Below, piece by piece: positions 1 to 64,000 of a stretch of DNA of 64,000 nucleotides. Location: the NCBI GenBank assembly GCA_030407315.1, contig JALQPE010000250.1, positions 1 through 64,000 on the forward strand, written 5' to 3'. The notes beneath the pieces were generated by a model. The model was not told the DNA's origin. It worked only from the letters and a program-made list of their open reading frames with translations, and did no database searches. Within the stretch, counting starts at the first letter, position 1. Each line of letters begins with the position of its first letter. The position numbers and the translations under genes were made by a program. The stretch comes from Asparagopsis taxiformis. Its lineage: Eukaryota > Rhodophyta > Florideophyceae > Bonnemaisoniales > Bonnemaisoniaceae.

Positions 1-57
1 TGTTCACATGTGCATGTTTTTGAGAATAGCCCAAATTTTACTCAAATCAGGGTGTTC
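1..57. repeat. Left copy of palindrome-bearing repeat (partial)
   Basis: The window opens inside the right half of the hairpin found again at 4747-4782, 5250-5285 and 5639-5674. It continues with the same downstream sequence (tgagaatagcccaaatttta, then a variant of the 'caaatcagggtgt' tail). It has the same orientation as the right-hand copies, so gene 402-4334 sits between direct repeats. The outer boundary lies outside the window. Confidence 0.8.
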
Positions 58-401
58 CCCGGATAAAGGGGTGCTCGCAGCCGCCCCAAAAGCCGCCTAG
101 CTTGACAGCTGTAATTTTAACACATTACACAATCAAGGACACTGCCTGCTTCACGCCACCTCGTCAGGTTTCGAGAGCCCGACTCGGGCCCGTTCTGAAC
201 GGACACTCACATCTCGATTGCCTGTCTTGCATTCCAGCGGTCACGATAGGTGTGTACCTAACAAAAATTTCGGTTGTATTGTGTTATTATTTCCAGCGAT
301 TGGCGTTCACGACCATTCTTCAACTTAACGTGAAACATACCATCCACATCACTCGAATACGTCAACGTCAACCATCTCTTTTCCTTTCCAACTCAACAAC
401 C

Positions 402-3400
402 ATGGCGGATACGCATTTCAGCAGTTTGTTTTCAACGGTTTGCGGCGATCAAGTGAGCGCGTCAGCGGAGTCGCGCGGACTCAAGCGCGGCGTCGATGTC
501 GACTTGTTTGCGGACGTGGACGGTGCGGCTGTGCATATTGGGACGGCTTCGGTGAGCACTGCTGGTGGCGATGTTGGCCTTCCGCGCACGCTGCACAACC
601 ACAAGCTGCCGGAAACCGACGAGGCCGACTATATCGTCGTGCGCAACATTGCGACTAAGGACAAGTTCAAGGACCTCCCGTTCCCGTACATGTTTGATGG
701 CGCCGAGGGACCGCCGGAGACGATGGGTGGAGCATACGCCGCGGCGTTTTACCCTTGGGATACTCGGATGATGCGCCCCGCTGCGGAGGATGGCTCTAGC
801 GACATTCGTACCCCTGCTGCAGCGTCAAACTTCAACGCAGCGACGAACCAGGCCAGCTCGGGACGGATGCCCAGTACCGGTCCAGCAGGCGAAATCACTG
901 GTTCGGGGGGTACGAAGCATCCAGCACGCTCCGTCCCGGTTTCGGGAGGCACGAAGCGCCCTGCTCGCTCTGCCAGAGCCTCCAGTGGAGGCACGAAGCA
1001 CCCTGCTCGCTCCAACGTCACCGAAGCTACTACGCAGGACGTAACCGAGGTGGACGACGAACCGGAGGTGGCGGAAAGCATTCGTGAGCAGCAGGGGACG
1101 CAAATTATGGTGCCCAAGTTTGTGACGTCGGATTACGTCGGAGAAGGAGCGACTGTGTTGGTGAGGCAGCTAGTGGAACCGGCCGTGACCCTTCGCGATG
1201 TCAAAGAAGACCACGTGGAGGACCTGCGCAACAATATGTTGGCGGTGGGGTATGTGAGCTCTTCGCGTATCACTGTGACGGTGCTGAGGTCGCAGAACAC
1301 GCATTTGTCCGCCGACACGCGTCTGTTCCAGAATGGCAAATTCCATGCCAATGCGAACGTGACCGTGATCGACGGACTGCATCGTCTCAATGCTATGCAT
1401 AGCATTGCGGATGACTTCACGCGCCTCACCCGTATGCACAGAACCAAGCTGCCACAGGAGGCAAACCGCTTGCGCTGGGTTACTCAGCCTCTGGATGTGT
1501 ACTACCTTCGCCGCAAGGACGACAGTGATCTCCAGCCTCATGAGATCATCCACAAGAGTGCAGAGTCGAACCATACGACTGGGACGCAACTGACGGAGCG
1601 CTCCCTGGTTCGAATCTTGTCGTCCATCCAGCAGTTCATCCGTACGATTGCTGTTGCAAACAACGTGGAAAACGCTGGCGACTTGCGTGAGTCTGATGTC
1701 ATCCGAACATTGTTCGAGGCGCAGTTCATGGGGATGATGAATTCGACGAACACGGCTCGGCGGTGGACGCGTTTGGCTATAGCAACGCTGAAGCATCCTG
1801 TTCTCGACGACGTGTTGCGTGAGCTGAACAATTCCGAGCGCCGCAACGAGATTGGGATAACGCACCTGGACCACAAGATAGTGCGCGAGTTGCTGGAAGA
1901 AAACTTTGTCTTCGTCTTGCGTGGTCTTTCGGAGTACTTGAACCCTGCTCATGGCGGACGTCCGGATGGACGCTTTGACGTGAACGACTTTTATACATAC
2001 GTCCGTCGCGTGACTGCAATAGCAAATTCTCTGTACGCTGCGTTTGGGCGCCCAAAGAGTATTATGCGCAAGTCATTTCTGAGCACAGAGATGGCAATTG
2101 GGTCGGTTAAGCAGCCGAAGGAGTTGCAATGGCATCTCACCAATGCCATTGCAATGTATAGAGGGGACGACCGGAGCAGTGAGGTTCGAATGCGACGGAG
2201 AACCACGCGTTTACAGGATTTGGAAACGAACTTGAAAGAGTTTTTCAATCCGACATTGAAGAAGAAGACTAAGGCTCGACGCAAACGCCGCCCTTCTGCT
2301 GCCAATGTGAGACTCACTCACAAGAAGCAGCGGAATGTCGAACATGAGCCTGCTTCGCATGGCATCCGCCGCCGTTCACAGCGACTTCGCTCGACGGGGA
2401 GCACACGCCTCGAGGAAGAAGAGCCGGTTGTGGTACAACAATCCGCCGGGGAAGAAGAGCAGGCCGTTGTTGATAAACCCACCGATCAACAACAAGCCAC
2501 TGCTTCCGGTGATGAGGTTGACGAAGACTCCGCCCGTTCCCCCGATTCTGCCGTTGAGATTGTCCCCCAAGATAACCAACGTGCTGGTGCGACTCCCTCC
2601 AACCAAGAATCTGTCCATACCGCTTCGGACGAGGAAGACAAACAGGGTGCAGACGAGGGCCAAGTCGAAAGCAAGGGGGTCCGCGAAGTGACAATTACAT
2701 TCACTGTTCCGGAAGGAGTGGAAGTCGATGAAGACGGTTACATCGTTCGTGACTCTCCTTCTGAAGACGACCTCCTCTTCGACGACCGTATGCCGTCTCT
2801 TCCTGACGATTTCGAAGACCGAGCCGAAGGGCATCATCTGGCGCAGCGTCCCGCGGATGTCATCGCATCGGTGAGGGTTGGCTGTCTGCCCCCGATTGAG
2901 CTCAGGTTGTTATTGGAGAGTGTGGAAATCGATGAGGAGGGCAGAGAGGTGAGGTATTTGAAGCAAGTGGCGATGGACCCTGTGTTTGAGGGGCTGCATA
3001 TTCCGGAAGAACATCGGGCTCGTGTGCTATTCGAAATCGATCACGTCTATCCGATGTTCTTCGCAGCGTGGAAGATGGCTGCCAAGGCGATGTGTGAGCC
3101 TACATCGACGTTTCTACCCTCGAGGCTGGACTTTGCCCAGGTTGCGCGAATGTCTACAAGCTGGAAGGATTCGTATGAGGCCGGCACTGGTATGGCGTAC
3201 TTCCACAATTGCCGAACGGAAATCAACGAGCGAGGGTATACGGTGATGCACAATTTCGCGGATGTAAGCTACCTCGATGCGTCGGACAAGTTCCCCTTTG
3301 ACTTGGGTCTCATGGAAGAAATTCCTAACCAGGAATTGTTTCGGTACTTCTTGGGAACATGGGAGGGGGAGCAGGTGCACAAGGACCCTGGGAACCGGCA

Positions 3401-4334
3401 GCTGTGGAGTCCCATTGTCAATACAGGGGACGATGAAACAGATGAGAAGAACCGGAATGAGGGGAGGGCTCGCTTCACGTCTACACGCCAGTGCCTGGTT
3501 GACTATGCAGAGAACGACGAGACGCATATCGACCGGTTCAAGTTTGTGACGCGGCGAGCCCTACTGGATGTGTGGTTGGGAATCCTTGTCCGGCTGATAG
3601 GGCTGGAGGAGTGCGGTTTACCGGGAGAAAAACTTGTCATGCCGGCATCTGGGGGACGGTTTTTGATAACGGGAAAGGGGTGTCCTCGGCAGGTCCCACA
3701 CAATGATTTCCCTGTTCCTCCTCGCGACCGCAAAGATCAACTTCCGGGTTACTTTGTTATTGCCAACGGAGATGACCCATTCCCTATCTGGGTGTGTCCA
3801 GGGTCCCACAAGTACGTCTTTTCCAAAGCGCTGGAATTAGATATGTACGCCAAGACGATGAAGCTGAAGAAGGTAATCGTTCCGCCACGTTCAGTCTTCA
3901 TCGGTCACGGCCATGTACAACATGCCGGGGCAGGGCATGTCGACAGAGTTGTGTCACACACGACAACGAGGTATCACACGTATTTCAGGAATGCGTCGTA
4001 TCCGATTCCCGACAATGTTTCGTTTGGTTTCATCAGGCGGTTGGGATTCGAAGAAGAAGTCATCGCCAATGCTCCGCGCCGGTCTGCAAGGCAAAGTCAA
4101 CCGGCACCTGTCAATGTTCGCCACAAGACAGTTGTTCCCATCCCGGTCAAGAAAGATGGTAGGCCGAAGACAGGGCAGCTCCGAATGATGCGGATGAAGA
4201 CGACAGAACCTCGCAAGGATGTAATGCACACACCGAGTGTGGCCCCGGTAGTGCCTCTTCTGCCGGGACAACCTGGATATCTAGTTCACTATCATAGTGA
4301 GGACGAAGAGGAAGAACAGTTTTCCGACGGCTAG
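402..4334 (+). CDS. ParB-like / 2OG-Fe(II) dioxygenase-like fusion protein (1310 aa)
   Basis: This is a single uninterrupted reading frame. I start it at ATG 402 because of its strong Kozak-like context (caaccATGG). The frame is open further upstream, but without an earlier ATG that I would prefer. The N-terminal third contains a ParB/sulfiredoxin-like core with the signature DGLHRLNA at about residues 324-331, preceded by a 'VKEDHVEDLRNNM' helix. A basic segment at about 618-645 (KKKTKARRKRRPS) could be a nuclear signal. A long acidic, low-complexity linker follows. The C-terminal ~350 residues resemble a double-stranded beta-helix dioxygenase: HND (H1100, D1102), distal H1174 in QHAGAG, and R1190 about 16 residues later, fitting HxD...H...R for Fe(II) and 2-oxoglutarate. 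ParB-like domains occur beside TET/JBP-type base oxidases in phages (family knowledge). A nucleic-acid-modifying role is inference. A generic PhyH-like oxygenase is the alternative. Confidence 0.7.
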   Translation: MADTHFSSLFSTVCGDQVSASAESRGLKRGVDVDLFADVDGAAVHIGTASVSTAGGDVGLPRTLHNHKLPETDEADYIVVRNIATKDKFKDLPFPYMFDGAEGPPETMGGAYAAAFYPWDTRMMRPAAEDGSSDIRTPAAASNFNAATNQASSGRMPSTGPAGEITGSGGTKHPARSVPVSGGTKRPARSARASSGGTKHPARSNVTEATTQDVTEVDDEPEVAESIREQQGTQIMVPKFVTSDYVGEGATVLVRQLVEPAVTLRDVKEDHVEDLRNNMLAVGYVSSSRITVTVLRSQNTHLSADTRLFQNGKFHANANVTVIDGLHRLNAMHSIADDFTRLTRMHRTKLPQEANRLRWVTQPLDVYYLRRKDDSDLQPHEIIHKSAESNHTTGTQLTERSLVRILSSIQQFIRTIAVANNVENAGDLRESDVIRTLFEAQFMGMMNSTNTARRWTRLAIATLKHPVLDDVLRELNNSERRNEIGITHLDHKIVRELLEENFVFVLRGLSEYLNPAHGGRPDGRFDVNDFYTYVRRVTAIANSLYAAFGRPKSIMRKSFLSTEMAIGSVKQPKELQWHLTNAIAMYRGDDRSSEVRMRRRTTRLQDLETNLKEFFNPTLKKKTKARRKRRPSAANVRLTHKKQRNVEHEPASHGIRRRSQRLRSTGSTRLEEEEPVVVQQSAGEEEQAVVDKPTDQQQATASGDEVDEDSARSPDSAVEIVPQDNQRAGATPSNQESVHTASDEEDKQGADEGQVESKGVREVTITFTVPEGVEVDEDGYIVRDSPSEDDLLFDDRMPSLPDDFEDRAEGHHLAQRPADVIASVRVGCLPPIELRLLLESVEIDEEGREVRYLKQVAMDPVFEGLHIPEEHRARVLFEIDHVYPMFFAAWKMAAKAMCEPTSTFLPSRLDFAQVARMSTSWKDSYEAGTGMAYFHNCRTEINERGYTVMHNFADVSYLDASDKFPFDLGLMEEIPNQELFRYFLGTWEGEQVHKDPGNRQLWSPIVNTGDDETDEKNRNEGRARFTSTRQCLVDYAENDETHIDRFKFVTRRALLDVWLGILVRLIGLEECGLPGEKLVMPASGGRFLITGKGCPRQVPHNDFPVPPRDRKDQLPGYFVIANGDDPFPIWVCPGSHKYVFSKALELDMYAKTMKLKKVIVPPRSVFIGHGHVQHAGAGHVDRVVSHTTTRYHTYFRNASYPIPDNVSFGFIRRLGFEEEVIANAPRRSARQSQPAPVNVRHKTVVPIPVKKDGRPKTGQLRMMRMKTTEPRKDVMHTPSVAPVVPLLPGQPGYLVHYHSEDEEEEQFSDG

Positions 4335-4609
4335 ATATCTTAACAACAACTACTTTAGCAAACAATTATCGAGAATATAATCATCTCCTTTATCACTTTC
4401 AATCTATGAACCTACTATAATGCACTTCCGTTCCATGCTTTCAAACTAGATTGTCCATTCCCTAGTGGGTTGGAGCATGATTCCAGGACGATTCCCTCAC
4501 ATCTCTAGACTCGATGGTCTATGCTAGAAATAGCAGAACAATTGGGTTTATACGTGCTTCATCGCCAACTTGCTTCTGGTAATGGCTGGACGTGCACGAT
4601 ACACGATCA
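4335..4609. other. 3' flank of the ParB/dioxygenase gene
   Basis: AT-richer sequence after the stop codon, without a convincing ORF. It probably contains the 3' UTR. No unambiguous polyadenylation signal stands out. Confidence 0.4.
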
Positions 4610-4746
4610 CCTGAAATGGACGTCCGGTGGATGTCCAACTCAGATGCATTCCTGGCCGGCCCAGAAATTCTACAATTTCGGGCACAAAAAAATATTGCAA
4701 AAAACATCGATTTGGGCGGTCGATTGTGCCGTACGGCACACCCCCA

Positions 4747-4782
4747 TCTCAAAAACATGTTCACATGTGCATGTTTTTGAGA
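4747..4782. repeat. Perfect inverted repeat / hairpin, unit 1
   Basis: Arms tctcaaaaacatg and catgtttttgaga (13 bp) flank a 10-nt centre that itself contains CACATGTG. It is identical in position within the unit to 5250-5285 and 5639-5674. Confidence 0.9.
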
Positions 4783-5249
4783 ATAGCCCAAATTTTAATT
4801 CAAATCAGGGTGTCTAATTTGGCCACAACGGCCCCAGGCACCGGAACCGCCGCCCCGAGCGGGGTCATCACTGGCTTCTGTAAGCACTAACTGTAAGGCT
4901 AAATGGCGCCTAACGATGGGTCGATTCCAGGCTTCAAGCCTAAGTTATGCTAGGGTGACATCGTTTCCCCTGTTCCATCATGGTCCTGCCTTACTCCTCC
5001 ACGACAAACACTACTCACCCATCACGTTACTCGTATTCCGTGCACTTTGTATGAGTAGTGAACTCGCCTGCTTAGTTGCTGCAATGCGTGGATGTAGGCA
5101 GCACACGACCAACCTGAAATGGACGTCCGGTGGATGTCCATCTCAGATGCACTGCTGGCCAGCCCAGAAATTCTACAATTTCGGGCACAAAAAATCTTGC
5201 AAAAATCAACGATTTGGGCGGGTCGATTGTGCCGTACGGCACACCCCCA

Positions 5250-5285
5250 TCTCAAAAACATGTTCACATGTGCATGTTTTTGAGA
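5250..5285. repeat. Perfect inverted repeat / hairpin, unit 2
   Basis: Same 13-bp arms and 10-nt centre as 4747-4782. Confidence 0.9.
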
Positions 5286-5638
5286 ATAGCCCAAATTTTA
5301 ATTCAAATCAGGGTGTCTAATTTGGCCACAACGGCCCCAGGCACCGGCCACCGGCCCCGATCGGGGCTATCACTGGCTTCTGTAAGCACCAACTGTAAGG
5401 CTAAATGGCGTCTGACGAAGGGTCAATTTCAGGCTCAATACGCCAGGGACAGGTCTTGGTCCTTGTTCCATCATGGTCCCGCCCCGCTCTCTCACGACCA
5501 ACCTGAAATGGACGTCCGGTGGATGTCCAGCTCGATTGCATTGCTGGCCAGCCCAGAAATTCTAAAATTTCGGGCACAGAAAAATATTGCAAAAAACATC
5601 GATTTGGGCGGTCGATTGTGCCGTACGGCACACCCCCA

Positions 5639-5674
5639 TCTCAAAAACATGTTCACATGTGCATGTTTTTGAGA
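5639..5674. repeat. Perfect inverted repeat / hairpin, unit 3
   Basis: Same 13-bp arms and 10-nt centre as 4747-4782. The fourth unit is cut off before this element. Confidence 0.9.
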
Positions 5675-6025
5675 ATAGCCCAAATTTTAATTCAAATCAG
5701 GGTGTCTAATTTGGCCACAACGGCCCCAGGAACCGACCGCCGGCCCCGATCGGGGGCTATCACTGGCGTCTGTAAGCACCAACTGTAAGCCGGAGCCGGC
5801 TGCCGCCCCGATCGGGGCTATCACTGGCTTCTATTAGCACCAACTGTAAGCCAAAATCGCGTCTCACGAAGGGTCGATTTCAGGCTCAACACGTCAGGGA
5901 AAGGTCTTGGTCCTTGTTTCATCATGGTCCCGCCCCACCCTCTCGCGACCAACCTGAAATGGACGTCCGGTGGATGTCCAGCTCGATTGCATTGCTGGCC
6001 AGCCCAGAAATTCTAAAATTTCCGA

Positions 6026-6440
6026 AAAATCAATTTGGTGGCCCAGCATCTCCTGTGCCGAAAATTCCCGCACTCAGTTCTGATATACGTCTAGACGTGT
6101 TTCCCACTTGTACGCATCAGGGAAGGCGTCACGGAAGGTTGACACTACGCTACTTGTGTACCGCGTCGTCTGAAATAGCGAGTAGTGTTTGTTGTATAGT
6201 TGTGGAGTATGCGTCTAGTGGTTTGTAAAGCTTGCAGAACGGGATAGGGATGTGGGTGGCCCTATTTTATGAATACATGAGTACCAATATTCAGGGTTGA
6301 CAAAGCGGAAAGGCATAGGCTCATACATGTTTGAGATTGCATAGTAGAGAAAATATTTTCATCGAAATTTACATGGAGCTGATGGAGGTTTTAAGGATGA
6401 GGTATGAGAGGAAGAAAATTCTTCTGTGGTATGAGGATGT
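6026..6440. other. Unassigned spacer
   Basis: Mixed-composition DNA between the palindromic repeats and the purine-rich tract. No gene, RNA or repeat is supported. Confidence 0.4.
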
Positions 6441-7369
6441 GTTCTGTGGGGGGATGGAATCTTGGGATGGTACAGGGGGAGGTGGAAATGTACGGAGTGC
6501 GGGTTTAGAATGGATTGTGATTCGGAGAGGAGTGCCGACAAGCATATTATGGGGATTGGGGAGACGCTGCGGGGTGTTGGGGTAGTGAGGGCGGAGGAGG
6601 TGTTTAGGTGGGACCGTAGGAGGGTGCGGTTGAAGGCGCCGAGAGGAGGGGTTTTTAGGAAAGTGAGGAGAAAGAAGGGGAGGGGGTGGCGTCTGTTCTG
6701 GCTGTGGTGAGTGGGGATGTGATGGAGAAGAAGGGGGTTATTGTATTTGGGGAGGGAGGGGAGTGGGAGGAAGGGTGCGAAGTGGGGGGTTGATATGTGT
6801 TTCAGAGCGGGGAGGTTTCTGGGGATACGGCGGGGGAGCCACCCCGCAGTGCGGGAGCGTGGGCCGGTGGTGGTGGTGTATACGGTATCGAAGATGCGGA
6901 TGGCGTGGGGGCATGGAGCAGCTGAGGGAGGGAGGGGTGGAGCAGGTCGGGTACGGGATGGGGAGTGAGAGGTTTTGGAAGAGTAAGCTGCAGGGGAAGT
7001 TTGTGTAGAGGGCGAAGGAGAGGGGTTGAGGGTAGAGGAGAGAGGGTACTGAAGAACAATACGTTTCAAAGGTGATGGGGGAGAGCATGGTCGAGGAGAT
7101 AGGGGGTGTTTTGCCCTATTCTGAGGTAGTATGAGGACTGGTTATACGAAATCTGTACGGTAGAGCAGAAAAGTAGGTATGGAATGGAGGTGTGCACCGT
7201 GGAAGCGGGGATAGGTATCTGAAAATGCGTGCTAGAGTGGTATTGGGGGTGTTTGAGGTACAGTACGGGGGAGGTGAGCACCAACAGGAAGGGGGTGTGA
7301 GCGAGAGGATGAAAAAATTAAAGACAAAATTGGAGTCGACCGACAAGGAAAAATAGAGTGGTCGCCGTG
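6441..7369 (+). repeat. Purine/G-rich strand-asymmetric tract
   Basis: The plus strand is strongly enriched in G and A (runs such as gggaggggg, gagggagggagggg) over about 900 bp. Reading frames on both strands have biased composition (Pro/Ser/Thr/His-rich on minus, Gly/Arg-rich on plus), as expected from low-complexity DNA. I do not call them genes. Such a tract could form G-quadruplex or triplex structures (inference). Confidence 0.6.
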
Positions 7370-7669
7370 ATGGATGCGGACATCCATGTCGAGCACGGCG
7401 GCAGAAATTTCTGGGGTCGAAATTTTTGAATTTCTGAACCGGCGCCCGTCCTAGGTGGACATAGACATGGCGGAAGTCCATCCCGAGGGGGACATCCGTG
7501 GTACTAGAAACAATGAATGTCGCCCTAGTAATACTAGACGTACTAGACCGCATGGACGTCCGGTTCTAGGCGGACATCCAAAAATACTGGAGAACATGGA
7601 CGTCCGCCTAGTAATACTAGGTGTACTAGAGGTTGTGGACGTCCGCGTCCATTTCCGAGAACACAGACG
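7370..7669. repeat. Cluster of GGACGTCC / GGACATCC motifs and a short duplication
   Basis: Many copies of tGGACGTCCg and gcGGACATCCa-type motifs occur in both orientations. A direct duplication of 'cctagtaatactag' sits at about 7532 and 7608. The same GGACGTCC...GGATGTCC pair begins each repeat unit at 4610-5953, which links the two regions. The cluster ends at the left breakpoint of the retroelement array, with no telomere-like repeat at that junction. Confidence 0.6.
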
Positions 7670-8202
7670 TTGGACATGAAGGTATTCTTCAAACCCACCA
7701 ACAAATTATTATACTTGCCTGCTGCAAGCTCTCACCCTGGATCTATGAAAACAGGAATCATCATAGGAGAAGCTATACGATGCTTGAGAAATACAAGCCA
7801 AAAAGCTGAATGGCTGAAAGCTCTTCACTATATCTTCAAAGGACTTCTGAGAAGAGGATATGATGCCAACACCATCAAGAAGAAATGGAAACAAATTAAG
7901 TTCGAGCAGCGAACGAAACTAATTGAAACAAATTCAGTTAGAGAAAAACCAACAAGAGAAATCGTGACAACGCGATACAACAATAGCACATTTTTCCACT
8001 GGAAAAAATACTGATCAAGCTCCCCATCAAAGGAGTCCTGATCGACAGAAAACTCGGCGTCTATAACAAGAAGCAACAGGAAATTATCAACAATTGGCCC
8101 CCGCAAATAGTATATGGAGACTTTGCTAAACTTGGAAAGAAGCTCATCTCCGCCAAGGCCACTTGGGACTACTCCTTACTGCAGAAAAATCATTCATCCT
8201 GA
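7670..8202 (+). pseudogene. 3' fragment of PLE-A reverse transcriptase, frameshifted
   Basis: It corresponds to the C-terminal ~177 codons of the full RT, starting at the FFKPTNK region. An A-run at 8003-8008 has six A instead of the seven in all other copies, so the frame breaks after about 114 residues. The catalytic core (including YIDD) is absent because of the 5' truncation, so this copy cannot encode an active enzyme. Confidence 0.9.
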
Positions 8203-8452
8203 AATAAGTGGAGGAAAGCTGTCTTCTTATTGGATAAAAAGCCTGCAAAAATATCCCAAAACCCGCTAACAAACGATTTCCAAAAGGCACGAACCATAAT
8301 AGTTCCTGCCCCACCCACGTGTCATACTGCACTGGCGAGGGAAATTATCAGCCCCATAATAGATGCACAATGACTACATACCACCGCCGCACGGCGAATG
8401 CCCCCTACGATAGGATAAATAGTAGAATTTGGTAGCCACCAACGATACGGCA

Positions 8453-8501
8453 GGTAGGAGCTGAAGAAGATTTGATAAAAATCGAAACGTTCTCCGCTAC
8501 C
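8453..8501 (+). ncRNA. Hammerhead ribozyme, PLE-A copy 1
   Basis: Identical to the ribozyme described at 11562-11610. The catalytic box CTGAAGA begins at 8461. It lies about 250 nt after the RT stop. Confidence 0.8.
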
Positions 8502-8753
8502 TCACCGCCAAAGGTACTAGCCAATATCAGGTCCACCACAAGAAAGGTTGACCAAAATATCCTATTACCCCAGTGGTCTTCAGGAAACCCCGAAGACAAC
8601 CTTGGAAGCCCCTAGGATTGCCAAAACGATCCCCCAAAACCATCTGCCGCACAGCACCCCAAAACAACATTTGCCCAAATCCCCTATCAAAGGAATTCCA
8701 TTCTGGAAAGAAGCCAGCTGCCAGGTGTACAAGATCAACGCAAACCAAGGAAA

Positions 8754-9611
8754 ATGTCAGACCCAGGGTCGAAAAGACTTCGACTTCAACAGGCACTCAT
8801 GGGAACTACCAAACAGGCAGTAACCTCACCGCCCAAATGGACAGACAACATGATGAAATCTCATCTCACAGATGCAGGACATATGTTCAAGAAAATATGT
8901 GCGAAAGAATCAACCATCAAAAAGCTGAATGAACACATAGAGAAAGGAACAGTCCCGCGAAGCCTACGTTTGAACATCAAAGTTATGGTAACAAAAGAAC
9001 TTCAACAATCGATGAACGAAATTGTAGTACGGGCTGAGAAGGAATTTCATAGTCAAGTGATGAATGGTCTACTACAAGCCCGAAAAAAGGAATTGGATGA
9101 CATGAGAAAATCACTGACACTAAAAGAGCGAACCTGGAAAGATGAAACATACAATATTCTTATGCAACTACAGAGTGAAGGTCTATATAGAGACACACAC
9201 AGCTCGCCCGAACAGGACCTCGTCGAATGGACAAAAATTCTGGAAACGAAACAAACCACTCTGGAAAAAGAAATTCGCACCGAAGATCTCCTAAAGCGTA
9301 GAGCTCAGGAAATCGCAAGAAATGAACGGGAATCTATTGTACAAGAGGAAAGAGTTAACCAACTCCTGGACAACTCAGCAATTAATGCCCTCGAAAATAA
9401 GGTACAAATGCTGGAACAAAAGCTAAACAAAACCAACCCGAAAAAAGAACAGGCCAAGCCTCAGAAAGGTGGAGGCCAGAACAAACCTCAAGCGAAAAAG
9501 AAAAAAATTCCGAAGAAGAAAGAAAAAGGAAGGAAGGCAAAGGCCGGACGCGAAAACGAAAAGCCAGAACACAAGCCTGCCTCTCGGCGTTCAACACGCC
9601 GATCGGAATAA
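8754..9611 (+). CDS. PLE-A ORF1: coiled-coil, lysine-rich protein (285 aa)
   Basis: The ATG at 8754 lies in a good context (aaggaaaATGtc), about 70 nt into the unit. No enzymatic domain is visible. The N-terminal ~60 residues are mixed. Residues ~60-225 are rich in E, K, Q, L and R with heptad-like spacing, ending in ENKVQMLEQKLNKT, so a long coiled coil is likely. Residues ~230-285 are extremely basic (KKKKIPKKKEKGRKAKAGR, then RRSTRR), suited to RNA or DNA binding or nuclear localisation. Coiled-coil ORF1 proteins accompany Athena-type telomeric PLEs (family knowledge); here the role as an RNP structural protein is inferred. The last ~211 nt overlap the RT reading frame in the -1 register. 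Confidence 0.85.
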   Translation: MSDPGSKRLRLQQALMGTTKQAVTSPPKWTDNMMKSHLTDAGHMFKKICAKESTIKKLNEHIEKGTVPRSLRLNIKVMVTKELQQSMNEIVVRAEKEFHSQVMNGLLQARKKELDDMRKSLTLKERTWKDETYNILMQLQSEGLYRDTHSSPEQDLVEWTKILETKQTTLEKEIRTEDLLKRRAQEIARNERESIVQEERVNQLLDNSAINALENKVQMLEQKLNKTNPKKEQAKPQKGGGQNKPQAKKKKIPKKKEKGRKAKAGRENEKPEHKPASRRSTRRSE

Positions 9612-9706
9612 AACTTGAGAAGCTCTCCCCGGAAGCTAAAGCTGTCCTGAAAATTGGACACAAATTTGCTTTCAATGCAGACCTAAAACGGTCGCTCGCT
9701 TTGCTA

Positions 9707-11311
9707 ATGAATAATGTACAGGCAAAATATCAAGGGAGATTCAACGCCCTCTCCAAGAGGGAACAAGATAACTGGAAGAATTGGAAACTGCATGCGCTGA
9801 AATACATCGCACAAATCCCAAACCAGAAACATGACAAACTCTCAAAAATACTAACCAGAGGCATCCAGCACCTGAAAAAAATGGATGTTATCGTGAAAGA
9901 AGCTGACAAAAATTTAGGACTGGTTGCCATGAGAGGTGACATCTACAACGCCATGCTCAGGGAACAGCTACAAGGACCAACCTATCGGAAAGTCCCAGCA
10001 TTTCCACACATGGATATCTTAACTAGGATGAAAAATATCCTGAAATACACTACAAGCGTACCGGCTTGGAAAAAAGAGAAATGGTTACTGCATGCCGAGC
10101 AAGCCAAGGAGCCATGCCATTTCTATATCAACCCCAAGATACATAAGAAAGAACTTGGAGCCAGGCCAATTACACCCCAACATTCATATATGCTAGCTCC
10201 CCTGAGCAAGGAGCTTGCACGAATATTACAAGAGAAAGTGGCTGAAATTGAAGAAATTGCCAACGACTCAAGGGATGTAATACGAAGTTTGGAACGTTTC
10301 AAGACCACAAAGAACTTTGCCTTTGTGACATACGATGTAGAAAAATTATATCCGAACATCGACCTACGTGACGCCATCCAGACACTGGAAAATAACTTGG
10401 ATATCATGAAGATGGACAATTATTTCTGGACCAAAATAATCCAACTAATCATGTACAATAATTTCGTCGAAGCAAGAGGAACAGTCTACCAACAAATGGT
10501 AGGAACGGCAACAGGTACGCAGGTAGCACCGCCCTTTGCCAACCTCTACCTATATTTCAAGTTCAGAGAAATATTGAACAAAGACGAAATATTATACCAG
10601 AGCAGATACATAGATGATGGTCTCCTCATGGTTGATAACATGGCTGCTGGAGAAAAAATAATAGAAGAACTGAACGCAGTATCAAACCTGAGACTAACAT
10701 CAGAAATGAGCACGCAAGAAGCAACTTACCTAGACATAACTGTCTACAAAGGACCCAGATACATTCTGGAAAACAAGTTGGACATGAAGGTATTCTTCAA
10801 ACCCACCAACAAATTATTATACTTGCCTGCTGCAAGCTCTCACCCTGGATCTATGAAAACAGGAATCATCATAGGAGAAGCTATACGATGCTTGAGAAAT
10901 ACAAGCCAAAAAGCTGAATGGCTGAAAGCTCTTCACTATATCTTCAAAGGACTTCTGAGAAGAGGATATGATGCCAACACCATCAAGAAGAAATGGAAAC
11001 AAATTAAGTTCGAGCAGCGAACGAAACTAATTGAAACAAATTCAGTTAGAGAAAAACCAACAAGAGAAATCGTGACAACGCGATACAACAATAGCACATT
11101 TTTCCACTGGAAAAAAATACTGATCAAGCTCCCCATCAAAGGAGTCCTGATCGACAGAAAACTCGGCGTCTATAACAAGAAGCAACAGGAAATTATCAAC
11201 AATTGGCCCCCGCAAATAGTATATGGAGACTTTGCTAAACTTGGAAAGAAGCTCATCTCCGCCAAGGCCACTTGGGACTACTCCTTACTGCAGAAAAATC
11301 ATTCATCCTGA
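9707..11311 (+). CDS. PLE-A reverse transcriptase (Penelope-like, endonuclease-deficient)
   Basis: Copies RNA into DNA, probably primed by a chromosome-end 3' OH. Numbering residues from 9701, PLE hallmarks in order are: EADKNLG (68-73), PKIHK (145-149), YDVEKLYPNI (211-220) with catalytic D212, GTATGTQVAPPFANLYL (268-284), and YIDDG (303-307) with D305 and D306. The protein ends about 230 residues after YIDDG, without GIY-YIG residues. The first ATG is 9707, but the frame is open back to 9401 and overlaps ORF1. The segment just upstream (PIGIKLEKLSPEAK, from 9599) is conserved in PLE-B, so translation probably enters from ORF1 by -1 frameshifting or from a non-ATG start. Telomere attachment and lack of endonuclease match Athena/Coprina elements. 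Confidence 0.95.
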   Translation: MNNVQAKYQGRFNALSKREQDNWKNWKLHALKYIAQIPNQKHDKLSKILTRGIQHLKKMDVIVKEADKNLGLVAMRGDIYNAMLREQLQGPTYRKVPAFPHMDILTRMKNILKYTTSVPAWKKEKWLLHAEQAKEPCHFYINPKIHKKELGARPITPQHSYMLAPLSKELARILQEKVAEIEEIANDSRDVIRSLERFKTTKNFAFVTYDVEKLYPNIDLRDAIQTLENNLDIMKMDNYFWTKIIQLIMYNNFVEARGTVYQQMVGTATGTQVAPPFANLYLYFKFREILNKDEILYQSRYIDDGLLMVDNMAAGEKIIEELNAVSNLRLTSEMSTQEATYLDITVYKGPRYILENKLDMKVFFKPTNKLLYLPAASSHPGSMKTGIIIGEAIRCLRNTSQKAEWLKALHYIFKGLLRRGYDANTIKKKWKQIKFEQRTKLIETNSVREKPTREIVTTRYNNSTFFHWKKILIKLPIKGVLIDRKLGVYNKKQQEIINNWPPQIVYGDFAKLGKKLISAKATWDYSLLQKNHSS

Positions 11312-11561
11312 AATAAGTGGAGGAAAGCTGTCTTCTTATTGGATAAAAAGCCTGCAAAAATATCCCAAAACCCGCTAACAAACGATTTCCAAAAGGCACG
11401 AACCATAATAGTTCCTGCCCCACCCACGTGTCATACTGCACTGGCGAGGGAAATTATCAGCCCCATAATAGATGCACAATGACTACATACCACCGCCGCA
11501 CGGCGAATGCCCCCTACGATAGGATAAATAGTAGAATTTGGTAGCCACCAACGATACGGCA

Positions 11562-11610
11562 GGTAGGAGCTGAAGAAGATTTGATAAAAATCGAAACGTT
11601 CTCCGCTACC
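11562..11610 (+). ncRNA. Type I hammerhead ribozyme (PLE-A, reference copy)
   Basis: Stem I: GGTA+GGAG (11562-11569) pairs with CTCC (11601-11604) and TACC (11607-11610), with a 2-nt GC bulge. Core box CTGAAGA is at 11570-11576. One extra A (11577) follows. Stem II is GATTT/AAATC with a GATAA loop. GAAAC starts at 11593. Stem III is only AC/GT with no loop, then U-U and predicted cleavage after 11600. A palindromic ACGT stem III fits pairing between two ribozymes (dimeric form). Hammerheads are known in Penelope-like elements (Cervera and de la Pena). Placed about 250 nt after the RT stop, it would cut array transcripts into unit-length RNAs. Confidence 0.85.
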
Positions 11611-11862
11611 TCACCGCCAAAGGTACTAGCCAATATCAGGTCCACCACAAGAAAGGTTGACCAAAATATCCTATTACCCCAGTGGTCTTCAGGAAACCCC
11701 GAAGACAACCTTGGAAGCCCCTAGGATTGCCAAAACGATCCCCCAAAACCATCTGCCGCACAGCACCCCAAAACAACATTTGCCCAAATCCCCTATCAAA
11801 GGAATTCCATTCTGGAAAGAAGCCAGCTGCCAGGTGTACAAGATCAACGCAAACCAAGGAAA

Positions 11863-12720
11863 ATGTCAGACCCAGGGTCGAAAAGACTTCGACTTCAACA
11901 GGCACTCATGGGAACTACCAAACAGGCAGTAACCTCACCGCCCAAATGGACAGACAACATGATGAAATCTCATCTCACAGATGCAGGACATATGTTCAAG
12001 AAAATATGTGCGAAAGAATCAACCATCAAAAAGCTGAATGAACACATAGAGAAAGGAACAGTCCCGCGAAGCCTACGTTTGAACATCAAAGTTATGGTAA
12101 CAAAAGAACTTCAACAATCGATGAACGAAATTGTAGTACGGGCTGAGAAGGAATTTCATAGTCAAGTGATGAATGGTCTACTACAAGCCCGAAAAAAGGA
12201 ATTGGATGACATGAGAAAATCACTGACACTAAAAGAGCGAACCTGGAAAGATGAAACATACAATATTCTTATGCAACTACAGAGTGAAGGTCTATATAGA
12301 GACACACACAGCTCGCCCGAACAGGACCTCGTCGAATGGACAAAAATTCTGGAAACGAAACAAACCACTCTGGAAAAAGAAATTCGCACCGAAGATCTCC
12401 TAAAGCGTAGAGCTCAGGAAATCGCAAGAAATGAACGGGAATCTATTGTACAAGAGGAAAGAGTTAACCAACTCCTGGACAACTCAGCAATTAATGCCCT
12501 CGAAAATAAGGTACAAATGCTGGAACAAAAGCTAAACAAAACCAACCCGAAAAAAGAACAGGCCAAGCCTCAGAAAGGTGGAGGCCAGAACAAACCTCAA
12601 GCGAAAAAGAAAAAAATTCCGAAGAAGAAAGAAAAAGGAAGGAAGGCAAAGGCCGGACGCGAAAACGAAAAGCCAGAACACAAGCCTGCCTCTCGGCGTT
12701 CAACACGCCGATCGGAATAA
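11863..12720 (+). CDS. PLE-A ORF1, copy 3
   Basis: 285 aa, identical to the copy 2 product (8754-9611). Intact. Confidence 0.85.
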   Translation: MSDPGSKRLRLQQALMGTTKQAVTSPPKWTDNMMKSHLTDAGHMFKKICAKESTIKKLNEHIEKGTVPRSLRLNIKVMVTKELQQSMNEIVVRAEKEFHSQVMNGLLQARKKELDDMRKSLTLKERTWKDETYNILMQLQSEGLYRDTHSSPEQDLVEWTKILETKQTTLEKEIRTEDLLKRRAQEIARNERESIVQEERVNQLLDNSAINALENKVQMLEQKLNKTNPKKEQAKPQKGGGQNKPQAKKKKIPKKKEKGRKAKAGRENEKPEHKPASRRSTRRSE

Positions 12721-12815
12721 AACTTGAGAAGCTCTCCCCGGAAGCTAAAGCTGTCCTGAAAATTGGACACAAATTTGCTTTCAATGCAGACCTAAAACGG
12801 TCGCTCGCTTTGCTA

Positions 12816-14420
12816 ATGAATAATGTACAGGCAAAATATCAAGGGAGATTCAACGCCCTCTCCAAGAGGGAACAAGATAACTGGAAGAATTGGAAACTGC
12901 ATGCGCTGAAATACATCGCACAAATCCCAAACCAGAAACATGACAAACTCTCAAAAATACTAACCAGAGGCATCCAGCACCTGAAAAAAATGGATGTTAT
13001 CGTGAAAGAAGCTGACAAAAATTTAGGACTGGTTGCCATGAGAGGTGACATCTACAACGCCATGCTCAGGGAACAGCTACAAGGACCAACCTATCGGAAA
13101 GTCCCAGCATTTCCACACATGGATATCTTAACTAGGATGAAAAATATCCTGAAATACACTACAAGCGTACCGGCTTGGAAAAAAGAGAAATGGTTACTGC
13201 ATGCCGAGCAAGCCAAGGAGCCATGCCATTTCTATATCAACCCCAAGATACATAAGAAAGAACTTGGAGCCAGGCCAATTACACCCCAACATTCATATAT
13301 GCTAGCTCCCCTGAGCAAGGAGCTTGCACGAATATTACAAGAGAAAGTGGCTGAAATTGAAGAAATTGCCAACGACTCAAGGGATGTAATACGAAGTTTG
13401 GAACGTTTCAAGACCACAAAGAACTTTGCCTTTGTGACATACGATGTAGAAAAATTATATCCGAACATCGACCTACGTGACGCCATCCAGACACTGGAAA
13501 ATAACTTGGATATCATGAAGATGGACAATTATTTCTGGACCAAAATAATCCAACTAATCATGTACAATAATTTCGTCGAAGCAAGAGGAACAGTCTACCA
13601 ACAAATGGTAGGAACGGCAACAGGTACGCAGGTAGCACCGCCCTTTGCCAACCTCTACCTATATTTCAAGTTCAGAGAAATATTGAACAAAGACGAAATA
13701 TTATACCAGAGCAGATACATAGATGATGGTCTCCTCATGGTTGATAACATGGCTGCTGGAGAAAAAATAATAGAAGAACTGAACGCAGTATCAAACCTGA
13801 GACTAACATCAGAAATGAGCACGCAAGAAGCAACTTACCTAGACATAACTGTCTACAAAGGACCCAGATACATTCTGGAAAACAAGTTGGACATGAAGGT
13901 ATTCTTCAAACCCACCAACAAATTATTATACTTGCCTGCTGCAAGCTCTCACCCTGGATCTATGAAAACAGGAATCATCATAGGAGAAGCTATACGATGC
14001 TTGAGAAATACAAGCCAAAAAGCTGAATGGCTGAAAGCTCTTCACTATATCTTCAAAGGACTTCTGAGAAGAGGATATGATGCCAACACCATCAAGAAGA
14101 AATGGAAACAAATTAAGTTCGAGCAGCGAACGAAACTAATTGAAACAAATTCAGTTAGAGAAAAACCAACAAGAGAAATCGTGACAACGCGATACAACAA
14201 TAGCACATTTTTCCACTGGAAAAAAATACTGATCAAGCTCCCCATCAAAGGAGTCCTGATCGACAGAAAACTCGGCGTCTATAACAAGAAGCAACAGGAA
14301 ATTATCAACAATTGGCCCCCGCAAATAGTATATGGAGACTTTGCTAAACTTGGAAAGAAGCTCATCTCCGCCAAGGCCACTTGGGACTACTCCTTACTGC
14401 AGAAAAATCATTCATCCTGA
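12816..14420 (+). CDS. PLE-A reverse transcriptase, copy 3
   Basis: Intact and identical to the copy 2 RT, including YIDDG. The frame is open upstream to 12510 within ORF1. Confidence 0.95.
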   Translation: MNNVQAKYQGRFNALSKREQDNWKNWKLHALKYIAQIPNQKHDKLSKILTRGIQHLKKMDVIVKEADKNLGLVAMRGDIYNAMLREQLQGPTYRKVPAFPHMDILTRMKNILKYTTSVPAWKKEKWLLHAEQAKEPCHFYINPKIHKKELGARPITPQHSYMLAPLSKELARILQEKVAEIEEIANDSRDVIRSLERFKTTKNFAFVTYDVEKLYPNIDLRDAIQTLENNLDIMKMDNYFWTKIIQLIMYNNFVEARGTVYQQMVGTATGTQVAPPFANLYLYFKFREILNKDEILYQSRYIDDGLLMVDNMAAGEKIIEELNAVSNLRLTSEMSTQEATYLDITVYKGPRYILENKLDMKVFFKPTNKLLYLPAASSHPGSMKTGIIIGEAIRCLRNTSQKAEWLKALHYIFKGLLRRGYDANTIKKKWKQIKFEQRTKLIETNSVREKPTREIVTTRYNNSTFFHWKKILIKLPIKGVLIDRKLGVYNKKQQEIINNWPPQIVYGDFAKLGKKLISAKATWDYSLLQKNHSS

Positions 14421-14670
14421 AATAAGTGGAGGAAAGCTGTCTTCTTATTGGATAAAAAGCCTGCAAAAATATCCCAAAACCCGCTAACAAACGATTTCCA
14501 AAAGGCACGAACCATAATAGTTCCTGCCCCACCCACGTGTCATACTGCACTGGCGAGGGAAATTATCAGCCCCATAATAGATGCACAATGACTACATACC
14601 ACCGCCGCACGGCGAATGCCCCCTACGATAGGATAAATAGTAGAATTTGGTAGCCACCAACGATACGGCA

Positions 14671-14719
14671 GGTAGGAGCTGAAGAAGATTTGATAAAAAT
14701 CGAAACGTTCTCCGCTACC
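14671..14719 (+). ncRNA. Hammerhead ribozyme, PLE-A copy 3
   Basis: Identical to 11562-11610, with predicted cleavage after 14709. Confidence 0.82.
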
Positions 14720-14971
14720 TCACCGCCAAAGGTACTAGCCAATATCAGGTCCACCACAAGAAAGGTTGACCAAAATATCCTATTACCCCAGTGGTCTTCA
14801 GGAAACCCCGAAGACAACCTTGGAAGCCCCTAGGATTGCCAAAACGATCCCCCAAAACCATCTGCCGCACAGCACCCCAAAACAACATTTGCCCAAATCC
14901 CCTATCAAAGGAATTCCATTCTGGAAAGAAGCCAGCTGCCAGGTGTACAAGATCAACGCAAACCAAGGAAA

Positions 14972-15829
14972 ATGTCAGACCCAGGGTCGAAAAGACTTCG
15001 ACTTCAACAGGCACTCATGGGAACTACCAAACAGGCAGTAACCTCACCGCCCAAATGGACAGACAACATGATGAAATCTCATCTCACAGATGCAGGACAT
15101 ATGTTCAAGAAAATATGTGCGAAAGAATCAACCATCAAAAAGCTGAATGAACACATAGAGAAAGGAACAGTCCCGCGAAGCCTACGTTTGAACATCAAAG
15201 TTATGGTAACAAAAGAACTTCAACAATCGATGAACGAAATTGTAGTACGGGCTGAGAAGGAATTTCATAGTCAAGTGATGAATGGTCTACTACAAGCCCG
15301 AAAAAAGGAATTGGATGACATGAGAAAATCACTGACACTAAAAGAGCGAACCTGGAAAGATGAAACATACAATATTCTTATGCAACTACAGAGTGAAGGT
15401 CTATATAGAGACACACACAGCTCGCCCGAACAGGACCTCGTCGAATGGACAAAAATTCTGGAAACGAAACAAACCACTCTGGAAAAAGAAATTCGCACCG
15501 AAGATCTCCTAAAGCGTAGAGCTCAGGAAATCGCAAGAAATGAACGGGAATCTATTGTACAAGAGGAAAGAGTTAACCAACTCCTGGACAACTCAGCAAT
15601 TAATGCCCTCGAAAATAAGGTACAAATGCTGGAACAAAAGCTAAACAAAACCAACCCGAAAAAAGAACAGGCCAAGCCTCAGAAAGGTGGAGGCCAGAAC
15701 AAACCTCAAGCGAAAAAGAAAAAAATTCCGAAGAAGAAAGAAAAAGGAAGGAAGGCAAAGGCCGGACGCGAAAACGAAAAGCCAGAACACAAGCCTGCCT
15801 CTCGGCGTTCAACACGCCGATCGGAATAA
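14972..15829 (+). CDS. PLE-A ORF1, copy 4
   Basis: 285 aa, intact, identical to copy 2. Confidence 0.85.
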   Translation: MSDPGSKRLRLQQALMGTTKQAVTSPPKWTDNMMKSHLTDAGHMFKKICAKESTIKKLNEHIEKGTVPRSLRLNIKVMVTKELQQSMNEIVVRAEKEFHSQVMNGLLQARKKELDDMRKSLTLKERTWKDETYNILMQLQSEGLYRDTHSSPEQDLVEWTKILETKQTTLEKEIRTEDLLKRRAQEIARNERESIVQEERVNQLLDNSAINALENKVQMLEQKLNKTNPKKEQAKPQKGGGQNKPQAKKKKIPKKKEKGRKAKAGRENEKPEHKPASRRSTRRSE

Positions 15830-15924
15830 AACTTGAGAAGCTCTCCCCGGAAGCTAAAGCTGTCCTGAAAATTGGACACAAATTTGCTTTCAATGCAGAC
15901 CTAAAACGGTCGCTCGCTTTGCTA

Positions 15925-17529
15925 ATGAATAATGTACAGGCAAAATATCAAGGGAGATTCAACGCCCTCTCCAAGAGGGAACAAGATAACTGGAAGAATT
16001 GGAAACTGCATGCGCTGAAATACATCGCACAAATCCCAAACCAGAAACATGACAAACTCTCAAAAATACTAACCAGAGGCATCCAGCACCTGAAAAAAAT
16101 GGATGTTATCGTGAAAGAAGCTGACAAAAATTTAGGACTGGTTGCCATGAGAGGTGACATCTACAACGCCATGCTCAGGGAACAGCTACAAGGACCAACC
16201 TATCGGAAAGTCCCAGCATTTCCACACATGGATATCTTAACTAGGATGAAAAATATCCTGAAATACACTACAAGCGTACCGGCTTGGAAAAAAGAGAAAT
16301 GGTTACTGCATGCCGAGCAAGCCAAGGAGCCATGCCATTTCTATATCAACCCCAAGATACATAAGAAAGAACTTGGAGCCAGGCCAATTACACCCCAACA
16401 TTCATATATGCTAGCTCCCCTGAGCAAGGAGCTTGCACGAATATTACAAGAGAAAGTGGCTGAAATTGAAGAAATTGCCAACGACTCAAGGGATGTAATA
16501 CGAAGTTTGGAACGTTTCAAGACCACAAAGAACTTTGCCTTTGTGACATACGATGTAGAAAAATTATATCCGAACATCGACCTACGTGACGCCATCCAGA
16601 CACTGGAAAATAACTTGGATATCATGAAGATGGACAATTATTTCTGGACCAAAATAATCCAACTAATCATGTACAATAATTTCGTCGAAGCAAGAGGAAC
16701 AGTCTACCAACAAATGGTAGGAACGGCAACAGGTACGCAGGTAGCACCGCCCTTTGCCAACCTCTACCTATATTTCAAGTTCAGAGAAATATTGAACAAA
16801 GACGAAATATTATACCAGAGCAGATACATAGATGATGGTCTCCTCATGGTTGATAACATGGCTGCTGGAGAAAAAATAATAGAAGAACTGAACGCAGTAT
16901 CAAACCTGAGACTAACATCAGAAATGAGCACGCAAGAAGCAACTTACCTAGACATAACTGTCTACAAAGGACCCAGATACATTCTGGAAAACAAGTTGGA
17001 CATGAAGGTATTCTTCAAACCCACCAACAAATTATTATACTTGCCTGCTGCAAGCTCTCACCCTGGATCTATGAAAACAGGAATCATCATAGGAGAAGCT
17101 ATACGATGCTTGAGAAATACAAGCCAAAAAGCTGAATGGCTGAAAGCTCTTCACTATATCTTCAAAGGACTTCTGAGAAGAGGATATGATGCCAACACCA
17201 TCAAGAAGAAATGGAAACAAATTAAGTTCGAGCAGCGAACGAAACTAATTGAAACAAATTCAGTTAGAGAAAAACCAACAAGAGAAATCGTGACAACGCG
17301 ATACAACAATAGCACATTTTTCCACTGGAAAAAAATACTGATCAAGCTCCCCATCAAAGGAGTCCTGATCGACAGAAAACTCGGCGTCTATAACAAGAAG
17401 CAACAGGAAATTATCAACAATTGGCCCCCGCAAATAGTATATGGAGACTTTGCTAAACTTGGAAAGAAGCTCATCTCCGCCAAGGCCACTTGGGACTACT
17501 CCTTACTGCAGAAAAATCATTCATCCTGA
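15925..17529 (+). CDS. PLE-A reverse transcriptase, copy 4
   Basis: Intact, identical to the copy 2 RT. The -1 overlap with ORF1 starts at 15619. Confidence 0.95.
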   Translation: MNNVQAKYQGRFNALSKREQDNWKNWKLHALKYIAQIPNQKHDKLSKILTRGIQHLKKMDVIVKEADKNLGLVAMRGDIYNAMLREQLQGPTYRKVPAFPHMDILTRMKNILKYTTSVPAWKKEKWLLHAEQAKEPCHFYINPKIHKKELGARPITPQHSYMLAPLSKELARILQEKVAEIEEIANDSRDVIRSLERFKTTKNFAFVTYDVEKLYPNIDLRDAIQTLENNLDIMKMDNYFWTKIIQLIMYNNFVEARGTVYQQMVGTATGTQVAPPFANLYLYFKFREILNKDEILYQSRYIDDGLLMVDNMAAGEKIIEELNAVSNLRLTSEMSTQEATYLDITVYKGPRYILENKLDMKVFFKPTNKLLYLPAASSHPGSMKTGIIIGEAIRCLRNTSQKAEWLKALHYIFKGLLRRGYDANTIKKKWKQIKFEQRTKLIETNSVREKPTREIVTTRYNNSTFFHWKKILIKLPIKGVLIDRKLGVYNKKQQEIINNWPPQIVYGDFAKLGKKLISAKATWDYSLLQKNHSS

Positions 17530-17779
17530 AATAAGTGGAGGAAAGCTGTCTTCTTATTGGATAAAAAGCCTGCAAAAATATCCCAAAACCCGCTAACAAA
17601 CGATTTCCAAAAGGCACGAACCATAATAGTTCCTGCCCCACCCACGTGTCATACTGCACTGGCGAGGGAAATTATCAGCCCCATAATAGATGCACAATGA
17701 CTACATACCACCGCCGCACGGCGAATGCCCCCTACGATAGGATAAATAGTAGAATTTGGTAGCCACCAACGATACGGCA

Positions 17780-17828
17780 GGTAGGAGCTGAAGAAGATTT
17801 GATAAAAATCGAAACGTTCTCCGCTACC
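17780..17828 (+). ncRNA. Hammerhead ribozyme, PLE-A copy 4
   Basis: Identical to 11562-11610, with predicted cleavage after 17818. Confidence 0.82.
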
Positions 17829-18080
17829 TCACCGCCAAAGGTACTAGCCAATATCAGGTCCACCACAAGAAAGGTTGACCAAAATATCCTATTACCCCAG
17901 TGGTCTTCAGGAAACCCCGAAGACAACCTTGGAAGCCCCTAGGATTGCCAAAACGATCCCCCAAAACCATCTGCCGCACAGCACCCCAAAACAACATTTG
18001 CCCAAATCCCCTATCAAAGGAATTCCATTCTGGAAAGAAGCCAGCTGCCAGGTGTACAAGATCAACGCAAACCAAGGAAA

Positions 18081-18938
18081 ATGTCAGACCCAGGGTCGAA
18101 AAGACTTCGACTTCAACAGGCACTCATGGGAACTACCAAACAGGCAGTAACCTCACCGCCCAAATGGACAGACAACATGATGAAATCTCATCTCACAGAT
18201 GCAGGACATATGTTCAAGAAAATATGTGCGAAAGAATCAACCATCAAAAAGCTGAATGAACACATAGAGAAAGGAACAGTCCCGCGAAGCCTACGTTTGA
18301 ACATCAAAGTTATGGTAACAAAAGAACTTCAACAATCGATGAACGAAATTGTAGTACGGGCTGAGAAGGAATTTCATAGTCAAGTGATGAATGGTCTACT
18401 ACAAGCCCGAAAAAAGGAATTGGATGACATGAGAAAATCACTGACACTAAAAGAGCGAACCTGGAAAGATGAAACATACAATATTCTTATGCAACTACAG
18501 AGTGAAGGTCTATATAGAGACACACACAGCTCGCCCGAACAGGACCTCGTCGAATGGACAAAAATTCTGGAAACGAAACAAACCACTCTGGAAAAAGAAA
18601 TTCGCACCGAAGATCTCCTAAAGCGTAGAGCTCAGGAAATCGCAAGAAATGAACGGGAATCTATTGTACAAGAGGAAAGAGTTAACCAACTCCTGGACAA
18701 CTCAGCAATTAATGCCCTCGAAAATAAGGTACAAATGCTGGAACAAAAGCTAAACAAAACCAACCCGAAAAAAGAACAGGCCAAGCCTCAGAAAGGTGGA
18801 GGCCAGAACAAACCTCAAGCGAAAAAGAAAAAAATTCCGAAGAAGAAAGAAAAAGGAAGGAAGGCAAAGGCCGGACGCGAAAACGAAAAGCCAGAACACA
18901 AGCCTGCCTCTCGGCGTTCAACACGCCGATCGGAATAA
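18081..18938 (+). CDS. PLE-A ORF1, copy 5
   Basis: 285 aa, intact, identical to copy 2. Confidence 0.85.
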   Translation: MSDPGSKRLRLQQALMGTTKQAVTSPPKWTDNMMKSHLTDAGHMFKKICAKESTIKKLNEHIEKGTVPRSLRLNIKVMVTKELQQSMNEIVVRAEKEFHSQVMNGLLQARKKELDDMRKSLTLKERTWKDETYNILMQLQSEGLYRDTHSSPEQDLVEWTKILETKQTTLEKEIRTEDLLKRRAQEIARNERESIVQEERVNQLLDNSAINALENKVQMLEQKLNKTNPKKEQAKPQKGGGQNKPQAKKKKIPKKKEKGRKAKAGRENEKPEHKPASRRSTRRSE

Positions 18939-19033
18939 AACTTGAGAAGCTCTCCCCGGAAGCTAAAGCTGTCCTGAAAATTGGACACAAATTTGCTTTC
19001 AATGCAGACCTAAAACGGTCGCTCGCTTTGCTA

Positions 19034-20638
19034 ATGAATAATGTACAGGCAAAATATCAAGGGAGATTCAACGCCCTCTCCAAGAGGGAACAAGATAACT
19101 GGAAGAATTGGAAACTGCATGCGCTGAAATACATCGCACAAATCCCAAACCAGAAACATGACAAACTCTCAAAAATACTAACCAGAGGCATCCAGCACCT
19201 GAAAAAAATGGATGTTATCGTGAAAGAAGCTGACAAAAATTTAGGACTGGTTGCCATGAGAGGTGACATCTACAACGCCATGCTCAGGGAACAGCTACAA
19301 GGACCAACCTATCGGAAAGTCCCAGCATTTCCACACATGGATATCTTAACTAGGATGAAAAATATCCTGAAATACACTACAAGCGTACCGGCTTGGAAAA
19401 AAGAGAAATGGTTACTGCATGCCGAGCAAGCCAAGGAGCCATGCCATTTCTATATCAACCCCAAGATACATAAGAAAGAACTTGGAGCCAGGCCAATTAC
19501 ACCCCAACATTCATATATGCTAGCTCCCCTGAGCAAGGAGCTTGCACGAATATTACAAGAGAAAGTGGCTGAAATTGAAGAAATTGCCAACGACTCAAGG
19601 GATGTAATACGAAGTTTGGAACGTTTCAAGACCACAAAGAACTTTGCCTTTGTGACATACGATGTAGAAAAATTATATCCGAACATCGACCTACGTGACG
19701 CCATCCAGACACTGGAAAATAACTTGGATATCATGAAGATGGACAATTATTTCTGGACCAAAATAATCCAACTAATCATGTACAATAATTTCGTCGAAGC
19801 AAGAGGAACAGTCTACCAACAAATGGTAGGAACGGCAACAGGTACGCAGGTAGCACCGCCCTTTGCCAACCTCTACCTATATTTCAAGTTCAGAGAAATA
19901 TTGAACAAAGACGAAATATTATACCAGAGCAGATACATAGATGATGGTCTCCTCATGGTTGATAACATGGCTGCTGGAGAAAAAATAATAGAAGAACTGA
20001 ACGCAGTATCAAACCTGAGACTAACATCAGAAATGAGCACGCAAGAAGCAACTTACCTAGACATAACTGTCTACAAAGGACCCAGATACATTCTGGAAAA
20101 CAAGTTGGACATGAAGGTATTCTTCAAACCCACCAACAAATTATTATACTTGCCTGCTGCAAGCTCTCACCCTGGATCTATGAAAACAGGAATCATCATA
20201 GGAGAAGCTATACGATGCTTGAGAAATACAAGCCAAAAAGCTGAATGGCTGAAAGCTCTTCACTATATCTTCAAAGGACTTCTGAGAAGAGGATATGATG
20301 CCAACACCATCAAGAAGAAATGGAAACAAATTAAGTTCGAGCAGCGAACGAAACTAATTGAAACAAATTCAGTTAGAGAAAAACCAACAAGAGAAATCGT
20401 GACAACGCGATACAACAATAGCACATTTTTCCACTGGAAAAAAATACTGATCAAGCTCCCCATCAAAGGAGTCCTGATCGACAGAAAACTCGGCGTCTAT
20501 AACAAGAAGCAACAGGAAATTATCAACAATTGGCCCCCGCAAATAGTATATGGAGACTTTGCTAAACTTGGAAAGAAGCTCATCTCCGCCAAGGCCACTT
20601 GGGACTACTCCTTACTGCAGAAAAATCATTCATCCTGA
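19034..20638 (+). CDS. PLE-A reverse transcriptase, copy 5
   Basis: Intact, identical to the copy 2 RT. The overlap with ORF1 starts at 18728. Confidence 0.95.
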   Translation: MNNVQAKYQGRFNALSKREQDNWKNWKLHALKYIAQIPNQKHDKLSKILTRGIQHLKKMDVIVKEADKNLGLVAMRGDIYNAMLREQLQGPTYRKVPAFPHMDILTRMKNILKYTTSVPAWKKEKWLLHAEQAKEPCHFYINPKIHKKELGARPITPQHSYMLAPLSKELARILQEKVAEIEEIANDSRDVIRSLERFKTTKNFAFVTYDVEKLYPNIDLRDAIQTLENNLDIMKMDNYFWTKIIQLIMYNNFVEARGTVYQQMVGTATGTQVAPPFANLYLYFKFREILNKDEILYQSRYIDDGLLMVDNMAAGEKIIEELNAVSNLRLTSEMSTQEATYLDITVYKGPRYILENKLDMKVFFKPTNKLLYLPAASSHPGSMKTGIIIGEAIRCLRNTSQKAEWLKALHYIFKGLLRRGYDANTIKKKWKQIKFEQRTKLIETNSVREKPTREIVTTRYNNSTFFHWKKILIKLPIKGVLIDRKLGVYNKKQQEIINNWPPQIVYGDFAKLGKKLISAKATWDYSLLQKNHSS

Positions 20639-20888
20639 AATAAGTGGAGGAAAGCTGTCTTCTTATTGGATAAAAAGCCTGCAAAAATATCCCAAAACCC
20701 GCTAACAAACGATTTCCAAAAGGCACGAACCATAATAGTTCCTGCCCCACCCACGTGTCATACTGCACTGGCGAGGGAAATTATCAGCCCCATAATAGAT
20801 GCACAATGACTACATACCACCGCCGCACGGCGAATGCCCCCTACGATAGGATAAATAGTAGAATTTGGTAGCCACCAACGATACGGCA

Positions 20889-20937
20889 GGTAGGAGCTGA
20901 AGAAGATTTGATAAAAATCGAAACGTTCTCCGCTACC
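20889..20937 (+). ncRNA. Hammerhead ribozyme, PLE-A copy 5
   Basis: Identical to 11562-11610, with predicted cleavage after 20927. Confidence 0.82.
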
Positions 20938-21189
20938 TCACCGCCAAAGGTACTAGCCAATATCAGGTCCACCACAAGAAAGGTTGACCAAAATATCCTA
21001 TTACCCCAGTGGTCTTCAGGAAACCCCGAAGACAACCTTGGAAGCCCCTAGGATTGCCAAAACGATCCCCCAAAACCATCTGCCGCACAGCACCCCAAAA
21101 CAACATTTGCCCAAATCCCCTATCAAAGGAATTCCATTCTGGAAAGAAGCCAGCTGCCAGGTGTACAAGATCAACGCAAACCAAGGAAA

Positions 21190-21861
21190 ATGTCAGACCC
21201 AGGGTCGAAAAGACTTCGACTTCAACAGGCACTCATGGGAACTACCAAACAGGCAGTAACCTCACCGCCCAAATGGACAGACAACATGATGAAATCTCAT
21301 CTCACAGATGCAGGACATATGTTCAAGAAAATATGTGCGAAAGAATCAACCATCAAAAAGCTGAATGAACACATAGAGAAAGGAACAGTCCCGCGAAGCC
21401 TACGTTTGAACATCAAAGTTATGGTAACAAAAGAACTTCAACAATCGATGAACGAAATTGTAGTACGGGCTGAGAAGGAATTTCATAGTCAAGTGATGAA
21501 TGGTCTACTACAAGCCCGAAAAAAGGAATTGGATGACATGAGAAAATCACTGACACTAAAAGAGCGAACCTGGAAAGATGAAACATACAATATTCTTATG
21601 CAACTACAGAGTGAAGGTCTATATAGAGACACACACAGCTCGCCCGAACAGGACCTCGTCGAATGGACAAAAATTCTGGAAACGAAACAAACCACTCTGG
21701 AAAAAGAAATTCGCACCGAAGATCTCCTAAAGCGTAGAGCTCAGGAAATCGCAAGAAATGAACGGGAATCTATTGTACAAGAGGAAAGAGTTAACCAACT
21801 CCTGGACAACTCAGCAATTAATGCCCTCGAAAATAAGGTACAAATGCTGGAACAAAGCTAA
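21190..21861 (+). pseudogene. PLE-A ORF1, copy 6, truncated by frameshift (223 aa)
   Basis: The single-A deletion near 21855 changes the frame at ...MLEQ and ends the protein one residue later. The whole basic lysine-rich tail is lost, and the coiled-coil part is unchanged. The deletion also moves the RT frame relative to ORF1, so a long frame (21758-23746) now runs from an alternative frame of ORF1 through the basic overlap into the RT. That fusion is accidental. A homopolymer sequencing error is possible. Confidence 0.85.
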
Positions 21862-22141
21862 ACAAAACCAACCCGAAAAAAGAACAGGCCAAGCCTCAGA
21901 AAGGTGGAGGCCAGAACAAACCTCAAGCGAAAAAGAAAAAAATTCCGAAGAAGAAAGAAAAAGGAAGGAAGGCAAAGGCCGGACGCGAAAACGAAAAGCC
22001 AGAACACAAGCCTGCCTCTCGGCGTTCAACACGCCGATCGGAATAAAACTTGAGAAGCTCTCCCCGGAAGCTAAAGCTGTCCTGAAAATTGGACACAAAT
22101 TTGCTTTCAATGCAGACCTAAAACGGTCGCTCGCTTTGCTA

Positions 22142-23746
22142 ATGAATAATGTACAGGCAAAATATCAAGGGAGATTCAACGCCCTCTCCAAGAGGGAACA
22201 AGATAACTGGAAGAATTGGAAACTGCATGCGCTGAAATACATCGCACAAATCCCAAACCAGAAACATGACAAACTCTCAAAAATACTAACCAGAGGCATC
22301 CAGCACCTGAAAAAAATGGATGTTATCGTGAAAGAAGCTGACAAAAATTTAGGACTGGTTGCCATGAGAGGTGACATCTACAACGCCATGCTCAGGGAAC
22401 AGCTACAAGGACCAACCTATCGGAAAGTCCCAGCATTTCCACACATGGATATCTTAACTAGGATGAAAAATATCCTGAAATACACTACAAGCGTACCGGC
22501 TTGGAAAAAAGAGAAATGGTTACTGCATGCCGAGCAAGCCAAGGAGCCATGCCATTTCTATATCAACCCCAAGATACATAAGAAAGAACTTGGAGCCAGG
22601 CCAATTACACCCCAACATTCATATATGCTAGCTCCCCTGAGCAAGGAGCTTGCACGAATATTACAAGAGAAAGTGGCTGAAATTGAAGAAATTGCCAACG
22701 ACTCAAGGGATGTAATACGAAGTTTGGAACGTTTCAAGACCACAAAGAACTTTGCCTTTGTGACATACGATGTAGAAAAATTATATCCGAACATCGACCT
22801 ACGTGACGCCATCCAGACACTGGAAAATAACTTGGATATCATGAAGATGGACAATTATTTCTGGACCAAAATAATCCAACTAATCATGTACAATAATTTC
22901 GTCGAAGCAAGAGGAACAGTCTACCAACAAATGGTAGGAACGGCAACAGGTACGCAGGTAGCACCGCCCTTTGCCAACCTCTACCTATATTTCAAGTTCA
23001 GAGAAATATTGAACAAAGACGAAATATTATACCAGAGCAGATACATAGATGATGGTCTCCTCATGGTTGATAACATGGCTGCTGGAGAAAAAATAATAGA
23101 AGAACTGAACGCAGTATCAAACCTGAGACTAACATCAGAAATGAGCACGCAAGAAGCAACTTACCTAGACATAACTGTCTACAAAGGACCCAGATACATT
23201 CTGGAAAACAAGTTGGACATGAAGGTATTCTTCAAACCCACCAACAAATTATTATACTTGCCTGCTGCAAGCTCTCACCCTGGATCTATGAAAACAGGAA
23301 TCATCATAGGAGAAGCTATACGATGCTTGAGAAATACAAGCCAAAAAGCTGAATGGCTGAAAGCTCTTCACTATATCTTCAAAGGACTTCTGAGAAGAGG
23401 ATATGATGCCAACACCATCAAGAAGAAATGGAAACAAATTAAGTTCGAGCAGCGAACGAAACTAATTGAAACAAATTCAGTTAGAGAAAAACCAACAAGA
23501 GAAATCGTGACAACGCGATACAACAATAGCACATTTTTCCACTGGAAAAAAATACTGATCAAGCTCCCCATCAAAGGAGTCCTGATCGACAGAAAACTCG
23601 GCGTCTATAACAAGAAGCAACAGGAAATTATCAACAATTGGCCCCCGCAAATAGTATATGGAGACTTTGCTAAACTTGGAAAGAAGCTCATCTCCGCCAA
23701 GGCCACTTGGGACTACTCCTTACTGCAGAAAAATCATTCATCCTGA
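22142..23746 (+). CDS. PLE-A reverse transcriptase, copy 6
   Basis: The RT domain is unchanged and intact. Because of the upstream deletion, the reading frame is open back to at least 21758. That displays in one frame the basic stretch and the conserved PIGIK...SPEAK segment that precede the RT in all copies. Confidence 0.93.
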   Translation: MNNVQAKYQGRFNALSKREQDNWKNWKLHALKYIAQIPNQKHDKLSKILTRGIQHLKKMDVIVKEADKNLGLVAMRGDIYNAMLREQLQGPTYRKVPAFPHMDILTRMKNILKYTTSVPAWKKEKWLLHAEQAKEPCHFYINPKIHKKELGARPITPQHSYMLAPLSKELARILQEKVAEIEEIANDSRDVIRSLERFKTTKNFAFVTYDVEKLYPNIDLRDAIQTLENNLDIMKMDNYFWTKIIQLIMYNNFVEARGTVYQQMVGTATGTQVAPPFANLYLYFKFREILNKDEILYQSRYIDDGLLMVDNMAAGEKIIEELNAVSNLRLTSEMSTQEATYLDITVYKGPRYILENKLDMKVFFKPTNKLLYLPAASSHPGSMKTGIIIGEAIRCLRNTSQKAEWLKALHYIFKGLLRRGYDANTIKKKWKQIKFEQRTKLIETNSVREKPTREIVTTRYNNSTFFHWKKILIKLPIKGVLIDRKLGVYNKKQQEIINNWPPQIVYGDFAKLGKKLISAKATWDYSLLQKNHSS

Positions 23747-23996
23747 AATAAGTGGAGGAAAGCTGTCTTCTTATTGGATAAAAAGCCTGCAAAAATATCC
23801 CAAAACCCGCTAACAAACGATTTCCAAAAGGCACGAACCATAATAGTTCCTGCCCCACCCACGTGTCATACTGCACTGGCGAGGGAAATTATCAGCCCCA
23901 TAATAGATGCACAATGACTACATACCACCGCCGCACGGCGAATGCCCCCTACGATAGGATAAATAGTAGAATTTGGTAGCCACCAACGATACGGCA

Positions 23997-24045
23997 GGTA
24001 GGAGCTGAAGAAGATTTGATAAAAATCGAAACGTTCTCCGCTACC
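23997..24045 (+). ncRNA. Hammerhead ribozyme, PLE-A copy 6
   Basis: Identical to 11562-11610, with predicted cleavage after 24035. Confidence 0.82.
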
Positions 24046-24297
24046 TCACCGCCAAAGGTACTAGCCAATATCAGGTCCACCACAAGAAAGGTTGACCAAA
24101 ATATCCTATTACCCCAGTGGTCTTCAGGAAACCCCGAAGACAACCTTGGAAGCCCCTAGGATTGCCAAAACGATCCCCCAAAACCATCTGCCGCACAGCA
24201 CCCCAAAACAACATTTGCCCAAATCCCCTATCAAAGGAATTCCATTCTGGAAAGAAGCCAGCTGCCAGGTGTACAAGATCAACGCAAACCAAGGAAA

Positions 24298-25155
24298 ATG
24301 TCAGACCCAGGGTCGAAAAGACTTCGACTTCAACAGGCACTCATGGGAACTACCAAACAGGCAGTAACCTCACCGCCCAAATGGACAGACAACATGATGA
24401 AATCTCATCTCACAGATGCAGGACATATGTTCAAGAAAATATGTGCGAAAGAATCAACCATCAAAAAGCTGAATGAACACATAGAGAAAGGAACAGTCCC
24501 GCGAAGCCTACGTTTGAACATCAAAGTTATGGTAACAAAAGAACTTCAACAATCGATGAACGAAATTGTAGTACGGGCTGAGAAGGAATTTCATAGTCAA
24601 GTGATGAATGGTCTACTACAAGCCCGAAAAAAGGAATTGGATGACATGAGAAAATCACTGACACTAAAAGAGCGAACCTGGAAAGATGAAACATACAATA
24701 TTCTTATGCAACTACAGAGTGAAGGTCTATATAGAGACACACACAGCTCGCCCGAACAGGACCTCGTCGAATGGACAAAAATTCTGGAAACGAAACAAAC
24801 CACTCTGGAAAAAGAAATTCGCACCGAAGATCTCCTAAAGCGTAGAGCTCAGGAAATCGCAAGAAATGAACGGGAATCTATTGTACAAGAGGAAAGAGTT
24901 AACCAACTCCTGGACAACTCAGCAATTAATGCCCTCGAAAATAAGGTACAAATGCTGGAACAAAAGCTAAACAAAACCAACCCGAAAAAAGAACAGGCCA
25001 AGCCTCAGAAAGGTGGAGGCCAGAACAAACCTCAAGCGAAAAAGAAAAAAATTCCGAAGAAGAAAGAAAAAGGAAGGAAGGCAAAGGCCGGACGCGAAAA
25101 CGAAAAGCCAGAACACAAGCCTGCCTCTCGGCGTTCAACACGCCGATCGGAATAA
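24298..25155 (+). CDS. PLE-A ORF1, copy 7
   Basis: 285 aa, intact, identical to copy 2. Confidence 0.85.
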   Translation: MSDPGSKRLRLQQALMGTTKQAVTSPPKWTDNMMKSHLTDAGHMFKKICAKESTIKKLNEHIEKGTVPRSLRLNIKVMVTKELQQSMNEIVVRAEKEFHSQVMNGLLQARKKELDDMRKSLTLKERTWKDETYNILMQLQSEGLYRDTHSSPEQDLVEWTKILETKQTTLEKEIRTEDLLKRRAQEIARNERESIVQEERVNQLLDNSAINALENKVQMLEQKLNKTNPKKEQAKPQKGGGQNKPQAKKKKIPKKKEKGRKAKAGRENEKPEHKPASRRSTRRSE

Positions 25156-25250
25156 AACTTGAGAAGCTCTCCCCGGAAGCTAAAGCTGTCCTGAAAATTG
25201 GACACAAATTTGCTTTCAATGCAGACCTAAAACGGTCGCTCGCTTTGCTA

Positions 25251-26855
25251 ATGAATAATGTACAGGCAAAATATCAAGGGAGATTCAACGCCCTCTCCAA
25301 GAGGGAACAAGATAACTGGAAGAATTGGAAACTGCATGCGCTGAAATACATCGCACAAATCCCAAACCAGAAACATGACAAACTCTCAAAAATACTAACC
25401 AGAGGCATCCAGCACCTGAAAAAAATGGATGTTATCGTGAAAGAAGCTGACAAAAATTTAGGACTGGTTGCCATGAGAGGTGACATCTACAACGCCATGC
25501 TCAGGGAACAGCTACAAGGACCAACCTATCGGAAAGTCCCAGCATTTCCACACATGGATATCTTAACTAGGATGAAAAATATCCTGAAATACACTACAAG
25601 CGTACCGGCTTGGAAAAAAGAGAAATGGTTACTGCATGCCGAGCAAGCCAAGGAGCCATGCCATTTCTATATCAACCCCAAGATACATAAGAAAGAACTT
25701 GGAGCCAGGCCAATTACACCCCAACATTCATATATGCTAGCTCCCCTGAGCAAGGAGCTTGCACGAATATTACAAGAGAAAGTGGCTGAAATTGAAGAAA
25801 TTGCCAACGACTCAAGGGATGTAATACGAAGTTTGGAACGTTTCAAGACCACAAAGAACTTTGCCTTTGTGACATACGATGTAGAAAAATTATATCCGAA
25901 CATCGACCTACGTGACGCCATCCAGACACTGGAAAATAACTTGGATATCATGAAGATGGACAATTATTTCTGGACCAAAATAATCCAACTAATCATGTAC
26001 AATAATTTCGTCGAAGCAAGAGGAACAGTCTACCAACAAATGGTAGGAACGGCAACAGGTACGCAGGTAGCACCGCCCTTTGCCAACCTCTACCTATATT
26101 TCAAGTTCAGAGAAATATTGAACAAAGACGAAATATTATACCAGAGCAGATACATAGATGATGGTCTCCTCATGGTTGATAACATGGCTGCTGGAGAAAA
26201 AATAATAGAAGAACTGAACGCAGTATCAAACCTGAGACTAACATCAGAAATGAGCACGCAAGAAGCAACTTACCTAGACATAACTGTCTACAAAGGACCC
26301 AGATACATTCTGGAAAACAAGTTGGACATGAAGGTATTCTTCAAACCCACCAACAAATTATTATACTTGCCTGCTGCAAGCTCTCACCCTGGATCTATGA
26401 AAACAGGAATCATCATAGGAGAAGCTATACGATGCTTGAGAAATACAAGCCAAAAAGCTGAATGGCTGAAAGCTCTTCACTATATCTTCAAAGGACTTCT
26501 GAGAAGAGGATATGATGCCAACACCATCAAGAAGAAATGGAAACAAATTAAGTTCGAGCAGCGAACGAAACTAATTGAAACAAATTCAGTTAGAGAAAAA
26601 CCAACAAGAGAAATCGTGACAACGCGATACAACAATAGCACATTTTTCCACTGGAAAAAAATACTGATCAAGCTCCCCATCAAAGGAGTCCTGATCGACA
26701 GAAAACTCGGCGTCTATAACAAGAAGCAACAGGAAATTATCAACAATTGGCCCCCGCAAATAGTATATGGAGACTTTGCTAAACTTGGAAAGAAGCTCAT
26801 CTCCGCCAAGGCCACTTGGGACTACTCCTTACTGCAGAAAAATCATTCATCCTGA
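25251..26855 (+). CDS. PLE-A reverse transcriptase, copy 7
   Basis: Intact, identical to the copy 2 RT. The overlap with ORF1 starts at 24945. Confidence 0.95.
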   Translation: MNNVQAKYQGRFNALSKREQDNWKNWKLHALKYIAQIPNQKHDKLSKILTRGIQHLKKMDVIVKEADKNLGLVAMRGDIYNAMLREQLQGPTYRKVPAFPHMDILTRMKNILKYTTSVPAWKKEKWLLHAEQAKEPCHFYINPKIHKKELGARPITPQHSYMLAPLSKELARILQEKVAEIEEIANDSRDVIRSLERFKTTKNFAFVTYDVEKLYPNIDLRDAIQTLENNLDIMKMDNYFWTKIIQLIMYNNFVEARGTVYQQMVGTATGTQVAPPFANLYLYFKFREILNKDEILYQSRYIDDGLLMVDNMAAGEKIIEELNAVSNLRLTSEMSTQEATYLDITVYKGPRYILENKLDMKVFFKPTNKLLYLPAASSHPGSMKTGIIIGEAIRCLRNTSQKAEWLKALHYIFKGLLRRGYDANTIKKKWKQIKFEQRTKLIETNSVREKPTREIVTTRYNNSTFFHWKKILIKLPIKGVLIDRKLGVYNKKQQEIINNWPPQIVYGDFAKLGKKLISAKATWDYSLLQKNHSS

Positions 26856-27105
26856 AATAAGTGGAGGAAAGCTGTCTTCTTATTGGATAAAAAGCCTGCA
26901 AAAATATCCCAAAACCCGCTAACAAACGATTTCCAAAAGGCACGAACCATAATAGTTCCTGCCCCACCCACGTGTCATACTGCACTGGCGAGGGAAATTA
27001 TCAGCCCCATAATAGATGCACAATGACTACATACCACCGCCGCACGGCGAATGCCCCCTACGATAGGATAAATAGTAGAATTTGGTAGCCACCAACGATA
27101 CGGCA

Positions 27106-27154
27106 GGTAGGAGCTGAAGAAGATTTGATAAAAATCGAAACGTTCTCCGCTACC
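27106..27154 (+). ncRNA. Hammerhead ribozyme, PLE-A copy 7
   Basis: Identical to 11562-11610, with predicted cleavage after 27144. Confidence 0.82.
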
Positions 27155-27406
27155 TCACCGCCAAAGGTACTAGCCAATATCAGGTCCACCACAAGAAAGG
27201 TTGACCAAAATATCCTATTACCCCAGTGGTCTTCAGGAAACCCCGAAGACAACCTTGGAAGCCCCTAGGATTGCCAAAACGATCCCCCAAAACCATCTGC
27301 CGCACAGCACCCCAAAACAACATTTGCCCAAATCCCCTATCAAAGGAATTCCATTCTGGAAAGAAGCCAGCTGCCAGGTGTACAAGATCAACGCAAACCA
27401 AGGAAA

Positions 27407-28264
27407 ATGTCAGACCCAGGGTCGAAAAGACTTCGACTTCAACAGGCACTCATGGGAACTACCAAACAGGCAGTAACCTCACCGCCCAAATGGACAGACA
27501 ACATGATGAAATCTCATCTCACAGATGCAGGACATATGTTCAAGAAAATATGTGCGAAAGAATCAACCATCAAAAAGCTGAATGAACACATAGAGAAAGG
27601 AACAGTCCCGCGAAGCCTACGTTTGAACATCAAAGTTATGGTAACAAAAGAACTTCAACAATCGATGAACGAAATTGTAGTACGGGCTGAGAAGGAATTT
27701 CATAGTCAAGTGATGAATGGTCTACTACAAGCCCGAAAAAAGGAATTGGATGACATGAGAAAATCACTGACACTAAAAGAGCGAACCTGGAAAGATGAAA
27801 CATACAATATTCTTATGCAACTACAGAGTGAAGGTCTATATAGAGACACACACAGCTCGCCCGAACAGGACCTCGTCGAATGGACAAAAATTCTGGAAAC
27901 GAAACAAACCACTCTGGAAAAAGAAATTCGCACCGAAGATCTCCTAAAGCGTAGAGCTCAGGAAATCGCAAGAAATGAACGGGAATCTATTGTACAAGAG
28001 GAAAGAGTTAACCAACTCCTGGACAACTCAGCAATTAATGCCCTCGAAAATAAGGTACAAATGCTGGAACAAAAGCTAAACAAAACCAACCCGAAAAAAG
28101 AACAGGCCAAGCCTCAGAAAGGTGGAGGCCAGAACAAACCTCAAGCGAAAAAGAAAAAAATTCCGAAGAAGAAAGAAAAAGGAAGGAAGGCAAAGGCCGG
28201 ACGCGAAAACGAAAAGCCAGAACACAAGCCTGCCTCTCGGCGTTCAACACGCCGATCGGAATAA
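27407..28264 (+). CDS. PLE-A ORF1, copy 8
   Basis: 285 aa, intact, identical to copy 2. Confidence 0.85.
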   Translation: MSDPGSKRLRLQQALMGTTKQAVTSPPKWTDNMMKSHLTDAGHMFKKICAKESTIKKLNEHIEKGTVPRSLRLNIKVMVTKELQQSMNEIVVRAEKEFHSQVMNGLLQARKKELDDMRKSLTLKERTWKDETYNILMQLQSEGLYRDTHSSPEQDLVEWTKILETKQTTLEKEIRTEDLLKRRAQEIARNERESIVQEERVNQLLDNSAINALENKVQMLEQKLNKTNPKKEQAKPQKGGGQNKPQAKKKKIPKKKEKGRKAKAGRENEKPEHKPASRRSTRRSE

Positions 28265-28359
28265 AACTTGAGAAGCTCTCCCCGGAAGCTAAAGCTGTCC
28301 TGAAAATTGGACACAAATTTGCTTTCAATGCAGACCTAAAACGGTCGCTCGCTTTGCTA

Positions 28360-29964
28360 ATGAATAATGTACAGGCAAAATATCAAGGGAGATTCAACGC
28401 CCTCTCCAAGAGGGAACAAGATAACTGGAAGAATTGGAAACTGCATGCGCTGAAATACATCGCACAAATCCCAAACCAGAAACATGACAAACTCTCAAAA
28501 ATACTAACCAGAGGCATCCAGCACCTGAAAAAAATGGATGTTATCGTGAAAGAAGCTGACAAAAATTTAGGACTGGTTGCCATGAGAGGTGACATCTACA
28601 ACGCCATGCTCAGGGAACAGCTACAAGGACCAACCTATCGGAAAGTCCCAGCATTTCCACACATGGATATCTTAACTAGGATGAAAAATATCCTGAAATA
28701 CACTACAAGCGTACCGGCTTGGAAAAAAGAGAAATGGTTACTGCATGCCGAGCAAGCCAAGGAGCCATGCCATTTCTATATCAACCCCAAGATACATAAG
28801 AAAGAACTTGGAGCCAGGCCAATTACACCCCAACATTCATATATGCTAGCTCCCCTGAGCAAGGAGCTTGCACGAATATTACAAGAGAAAGTGGCTGAAA
28901 TTGAAGAAATTGCCAACGACTCAAGGGATGTAATACGAAGTTTGGAACGTTTCAAGACCACAAAGAACTTTGCCTTTGTGACATACGATGTAGAAAAATT
29001 ATATCCGAACATCGACCTACGTGACGCCATCCAGACACTGGAAAATAACTTGGATATCATGAAGATGGACAATTATTTCTGGACCAAAATAATCCAACTA
29101 ATCATGTACAATAATTTCGTCGAAGCAAGAGGAACAGTCTACCAACAAATGGTAGGAACGGCAACAGGTACGCAGGTAGCACCGCCCTTTGCCAACCTCT
29201 ACCTATATTTCAAGTTCAGAGAAATATTGAACAAAGACGAAATATTATACCAGAGCAGATACATAGATGATGGTCTCCTCATGGTTGATAACATGGCTGC
29301 TGGAGAAAAAATAATAGAAGAACTGAACGCAGTATCAAACCTGAGACTAACATCAGAAATGAGCACGCAAGAAGCAACTTACCTAGACATAACTGTCTAC
29401 AAAGGACCCAGATACATTCTGGAAAACAAGTTGGACATGAAGGTATTCTTCAAACCCACCAACAAATTATTATACTTGCCTGCTGCAAGCTCTCACCCTG
29501 GATCTATGAAAACAGGAATCATCATAGGAGAAGCTATACGATGCTTGAGAAATACAAGCCAAAAAGCTGAATGGCTGAAAGCTCTTCACTATATCTTCAA
29601 AGGACTTCTGAGAAGAGGATATGATGCCAACACCATCAAGAAGAAATGGAAACAAATTAAGTTCGAGCAGCGAACGAAACTAATTGAAACAAATTCAGTT
29701 AGAGAAAAACCAACAAGAGAAATCGTGACAACGCGATACAACAATAGCACATTTTTCCACTGGAAAAAAATACTGATCAAGCTCCCCATCAAAGGAGTCC
29801 TGATCGACAGAAAACTCGGCGTCTATAACAAGAAGCAACAGGAAATTATCAACAATTGGCCCCCGCAAATAGTATATGGAGACTTTGCTAAACTTGGAAA
29901 GAAGCTCATCTCCGCCAAGGCCACTTGGGACTACTCCTTACTGCAGAAAAATCATTCATCCTGA
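28360..29964 (+). CDS. PLE-A reverse transcriptase, copy 8
   Basis: Intact, identical to the copy 2 RT. The overlap with ORF1 starts at 28054. Confidence 0.95.
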   Translation: MNNVQAKYQGRFNALSKREQDNWKNWKLHALKYIAQIPNQKHDKLSKILTRGIQHLKKMDVIVKEADKNLGLVAMRGDIYNAMLREQLQGPTYRKVPAFPHMDILTRMKNILKYTTSVPAWKKEKWLLHAEQAKEPCHFYINPKIHKKELGARPITPQHSYMLAPLSKELARILQEKVAEIEEIANDSRDVIRSLERFKTTKNFAFVTYDVEKLYPNIDLRDAIQTLENNLDIMKMDNYFWTKIIQLIMYNNFVEARGTVYQQMVGTATGTQVAPPFANLYLYFKFREILNKDEILYQSRYIDDGLLMVDNMAAGEKIIEELNAVSNLRLTSEMSTQEATYLDITVYKGPRYILENKLDMKVFFKPTNKLLYLPAASSHPGSMKTGIIIGEAIRCLRNTSQKAEWLKALHYIFKGLLRRGYDANTIKKKWKQIKFEQRTKLIETNSVREKPTREIVTTRYNNSTFFHWKKILIKLPIKGVLIDRKLGVYNKKQQEIINNWPPQIVYGDFAKLGKKLISAKATWDYSLLQKNHSS

Positions 29965-30214
29965 AATAAGTGGAGGAAAGCTGTCTTCTTATTGGATAAA
30001 AAGCCTGCAAAAATATCCCAAAACCCGCTAACAAACGATTTCCAAAAGGCACGAACCATAATAGTTCCTGCCCCACCCACGTGTCATACTGCACTGGCGA
30101 GGGAAATTATCAGCCCCATAATAGATGCACAATGACTACATACCACCGCCGCACGGCGAATGCCCCCTACGATAGGATAAATAGTAGAATTTGGTAGCCA
30201 CCAACGATACGGCA

Positions 30215-30263
30215 GGTAGGAGCTGAAGAAGATTTGATAAAAATCGAAACGTTCTCCGCTACC
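30215..30263 (+). ncRNA. Hammerhead ribozyme, PLE-A copy 8
   Basis: Identical to 11562-11610. Predicted cleavage after 30253 lies about 190 nt upstream of the telomere-like junction. The element's 3' end at the junction is therefore not the ribozyme cut site of a linear monomer. Confidence 0.82.
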
Positions 30264-30440
30264 TCACCGCCAAAGGTACTAGCCAATATCAGGTCCACCA
30301 CAAGAAAGGTTGACCAAAATATCCTATTACCCCAGTGGTCTTCAGGAAACCCCGAAGACAACCTTGGAAGCCCCTAGGATTGCCAAAACGATCCCCCAAA
30401 ACCATCTGCCGCACAGCACCCCAAAACAACATTTGCCCAA

Positions 30441-30571
30441 ATCCCTAATCCCCTAATCCCCTAAATCCCCTAATCCCCTAAAAAATCCCTAATCCCTAAA
30501 ATCCCTAATCCCCTAATCCCCTAAATCCCGTAATCCCTAATCCCCTAAATCCCCTAAAAATCCCCCTAATG
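30441..30571 (+). repeat. Interstitial telomere-like repeat tract (C-rich on +)
   Basis: About 130 bp of irregular units: ccctaat, cccctaat, cccctaaat, and a few with extended A runs. The plus strand is C-rich, as at a left chromosome end reading inward. The tract directly follows the sense-strand 3' end of PLE-A copy 8. Confidence 0.88.
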
Positions 30572-31587
30572 TTTTCCCCACGATCTCCGGTAGTTTCTGT
30601 GGCGTTCATCTCAAGCTTAACCCATTGTAGTGTACTCACCGTCCCAATGTAAAGTTCTAGAATGTCGTTCTAGGCTAGCAAGTCTTCAACCGGATCGCGT
30701 TATCGGATCTATGCCAGGCACTTCATACGGTCGTGGTAAGGAATGGATCCTCAGCGCGCTGGCGAGCGGTTGCGACCCTCCATATGAATTGTACCACAAA
30801 AACCTCTTCTCTGAGACATCCCGTAAAAGCGAAAAACGTCAAGGTGGAACTGATCTGGCAAACAACATATATATCTCCTTTGCGGGAACAGTCTCTAGAG
30901 TGAAATGAAGCCTGAAAGACTATTTAAGCGCTGTTCATAACACGGGAACCTTAGCCGTGCACGCGTAGTGCCAACTTTATACGGGTGCTCAAGTGTGACT
31001 TTTGACCAAACTTGACCAAGTTTGGCCAGAAGTCACACCTGAGCACCCCTATAAAGTCAAGACATAGCAGATAATCTTCATCAGGCTTGAAAGGATTAGG
31101 TATCGTTCTTTTGGTTCCCGGTTCCTTGCCTCATATAGCTCCCCTACATGTCCTTCATTGGAAGGTTGATATAGAGCGTATTATACAATGGCGCACACGT
31201 GGGCATGTATCCCTGTGCGTGTCGTAGGGATATGTCATGAGCTTTATTATCCAAGGTATACTAACTGCGGGGACCCTACACCCATAACCGGACAAGTACC
31301 ATGCTCGCCGTGAAAGTCCGGTGTCAGACTTGTCACACAGAGATCCAGACTTAATCCCCGCCGACAAGTCAGGCCCAGTTCGATGTAGATTTATGAGTGG
31401 AAAAGAGAATACTATTTTCACTATGAATCAGACTTGCGTCCGTCCGCCTTTCCCCACAGTCCCTTCACTCCATGTGATTTGCACTTTCATGACGTCCAAA
31501 CACACCAGTAGGCGACAGTGGCCACATTTGCATGTGGGTCAAGGCACGCAACCCCTTCATGCCATTGGTTTTCTGCAATGAGCATGA
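30572..31587. other. Subtelomere-like spacer with an 84-bp palindrome
   Basis: No gene supported. It contains the inverted repeat at 30974-31057, listed separately. Short frames here show no recognisable domain. Confidence 0.5.
30974..31057. repeat. 84-bp imperfect inverted repeat
   Basis: Arms start actttatacgggtgctcaag and end with the matching gagcacccctataaagt. The inner parts (gtgacttttgaccaaacttg / accaagtttggccagaagtcac) also pair, with few mismatches. It may be a short foldback or MITE remnant. Confidence 0.75.
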
Positions 31588-31870
31588 CCAGTGGATGAGA
31601 TGTGCACATGGCACACGTGTACCCGTAGCAATGAGCGCAGTACACGTGTGCCAGTGGCAGCGGACTCCAAGCACCAATCACACTGCAGCTGCCTAAAAAT
31701 CCGACGTTGGAATTGTTCTCCGGGTTGTCCGACTTACAGACAGCACGGTGAAACCGTATCATACGCAGGCACGGTGTGTGCGAGTGGTCCGGGCCAATTG
31801 CTCCGTCGAATGGGACGCGTAGCAGAATTGGCCCGATTGGAATCGTAACTGTGCAGATCAGATTCATAAA
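31588..31870 (+). repeat. Diverged subtelomeric module, copy a
   Basis: Begins gtggatgagatgtgcacatg and continues through CACGTGTA-type motifs, 'gaagcaccaat'-like and 'ccgac(g/t)tcggaatt'-like segments to 'ggcccg.ttggaa'. The order matches 39172-39645 with many substitutions. It has no coding potential that I trust. Confidence 0.6.
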
Positions 31871-33444
31871 CAGAATGCTACCACATCCAACGGATCGTTT
31901 CGTATGACATGCTCTGTTGAAAAAATACTTCACTACAGTCCCACTACTTTGCTTGTACGCCATTCATTCACTACTCCACACACTGGTTATCATTTCTCCT
32001 TTTCATAACCATGGCATTCACACATGTTCCAATGTTACACGTTTCCAACAGTTCAGCTTGCGAATTACAATTTCGTGGAGAGTATTACATGGCACCCCAA
32101 CGACTGACCATGATATTCAGTGATTAGAACAGTGTGAACTCTCTTGCAGTTTTTACTCCACTGATTCATTCACCCTGTTTTACGCCACCTAGAATTAGTA
32201 CATATAGCTTTCTACCGAACATTCCAGACACTTTTCAACTCTTCTCGGTCCTCACAACACCATTGATTTCATTCACAAACACATGTAAATAGACCTGGTT
32301 AGATACTATAGTACAGAGTAAATTCCCGTAAGCATGTTTCGAGCAATGTGTGTTTCAGGTAAGCGGATGAATCCATTTAGCAGCGTAGTATAGTCCCAGA
32401 TATGTTTGTATGCTATGCGCAACACACCGCACATCGCTGACCGTACGTGACTATTTTTAAAAAAGCAAAAGCAACTCAAATGGATCAAGTAATAGAAACG
32501 TTTTTCTCCCGTCTGTTTCCGCGCATTATGATACTAGATCTCGTCTCATTTCTTCGCCTTAGCTGTCACACTCCAAACTTTGTTTTGTACCTGCCAAAAG
32601 AATATCTACCACAAATGGTGACGCGCCCCTGCGTTTCAGGGCATTTAAACAGGTCTTCGCAAAACTCTATCGTTCGTCTCCCAACGCGTACTCGTACATC
32701 CGTACCATTGCATTCCTCGAGCACACAAGCCATTTTCTGCCACTCTTTCGTCGATATTTCACCACATGAAAACATGAATGGTTTGATTGGTCAGTAGACT
32801 AGCAGCCGGACAGCCCTGCCCATCCAATCATATTGCAGGAACTTAGTGTGTTGCAGCTGGAGTGCTGCCGCCGCAAAAACAAGGTATAGAATAAAAATTT
32901 CCTGCACTTCACAGTCCGTATATGGAGTATGGGTATACCCCAGCTGTGTCCAGAGTTATCAAGTCTCGCGGCAAGAACCGGAATAGAATTGTGGTAGAAA
33001 AACCTGTGTACGATAAAATCGCGATCGCGCACAGCGTAACCCAACTGTTTGCAAACTCATATAGACCAGAGACGTAGAACAATATGAGTCACTCCCACTC
33101 CGATCAGTGACTGCCCACTTCTGTCCATCATCAGTTTTTGTAACAGTCCGTAGAGTACGCGCAGAGATTCGCCCTCCGCTTCAATCATCGCTTGCTTTCA
33201 AAACCCATAACACGTCGTGGTATTCCACGGCTAGTAGAGTTTCCAAAGCGGTGGTTTGCATCGCCGAAAGACCTATTCACCATGCACTAAACGCGGTCAA
33301 TTCAATTGCAGGTCGCCGTTGAATCATCAATCCGGATGGTTTGGTGTCCAAGTAGCATAGACAAATTTCCGTATCGTTTCCTAGACTTCTTTCGCGCCGG
33401 ACTTGCCACGCAGAATAACACGCTTACTTGCTTGCACGTCACAC
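31871..33444. other. Gene-poor spacer
   Basis: No ORF with recognisable domains, no repeats and no RNA gene that I can support. Confidence 0.4.
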
Positions 33445-34142
33445 GTGCACCATGCACAAATCAGTCAGCTCATAGATTGCTCGTTCGTTCGCTCGTTTCT
33501 TCTGAAATTAGGATGCAATGCACCGCAGTTTTCGATTCCTAGTCACCTGATGTGCACCGCGCAGGTTCCCAATGCGCTGTCTCATACAAAGATCAACAAA
33601 TTGTGTGTATTCATGCGCACACACACGATCGCTCGCGTCTCCTTTCAACAGCTAGCTATCACTCGTTCGCATCGCCAAATGAAATTAACCACGCAGTCTA
33701 TGGCGGCGCTCTGGTCAGTGCAGTCAGCTGCTGGGTGAGTGGGCGACAACAGACGGCACCAGGATTCACAGTGAAGTAACTGCAACTTAGAAACGGCGAC
33801 GGCACAGGTGCACCATGCATACATCAGTCAGCTCATAGATTGCTCGCTCGCTCGTTCGCTCGTCCCTAAACAGCCCTGCAAAAGTGCAAGTAGGCTGCAA
33901 TTCACTGCAGTTACCGATTCGCAGTCACCGGTCGTGCACCGCCGCGGTTCCCAATGCTCTGTCCTATACAAAGATCCATAACTTGCGTGTATTGATGTGT
34001 ACGCGCGATCGCTGGCTGGCTTCTCCTTTCACTGTCGATGGCGGCGCTCTGGTCGGTCAGCTGCTGGGTGAGTGGGCGACAACAGACGGCACCACGATTC
34101 ACAGCGTAGTTACTGCAATTTAGAAACGGCGACGGCGGCGGT
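33445..34142 (+). repeat. Two-unit tandem duplication (~363 + ~335 bp)
   Basis: Unit 1 is 33445-33807 and unit 2 is 33808-34142. Shared blocks in order are: gtgcaccatgca...tcagtcagctcatagattgc, a cgctcgttcgctcgt run, ggttcccaatgc, atggcggcgctctggtc, and gtgggcgacaacagacggca. The units are clearly homologous but diverged by substitutions and indels, so the duplication is old. Confidence 0.8.
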
Positions 34143-37100
34143 GGCCGGCTGTAAAAGCGGCAATTTTTTAAATTGTATTAGAAATTCAAAAATATGGCCA
34201 AAACAAATTCCCTCCGTCGTCGCCGCAAGTGCCAGTGAGTCGTATGATCTATATTGCAGCTTTCTGTCGAGAGCATGACAATAGATTCAAACCACTCCCG
34301 TCACTCCAGCTTCCAGCCTCTGTCATCCACACGCACGCATATAATACATGCAAGCGCAGCCTCCCACGCATGTTCCGAACAAACAACACTCGTTTTCCGT
34401 GGTCGCATCTTGCGATGGACAGCCAGTCCACGCCGTATCATGGCCACTCCGTCAAATAACTGACTGAAAATGAGAACGGGACGCCTGCTCTCTGCGCATT
34501 ATTATTCCCATGCTACTTGCACATTTTCATATCACTTCATCAACCTCAACAGCCATCCTTCAATATTTTCCAAGCCGCTGACATACCTCCGCACGTACTC
34601 TGTGATGCACACCCCAACTATCATGTCACACCAAATGTGGCCTTTTCGTGCAAACGCTCTGACCGACTGACCGTCCTTCTCTTCAATGAATGCACAACTC
34701 CACAGCGATCCAGGCATTGCTGACTAGGACTAGGGTGTGTGCACCAAAATATTTGCGATATCGATGGGAGCATAGTCACCTTCTGGTACCATCACTACCA
34801 TGCATGCGTACGTCATTCATCAACCATAATAGGTTTTGCACCAGCAACGTTGTGCACCACAACATGATGCTCAATGCATGGTAAACGATCTACGGCGTAA
34901 ACAAAACAACATTTGGCGGACTGTAGCAGGTGGTTTGGCTGCAACGACAAGCAGCGACAAGCAAACACAAAATATAGACAAAGTCTGGCGTAACTCATCG
35001 AGCGTAGGTATTCACAGATTATCGCGTCGACGGCACCCACATGCCTGCAGGCATGCAATAACTTTGTACATTGTAAATATATACATACTCTTAATTCATA
35101 CCACAGTCGCCATCAAGGATCAAACAAACCTCTCGACCACCCATCCCTTCCTATGATCTACAGGAAAACTACATGAGCAGAAGCTAAAATGATTTACATC
35201 CCCCCTCGCCATCCATAACAGAACTACCTCCAACACCTCACAGCCCATCATACACAATCTGAAACTTCCTAGTTTGCGGCGCTCTATGGTTGACTTCCTG
35301 TTCCAGCCACTAAAAACGTAAATACCTCAGCAACATTATAGAACCACAGCAAGACGTGCAGATGTGCTTGCATTCGAAACGTTTCTCACGCTGCGGACCG
35401 AATACGTCCATATCAACACCAGCCACAGTGTACAGAACACAGCGCAAACTTGACACATCTTGTAGCTCTCTGCGCTCAGTAAACAGCAAACAAATACTGC
35501 AAACTTTCTTGTCATTTCCTTGTCTTCTTCGCCGCATAGTCGCATCACTCCAATGAGACTTTACCACTTTTCGGACGCGCATGGGCACACCAAATTCAGT
35601 GACGTCACTGCGCGTTTCTAACATAACAACTCGAAACATGACTTTGCTCTCGATTCTATTCCCTCCTGGCTGGTGCTGCTTGTTCAGAGAATCCACTATT
35701 GTTGCCACCTGCCTTGATTCTTCGATATCTTCCTCGCTGCTGATCTGCTGCTCACTGTACAATGGATACACCGACCGACCGACCATCCTTCACACCGCTG
35801 CGACTGTACACTCGCCATTGGCCCCATAAAATTCATTCATATTTTTTCACCACTTCTTCCATGAGGCTGAAGATATGAACCGACCCGTCCAATGAAAATC
35901 CTTCAATCCCTAATCCCCTAAGCACTTACTCCCACACCATCTCATTCCGTCAACCCGCCCACGGGCTTGGTCCCATCAAACGCAGCACATACAAAAACTT
36001 TCCTTTGTTGGCGTTAGCATAGGTACAAACAAACACACACAGACACAAACGGACACACAACCGGTACCTTGGGCGTTCAACTGATTATACTAACCAGCCG
36101 ATACATGTTAGTGGTGGCACGCACACAAACGGCCTACATACAACTCCATTCGATCATAGACCAAGTCATGTCATTTATTAGAAAAATGCTCCAGCGCATT
36201 CGATACATATACACAGTGCCATAGTCAAGTCTAGACGCGTCATATGCAACGACAGTGAGCCATTCAGTCGCAGTCAGCAGCCCGTCCAATCCCAACCCAT
36301 TCTTCTGTACTAGCCCCTCTTCGCTCGCTACCTCTCACCAGTGACACGCGCTCACAATCTAAACGTAGACGAAAACAAACCAACACTAGCATCCATTCAT
36401 GCTTCCCAATTCATGGAGACTGAGCGATCTTCCGCGATATCGTTTCGACCAGCACGCAACACCGCTTTCTCCATGATTCCGCTCAGCCCCTGCAAACATC
36501 CATCCTACTCAAAAGCGGAGAGATCTATCATACCACCCACTGCAATATTGTTCTGGTGCAGCAGCACGCAGTCAATCTCCGTGTTGCATCTTGTTGGACT
36601 TCGTGGCAAGCATCACGCAAGTAGAACAACTCGTTCGATTTTCATCCCCATTTCAACACACCGATCCTTCCTTCCCGCGCGTTGTTGCCATTGACATCCA
36701 TTCTCAAGACAGCCTGATCGTTTCCCTACCAAACAGCGCGGCTTGAAATGGAAGCAATACACTGTGCATCGCATCAAACGCTTCCCTTCACCACGCCGGC
36801 CGCCGTTATCACCTGGTCAATAACACTTTGCATCGTACGTCCGCGGAAGAGAGCAACAGAGTGTTAGTCATGAACGATTGGTCATATTGAGGAATCACAT
36901 ACAAGAGTCGATCAATGTTTCCAGATGCTCACCCATCTGCACCTGGTGGTGGATAGAGCAAGCAACTCATGCTGAGAAATTGCGACGGCGGTACTGAAAG
37001 ACGATGGGAATCTTCAAAATTTATGAAATATGTTATTTCTTGAAATTCATGAAAATTATTCGGTAGCACCACCGCCGTCGCTGCAGCACTGTCAGCAATA

Positions 37101-38664
37101 TGCCACATCATAGCCAGGAACATTGGGTCAGTTTCTGGCTTGGCCCCAACACATCATCACCCTCAATTATTATTCATTCTCACATCTCTTGTATACACTG
37201 CTCGCTCACAATATTTTATCTGTTTTCAGTACTGCTACTGTGTATAATAGTACCTCGCGAACACGGCGACAAATCGCAAACAAATGGAGGACCACACATA
37301 CCCCCCTTCATCCAGCAGCTTTCATCATTGCATACGTCACTCGCTGATAATTATACCAACACAATGTGGTGTAACAAATTCCATCACATCTCCTCGCCAT
37401 GCCGCCACTGCACACACGAATCACACACCGCCTCTAGCATGATCCGCTGGCACCATTTTTGATACATCTTATATCCCCTATTTTGATTTGATTTTCCGAC
37501 ACGTACCGGCCATACCGTGGTAGCCAATCAGAGCTCACCATTTTCGCATAACCTTCTGCGCGCAAAAACATGGTCCGCGCGGCAAAGTTTGACTATCATA
37601 CATCTTCCCCCATGTTCCCGTTCCATGTAATCTCCCAATCACACTGTAACATGTTTCCAAACGTCTCCAGCTCACTCATTCTCTCGTTCATTCAGTATTA
37701 TACGTCGATATATCCCCGCAGTGTCCCTCATACAGTTTATAATCTTTGACATCTCGCATGATGCACTACTTCACTTACTGAAAGCTGGTTCCTCAACCAT
37801 CTCAATCGTGTCTTCACTATCATATGTCTATATACAAGCAGGTACCTTCATACGATTTATCCTTTCCCATACCGTCATACAAATTATACATCCCACTCAC
37901 CCGAATGTCAAAATACAGTCAGTCCAGCGGAAACAGCCTGTCCTCGGACTTCATCCCACAGAAAACATGACCGTGCGAGGTAAGTCCATGTCGGACTTCA
38001 GTCGCACCTTTCCCAGACTTACTTCCCTGACCGATTTTCGCTCCCCTCATGTCCCACTCCATCACCTTTTCCCACCACCATATATCCCCGACCAATCGGA
38101 CTTGATTCCTGTGCATGCCGCTTTCCAGGCCATTGCAAGGGATCAGACTTGATCCCGCTACGACATACCATTAGGCACATACCTACATGCCGATATAGTG
38201 TCAGCGATGGCAGTTCTGTTATCCCCTGAAAGTCTAATCTGAATAATCACACTGTGTTCCGCATATTGAAACGCAGTTCTTCTTTAGACGCACCAGCAGA
38301 AAGTCTGCCCTACTCCCGTGAACGAATACACTTCCGTCCCTTATATGATATTGTTCTGGTGTACTGCAACCTTTATGTGTGGGTCTGGGCTCTCGCCCCG
38401 CCCCTGTGTCTGTTTGTGCGGACAACATTTGTTATACTTTTCCCATTTTCAAACAAGAACGGGCTGCCTAGACGAGATGATGGTCGAGGTGCCAGTTCAA
38501 TCCCTGTTCAGTGGTTCTTGAAGCAGTGTTCTTGTGAATGCGATCACCATTAGTAGAAGCATTATTGCCTGGTTATAAGTTGTTCAGAAGGCATCCTATG
38601 TCAGCATAACTGCAGGGGTCCTCGCTCTGTGAATATATATACTCTGCCCCAACAGTACCAGCAC
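34143..38664. other. Long gene-poor region
   Basis: About 4.5 kb rich in short C/A/T-biased frames without any recognisable domain. The only feature I support inside it is the small telomere-like remnant at 35905-35921. Confidence 0.4.
35905..35921 (+). repeat. Short telomere-like remnant
   Basis: aatccctaatcccctaa: two units with the same strand polarity as the tracts at 30441 and 42072. It is too short to exclude chance. Confidence 0.4.
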
Positions 38665-38900
38665 CGAAATAGAAAGAATAGCTCATCTGGGTAATTATTC
38701 CTTCAAGAATGAGAGGGCCCGGTTCGAGTCTCGCCAAAATTTGAAAATTTATTTTTATATAATTGAGGAGGTGGTTGTGGGACTGATCATCCCATGCTGC
38801 CTCCGCACCGTCCTAATGCTTGAAGCGCTTCCGGGAGCAGTGGGTTGGTTTCTACCACTATAAAAATTGATTTAGGGGGCTTTGGGACAGTAAATCCTAG
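38665..38900 (+). repeat. Possible tRNA-derived SINE
   Basis: A box-A-like TAGCTCATCTGG at 38679-38690 and a box-B-like GGTTCGAGTCT at 38721-38731 are spaced as in a tRNA, with an ATTC...GAAT hairpin between them. The acceptor and T stems do not close properly, so this is not a functional tRNA. A body without coding capacity follows. Copies elsewhere in the genome would be needed to prove a SINE. Confidence 0.4.
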
Positions 38901-39171
38901 AGGCTGCCTATATCTAGCTGAAGGTGACTCATAGCAACCCTTCCATGGTTACGTGATTTCGTTGTGTTGTGTGCTCGTCCTGTCCGAAACGTCCTCTCCC
39001 GGAAGAGATGCTGGTGGCCGCGGTCTCGTGGGAGAGAGATCGCAGGGGTGGATCTTTTTTAGATCTATTTGCAGAGATATTGTTTAGATCAGAGGTCGAG
39101 TATGAGTCCCTTACAGAAAAGAGGTCGGAGTAGAGGTACATTGTTCTGTACACAACGCACATGCATGAACT
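38901..39171. other. Unassigned spacer
   Basis: Nothing supportable between the SINE-like element and the subtelomeric module. Confidence 0.4.
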
Positions 39172-39645
39172 GTGGATGAGGTGTTGACATGGCATGCGTG
39201 TGCTCGGAACATTGGCTGTGTACATCGCGCAGTTGTCTATGGTTCATGTACTACGTTGCACACGTGCTTCAGAGTGGGCGCCTGGATATGTGTGCCAGCC
39301 TGTAGGCTACAGCTAATCCGCGACATGTACTACCGTGGCTGCAGTACCACACGTGTACTCGGAGCATTGTGCTGTGACTGCAACAGTACACGTGTGGCAG
39401 TGGCACTGCAGAGCTAGCGGGAGCATGTACACGTTGTGCAGAGGTGGCGACTTGAAGCACCAATGAGAGGGCGCTGGACGGTAAGTCCGACGTCGGAATT
39501 CTGGTTGGGGTTGTCGGACTTACAGCCGAACGGCGTAATATTTCTCATACCACGGCGCGGAGCTGGCTGATGGACCGGGCCAGACGCTGCAGCCAATGGG
39601 ACCCGTGGCAAATCTGGCCCGGTGGGAACTGTAGCTGTGGTGAAT
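39172..39645 (+). repeat. Diverged subtelomeric module, copy b
   Basis: Homologous to 31588-31870, with extra CACGTGTA-rich sequence. It ends at the 5'-truncation point of PLE-B. It shares no sequence with the DNA to the left of PLE-A. Confidence 0.6.
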
Positions 39646-39659
39646 GGACTTGAAAACGT

Positions 39660-41507
39660 CGAGGAATATAATAAGGACGAACGAAAAAAATTATTTTGCA
39701 CAAGGAAAACAACAGCGAACAAGGAAGCGGGAGCGGAAGCGTAAACCGAAAACACCCTTCCCGTTCCAAGCATACAACAGGCCAATCGGGATCAAACCAG
39801 AAAGGTTCTCGCCCGAAGCAAAATTAGTCCTACGCCTCGGTCACAAATTTGCGATTACCAATCGTCTCAAACCAAAATTAGCAGACGTCATCTCGCAAAT
39901 ACACAGTACCCTACGGTACCACTTTGACTCCCTATCCACAACAGAAAACACCAACTGGGATACCTGGAAAAAATTTATGCTCCAGGAACTGGACAAAATA
40001 AGAGAGCCGAGAACATCGAGTCTCGTCTACAAAGTTCAGAAAGGAATCAAAGATTTAAAATCAATGGATGTGGTGACCAAACAAGCGGACAAGAACTTTG
40101 GAATTGTTGCAATAAGAGGAGATTACTACAACAGCCTCCTATCTTCAAACTTGAGCACAACTTCATTCAGGAAAGTCAGCATATTTCCCCACAGCCAAAT
40201 TCTTCACAGGTTGAAGAATATTCTAAATAGTACTTGGGATATACAACTATGGCGAAAAAAACAAATGGCTGACACACGCTGAACAAGCGAAAGACCCCTC
40301 ACCATTTTATATAATCCCCAAGCTGCACAAACCAACGCTCGGAACACGCCCTATAACGGCACAACATTCGTATATGTTGGCACCATTAAGCAAGGCACTC
40401 GCAGAAGTACTACAGAACGAAGTCGAGAAATTCTCGGAAATTGCTAGAGATTCGAGACAAATCATACAACAAATAGAAGACTTCAGAGAAGACAATGAAT
40501 TTGTCTTCGTCACATACGATGTTGAACAGCTATATCCAAGCATAGACATCAGAGACGCGATAAGAACATTACGGAGAAACCTTATCTGTATGCGCAGTTC
40601 CAACAATTTTTGGACCAAGATACTACAGCTTATAATGTTCAATAATTACGTCAGTGCTAACAACAGAATCTACGTACAGATAACAGGCACAGCCACCGGA
40701 ACACAAGTGGCTCCGCCGTTCGCGAACCTCTACTTGTATTACAAATTCAAAGAGGTATTGTCACATCCAGACATCCTATTTCAAAGCCGTTTCATAGATG
40801 ATGGCTTCTTGATCACGAGGACAAAGGAAATTGGGGAAAAAATTATAGGAGAGCTCAACAGAGCATCCTCTCTCCGCCTCACTCATAATATTTGTGAGTA
40901 TAACGCACGGTACCTGGACATCGAAATCTACAAAGGATTCCGATATAAACTGGAGAAAAAATTAGACACAAAGGTGTTCTTCAAACCTACAAACCGGTTC
41001 CTCTATCTGCCGTTCAACAGCGGTCACCCTATCCAGCACAAAACTGCAATAATTAAGGGAGAGGCAATCCGGTGTATGAGAAACAGTTCAAGTAAGTCAG
41101 AGTGGCTGGCAGCGATGAATATCATTTTCAAAGGCCTCCGCGCAAGAGGATATCCCGCTGCAATAATCCAGCGCCACTGGAAAAATATCAAATATGATGA
41201 CCGACAGAAATACATCTATGAACAGCGAGTGTCGAAGAAACCAGACAAAGAGATGGTATTTACCGCTTTCCATCCCTTGCTCAAATATTATTTGAGTAGA
41301 TGGATTGCGAAATACCCACTTCGACCCCTACTCATCACAAAAAAGCTGAACAAATTCAGCAACCGCCAAATTGTCCTTCTTGAATCATATCCACCGATGA
41401 TTGTGTTCAAAGACTTTGAGAAGATTGGAAAAAGTCTCATATCAGCGAAGCAGCATTGGAAATACAAATGCATACGTGAAAGAGACCAGAATGCACTGGA
41501 AGAATAA
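39660..41507 (+). pseudogene. PLE-B reverse transcriptase, one frameshift
   Basis: Left part (to about 40261): basic KRERKRKPK region, then NRPIGIKPERFSPEAK, QADKNFG and RGDYYN. Right part (to 41507): PKLHK at about 40318, YDVEQLYPSI, GTATGTQVAPPFANLYL and FIDDG with both catalytic Asp. The two parts are in different frames. The break is at a seven-A run (40255-40261), where one A fewer would restore the order of motifs seen in PLE-A. The C-terminus ends without a GIY-YIG domain. It may be a real mutation or a homopolymer error. ATG 40374 is internal and not a credible start. Confidence 0.88.
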
Positions 41508-41915
41508 TGAGAGCGTGGAAACCCTTGCACAAAAAAATTAGCGAGGAAAAAGTAGTGCGGAATTACGAACTACACATACAAATCACACGGTGAGAGGAAG
41601 ATATTGGAAGCTGATGATCTCAGGATGGATAGTTTCACTCCAACTACCAATGGCAGTGCTTGATCGAAAAGCCGTTGCCCTGAGAAAATTGCCCAAAATT
41701 CATCTCCTGAAAACCAGTTACAACTCGAATGGCCACAGCAATGTTCACAAACGGTTTCTGCAAATTCTGGAAAATTTGTGAAAGACCATCTAGGGCTGAA
41801 TTCACCGCCGCCGCCGCACTGAAGATGTACAGTGTACATCGATGCCCTCGAATTGCCAATTCGAGACCACAAGTCAGAATATAAGAGTAGCATAGGAAAA
41901 GTAGTTTCCTCCTCA

Positions 41916-41966
41916 GAGGTAAGAGCTGATGAAGCCATTGTAAATGTCGAAACGTTCTCTTCACTC
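41916..41966 (+). ncRNA. Hammerhead ribozyme, PLE-B
   Basis: Stem I is AAGAG (41921-41925) with CTCTT (41957-41961). The canonical core CTGATGA is at 41926-41932. An extra A follows, then an imperfect stem II (GCCATT / AATGTC). GAAAC starts at 41949. Stem III is AC/GT without a loop, and the predicted cleavage is after 41956. It matches the PLE-A ribozyme in every core position except N7 (T versus A) and in the extra A. Stem sequences differ, which supports conserved structure. Confidence 0.85.
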
Positions 41967-42071
41967 TAGACTGGGCGATCAGACTACTCTTTAGCGAAAA
42001 CAACGCTCTTCACTGCGAATAACGGTCACGGCGCGCTCAGCACCCAGGTCGAGCAATCGGCTTTCACTAAC

Positions 42072-42154
42072 AATCCCCTAAATCCTAATCCCCTAAAATC
42101 CCCTAAAAAATCCCCTAAATCCCCTAAAATCCCCTAAATCCCCTAATCCCCTAA
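42072..42154 (+). repeat. Interstitial telomere-like repeat tract 2
   Basis: About 80 bp of cccctaaat, cccctaaaat and cccctaat units, C-rich on the plus strand like the tract at 30441, and directly 3' of PLE-B. Confidence 0.88.
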
Positions 42155-42960
42155 GTACTGGTCCGGTCCCGGCAGTCTCGTTGACCATTTAAGGTCAACG
42201 GATTGACCACTAAGCTACAATAAAGGTAGATCGTCTCGGTTCCAAATCTTTCGACCGTGGCCGTTTAACTTACAACTAAACGGCGGCGGCAGTTCCCTTA
42301 CCGGATACCCGCTGCTCCGCTTCGATCTCCAATTGGGGATCGCTCGCACATTTCCGCAATTGCCCGCCGCGAGCGTCCTCCGGCGGGAGTGCACGTGGAT
42401 TGCCCTAGGGCACTTCGTCTCCACGGTAGTGGAGAACCTTCCCGCTTCTTTTAACGCCGCTAGGCGACTAGGAGGGGCCTTCCGCCCACCGGGACAAGGC
42501 TGCCGACTGGGAGTGCTGTCGGTTGGCACCCCCAGCCGGTCAACCGAAGCCAGCGCCCGCAGGCTTTTCAAACGGTCCCGACCGCTGCCGTCAGTGGTAT
42601 CACAGTTGCGGAATACGTCGTGTGAAAACCACGCGTGGAGGCGACCACAATCCCCGCGGGGATCCATCGCGCTAAGTGCCTAGTTAACCCTTGAGTGGGT
42701 TGAGGACGGGCACGGCCGATAGATCCCTCCGGCAGGTTAGATCCAGCCGTCCCGGACCCCGCTCTACCACCCGCTACCGGGTTGGGAGACAGGTGTCCGG
42801 GCTCCGAGGGATCGATCCACCCGACACAGCCCTCGGGCTACTAGGATCGCACGAGGCGTCAACCTCGTGGAATCGGCGCTCTCACTCGTGAGTTCGAAGC
42901 CTTATCCCTATCCTCTAATCCTCCTCGGAGGTATAATCCATCTACAAGGGCTAAGGTCCT
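42155..42960. other. GC-rich unidentified non-coding segment
   Basis: Strongly GC-richer than its surroundings. It contains a hairpin gttgacc-atttaa-ggtcaac at 42180-42199. I tested it mentally against SSU, LSU and 5S rRNA landmarks and saw no match. Frames on both strands lack recognisable domains. Confidence 0.4.
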
Positions 42961-44500
42961 ACAACTGTAACCAATTCCAGGAACCTTGGTCAATGACCGA
43001 AGTGAGACAATACTTGAGCAATACTTGACACATGTGCACGACCTGTAACATTCTTTCACACGCGATACGCGACCGTTTCACATGATGGAATGTGTGTTGA
43101 CAATTCAATCGGGCGAAACACCACTTGCGCGCTACGCGACATCGATGGTGAGGCATTGCTTTCATAAAATAGCCTCGAACGGAGTGCATGTATCATGCAG
43201 TGCAAGAACTTGAACTTGATCCAAGGAACCATTAGGCACTGATGGGTCAAACCCTTCCCAAGCTGATACAGCGTACGGGTAAGACAGTATGTGGCACAAA
43301 GCGAGTACCGCGTGCTTCGAACTTGAACGACCTGGGGTGCATAGCTGACCATCATTGAATGATACAAGAACGCGAATCGCGATTGAACGTCACCAAGGTG
43401 TGCAGGTACACACCAATGGTATGTGATGTATCATCTTCATCTTCATCACTGTGCTGCATGGTTGCATCGTGACGTGAGACATTTTTGATGAACTCATCAA
43501 GCCCATCGCTGACCATCATTTGGCAAACCTCTTTGCACATCGGGTACCGGGTAGCAAAGGGGTGTGATAACACATTCCAGTCTCCAGCTTTGGTAAACGG
43601 TACGGTTTTGGCAACTGATCATCCATATCCAGGACCATCTATACATCATTTGCGAGCCGCATACCAGAGATCTTTGATGAGCCGTTGGTCAGGTCATTGT
43701 TGAAGATGCCTGTGATGATCGCGCTTCGCGGACGGCGATTACCAAGGGGCGTTGGTGCACGCCATGTACCGTCGAGGTTTGTCATCAGATCATCACTTTT
43801 CTACATGGAAGTAGGATAGATCACCATCATCATACCTCTTCGCCGATCCGGCCATGGAAATCTTGTTGTGTGAATCACTGGTGGTTCATCACAGCAAAGG
43901 TAGCTCTCTGCAAGAATTGAGGGGAGGGGGCAGCGGTTACCCCTACGACCAAGTGGGTGCAGAGATGCTTTCATTGTCCGAAACGGGGTAACATGGGTGC
44001 CAAGTCCAGTGACAGACGATCACTGCTGCCGGTGATACACGGGTTATACCCGTTCCGGGGATGACGAAGTGAGCACTACCTGTCTTGTACCCCAACCATC
44101 TATGAAGTCCAGTGGAGAGACAAAGTCCAGAGGGCGGATCGCCGTATGCCACTTGAGCTTCCAATGACGCTATCATTGACTTGCCGTCGTGTATGGTTTG
44201 CCTTGTTCCGAGAAGCTGTGCTGTCACAGCTGGTGTGAGTTATTATACATGGGAGCTTCTCCGACATCGACTCCCAGTTCCAATCATGAAAGCGGATGAG
44301 TCATCGGCGTAGTGCATCGGTTATCCCAATCAGGGTCCAGGCGTACCGCCAGTTGGGACTCGCTGATATCTTGCCTCGACTGATACAGTTACTTCCTGAA
44401 AGGTGTTATAGTACATTATGTTGTACAATGTTGTTACAAGTTCAGCACACCATGCATGGTTCATGAAACCATGTGAAGCCAAACAAGATTCTAGGTCGAG
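42961..44500. other. Unassigned spacer
   Basis: Repeated short words such as accatcat and tgatgatc are visible, but no gene, RNA or ordered repeat is supported. It may be a decayed element. Confidence 0.35.
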
Positions 44501-44705
44501 AGACCAATGTAGTGCAATGGCTTGGTCGATTCGACAACGGGCAGCCTTGGCTGTAAGCCGAATCGGCGAGCCACCGCGAGGTGTTCGACCCTCCTGTCTC
44601 GGTAGTCGGGTTCGGGTCGAGTGTGGTAGAGCAAAGGCGAATCGCCTGCCTTAGTGTGGGTTGTAAGGCCACACAGACGATCCGTCTCGAATCCTGTGGT
44701 CACAT
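44501..44705 (+). repeat. GC-rich hairpin cluster with TGTAAG loops
   Basis: Two hairpins: ttggCTGTAAGccgaa (about 44547) and GTGTGG-gttgtaagg-CCACAC (44655-44675). A similar block sits at 46370-46590 (AACGG-gttgtaagt-CCGTT). Loops are conserved while stems change in a paired way. 'gtggtagagc' precedes two of them. These may be tRNA-like SINE modules, but none folds into a full tRNA. Confidence 0.4.
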
Positions 44706-44749
44706 GGTGAGTCATGGTGGTGCACCGAAAGGATGGTGGTTCACCAACC

Positions 44750-47500
44750 CTAATAGGGAAGAAGGGAGGACACCAGGCACAAAAGGGATGAGTGCCCTGT
44801 ATAAGAAGCAAAAAGGGAAGAAGAAGGGGGAGCCCTATAGGATAGGGCGGGCGCTGGTACAGCGATGCATACAGCGATACGCTGGTACAGCGGGAGAGGA
44901 GCAGTTGCTCAAGAGCCGGGCACCAGGCACCCAAAGATACCTGATCGAAGGGCACGCGCACCACTGGTGACGCGTGGTATCAGGGAAAGGGAAGCTGATC
45001 CAGCAGAATAACCAGTCAAAGACTGAATCAGAGAGTGACCAGGGTCGGCGCGGTCCGCGCTATAGCCAAAGACGAAGCAGGCTTCTATGAGACTGCAAAA
45101 CGATAGTTGGGAGCACATCAATAACCAAGTCCGATTGGTCGGGGGGGGGTTTTGCTGAACCAGCACGACGGCCAGGACAGAAAGCTGATACAGCGGGGAA
45201 TGGGTTCCAGAAGCAGGCCAGACACTATAGCCAAAGTCGAAGCAGGCTGTAATGAGACTGCGAAACGCAAGTTGGGAGTGGCTCGCAACCATACCTCCGG
45301 GTGGGCACCAGGCGGCCGAAGACACCTGATTGAGGGGCACGCGCACCACCGGTGACGCGTGGTAGGGGCAATGCTGATACAGCGTCCCGAAATTGAGAAG
45401 CTGAATCAGCGAAAAGGGACACCGGAAGAGTGCCAAGCACCATAGCCAAGGGAGAAGCACACTGAATCAGTAGGCAAAACGCACCCTGGGGGTAGATTGG
45501 ACACCGAGCTTCCGGCTGGCTTTTACAATCAAAGGACATGGAGATTCGCCTCTAGTTAAATGATAAATTACATGTGGCTTGTAGCCCTAAATGTCCTTGT
45601 GGTTGGTGTCCAATAGCTAGGCTAAATACTGATACAGTGGGGTGGTCGAAAAACCCTAAGTGACGGGTGCGCCGGCGGCGCTGGCACACTGTAAATACAG
45701 TGTAAACTGTTAGGTGTAGTGTACAATTCAGTGTATCACTGGTGTCACGTGCCACGTGTTCAGTGATTGCACTGCTGTTAGAATAGATAGTCCAAAATAG
45801 TTGAGAATTAAAAGAATTGGGTAAAGTGCCCAAAATTGGAGGTGAAACACCTAGCTGTAAGCGCTTCGCCAAGTTGCATTGCACTACACCAGCCCATTGC
45901 ATATAGAATCCTGTTCAACTCCACCTTCCAAATCTGAACCTTCGCAAGCATTCGAAGTCGTCAAGCTCATGTAAGTCGAATCTTCCAGCATATATTTTTG
46001 CCTTCCGCTCAAGACGGAGCATGTCATCAGAGTATTCTTCTGCAGCTGCCTTCAACATCATTGCCGAAATCATAGGCGCTTTCATGACACTACATTTTGT
46101 TACGGCCGAAAGGCAGGTCCCCATCTTCGTTCTCGAACGGTAAACGGTACGTTGTCTTTGTGTACGAACTCGGGTCATTTTTTGATAGAACACTTTTCTT
46201 CCCCCTGTTCATCAACTGCTCTTTCGTTCACGACCAGGGTCTTCATTTCCAAACATTTATAGCCAATGTATCCCAACCGCGCATCCATACAACCATGCTA
46301 TCACCCATCTTCATAAGGGTGATTTATAGCACTGATGACACTTCTGCTCATTCATTTTTGTAGTGCAATGCCGGGAGGCGGGGTTCCCTTCGGCACAGCG
46401 TGAGGACAGTCCGAGATCCTTCTAGTCCTGGTAGGTGGTAGAGCGTCGAATCTCCGGTGTTCTCGTAACGGGTTGTAAGTCCGTTCCGGAGACTCTATTA
46501 GAATCTGAGGGATACAGTCACTTGACAAGTTCCAGGAGTATCCGGTTTCGGTTACTGAGGAACTCGAGAGAACGAAAGGGTAGCAGCGAAGTGCGTGTGG
46601 TGCAATGCCAAGTGGCGGGTCGCCTTGCATGATGTACCACTTTTAAACTGTGTAATGGTTTTTCTGAAAACTTTTACTTTCCAAACCTTTCCGATATTTA
46701 TGCTAATTACAGTGACACACTGGACTCGATACACGTGGAACCAGTGGCACACTGTGATACACACTAACCCTGTTGCACAAGACACTGACTCTGCGTGTAC
46801 CACGCCTGCCACGCCATTCATTTAGGGTTTTTCCGACCGCCCTGCTGTACCAGTATTTAGCCTATCCACTGACAACCGTAGAAGTTCACTTAGGGCTAGC
46901 CACCGTGCTGTAACATAGTATTTATTTCACGGCGGATCGCCCAGTTCTTCGATTGTAAAGTCACCGGAAGTTCGGTTGTCATTTTGCTCCCAAGGTGCGT
47001 TTCGCCGTCTGAGTCAGCCTGCTTCTCCCTTGGCTATAGTACTTGGCACCCTTCCGGTACCCGTTCGTCGCTGATCCAGCGTTTGCCCTTGGCACTCCAC
47101 CCGCTGTATCAGCATTATCCCTTACCACGCGCAGCCTGTGGCGCGCGTGCCCCTCTATCAGGAGTCTTCGGCCTCTTGGTGTACCACCGTACCTGATCGT
47201 GTCGCTTCGCTCCCATCCTGCGGATCGCAGTAACTGTTTGCCTACTCCGCCTGTGGCTATAGTGCGTTGCACAAGTCAGGCCTTACTCTTGCCGCTGTAC
47301 CAGCTTCTCCTCTACCCTTTCAGGGTCTCTCCCCTGCACGTGCCACCAGTGGTGCACGTGCCCACTCACCCCTTTCCCACTACCAGGTACCCTCGCCTGC
47401 TCGGTGGACCACCATTCACGCTGTATCAGCTCCCCTTCATTTCCTTCTCGACCGTTGGTCATTCCCCTCACACCACTGCGTACAGAATAATTATTCCGTG
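44750..47500. mobile_element. Large imperfect inverted-repeat (foldback-like) structure
   Basis: The left arm (about 44750-45895) and the right arm (about 46590-47500) are reverse complements in the same block order. Blocks, read inward: CACGCGCACCAC-type palindromes with 'gctgatacagcg' spacers (two per arm); 'ctatagccaagggagaagca'; 'aaacgcacc'; 'ggctaaatactg(a/g)tacag'; 'ggtcg(g)aaaaaccctaa'; and 'cattgcac(c/t)aca'. Identity is patchy, with indels. The ~700-bp centre includes another GC-rich hairpin block. No transposase is visible, so it would be non-autonomous. Confidence 0.6.
45915..46193 (-). CDS. Hypothetical 92-aa ORF in the centre of the inverted repeat
   Basis: It lies in the non-repeated centre between the arms. 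The sequence is basic at the N-terminus. Its C-terminus (YAGRFDLHELDDFECLRRFRFGR) faintly recalls the region before the DDE domain in Harbinger-type transposases. That is a guess from a short stretch. It may be a captured fragment or chance. Unidentified. Confidence 0.2.
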   Translation of the reverse strand: MFYQKMTRVRTQRQRTVYRSRTKMGTCLSAVTKCSVMKAPMISAMMLKAAAEEYSDDMLRLERKAKIYAGRFDLHELDDFECLRRFRFGRWS

Positions 47501-48918
47501 ACAACGAAATCAAGAAAATAGTGATGGATGTGTAGCAAGAAAATCATCGGGGTGACGTATTGCTCGAAATACATCGGAAAATTTGGTATGAGGTTTCTCC
47601 ATTGCTACAAAAGTTAGTAAGGCATTACAATAGTACTTGACCAATCTTTTTCTAGGCTGCAAAAATTCATTAAAGTATTGGAGTATTACGAATGCATCGA
47701 TGTATCCCCGGTGAAATTTTCCCCGCACACCTTTCAGATTGTAACCATCATTACTCCAAAAGTAAATGAAGTACTCAGTAACCTTTGATTATGATGACCA
47801 TTAATGTAACGTTGTCTGGGATTGTGCAAAAAATACTAAACCGAATGTTTTGTACTTGGAAGCAATAATTGACTTTTCGTTCTTGAAGAGGGGGAATGTA
47901 AAACTGCTTGAACTATGCTCCCAAGAAGTATTAATCTAAAAAAATGTTCGTCAGCAATGATAGACAGAAAACCATTCGATAATGTTTTTTTATTAGGAAT
48001 GTAGATTTATTCGTTGAAATAAGTAGGGGATGCATCCTGATGCTTTCAAATAACTGAAGAAAGAAGTTCAGAATAGAACAAATGTGAAATATAATGTTTG
48101 ACGGCATAGCTGCAATGTGTCACTGTATTATTTTCACTGCAAAAGAATGATTTTCTGCATTCATTTGACACTTTTCGATTCCAGATATATAGATTCTTCC
48201 CATTAGACTAGTGTTTCTCATAGTGCTCATGGAAACATTTCCTAAATTATGTCTTGCTTTTTCTCTCCTCATTTATCGTAAAAACGGTAAGAGAACTTTT
48301 TTCTATGATTCCATTATCAATATGTTCCAGCATTATTCTGCTTGCATCCAACACCCAGAACTCGATGTGGTCATTGATAGATATATAAGAGAACGCAGTA
48401 TTATAGCAATGTGTACCAGAAGTGTTCCCCGACAGCTACGAGGGATAGGAGTTCTGTAGTCCTTCGGGCTGAGGTTCTGCCGGAGCGTGTAAGAATAGCC
48501 CTGCCGGTAGCGGTCCGGACTAAGCTACGGAGTCTTGAGATAGAGTTGGATGGTGGGAGTAGGACGAAAGCGATGACCTAACCGTAGAAACGTTCCTCCT
48601 GAGGGATGAGGAACTGCGGACATATTTCCCTTCTGGGGGCGACCACGAACGTTTGCCTCAGACATGCCGACTGCTACGCATCAGTGCGTAGGAAATTTGA
48701 GACCAGACAGTTTCTATCGCTCGGATGCTGGGCGCCGACGGACATTCTGATTTCAAAATGCGTGCGCTGAGCCACCGAAACTGCTGGATAACACATGTTG
48801 GGTGCAGACTGTGCCGCTACGGTCTTCAATCTGTCAACTGCTTGTTCGTACTTCAGCTAACGCTGTGAAGGTAAAATACCTTCCGCGTCCCTTGGAATCC
48901 TATTGCTTGAAATCTGTT
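47501..48918. other. AT-rich spacer and a GC-rich block
   Basis: 47.52-48.42 kb is AT-rich with no convincing gene. A 72-aa minus frame at 47510-47728 is unrecognised. 48420-48790 is GC-richer, with probable secondary structure (for example cctcctgagggatgagg). It contains GAAACGTTCC but no complete hammerhead. No function assigned. Confidence 0.4.
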
Positions 48919-51900
48919 CTACCCCATTCTTGGCGGATAGCCATTACACCGCAGAATTACGTGATAGTATCCACCATTATAGATTAACCTGCAGTGTTCG
49001 ATCTTTTTCTCTTTCAGGAGAACTGTGCAATTTCCGTCTTGTTTGCATGCATGAACTGCTCCGGTTCTCCTCACCACTTTCGAAAGTTCAACTAGTTGTA
49101 CCCGTCCGTATTCCTTCACACTATAGAGACCAGTGTTACCATCCATGTACATTCTCCTTGACACCACCCATAAGCGTGTATTATTTACACCGATAATTCC
49201 ACATACCAGAAACACGCCAGCTTTCCCACTGAATCCCTTGGAAGAAACCAATGGTTCGTTGTCGACAAAGTCCTGATGGAGTTTATGATCCTCGCAAACT
49301 ACTTGTATCACACTTCCAGCCCGCAGAATATTATGAGCATAGGATTTCCTTCTCATTCCACTTCTTTTCTGTTGTATAAATCTTGCGCGATCATATACGA
49401 TTATTTCCTCGGAGACCAACAGCTCTTCAGTATTTTCCCCTGGAATGATAGCATCGGACAGCATTGCTTTTCCCAACTCCACCTCTTTACTAAAAGCCAT
49501 GGAGATACGACCAGCTCCTTCCCATCTTCGATCATTTTCTGTCCATGACGCATTAACGCCTTTTCTTCCTGCCAAAAATTTCGAAACAGGATTCTGCAAA
49601 GCTTCCTTAATCCTTCTATCTGTCTCCAATGCGAACTTTTCCCAGAGCCTATCTGATTCATCAAGACGCAGAGCCTCGTGCCCCAGAAATAAACTTCGCA
49701 TACTCCTCAACGTAGCGTCTTGTTTTTCGGAGCTGACAGGGATTTCATTCCGACGGTCTCTTTCGCTTCTTTCAATCAGAGTCGCAATCCTGATTTGCCA
49801 ATCCTGGCACAGTACATGTTCAATTGCTGTCACATAAGACCCGTGATTATTATCTCGAGAGAGACAGCGCTTAAGTGGTTGATGGACGCTCTCTAGGACC
49901 ATCTCTGATACAATAGAAACATGACCAAAAATGGGTATCGTATGCACAAAAAGTTCTAGCATTCGATGAAGATTTGGTTTGTCAAGAATCTTACCTGCTT
50001 CAGGATATTGAGTGCAGTACGAATGGACTGAACTAACATACCTAGTTGCCATTTTATGAAGTTTCTCGTTTCGAAGGGCTAGACCGCCATCTGAACAGTA
50101 CGGAGCCGCCAATTGTCCGTCAATTTCCGTCTTGGGCCACCAGTATGTCTCAGAGACCAGGTTGGACAGTTCCTGGAGAAGTTGAACGCAGAATATGTCA
50201 ACAAGTTCTGATTGCTGAAGGAAAACTCGTGAAGAAACAAGGAGAACACTAAAAACACCAGTAATTGTCATGCTGTTCAAACTCTTTCTCTGTATGTTAT
50301 ACACGCTTACCTGACGTTGCAGCCCGTTCGACCGTAACGCTCCGCATATAGTTATGTCAACGGACATTCGAACCTCATCGGTAGTAAGGCGAGAGAAGCA
50401 TAGGTCAAGTAAATTGCGAGCAAGACCCATGAATAGGTGATCTGGAGCCACTGCTGAGTTTCTGTAAGGATCGAAAATCCCTGAAACAACAGGAACATTT
50501 TGATTTGTCAGAGGAATCAGATGCCTCTTTTTCGACAGTTCATTGTGGAGCATGAAGTAGGGTGACTCCTCAAGATAATCTACTCCTCCAGGTTTCATTC
50601 CTAGCAACTGCGCATCTCGAACCATAAAATTATTCTTCCTTACCGCTATGGTTCTTTGTGCACATCGAAATTGGGAAGGTCTCATCGAGTGCAAATCAGT
50701 TGAATACCCAAGAGCACTCCCAATGTCGTTTCGGCGTCTTGGAAATATGCAGTGAGTGCATGGAACGTTTGAAATATGTCCCATGACATCCACAGCGCTT
50801 GCTGCTGCAGGGTAATCAGCAACGCATGCAGTTACATCTATGAATGCTACCAAGTCGTCACCGTATGGACTCACACATTCAACTCCATTCACAGTACCCT
50901 CAACGAGGTCCTCGACAATATATTTCAATACTTTTGTTGAATTAACTCCTGGTGGTGTTACTGAAATAACACGTGTTGAGAATGGGGTGTTCCGGGCTGC
51001 GGAAGATAGACCCAACGGAACCATATAAACGCCACCGGCAGATCCTTGCGAATACAAAGACGAGGATGGGTTACAGTCATCATGGTAAAGCATCATTCGA
51101 TATATTACGAAATTCTTTCCGTTTTCCAGACTCCCAGATACTGAATGCAATTTTGAGCAATGATCGATCTCGCGCTGAGGTGCAAGCTCATTTTCGATTT
51201 CATTTCGTAAAGAACTAGTCTGTACTTTTTTCGCAAACCCCACCACGGTACATTCGTAGAGCAGGTTACAACTTGATATTTTTCCGAATCCTTCACCATC
51301 TGGATCTTGATCATTGGGTGTATCTCTCGAATTACTTTTAACTTCCATCCAGATTAGTCGTTCCATATCATCCCTGTTACGACCCTTCCAGAATCGTGCA
51401 ACAAAGTAACAAGAAGGATCTTGTTTTCCATCCCTGGGCGCATGGGACTCAGCGAAAGGATATATTGAAGCACAGAGATCGCCTGGTAAAACGGAAGGAT
51501 ATTTTGTATTCAATTGTTCGAGAAGTTCGGTGTTGTTCCCATCGTTCGTTCCACTAGTACAAGATTGCATATTGGAGATTTTTCCACTAGAGTATAACGC
51601 ACCCCTTCTCTTGTTTAAGCCCACTCTTCGTAGCTTCCGAGTCGGATAGTTATGTTCTTTAGGCTGTTCAGATGAGAAACGTTGGGCGATTTCTTCGAAC
51701 TGGATCCGCACTTCAGCGTCCAAGCTCTCGTTTGAATTCTTCTCTGAACTGGAAGAAATGTCGCATGTTCCGACCATCCAGACTGTTCCTATTTTCCCTG
51801 TTAACATCGTGACATTCTCTGCTGTAGATGGCTCCGAACATCGCCATCCATACCTCTCAAGTGAAAAACCTTCAATTGTCGGTGGTAAACTTCTGCACGG

Positions 51901-52695
51901 AAAAGAAATAATGTCTCCTGGACAAGCTCTTTCAAGTCCTGAGGTACCCAGTACATAAAATTGCCTGGAAGGAAGAGCAAAATTCTCCCTCATAGTTACT
52001 GCAGGCGATTTCTCAATCGAAGGCCCTTCCGTATCGGAATGCTTCTTGCATATTTCTTCGAAGAACGTTAGAGTAGCGATATCCTTCCTCACCCACTCGG
52101 AAGGCAGTACAATTCTTACGGATTGTTTCCTCTGGTTCGGTGACGACAGAGCCTGGGGATCTCCGGAGTTCGATGTTCCAGTGACTGCTGATGATAATTC
52201 TGCACCAGTGCTCTGTTCAGAGGCCTCTACCTCCTGAAAGTTCGAAGTCGGGTGAAACTTGACCACATGAGACTTCGGAAAGCATACATCAAGAAGGCAA
52301 TTCCATATCGAACCATGTATTGTTGAGTAAGATGGAAATGAATGAGAATCGTCTAGAGACCTTGCCAGTGAAATAAAAAGTTCATACTGTTTGACAGTGA
52401 AACGATCTATGCCTGAAACAGACAAGATTGAAAGCATTTTTGGCCAAGACAATAGCGTTCTCAACTGTTTTTCCATTTCTTCAAGCATTTGAATCGTCCT
52501 TCCATCAGCATATTCTCCATTTATGCCTTTCTGAGTAGATTGATTTTCAGAGTTCCAGACATTTGACTGTTCATCGCTTTCATCCCCTTCTGAACACAGT
52601 AGTTCTCCATCTGATGAGTATGTTTCGTTCCATCTCGGTGAAGATTCATGGATAGCGTTGGTGTTTTGTAACGTGTTGTGTGTGAGGAACGGCAA
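48919..52695 (-). CDS. Putative DDE-type transposase, CACTA/TNP2-like (~1190-1258 aa)
   Basis: A long open frame on the minus strand. The mid-region has MLYHDDCNPSSS, then a VISVTPPGVNS segment and FIDVTACVADYPAAA followed by GHISNVPCTHC. A late acidic motif ESVHQPLKRCLSRDN follows. The order D...D-PA...CxxC...E recalls TNP2-type transposases of CACTA elements (family knowledge); the assignment is tentative. The first in-frame ATG is 52488. The frame is open to about 52695 with plausible acidic coding sequence. Another minus frame (ATG 52976 to about 52700) could be its 5' part, joined by a frameshift or small intron. It is transcribed divergently from the ParB/dioxygenase-like gene at 53617. 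The C-terminal ~130 residues have no recognised motif. Confidence 0.5.
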   Translation of the reverse strand: MPFLTHNTLQNTNAIHESSPRWNETYSSDGELLCSEGDESDEQSNVWNSENQSTQKGINGEYADGRTIQMLEEMEKQLRTLLSWPKMLSILSVSGIDRFTVKQYELFISLARSLDDSHSFPSYSTIHGSIWNCLLDVCFPKSHVVKFHPTSNFQEVEASEQSTGAELSSAVTGTSNSGDPQALSSPNQRKQSVRIVLPSEWVRKDIATLTFFEEICKKHSDTEGPSIEKSPAVTMRENFALPSRQFYVLGTSGLERACPGDIISFPCRSLPPTIEGFSLERYGWRCSEPSTAENVTMLTGKIGTVWMVGTCDISSSSEKNSNESLDAEVRIQFEEIAQRFSSEQPKEHNYPTRKLRRVGLNKRRGALYSSGKISNMQSCTSGTNDGNNTELLEQLNTKYPSVLPGDLCASIYPFAESHAPRDGKQDPSCYFVARFWKGRNRDDMERLIWMEVKSNSRDTPNDQDPDGEGFGKISSCNLLYECTVVGFAKKVQTSSLRNEIENELAPQREIDHCSKLHSVSGSLENGKNFVIYRMMLYHDDCNPSSSLYSQGSAGGVYMVPLGLSSAARNTPFSTRVISVTPPGVNSTKVLKYIVEDLVEGTVNGVECVSPYGDDLVAFIDVTACVADYPAAASAVDVMGHISNVPCTHCIFPRRRNDIGSALGYSTDLHSMRPSQFRCAQRTIAVRKNNFMVRDAQLLGMKPGGVDYLEESPYFMLHNELSKKRHLIPLTNQNVPVVSGIFDPYRNSAVAPDHLFMGLARNLLDLCFSRLTTDEVRMSVDITICGALRSNGLQRQVSVYNIQRKSLNSMTITGVFSVLLVSSRVFLQQSELVDIFCVQLLQELSNLVSETYWWPKTEIDGQLAAPYCSDGGLALRNEKLHKMATRYVSSVHSYCTQYPEAGKILDKPNLHRMLELFVHTIPIFGHVSIVSEMVLESVHQPLKRCLSRDNNHGSYVTAIEHVLCQDWQIRIATLIERSERDRRNEIPVSSEKQDATLRSMRSLFLGHEALRLDESDRLWEKFALETDRRIKEALQNPVSKFLAGRKGVNASWTENDRRWEGAGRISMAFSKEVELGKAMLSDAIIPGENTEELLVSEEIIVYDRARFIQQKRSGMRRKSYAHNILRAGSVIQVVCEDHKLHQDFVDNEPLVSSKGFSGKAGVFLVCGIIGVNNTRLWVVSRRMYMDGNTGLYSVKEYGRVQLVELSKVVRRTGAVHACKQDGNCTVLLKEKKIEHCRLIYNGGYYHVILRCNGYPPRMG

Positions 52696-52976
52696 TTCAA
52701 CGGGCTGTTCCTTTCGGTATCGAAGATAATCTCACAGGGATTTGAATCTTGGATATATTGCCGCGCTGAGAAATTTTCTTTTCCTCGGGGAGATGTTTCG
52801 CCGCGAGGCAGAGGCATGGAATTCAGAGCAATAGACTGGGAGCGTCTGCGATCATTGGGTTCGAGGCCTCGAAAAAGACTAGAATATTGTTGTTTACCTC
52901 CTGCAAGATCTTCCCATCCAGATCGAAGCGACCTTCTCCGACGTTCACGAAAGAGTTGAGGTTTGTGGCGCCCCAT

Positions 52977-53616
52977 CAAAGATGGGTGTGGCTGCGAACT
53001 TTGCAATTTCTCACAGTCTGAGACTCTTTTGGAAATGTGGGTATTCTAAATGTGTCTTGAAGAGCTTGTCCTCTTAGGATTGTGTAAAGTTTCTGCTGGC
53101 GTTGGGAGCCGGTCCGTCGTAAGGATCGTTACATGTTATTGGCAGATCACCAGTCATTTCTCTGTATAGAACTTCTATTTCAATTATTCTGTGCCACTTT
53201 TAGCCCTCGTCATATGGCTCTCCGGAGATGAATTCTGTCCTGTAGGCCATATTCTGTACATCCGGATATCTGCAGCCACGGACTCGAAACAATATCCGAA
53301 AACATACCCCTCATAAGCACAATGGATTCAAAAAGTAGAATTTCATTTAAAAAAATTAGCTACCTTGCCAATTTTAGAAGCAGGGTTGCAATTTAATGCA
53401 AAAAATTGATATATGTATATCTTCTCTTGCTCCTTCGTGAGCTTCTAGTCTGCCTACTGTAATTTCTCTCAATACCAAGCTTCACTCAAAATATGAACAG
53501 TAAACTTTTTAGACGTGCAGCTTTTCAATGCCATGAGATAAATATTGTGCAAGCTCCACTGGCTTTGCACCATACGGCCTTAGAGAAGTGTACTCTCCCT
53601 TACGACCTATTTCAAC
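52977..53616. promoter_or_regulatory. Divergent intergenic region
   Basis: About 640 bp between two divergent genes, and so the likely location of both promoters. AT-rich in its right half. A small inverted repeat cggatat...atatccg lies at about 53261-53297. No specific promoter motif is claimed. Confidence 0.3.
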
Positions 53617-56401
53617 ATGCAAGCAGATCCAAAAGCCACTACTCGCAAAAGACCTGGACAGTCCAATACGACGGATATGATGTCCACAACTTCCAGATTG
53701 CCCGCATCCGATGAACAGCATGAATCTCCGAAGCGCAGGACCGTTGCCCAAAAAGAGCCAAGGAAAGAAATCTCTCAATACGCACTTTCACAGAGTATAA
53801 ATAAGCCCTGGACAACTCAGCATTTTTCTGAGTATTCAGCACAGCTCGAAACGATATTCTCTCATGAAAACTCAATGGTGAACTTAATGCATTTAATACC
53901 TCATAGGTTGGTACCAGTAATGCTCTCGGAGGATGAGCTGTTGAAGCTTTCGCATCCGCAACTTCCTTTGCGCAATGTTGACAGTGGACAAGTTCAGATG
54001 CTGAAGAGAAGTCTATTGGAAAGTGGTTGGTTGAATTACTCCGGTAAAATACTTGTCTGCCCAGTGCAACAACCACACAGCCGTCTCGACAGTGAATCAG
54101 ACTGTACATCTTCTTCTCATGATACTGGACAGGAATGTAGATTCGAATTGATAGGTGGAGTGCAGCTTGTTGCTGCTTTTATGCAGCTGAGGAAAGAGAC
54201 TACAGGGCCGAGAAACATACCTAATATGGATGCAGGAGTACCATGCACAATTTTTACACCATGTGGAGAACGTCATAAATCGAATCTAACCCCGTTAGAG
54301 AAAATAATGATTGGAGCAGTGAGCAATTTGGGGAACTACGGTACACGCGCTATGTCATTCTCAGACAATATGTGCTTGTCACGTAGCTTTGTTGCAGAGT
54401 GTCTATATGAGTTTGGTAATGAAAGAACTGTGCTGGAGAGTGTCAGATCTGGCCAATTGCATTCTCATCTGTGGCCGCTACAGGCTTCAATCATTGACAG
54501 AGCGCAGAATGTTAGACTTATCGGCTACTGCCAGAGCTCAAAAACATTGAGAAGAGACTGTCCTGAATGGGATTCTGAGGTCATCGGAGGTACTGAACGT
54601 GTAACATCCAGTTTCAGAAAACGTCAAGCAGCCTACATCACTGCATCTATGGGGCTATTTGCTACTCCAATCGCATATCGAATTTCCATGGAGCAGTTCA
54701 CATTTAACAACGTCAGACTGACATCAAAGTATTGGACAATGCAGAATTTTGGCCTGGACGTATTTACACGGGCTAACGATGAGGAGAAATGTGCTATGCT
54801 ATTAGTTTTGTACCGAAGGGAGTGCAGTGGTAATCTGAACAGATTGGAGAGATTGCCATCTCAGAAGACTGAAAATACAGTCAATGTTCTCTTCCAATTT
54901 GTTCACCATCTCCTGGCAGTTGCCAAGCAGTCCTTCCAAGGCTCGTTGGCTGCCAGAGGTTCAACTAGAAAACCAATCAGACTACATCACCTTCTTTGCT
55001 CTCGCCTGGATTCCCACCCACAACCATGTTTCCGGCGGTATTTACTTGTCGATGTAGTCGTTTCATTTGCTCTTCTCTGGGGAACAGGTGACCAATACAA
55101 TTCTAATGTTGCCAAAGCAAGGGTTGGTGAGGCTGCTTCGGTATGCAAACTGGGAAAATCTCATGCTCGTGATCCAAATTATTTTGACCCTGCAATATTC
55201 ATGCGCAATGTTATCTCTGTTTCGAGCAAAAATGGTCAGTCTGAAACTAACGTTAATGAACCAGACAACAATGGAGACAGTAGTAATACAAGGTATCAGT
55301 TCGGAGGCGCTCCAAGGTTTCTGACCCTGCGTATATACCACCTTCGAAATACACCGGGACAAAAAGACGTTTTTCATCAGCCTGTTTGGGGAAAAAATGG
55401 TCGTCCCAGGGTCTAATGGGTCTGAATGTGATATTCTACCAAAGGTACCATGCATCTCAGACCTCCCAACAGCGTGCTCGACTGATGCGAACTGGCAAGG
55501 TGTAGTATCCAAAACGGAAATGACTGCTATTCGGCAAGAAATTACAGCTTCTTGCGCAGCTCTATACCTTTTCCCATCATCTGATGTTGATCTGTCATTT
55601 AATGCTTTCCGGTTGCAAAGTATTGCTCGCTTGGAGCATAACGGATACATTTGTTTACCCGAAATAACAAAAGGCTCGCACATTTTCAAGGACATTGATT
55701 TCATTTTGAGCAAATGCACCATTGCATTTCCACGTAGTGGCGATACGAGTCCATGGGTGATTCTGGGGGACGACGAAGATGAGAATAGTTCCCATGGTCA
55801 TGATATTGAAGGAATTTATGTTGCTAACTTCGATGAAATGGATATGCCGGAAACAGAATCTATTGAAAAATGTCTGCGGCGAGTGGAAGTCTATATTGGC
55901 GCTTTGGGAGAGAGCATAATAGAAGACAGGAACAATTCAAAACCTCTACGGTTTCCATCTGAAGGGATTGTTGCTATGCGAAGAACTAAAAATGCACCAC
56001 GTCAAGCACCTCGAACCTGCTCCCCTGTTATTCCTTACAAGAATTCAAACACTGCCTGGTGCCCTTCTACGTTTGAAGCCCAATATGGAATATACATATC
56101 TGGACACGACTCATGTCATATGCGTGTATGGGACAAGAGTCATATAATGATGTTTGGACCTCATGAAATCGTCAGCAGTATAGCTGGTACACTCTCTTCC
56201 ACAGTTATCGAGATTCCTCCATTCTCTATTTTTATCATTCGTGGCGACTTGCCACACGCGGAACTTGGAATAGAAGATGCTGACCTGTACGCAATGAGTC
56301 AATCGCATGCCTATCTCTACACATCAATGCAGAGAGGAAAGGAGAACAAAGAACACGTGTTCTATAGCTTCGAATATGACTTGCGTACACACGATATATA
56401 G
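53617..56401 (+). pseudogene. ParB-like / dioxygenase-like paralogue, split by a frameshift
   Basis: Two frames overlap by 20 nt. Frame 1 is 53617-55416 (599 aa, good ATG context ttcaacATGc). Frame 2 is 55397-56401 (334 aa, +1 register). The first carries a degenerate ParB-like region (VDSGQVQMLKRSLLESGW, later FELIGGVQLVAAF where the other gene has DGLHR). The second aligns by motif order with the C-terminus of the 402-4334 protein: GIYISGHDSC, WDKSH, VIEIPPFSIFIIRGDLPHAELG. The expected HxD is replaced (RQAPRTCSP versus RQVPHNDFP), so iron binding is probably lost. The break lies in GGGGAAAAAA (55388-55397). It could be mutation, programmed +1 shift or sequencing error. Its pairing with a transposase suggests an element-borne gene. 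Confidence 0.6.
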
Positions 56402-56953
56402 CTCACCTCGAATCAAGGCACCTTAGCTCCAGGAGCATAGAGTCGGGTGTTTGCTAGGCAATGAAGCAATGATACTTCTGGAAGCAATTTGCAGTTTGGG
56501 AATGAGGGTCAAATACTGTGGGAAACTCACGCGCCGTTTCCATTCAATTAAAGAGGTAAGCCCAACGTGCCATTGATGCATTGAAGTAGTTGTGTGATTC
56601 AACTTTTATTCAGCAAAGGCAGGGGAGATATATCAGAGAGTGGATATTTTGGATTACAAGTTATGATAGTACCTGAGTTTTGAATTTTCCAGCCAATTGA
56701 AATTGAATTTGTGTCCACATACGCTGAAAGCTGTCTATCCATCACCAACACATTCCGGCAGGGGTTGCAGAACAGTATCACACTTGCGACGGGTTGAATA
56801 TGTCCATTACGGCTCGTGCTACATCTACTATCCAACTGATTATAGGATCCCATACTTGCGGGTTTCCGAAACAAAAAGTTCTTGCAATCTGCGCGCCTCG
56901 GTTTGCACACTCTTCACACGACCGCGAAGTTGTAAAACATATCCAACTGGACT
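56402..56953. other. Spacer between the paralogue and the haloperoxidase relic
   Basis: No supported gene. Short frames only. Confidence 0.4.
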
Positions 56954-58535
56954 TTGAATTTGAGATCACTCAATTCCCCCGACACTGAACGAGTTGAGAG
57001 GCCTCTCGAGCTGAGACGCCTTAAACTTGGAATCGATGAGGATCCTCGCTTCATATCTGGTATTGCTTCCAAGGGTGACAAGCATCCTTTTGCCGATACG
57101 AGCCCCTGGGAATCCATAGCCGCCGGTCTCACAAACGATCTAGAAGGCCCTGATGTCCAAGCTGTCACCGTACCACCGGCGCCGAAACTCGACAGTGATG
57201 ACCTCGACACAGAGATTTCAGAGAGCTATTAGATAGGTCTTCTTCGTGATGTGCCGTTCATAGAGTTTGAACGTGATGGATGTGCAACCGCAGCTTCCAT
57301 CAGTCGCACTCGTTGGGTACAGTTCATTGAGCAGCCTTCACAGCGTCTGTCAACATTGACCGATGAAGAGATTGCTAGATTGAGGGGTGTCCTTATACCA
57401 AGAAAAATGTATTCCGTAGTGTGACGATCGGTGAGAACTTCGGCCCGTATCTGTCTCAGTTCTTACTCGTAGCCACGAAAGGTATCGGCGATGCACAGCA
57501 AATTTCGGATGGTTCCATTCAGTATGGAAGTATGCGAATGGATCAGCGTGTCCGCGTCGCAGTGCCGAAACGCGATTATATGACATCTTGGGCATCCTGG
57601 CTAGATGTGCAGAACGCTTGTGATTTACTACGACGTGAAATTCACGATGATGATACACTGTTCCGCTTCATTACAACTATAACTCTACGCAACCTTGCGA
57701 CATGGGTTCATTTCGACGCGTTGTACCAGGCATATTTGAATGCTTTCATCATCCTTCTCTACATCAAGGCGCCGTTCGATCCACACATTTCGTTCCAGGC
57801 TGATGACGATGTAGATAAGCAGCAAGTATTTGCAACGTTTGGCGGACCGCACATCCTATCATTGTGCACGGAAGTGGCTACGTGAGCACTCAAGGCATTT
57901 CGCTTCCAAAGGTGCAACTTGCATCGTCTTCTTCGTCCGGAGGCTATCGGCGGGCTTGTGGAACGCTTCAAGAAGACAAACGGTGATCCCAAGTTTGCCC
58001 CTGTGGAGAAGCTGGTGAATGACCTGGACTGCGATATTCTGTGACGCATTGAGCAACACAACTGTGAGCAGAATAAGCTTTCGGATGATGAACATGCACG
58101 CCGAGACGATTGTTCACCGGAGGGTGAGAGTCGCCAGACGTAACTACGGCCCATGGCGCTTGCGGAGGGAAGCCCGATGTACCCGTCATATGGTGCACGT
58201 CATGCCACAGTTGCCGGTGCGTGTGTGACGGTGCTCAAGGCATTCTTCGACCATGAATATGAGCTCGACTTCTGCCACGTTCGGGACACGGATGGTAAGC
58301 CTCTGTTGAAGGTAAATACCAATGAGAAGTAGGCCGTAGAAGGTGAACTGAATAAGCTGTGCGCTGATATCAGTATTGGTCGAAACCGGGCTGGCTTGCA
58401 TTACTACCCGGACTACTTAGGAAGTATCAAAGTTGGTGAGGAGATATTACTACTTTGCAAGAACAGAAGCTTACGTGTGGTGAAGAATTTCTCATGACGC
58501 TTCGCAAGTTTGACGGTGAAAAGATCTGCACCTAA
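56954..58535 (+). pseudogene. Vanadium-dependent haloperoxidase, decayed
   Basis: The intact enzyme oxidises halides with H2O2 using bound vanadate. Recognisable pieces in order, in changing frames: LEGPDVQAVTVPPAPKLDSD (about 57145); LLRDVPFIEFERDG after an in-frame TAG at 57230-57232; GENFGPYLSQFL (about 57427); YGSMRMDQRVRV and YMTSWASWLDVQNA (57525-57620); HRLLRPEAIGGLVERF and VEKLVNDLDCDIL followed by TGA; the vanadate-site region AEGSPMYPSYGARHATVAGA (58160-58220), where the usual Gly before His is Arg; then VEGELNKLCADISIGRNRAG; and an end at 58533-58535. At least three stops and several frameshifts are present. The N-terminus is not found. No long introns are evident. Confidence 0.85.
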
Positions 58536-61093
58536 AAAAGCAGTAATCCGTATCCTGTTATACAGCTCTCAGTGTATTGATCTACGTGCAATGTTACTCA
58601 ATAAAACAGGATATGGTCAGAAGGAAATCTACAGCATGCGATTACCCATCTCCCAGACATACTTGTCCCTCATCTCAATATGTTGTATCGTAAAAGTGAC
58701 CAACTCCCATACCCTCAAGGATCAAAACTGTATCCATGAGGCGAGTGTGATTTCAAAGTACATTTCTAAATCGCAGTTCGCCAGCCAGGGGTAACGGGTT
58801 CCTAGCTAGACTATAAAGAATACTGTGTCTCCTCAGACTAACCAGCTGGTTATATGCATATCCCAACAATGTCACAGAATTGGAACTATCAATTTCCAGC
58901 TCTTCATTCTATTATTTCTTTGACCGTGAGGTCACTCGACACAGCGCCTGAGAAGACGGGCTGCGGCTGTGTGAACACAATATATGACGGCATGCCGTGC
59001 ACGGCACACAGGTCCATGATATATTTCTTTGATCTCAACGACACGAACCGTCTACGCTCAATTTAATCTAAACCCCACGCGCATTATGATTGAGAACGGG
59101 CACGTATGCACATTGAAGTTGGCTCGTGTCATCGCCCGATCCGCACAAGTTTTTTCCAACTGATCCCCAAGGATTCTGGTACACCACACGATCAGCAAAC
59201 TGGTACGGTATTCAAGGTCACTTGCATCCCGACAAGCTTCGCTGTCAAAATATTTTCCAAAAATGACAAGTTATTTTAGCTTACACAGGCAGATTTTTGC
59301 GAAATTCTTTATCAACTTTCCATCCAGTAAGCTCTCATGCCGTTCAATTCTCAAATTACCTCCTTTTGACACTCCGTCGACTCTACAACCGCGTCTCTGA
59401 TCTTCTTCATAATCTCACTTGCGCTGCTTTCTCTGTACCGCTGTCCCTACCCGCTACTCTGCCCTTGAGTGACTCCAGTGAAGCTCCGCTGAAGCCTTTG
59501 CTGTGTATGCACCTCACTGATGATTTAGATCAATTCATTTCTACAATCCTAGCTGCTCTCATACCTGAACGGGAGCCAATCGTCTCAATCGCCAATCTTC
59601 TCAATCGAGATGAGTTTTTTGCATACGCCTAACGCATTGCTCTCCATCCTAGGTCAAGTATTCGAATCGGTGGCGTACATGTCAAACCGCCACTTTACAA
59701 GCGAACAGGCATCACACAAACACGGGGAGCATACACGCGAATCAAGCGTTCAATTGCACCGGTAGCACATGAGATGAACCTGGACGAACAAGTGTTCTGA
59801 AAAGTACAAGTTCTACCAACTATTGTTTTCCATCGCGTGCTCTCCGCCGGCGCTGTGAGCAACAGTCTCTACGTCGCTGAAGATTTGTGCCAACCGTCAT
59901 CAAGCATCCTCACGTCGTCGGACTTACATTACCTACTCCAAAGACACGACCAGATCACTACTCGTGATCCCCACCATGTCATCCGCCGCCTAGTTTGGCG
60001 TTAGCCCATCATGTCAGATATGCGTCTTTCTCGCCTTGTATCATCTTCCTACTATGGAGAAATCAACTGCCACATGACTCTAACATGCTCGCCACAGAAC
60101 TGAATGAGTATATTGTCTTTGCTGTGCACGCGCCCGATTTTGCAAACTTCGCATCTGCTAGTTTCCCACTGCGACATAAGACAACTCCCATACTGCTAAG
60201 CGCGATTATGAACCGCTCGTTCGCATTCGATTGTGAGGCGATCTACCTTACCCACACATTTGCGCAAGCTTTGTGTAAAGGTATCCGACGCGACAGGGGC
60301 GTTATGTGCATATGGCATGTATGAATAGAGTATTTGTGTGAATGAAAAGCTCTGCGATGAACCGGATCGATTTTGTATTGCACCGCAGACTGCGTGGTGA
60401 ATATGAAGGAATTTACCTCAGTTGTTTGGTCTGAGTATGCTTTCCAAAACCTTCTTGGCAAACGGCTTCTCTCAGCCCAAAACCGCTCGGCGGTAATCGA
60501 GACGATGTCCATTCCTTTGTACTTTCGTGATACAAAAGTCGACCATCTCGTTTAACGAGTAAATGTGACTATCTTTTTTGCCAAAACCACTATCCGCTTC
60601 GCTGCCGTTCCAGTCATCGTTCACCTCCGAATGCAATCCCGCGCTAAATCCCGTAATCCCACCTCCCGTGTAGTCCCCATGTCTGCTGCTAAATTCTTGC
60701 GTCACATTTTTATACCGAAAAATGATTTACCAACTTTCTACTCCATAATCTCTCATCCCTGTGCATTGCTCGGACCAGCAGCCGCATGCGGCACCACTTT
60801 TCAACCGCTCCATCGCCACTACTATCGCTGCTTACATTTTCATGAAAGTTGAACATTCATTCAAGATTTTCGGAGGATGGAGGTAGTCATTTCCAATCCC
60901 CCATGATGCCTGGTTGCGGTAACATGAGCTTTGAAAAGGGTACCCGAAAAGCTGAAAGGTCAGTTGAGGAACTCTAGCTTCATTCAGAACATTATGGAGA
61001 AAACTGTTCGGATGCGTGGAAGGTGCTTCATTGACGAAAGTGCTTCCGAAGTCTTTATGAAGAGGCGCATAAGTGTCGTGGATTATGCGGAAA
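58536..61093. other. Possibly decayed coding sequence, unidentified
   Basis: Many broken frames of 60-110 codons on the plus strand (for example 58854-59066, 59297-59632, 59995-60324), some of them protein-like. No domain is recognised. This may be one or more further pseudogenes. Confidence 0.3.
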
Positions 61094-63157
61094 TCACATG
61101 TCGAACTGCTCGAGATCCTGCTCATCTTCTCTCGATTCCTCACAGAACGAGTCGACTTCGTCGGAGTGATCCCGACCTGTCATATAATTTCTACCGGTTC
61201 CATTCTCTTCGTCAGCAATATGGAGTCTGTTAAATTCTATCTCAGTCATTCCGGTCAATATCTTCCTCAAAATCCGTTGGCGCTGGGTCATTGATGGGAC
61301 AAGGTCCCCCAACTTCAAATCTTCCAAAACCACTGTTTCATCATACATCATAATGGAGGTATTCTCTTCCGAGCTTTTCATTACTTCATCGTCTCCGAAA
61401 CCACCAATACAATTCCCAGAAAATTTTTCCTCCCCAGCAACCTCGAAGAACTCCTCGACTATTTCACGGAAAAGTGAGGCAAGGCTGTACAATGATATAA
61501 GTGACCCTTTGTGTGCTGACAGTATTTCAAGAAGCCCATCATGATCGTTTCCTCCAAAAAAGGCAATGAGAAATTTGGAAGCTACATGGACAAAATTGAT
61601 CACTCTTCTCAAGACAACGGGACGACCGTTCTTTGAGGCGCGTCTACTCCCGCCTGTACTTCGCAGGAAAACAACATGCTCCACGCGAAGTATCATTTCT
61701 TTGCTCTTCTGCAGAACGCCTTGATACAGAGAAATATTCTGGTCATCACTCACAAAATTATCTGCCGATCTTTTCGTACATAGAGGAATTTCACAAACAG
61801 TTTCGTAGGCGTGCGATGCATTAGGGAAAGCAAAGGAGATGTTTGGAGTCCCCAATTTCTTCCCAACGTCTTTTTCTGACCAAGGTGAGAACAAGTACCC
61901 CAGCTCTGTGAAAAAAGTAATGCGAGCTTGCTCCCTGAAATTGTGCATATATTCCGTCCAGTGTCTACAAAGTCTTATGGAAGCATACTTTGCTATCACA
62001 TTCCTTGGGAACCCATTGTTTGGAATGCGATCGCAGCCAGATCGCCATGGGCTCCGATACTCGCTTCCTGTCTTCTCCAGCCACCCTCGAACGAAGTCTA
62101 CATGCCAGAGTTCGACGTACCCTTTTCGGAGCCATTTTGGGCGAGGTATTGAACGCTCCTTATCTTCTGCAAGTATGTTTTCCTGCAAAATACTTTGATT
62201 TTGGACTCGAATGGTCTCATCAATAGCCAGAGACGCCGTGTCAGATCCATGATCTTCATCCCGAAAAAGTCTGAAATCGTTTCTGTACATGCTGCGGAAT
62301 GCTGTGTATACAGCCTTTCGGCGGAGCAAAGAAAATCTTTCCCCTGGACCAGATTCGAAAACCGTTTTCTTATCCTTAGGCATATATCCGAATAACATTC
62401 CACGAATGCAACTTATTGTAGCTTTCACAAGGTTTTCTGAATTCAAGACCAGTCCTGAGAGCTCTGAAAGAATTGCATACCTTGTCACGGCAGATATTAC
62501 TTCGGAGTTGAACACAAACTGAAAGTATGGAATCTCATTTTCAAGAAGATAATCATACGTGATGTTCTTCTTCCCTGAAATGGCACTCTTGCGAACTGTA
62601 GAGCCTGTTGCAGCTGGAGAATTACTTACAACTCTAAGCGTTTGAACCTCGCTTTGCAATCTTTGCACATTGGCAGAGACTTTATCTACGCTCTTTTCCA
62701 TTTCATGGAGGCTTTCTTTGATGAAGTTTGTTTGACTGCTTTGAAATTCGAGGAGAAGTCTCCGTATAGATGATATGTCATATCGTGGTCGATCATGTGG
62801 ATAAACTTCCGAATGGATTGGCGATGCAGTTGGCTGATTATGAATCACCGGTTTGTGCAGCTGGGTACTCGTTCCACCAGAATCATCGACACGATTGGGA
62901 TTTATAAGAGAAGAATGCTTATTTCCCTTTCTTGGTGCATTTTGAAAAGATGTCCGCTTCAGTTTCTGCACTGGCTGATGGATACCGGGAGTTTTGTTGA
63001 TTTGATCTCCTTTTCTCTTCAATGGCATGATGTCTGAATACCACAGTGATTCGGATAGCTTGAAGAAAAACCTCTGCAGTGTATTTGATGCTTTCGAAAG
63101 TCTGAAGTCTTCTCTGAGCACTCGATCCGTGCTTATACCTTTTTTCCGGAGCATCAT
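61094..63157 (-). CDS. Unidentified 687-aa protein with central coiled coil
   Basis: An intact frame starting at ATG 63157. A second Met about 43 codons later (MPLKRKGDQ) gives a basic, NLS-like N-terminus and may be the real start. A Ser/Thr/Pro/His-rich region is followed by a short coiled coil (FIKESLHEMEKSVDKVSANV...). A globular ~400-residue part has no motif that I recognise, and the C-terminus is strongly acidic (EESREDEQDLEQFD). It has the same strand as the putative transposase at 48919-52695, and base composition is similar. It could be an accessory (TNPA-like) protein of the same element, but only proximity suggests this. Confidence 0.55.
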   Translation of the reverse strand: MMLRKKGISTDRVLREDFRLSKASNTLQRFFFKLSESLWYSDIMPLKRKGDQINKTPGIHQPVQKLKRTSFQNAPRKGNKHSSLINPNRVDDSGGTSTQLHKPVIHNQPTASPIHSEVYPHDRPRYDISSIRRLLLEFQSSQTNFIKESLHEMEKSVDKVSANVQRLQSEVQTLRVVSNSPAATGSTVRKSAISGKKNITYDYLLENEIPYFQFVFNSEVISAVTRYAILSELSGLVLNSENLVKATISCIRGMLFGYMPKDKKTVFESGPGERFSLLRRKAVYTAFRSMYRNDFRLFRDEDHGSDTASLAIDETIRVQNQSILQENILAEDKERSIPRPKWLRKGYVELWHVDFVRGWLEKTGSEYRSPWRSGCDRIPNNGFPRNVIAKYASIRLCRHWTEYMHNFREQARITFFTELGYLFSPWSEKDVGKKLGTPNISFAFPNASHAYETVCEIPLCTKRSADNFVSDDQNISLYQGVLQKSKEMILRVEHVVFLRSTGGSRRASKNGRPVVLRRVINFVHVASKFLIAFFGGNDHDGLLEILSAHKGSLISLYSLASLFREIVEEFFEVAGEEKFSGNCIGGFGDDEVMKSSEENTSIMMYDETVVLEDLKLGDLVPSMTQRQRILRKILTGMTEIEFNRLHIADEENGTGRNYMTGRDHSDEVDSFCEESREDEQDLEQFDM

Positions 63158-64000
63158 CCATTTTCCCTTGATTCCCCAAGGTTTATTAAGTTGTGAATGC
63201 TATCCTAGCCTCCAAATTCCAATGCATGATGGGATACCATCTTCTATAGGCTGCAAATGAGTTGAACGGATTGAAGAATTCTCTAGAATTTTACACGTGA
63301 TACATGAGTCGTTCTATTCGACCCGTTTCGATTTGTTTTATGAAGAGGACCAGATGAATTTATACGTTCTCGACGAGCTTCAGTCCTTGAGTATTCATAT
63401 TATTTCTCGGCCTGATTCTTCTATCAGTTCAAGAAAATTGGATGGTGAGAGCTTACATGCTCTAGGAACCATATTCCTGTCTGAAAAATTATCGATACCG
63501 TATCGTTGCGTGACGCAAGTTTTACGCGAAATCCTCATGGAGACCCACTAGGCAACCGATTTCCAATCACTTTCTGTGATGAACGGCTATTTCAAAGAGG
63601 TTTTCAGATCTTCACCCGACCTCTTCGTACCATTTGGGGATCTAAATGTTGTTACAATCCAAAATCCTGTGCTGTTTCTCGCCGTTACACTACTTCCAGT
63701 GTGAATCCATTCTTCATATCAAGCGGATACAATCTTTTCTATACGTTTGCCCTGTGCTCCATCTGAAGTCAAGAATACGTCTGCCCAGGTAGGAACGTAT
63801 ATGAATATTATTTCTCTGCCATTTGCGGGAATTTGGGTATCTATCAGCTGTAACAGAAAGTATTTCTGGAATTGATCTCTAGCGGCATTACTCTGCGTCC
63901 AAAAAATACGGAAGAGTAAGAGGACATATACGTGGTATAAATAGACAATCTTCAAAGCGTCATGGATCTAATCAAGCTGTTCTCCTTTCCGCTGGAATTT
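63158..64000. other. Right-edge spacer
   Basis: Frames under 90 codons only (for example 63297-63551), and no recognised domain. The window ends here, so a gene extending rightward cannot be excluded. Confidence 0.35.

Follow-up and report, generated by a model that had tools for sequence, protein, structure and literature searches.

How did an array of near-identical, head-to-tail retroelement copies come to lie beside telomere-like DNA in the window, a 64,000-nucleotide stretch of Asparagopsis taxiformis DNA (contig C250)? The question bears on how Penelope-like elements (PLEs) make tandem copies and how endonuclease-less PLEs use chromosome ends. The earlier note on this DNA proposed a single event, in which a telomere primed a circular unit-length RNA and the reverse transcriptase (RT) went round it more than seven times. 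The array is composed as follows.

7670..8684, + strand: partial family A unit, left side cut by another transposon
8685..11793, + strand: full unit 1 from the left, 3109 bp
11794..14902, + strand: full unit 2
14903..18011, + strand: full unit 3
18012..21120, + strand: full unit 4
21121..24228, + strand: full unit 5, 3108 bp, with a 1-nt A-run deletion
24229..27337, + strand: full unit 6
27338..30445, + strand: full unit 7, telomere-proximal, ending ...GCCCAAATCCC|TAATCCCC

The note's description of a real array with constant period was borne out: seven full units, as counted in an assembly of identical repeats, and one partial unit follow each other head-to-tail with a period of 3109 or 3108 bp. 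Base-by-base comparison of the seven full units revealed no substitutions, and their sole internal difference was the deletion in unit 5, which shifts the frame in the overlap of the two ORFs. The partial unit aligned to unit 7 with no mismatches and one 1-nt gap, and all seven unit-unit junctions were identical.

Two reading frames were identified in each unit, represented here by those at the telomere-proximal end.

27269..28264, + strand: ORF1 frame, stop to stop, 331 aa, open across the unit junction
28054..29964, + strand: ORF2, stop to stop, 636 aa, reverse transcriptase (RVT_1)

Of the other full units, only unit 5 differed in the length of ORF1 (269 aa). Neither ORF matched the GIY-YIG domain (PF01541) up to E = 1, whilst three of the 15 distant relatives were RTs fused to GIY-YIG (P0109, P0111 and P0116). 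Placed by its RVT_1 match and its relatives, the window element is probably an endonuclease-lacking, two-ORF PLE. Judged by a pN/pS of 0.33 over 299 codons, between family A and the copy on C1003, its RT is under constraint. A search of solved structures gave no match.

The right end of the array lies exactly at a telomere-like tract, as the note had reported, and a second PLE further along the window ends in the same manner.

30429..30447, + strand: array 3' end, with the telomere-complementary priming site AAATCCC and the start of telomere-like DNA
30446..30571, + strand: telomere-like CCCCTAA(T) tract, C-rich strand, which we read as an old chromosome end
39674..42071, + strand: second PLE (family D), 5'-incomplete, RT 55 % identical to that of family A over 409 aa
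42072..42154, + strand: second telomere-like tract, at the family D 3' end

Searching the genome for further copies identified 20 motif-bearing loci in families A to D, 18 of them with a visible 3' end. Sixteen of these 18 ends fell at one AATCCC(C) site, with telomere-like DNA in C-strand orientation directly beyond it; the 3' ends are thus fixed and not random. The two exceptions were divergent (95 %) A-like copies on C1003 and C2588, which end without site or telomere. After merging copies with the same flank and adding two motif-less copies (C1779 and a 27-bp tail in C442), we counted 15 distinct attachments in four families. Their flanks are unlike one another, and the tracts diverge within ~30 letters of their start, so these attachments are not copies of one junction. 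Telomeric sequence is minimal at some of them: only TAAA follows the site on C1779, and a short or broken stretch alone follows it on C740/C2013/C2014 and C901. Taken as positions, the 3' ends support telomere priming at one internal site, AAATCCC(C), in agreement with that part of the note.

The left end had been taken as the single 5' truncation where the RT stopped, and with it as a mark of one event. That claim fell, as the array is interrupted there by a separate element that is no part of it.

4699..7669, + strand: right-hand part of a high-copy transposon with its terminus at 7669

At least 40 matches to this transposon were found, the window's own included and with 40 of 1,514 candidates scored, and all matches listed round to 100 % over 1,470 bp. 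All nine inspected sites, again including the window, stop at one same base and then diverge. Position 7669 is an exact transposon terminus and not an RT stop; the partial unit, cut by another element, says nothing about where reverse transcription stopped. An exact-match search of the assembly with the 27-mer just 5' of the cut found no continuation of the array beyond the transposon's far side: the 14 occurrences were on C250 (seven), C316 (six) and C1003 (one). C316 was considered as the missing left half and rejected, since it has a telomere tract of its own and its three clean units carry two fixed differences.

Every unit carries a hammerhead-like motif, which upholds the note at the level of the motif, and family D carries one as well.

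8460..8494, + strand: hammerhead-like motif GCTGAAGA..TCGAAACGTTCTC, partial unit
11569..11603, + strand: hammerhead-like motif, unit 1
14678..14712, + strand: hammerhead-like motif, unit 2
17787..17821, + strand: hammerhead-like motif, unit 3
20896..20930, + strand: hammerhead-like motif, unit 4
24004..24038, + strand: hammerhead-like motif, unit 5
27113..27147, + strand: hammerhead-like motif, unit 6
30222..30256, + strand: hammerhead-like motif, unit 7, predicted cut 193 nt 5' of the priming site
41925..41959, + strand: hammerhead-like motif of family D

The motif occurred eight times in the window array and 67 times genome-wide, against no matches for a reversed control pattern. Contig C842, an allele with the same family D locus as the window, contained no exact match to the family A motif. 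By sequence, the putative conserved core is present in all four families; single-strand folds gave stems I and II in A, B and C but not clearly in D, and an Rfam search reported no hammerhead match. If cut at the motif, a linear monomer could template only 193 (A), 295 (B) or 467 (C) nt. Copies on C442, C901 and C2934 nonetheless extend past the predicted cut, which favours a linear template of several units.

Five events were found in which a 5'-truncated end is capped by telomere repeats, none of them at the window array itself. The sole multi-unit event, on C442, reads telomere, 409-bp partial unit, two full units, AATCCCC, telomere. Its 6,669 bp amount to 2.13 seamless units with telomere repeats on both sides, in support of the one continuous multi-unit template that the note had assumed. 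The other capped copies span 27 bp (C442, between two telomere tracts), 196 bp (C1779), 406 bp (C901) and 437 bp (C2934). Caps consisted of 99-100 % telomere-like words, compared with 3 % for unit B. Three of the four capped family B 5' ends cluster in a stretch of ~33 nt, for which the chance is 0.0015 under a uniform distribution of ends and 0.037 if C-runs are the only places where they occur, whilst the fourth, the 27-bp tail at position 3104, lies outside. The family A copy on C1779, unlike the B ends, has its 5' end at the hammerhead motif, 3 nt upstream of the predicted cut; being the only one close to it, it did not sustain the cut as a general 5' end. Seven interior single copies were also viewed and were not usable as a source of RT stops: three abut one same dispersed element, that on C556 abuts a related one (82 % over ~300 bp, beside a similar terminus), and those on C908, C740 and C1003 abut other DNA.

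These ends bear directly on the circular template. A hammerhead-processed circle copied many times in one telomere-primed event would account for the seamless junctions, which are uniform but for three read-noise variants among the inspected arrays, for the motif in all four families, for the absence of substitutions in all seven full C250 units and for the doubly flanked C442 product. The C1779 end, so near the predicted cut, and the inability of a cut linear monomer to template a unit point the same way. A circle, however, has no end, whereas the clustered B ends are as expected from linear RNA that begins at a defined position; the left end of the window array is a transposon, and hammerhead mutants did not affect insertion of one PLE studied in vitro (PMC11167929). 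We consider the circle unlikely, and favour over it a linear multi-unit RNA, primed internally by the telomere, with expansion at the DNA level later, a reading to which we assign a probability of about 0.5.

Variation among units of other arrays argues for the later expansion. On C581 (family C), moving away from the telomere, units change at four substitution sites and then at three more, and the five clean units beyond both steps are identical. These nested, stepwise variants are common to neighbouring units; one unchanging circular template cannot give them, and they speak against the note's derivation of all units from one pass. C316 shows a weaker pattern and was not retained as a strong gradient, its unit 4 being ambiguous at position 229 and its unit 5 lying in a noisy contig end. 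It is possible, if rather doubtful, that amplification of DNA did most of the work, multiplying a short telomere-primed insertion of one or two units by unequal sister exchange or break-induced replication. The variant blocks in C581 and C316 fit this, as does the contrast between capped events, mostly short (27, 196, 406 and 437 bp; one of 6,669), and arrays with six to 14 motifs. Amplification does not, however, make the first seamless dimer, the dimer-plus on C442 has telomere on both sides, and variants are lacking in C250 and most B1 units (24 of 29 full B1 units are without substitutions, like all full C250 units). Once sites in the overlap of the ORFs were excluded, replacement to silent changes numbered 5:2 in C581 and C316 versus 1:6 in the B lineages (Fisher p 0.10), which is of no help to it; a contrast of 6:2 versus 1:6 (p 0.04) was discarded as it counted an ORF-overlap site on one side only. 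Free of substitutions, the C250 units are compatible with any mixture of one-pass reverse transcription, even of more than seven rounds in one event, and DNA-level expansion.

The same arrays bear on two further explanations. Nested additions do exist, as the tail between two telomere tracts on C442 demonstrates, yet no telomere repeats separate the units of C250, C316 (10001-10899 outside the comparison), C442, C581, C865, C1114, C2578 or C2579, which makes repeated independent additions of one unit each scarcely credible. An assembler could have made the unit number or the whole array: C2578 and C2579 consist of nothing but array, contig ends within arrays are noisy, and a high-copy repeat adjoins the window array on its left. 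Nevertheless, several contigs concur, as do three families and the clean junctions with telomere, and array-specific variants exist, so that an artefact appears very improbable.

Under the favoured linear multi-unit reading, this PLE would attach to chromosome ends without an endonuclease. From the structure, a promoter within the 3' portion of an upstream unit may drive transcription of an RNA longer than one unit. The G-rich 3' overhang of a telomere would then anneal to AATCCCC at a unit-unit join, where the 3' positions place it, and the element's RT would extend the overhang outward. The copy would run seamlessly through more than two units and stop, whereupon telomerase would cap it; such a product was seen once, on C442. 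Unequal exchange or break-induced copying may subsequently lengthen and homogenize arrays, a step not visible in C250 or in the 24 B1 units without substitutions, and later transposons break them, as at 7669. The window array would exhibit the annealing step.

Telomere-attaching, endonuclease-deficient PLEs are known already. Those of fungi, plants and protists were reportedly described by Gladyshev and Arkhipova in 2007 and go by the name Coprina. In Drosophila, HeT-A, TART and TAHRE lie with their 3' ends toward the chromosome interior, as here. Terminons/Athena of bdelloid rotifers (PMC6431247) likewise have an RT without the usual GIY-YIG, a hammerhead motif, a reverse-complement telomeric stretch at the 3' end, attachment to a G-rich overhang, 5' truncation by telomere repeats and reported head-to-tail arrays. 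They reach 40 kb with extra genes, whereas the units here measure 3109, 3130 and 3376 bp (3.1-3.4 kb) with two ORFs, far from a giant composite with accessory genes; unlike in Terminons, the priming site is placed in a seamless unit junction, 193-467 nt beyond the predicted cut, and no telomere repeats separate one unit from the next. The fungal, plant and protist elements (PMC3846280, PMC12477314), compared by description only, are also telomere-associated and lack an endonuclease. PAc of Anolis (PMC11167929) shares tandem genomic organization, a hammerhead motif, an internal reverse-transcription start and a proposed multi-copy mRNA, but encodes a GIY-YIG endonuclease and nicks AT-rich DNA; the parts available report no telomeric location. 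HeT-A, TART and TAHRE (PMC12477314) also form head-to-tail arrays at chromosome ends; they differ in having a non-LTR type of RT and in the loss of telomerase, whereas telomerase-type repeats cap and underlie the copies here. Retrozymes (PMC7761336, PMC9695139) share the hammerhead motif and the idea of a circular RNA but are non-autonomous and have no RT of their own, whereas ORF2 here encodes one.

Added here are seamless multi-copy arrays that adjoin telomere repeats at several loci of a single genome, together with a chromosome end (C442) at which a whole multi-copy insertion lies between telomere repeats. A genome with many attachments at one and the same nucleotide, with capped products both short and multi-unit, and with long arrays from three families allows the priming site, the length of the template, the 5' end and subsequent amplification to be told apart and tested. 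Were the RT to act like a giant telomerase, primed by the chromosome end and adding its whole 3-kb genome many times per run on hammerhead-processed circular RNA, which we think improbable, satellite-like subtelomeric arrays would be direct reverse-transcription products, C442 a short one and C250 a long one.

Relatives were also sought elsewhere. None was confirmed in viral contigs, and one, at 25 % identity, was found in genome_contigs. Among metagenome relatives, divided into close and distant by our own cut between P0103 and P0104, the longest contig measured 3.0-4.15 kb, about one unit, for 73 of 103 close relatives versus seven of 15 distant ones, and such near-unit lengths among the close relatives are suggestive only.

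The tandem, near-identical array described in the earlier note was confirmed in the assembly analysed (3,156 contigs, 141.5 Mb), read as eukaryotic from its size and telomere-type repeats. In contig C250, which contains the window, positions 7670 to 30445 hold a head-to-tail series of 3109-bp units that belong to family A of four Penelope-like element (PLE) families (A to D). The seven full units displayed no substitutions among themselves; a single-A deletion in unit 5, counting from the left, causes a frameshift in the ORF1/ORF2 overlap, and the partial unit matched unit 7 without mismatches apart from a single 1-nt gap. At each of the seven junctions between units, GCCCAAATCCCC is followed by TATCAAAGG; the right end reads GCCCAAATCCC followed by TAATCCCC and then the telomere-like tract. 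Telomere attachment via a C-rich stretch beside a hammerhead motif has been published for endonuclease-deficient PLEs, as have head-to-tail arrays and 5' truncation by telomere repeats (PMC6431247). The C250 array is a real and informative variant form of this known kind. A literature search that included excerpts of PMC7943196, PMC3846280 and PMC12477314 found no proposal that a circular PLE RNA is copied through multiple rounds from a telomeric primer, the single-event mechanism suggested earlier for the array.

The left end at 7670, previously read as the stop of reverse transcription, proved to have another origin. Searching with 6200-7669 gave at least 40 matches, among them the window itself; every match listed rounds to 100 % (40 of 1,514 candidates scored). 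The nine transposon sites inspected, again including the window, share one terminal base, beyond which their sequences differ. Another transposon therefore interrupts the array on its left. The sequence expected beyond this transposon had no exact 27-mer match elsewhere in the assembly. Positions 1-7669 comprise this high-copy transposon, with internal repeats of ~389/503 bp; a 1434-aa frame (30-4334) without a match in Pfam or NCBIfam may belong to it. On C865, from 11868 onward, the telomere tract beside a family B array directly abuts the transposon in truncated form, resembling the healing of a chromosome break at that point.

Full C250 units encode ORF1 (331 aa stop to stop; 269 aa in unit 5), for which a family search yielded nothing better than E = 0.41, and ORF2 (636 aa; 671 aa in unit 5), a reverse transcriptase in which a domain search found no GIY-YIG. 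Units of A, B and C have an ORF1 frame that is already open at the first base past AATCCCC; in A it is also open across that site itself. At least 118 protein relatives were listed (8,000 candidates scored), 103 of them close (38-62 % identity) and 15 distant; GIY-YIG was carried by three of the 15 distant relatives among the matches listed. Because of this profile we call the unit a putative PLE-type element without endonuclease. For 73 of the 103 close relatives listed (P0001-P0103), the longest contig of the cluster measured 3.0-4.15 kb, approximately one unit, as would be expected of circles or collapsed tandem arrays. Every unit contains a hammerhead-like motif that has the hammerhead core. 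Single-strand folds displayed stems I and II in A, B and C but did not do so clearly in D; the loop-less stem III is the palindrome AACGTT, in keeping with the minimal hammerhead type known from PLEs. The motif was not reported by an Rfam search.

The exact motif pattern matched 67 times in the assembly, at 20 loci, and its reversed control not at all; copies with a differing motif are missed by this census.

Loci of the motif census (motif counts in brackets)
Family A: C250 (8), C316 (6), C1003, C2588
Family B, multiple: C442 (3), C865 (3), C1114 (2), C2578 (14), C2579 (11)
Family B, single: C740, C901, C908, C2013, C2014, C2877, C2934
Family C: C581 (8), C556
Family D: C250 (at 41925), C842

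The 3' end is not visible on C2578 and C2579. At 16 of the 18 loci with a visible end it is AATCCC(C), the telomere-complementary priming site, followed by telomere-like DNA, which disfavours the random 3' ends that the earlier note had set against its model; both exceptions (C1003 and C2588) are 95 % A-like. The longest tracts span hundreds of bases; those at C740/C2013/C2014 and C901 are short or broken. A common flank unites C740, C2013 and C2014, and likewise the D pair, leaving 13 loci, which together with two motif-less copies (C1779, with only TAAA after the site, and a 27-bp tail in C442) make 15 distinct attachments. The family D end is only compatible with the AATCCC(C) rule. Family D, which has a hammerhead-like motif and a telomere-like tract of its own, occupies 39674-42154 of C250, so that this contig holds two former chromosome ends 12 kb apart. 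C842 represents the same D locus, and a motif search found no family A motif on it. The sequence behind the family B tail on the reverse strand of C901 is again PLE-like and 5'-truncated; it resembles an RT on visual inspection and is preceded by a short telomere-like tract.

Four contigs terminate in telomere repeats and have a PLE as their outermost element; the caps consist of 99-100 % telomere-like words (unit B: 3 %).

Telomere-capped copies
C1779: 196 bp of A
C901: 406 bp of B
C2934: 437 bp of B
C442: 409 bp plus two full units of B, 6,669 bp in total, seamless, telomere repeats on both sides

The 27-bp tail of C442 sits deeper within the tract of the same contig. The proposed multi-unit, telomere-primed product gains support from C442, which is multi-unit with telomere on both sides, but this is no proof of a circle. 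C442 is a direct exemplar of a multi-unit telomere-bounded product and a better test locus than the window.

In A, B and C, the priming site follows the predicted hammerhead cut by 193, 295 and 467 nt, and a cut linear monomer could template only these lengths; the template of C442, C901 and C2934 must therefore run on through the motif. The capped B copies have 5' ends at 2694, about 2722, 2725 and 3104. Three of four uniformly placed ends would fall within 33 nt with P = 0.0015 (0.037 for ends at C-runs only); for the three clustered ends alone, P = 0.0003 and 0.010, respectively. This clustering, among only a few (four) ends, favours an RNA whose 5' end is defined and lies just upstream of the motif, where a pseudo-LTR promoter would put it. 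Such an RNA fits the scenario published for a GIY-YIG PLE (PMC11167929), with a multi-copy mRNA, an internal start and a hammerhead not needed in vitro. On C1779, the family A copy begins 3 nt 5' of the predicted cut, which fits a processed RNA better.

Arrays of lineage B1 were uniform, with 24 of 29 full units (C865, C442, C2578, C2579) showing no substitutions against the C865 reference unit; the other five, toward contig ends, had 14 to 62 indels each. C1114 displayed its own variant set, both units sharing the same six substitutions in the stretch covered by both. Two sites distinguish the A arrays of C250 and C316; each is invariant among the seven full C250 units (the unit-5 deletion takes out one of the sites) and among the three clean C316 units. 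C581 displayed a nested series from the telomere-proximal unit through the next to five clean units beyond, with 4, then 3 further substitutions. One unchanging template cannot have produced this series; duplication of mutated units can explain it, and it could also arise by template switching or from a transcript that was graded before being copied. The C250 array has no variants and therefore cannot be dated by such a series. Its origin in a single event on a circular template is possible, though not the reading we prefer.

The PLE 5' junction was followed by AGG at six of seven interior loci inspected, the exception being C1003.

Interior loci with AGG
Window, 39673
C2877
C2588
C556
C740/C2013/C2014
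C908

Three interior loci share the same dispersed element ending GTCGAGGAATATAATA; on C865 this element is also followed by AGG, beside non-PLE DNA. A near-perfect inverted repeat at 30977-31054 of the window, with weak, sub-threshold matches to several miRNA precursor models, is probably a small foldback element.
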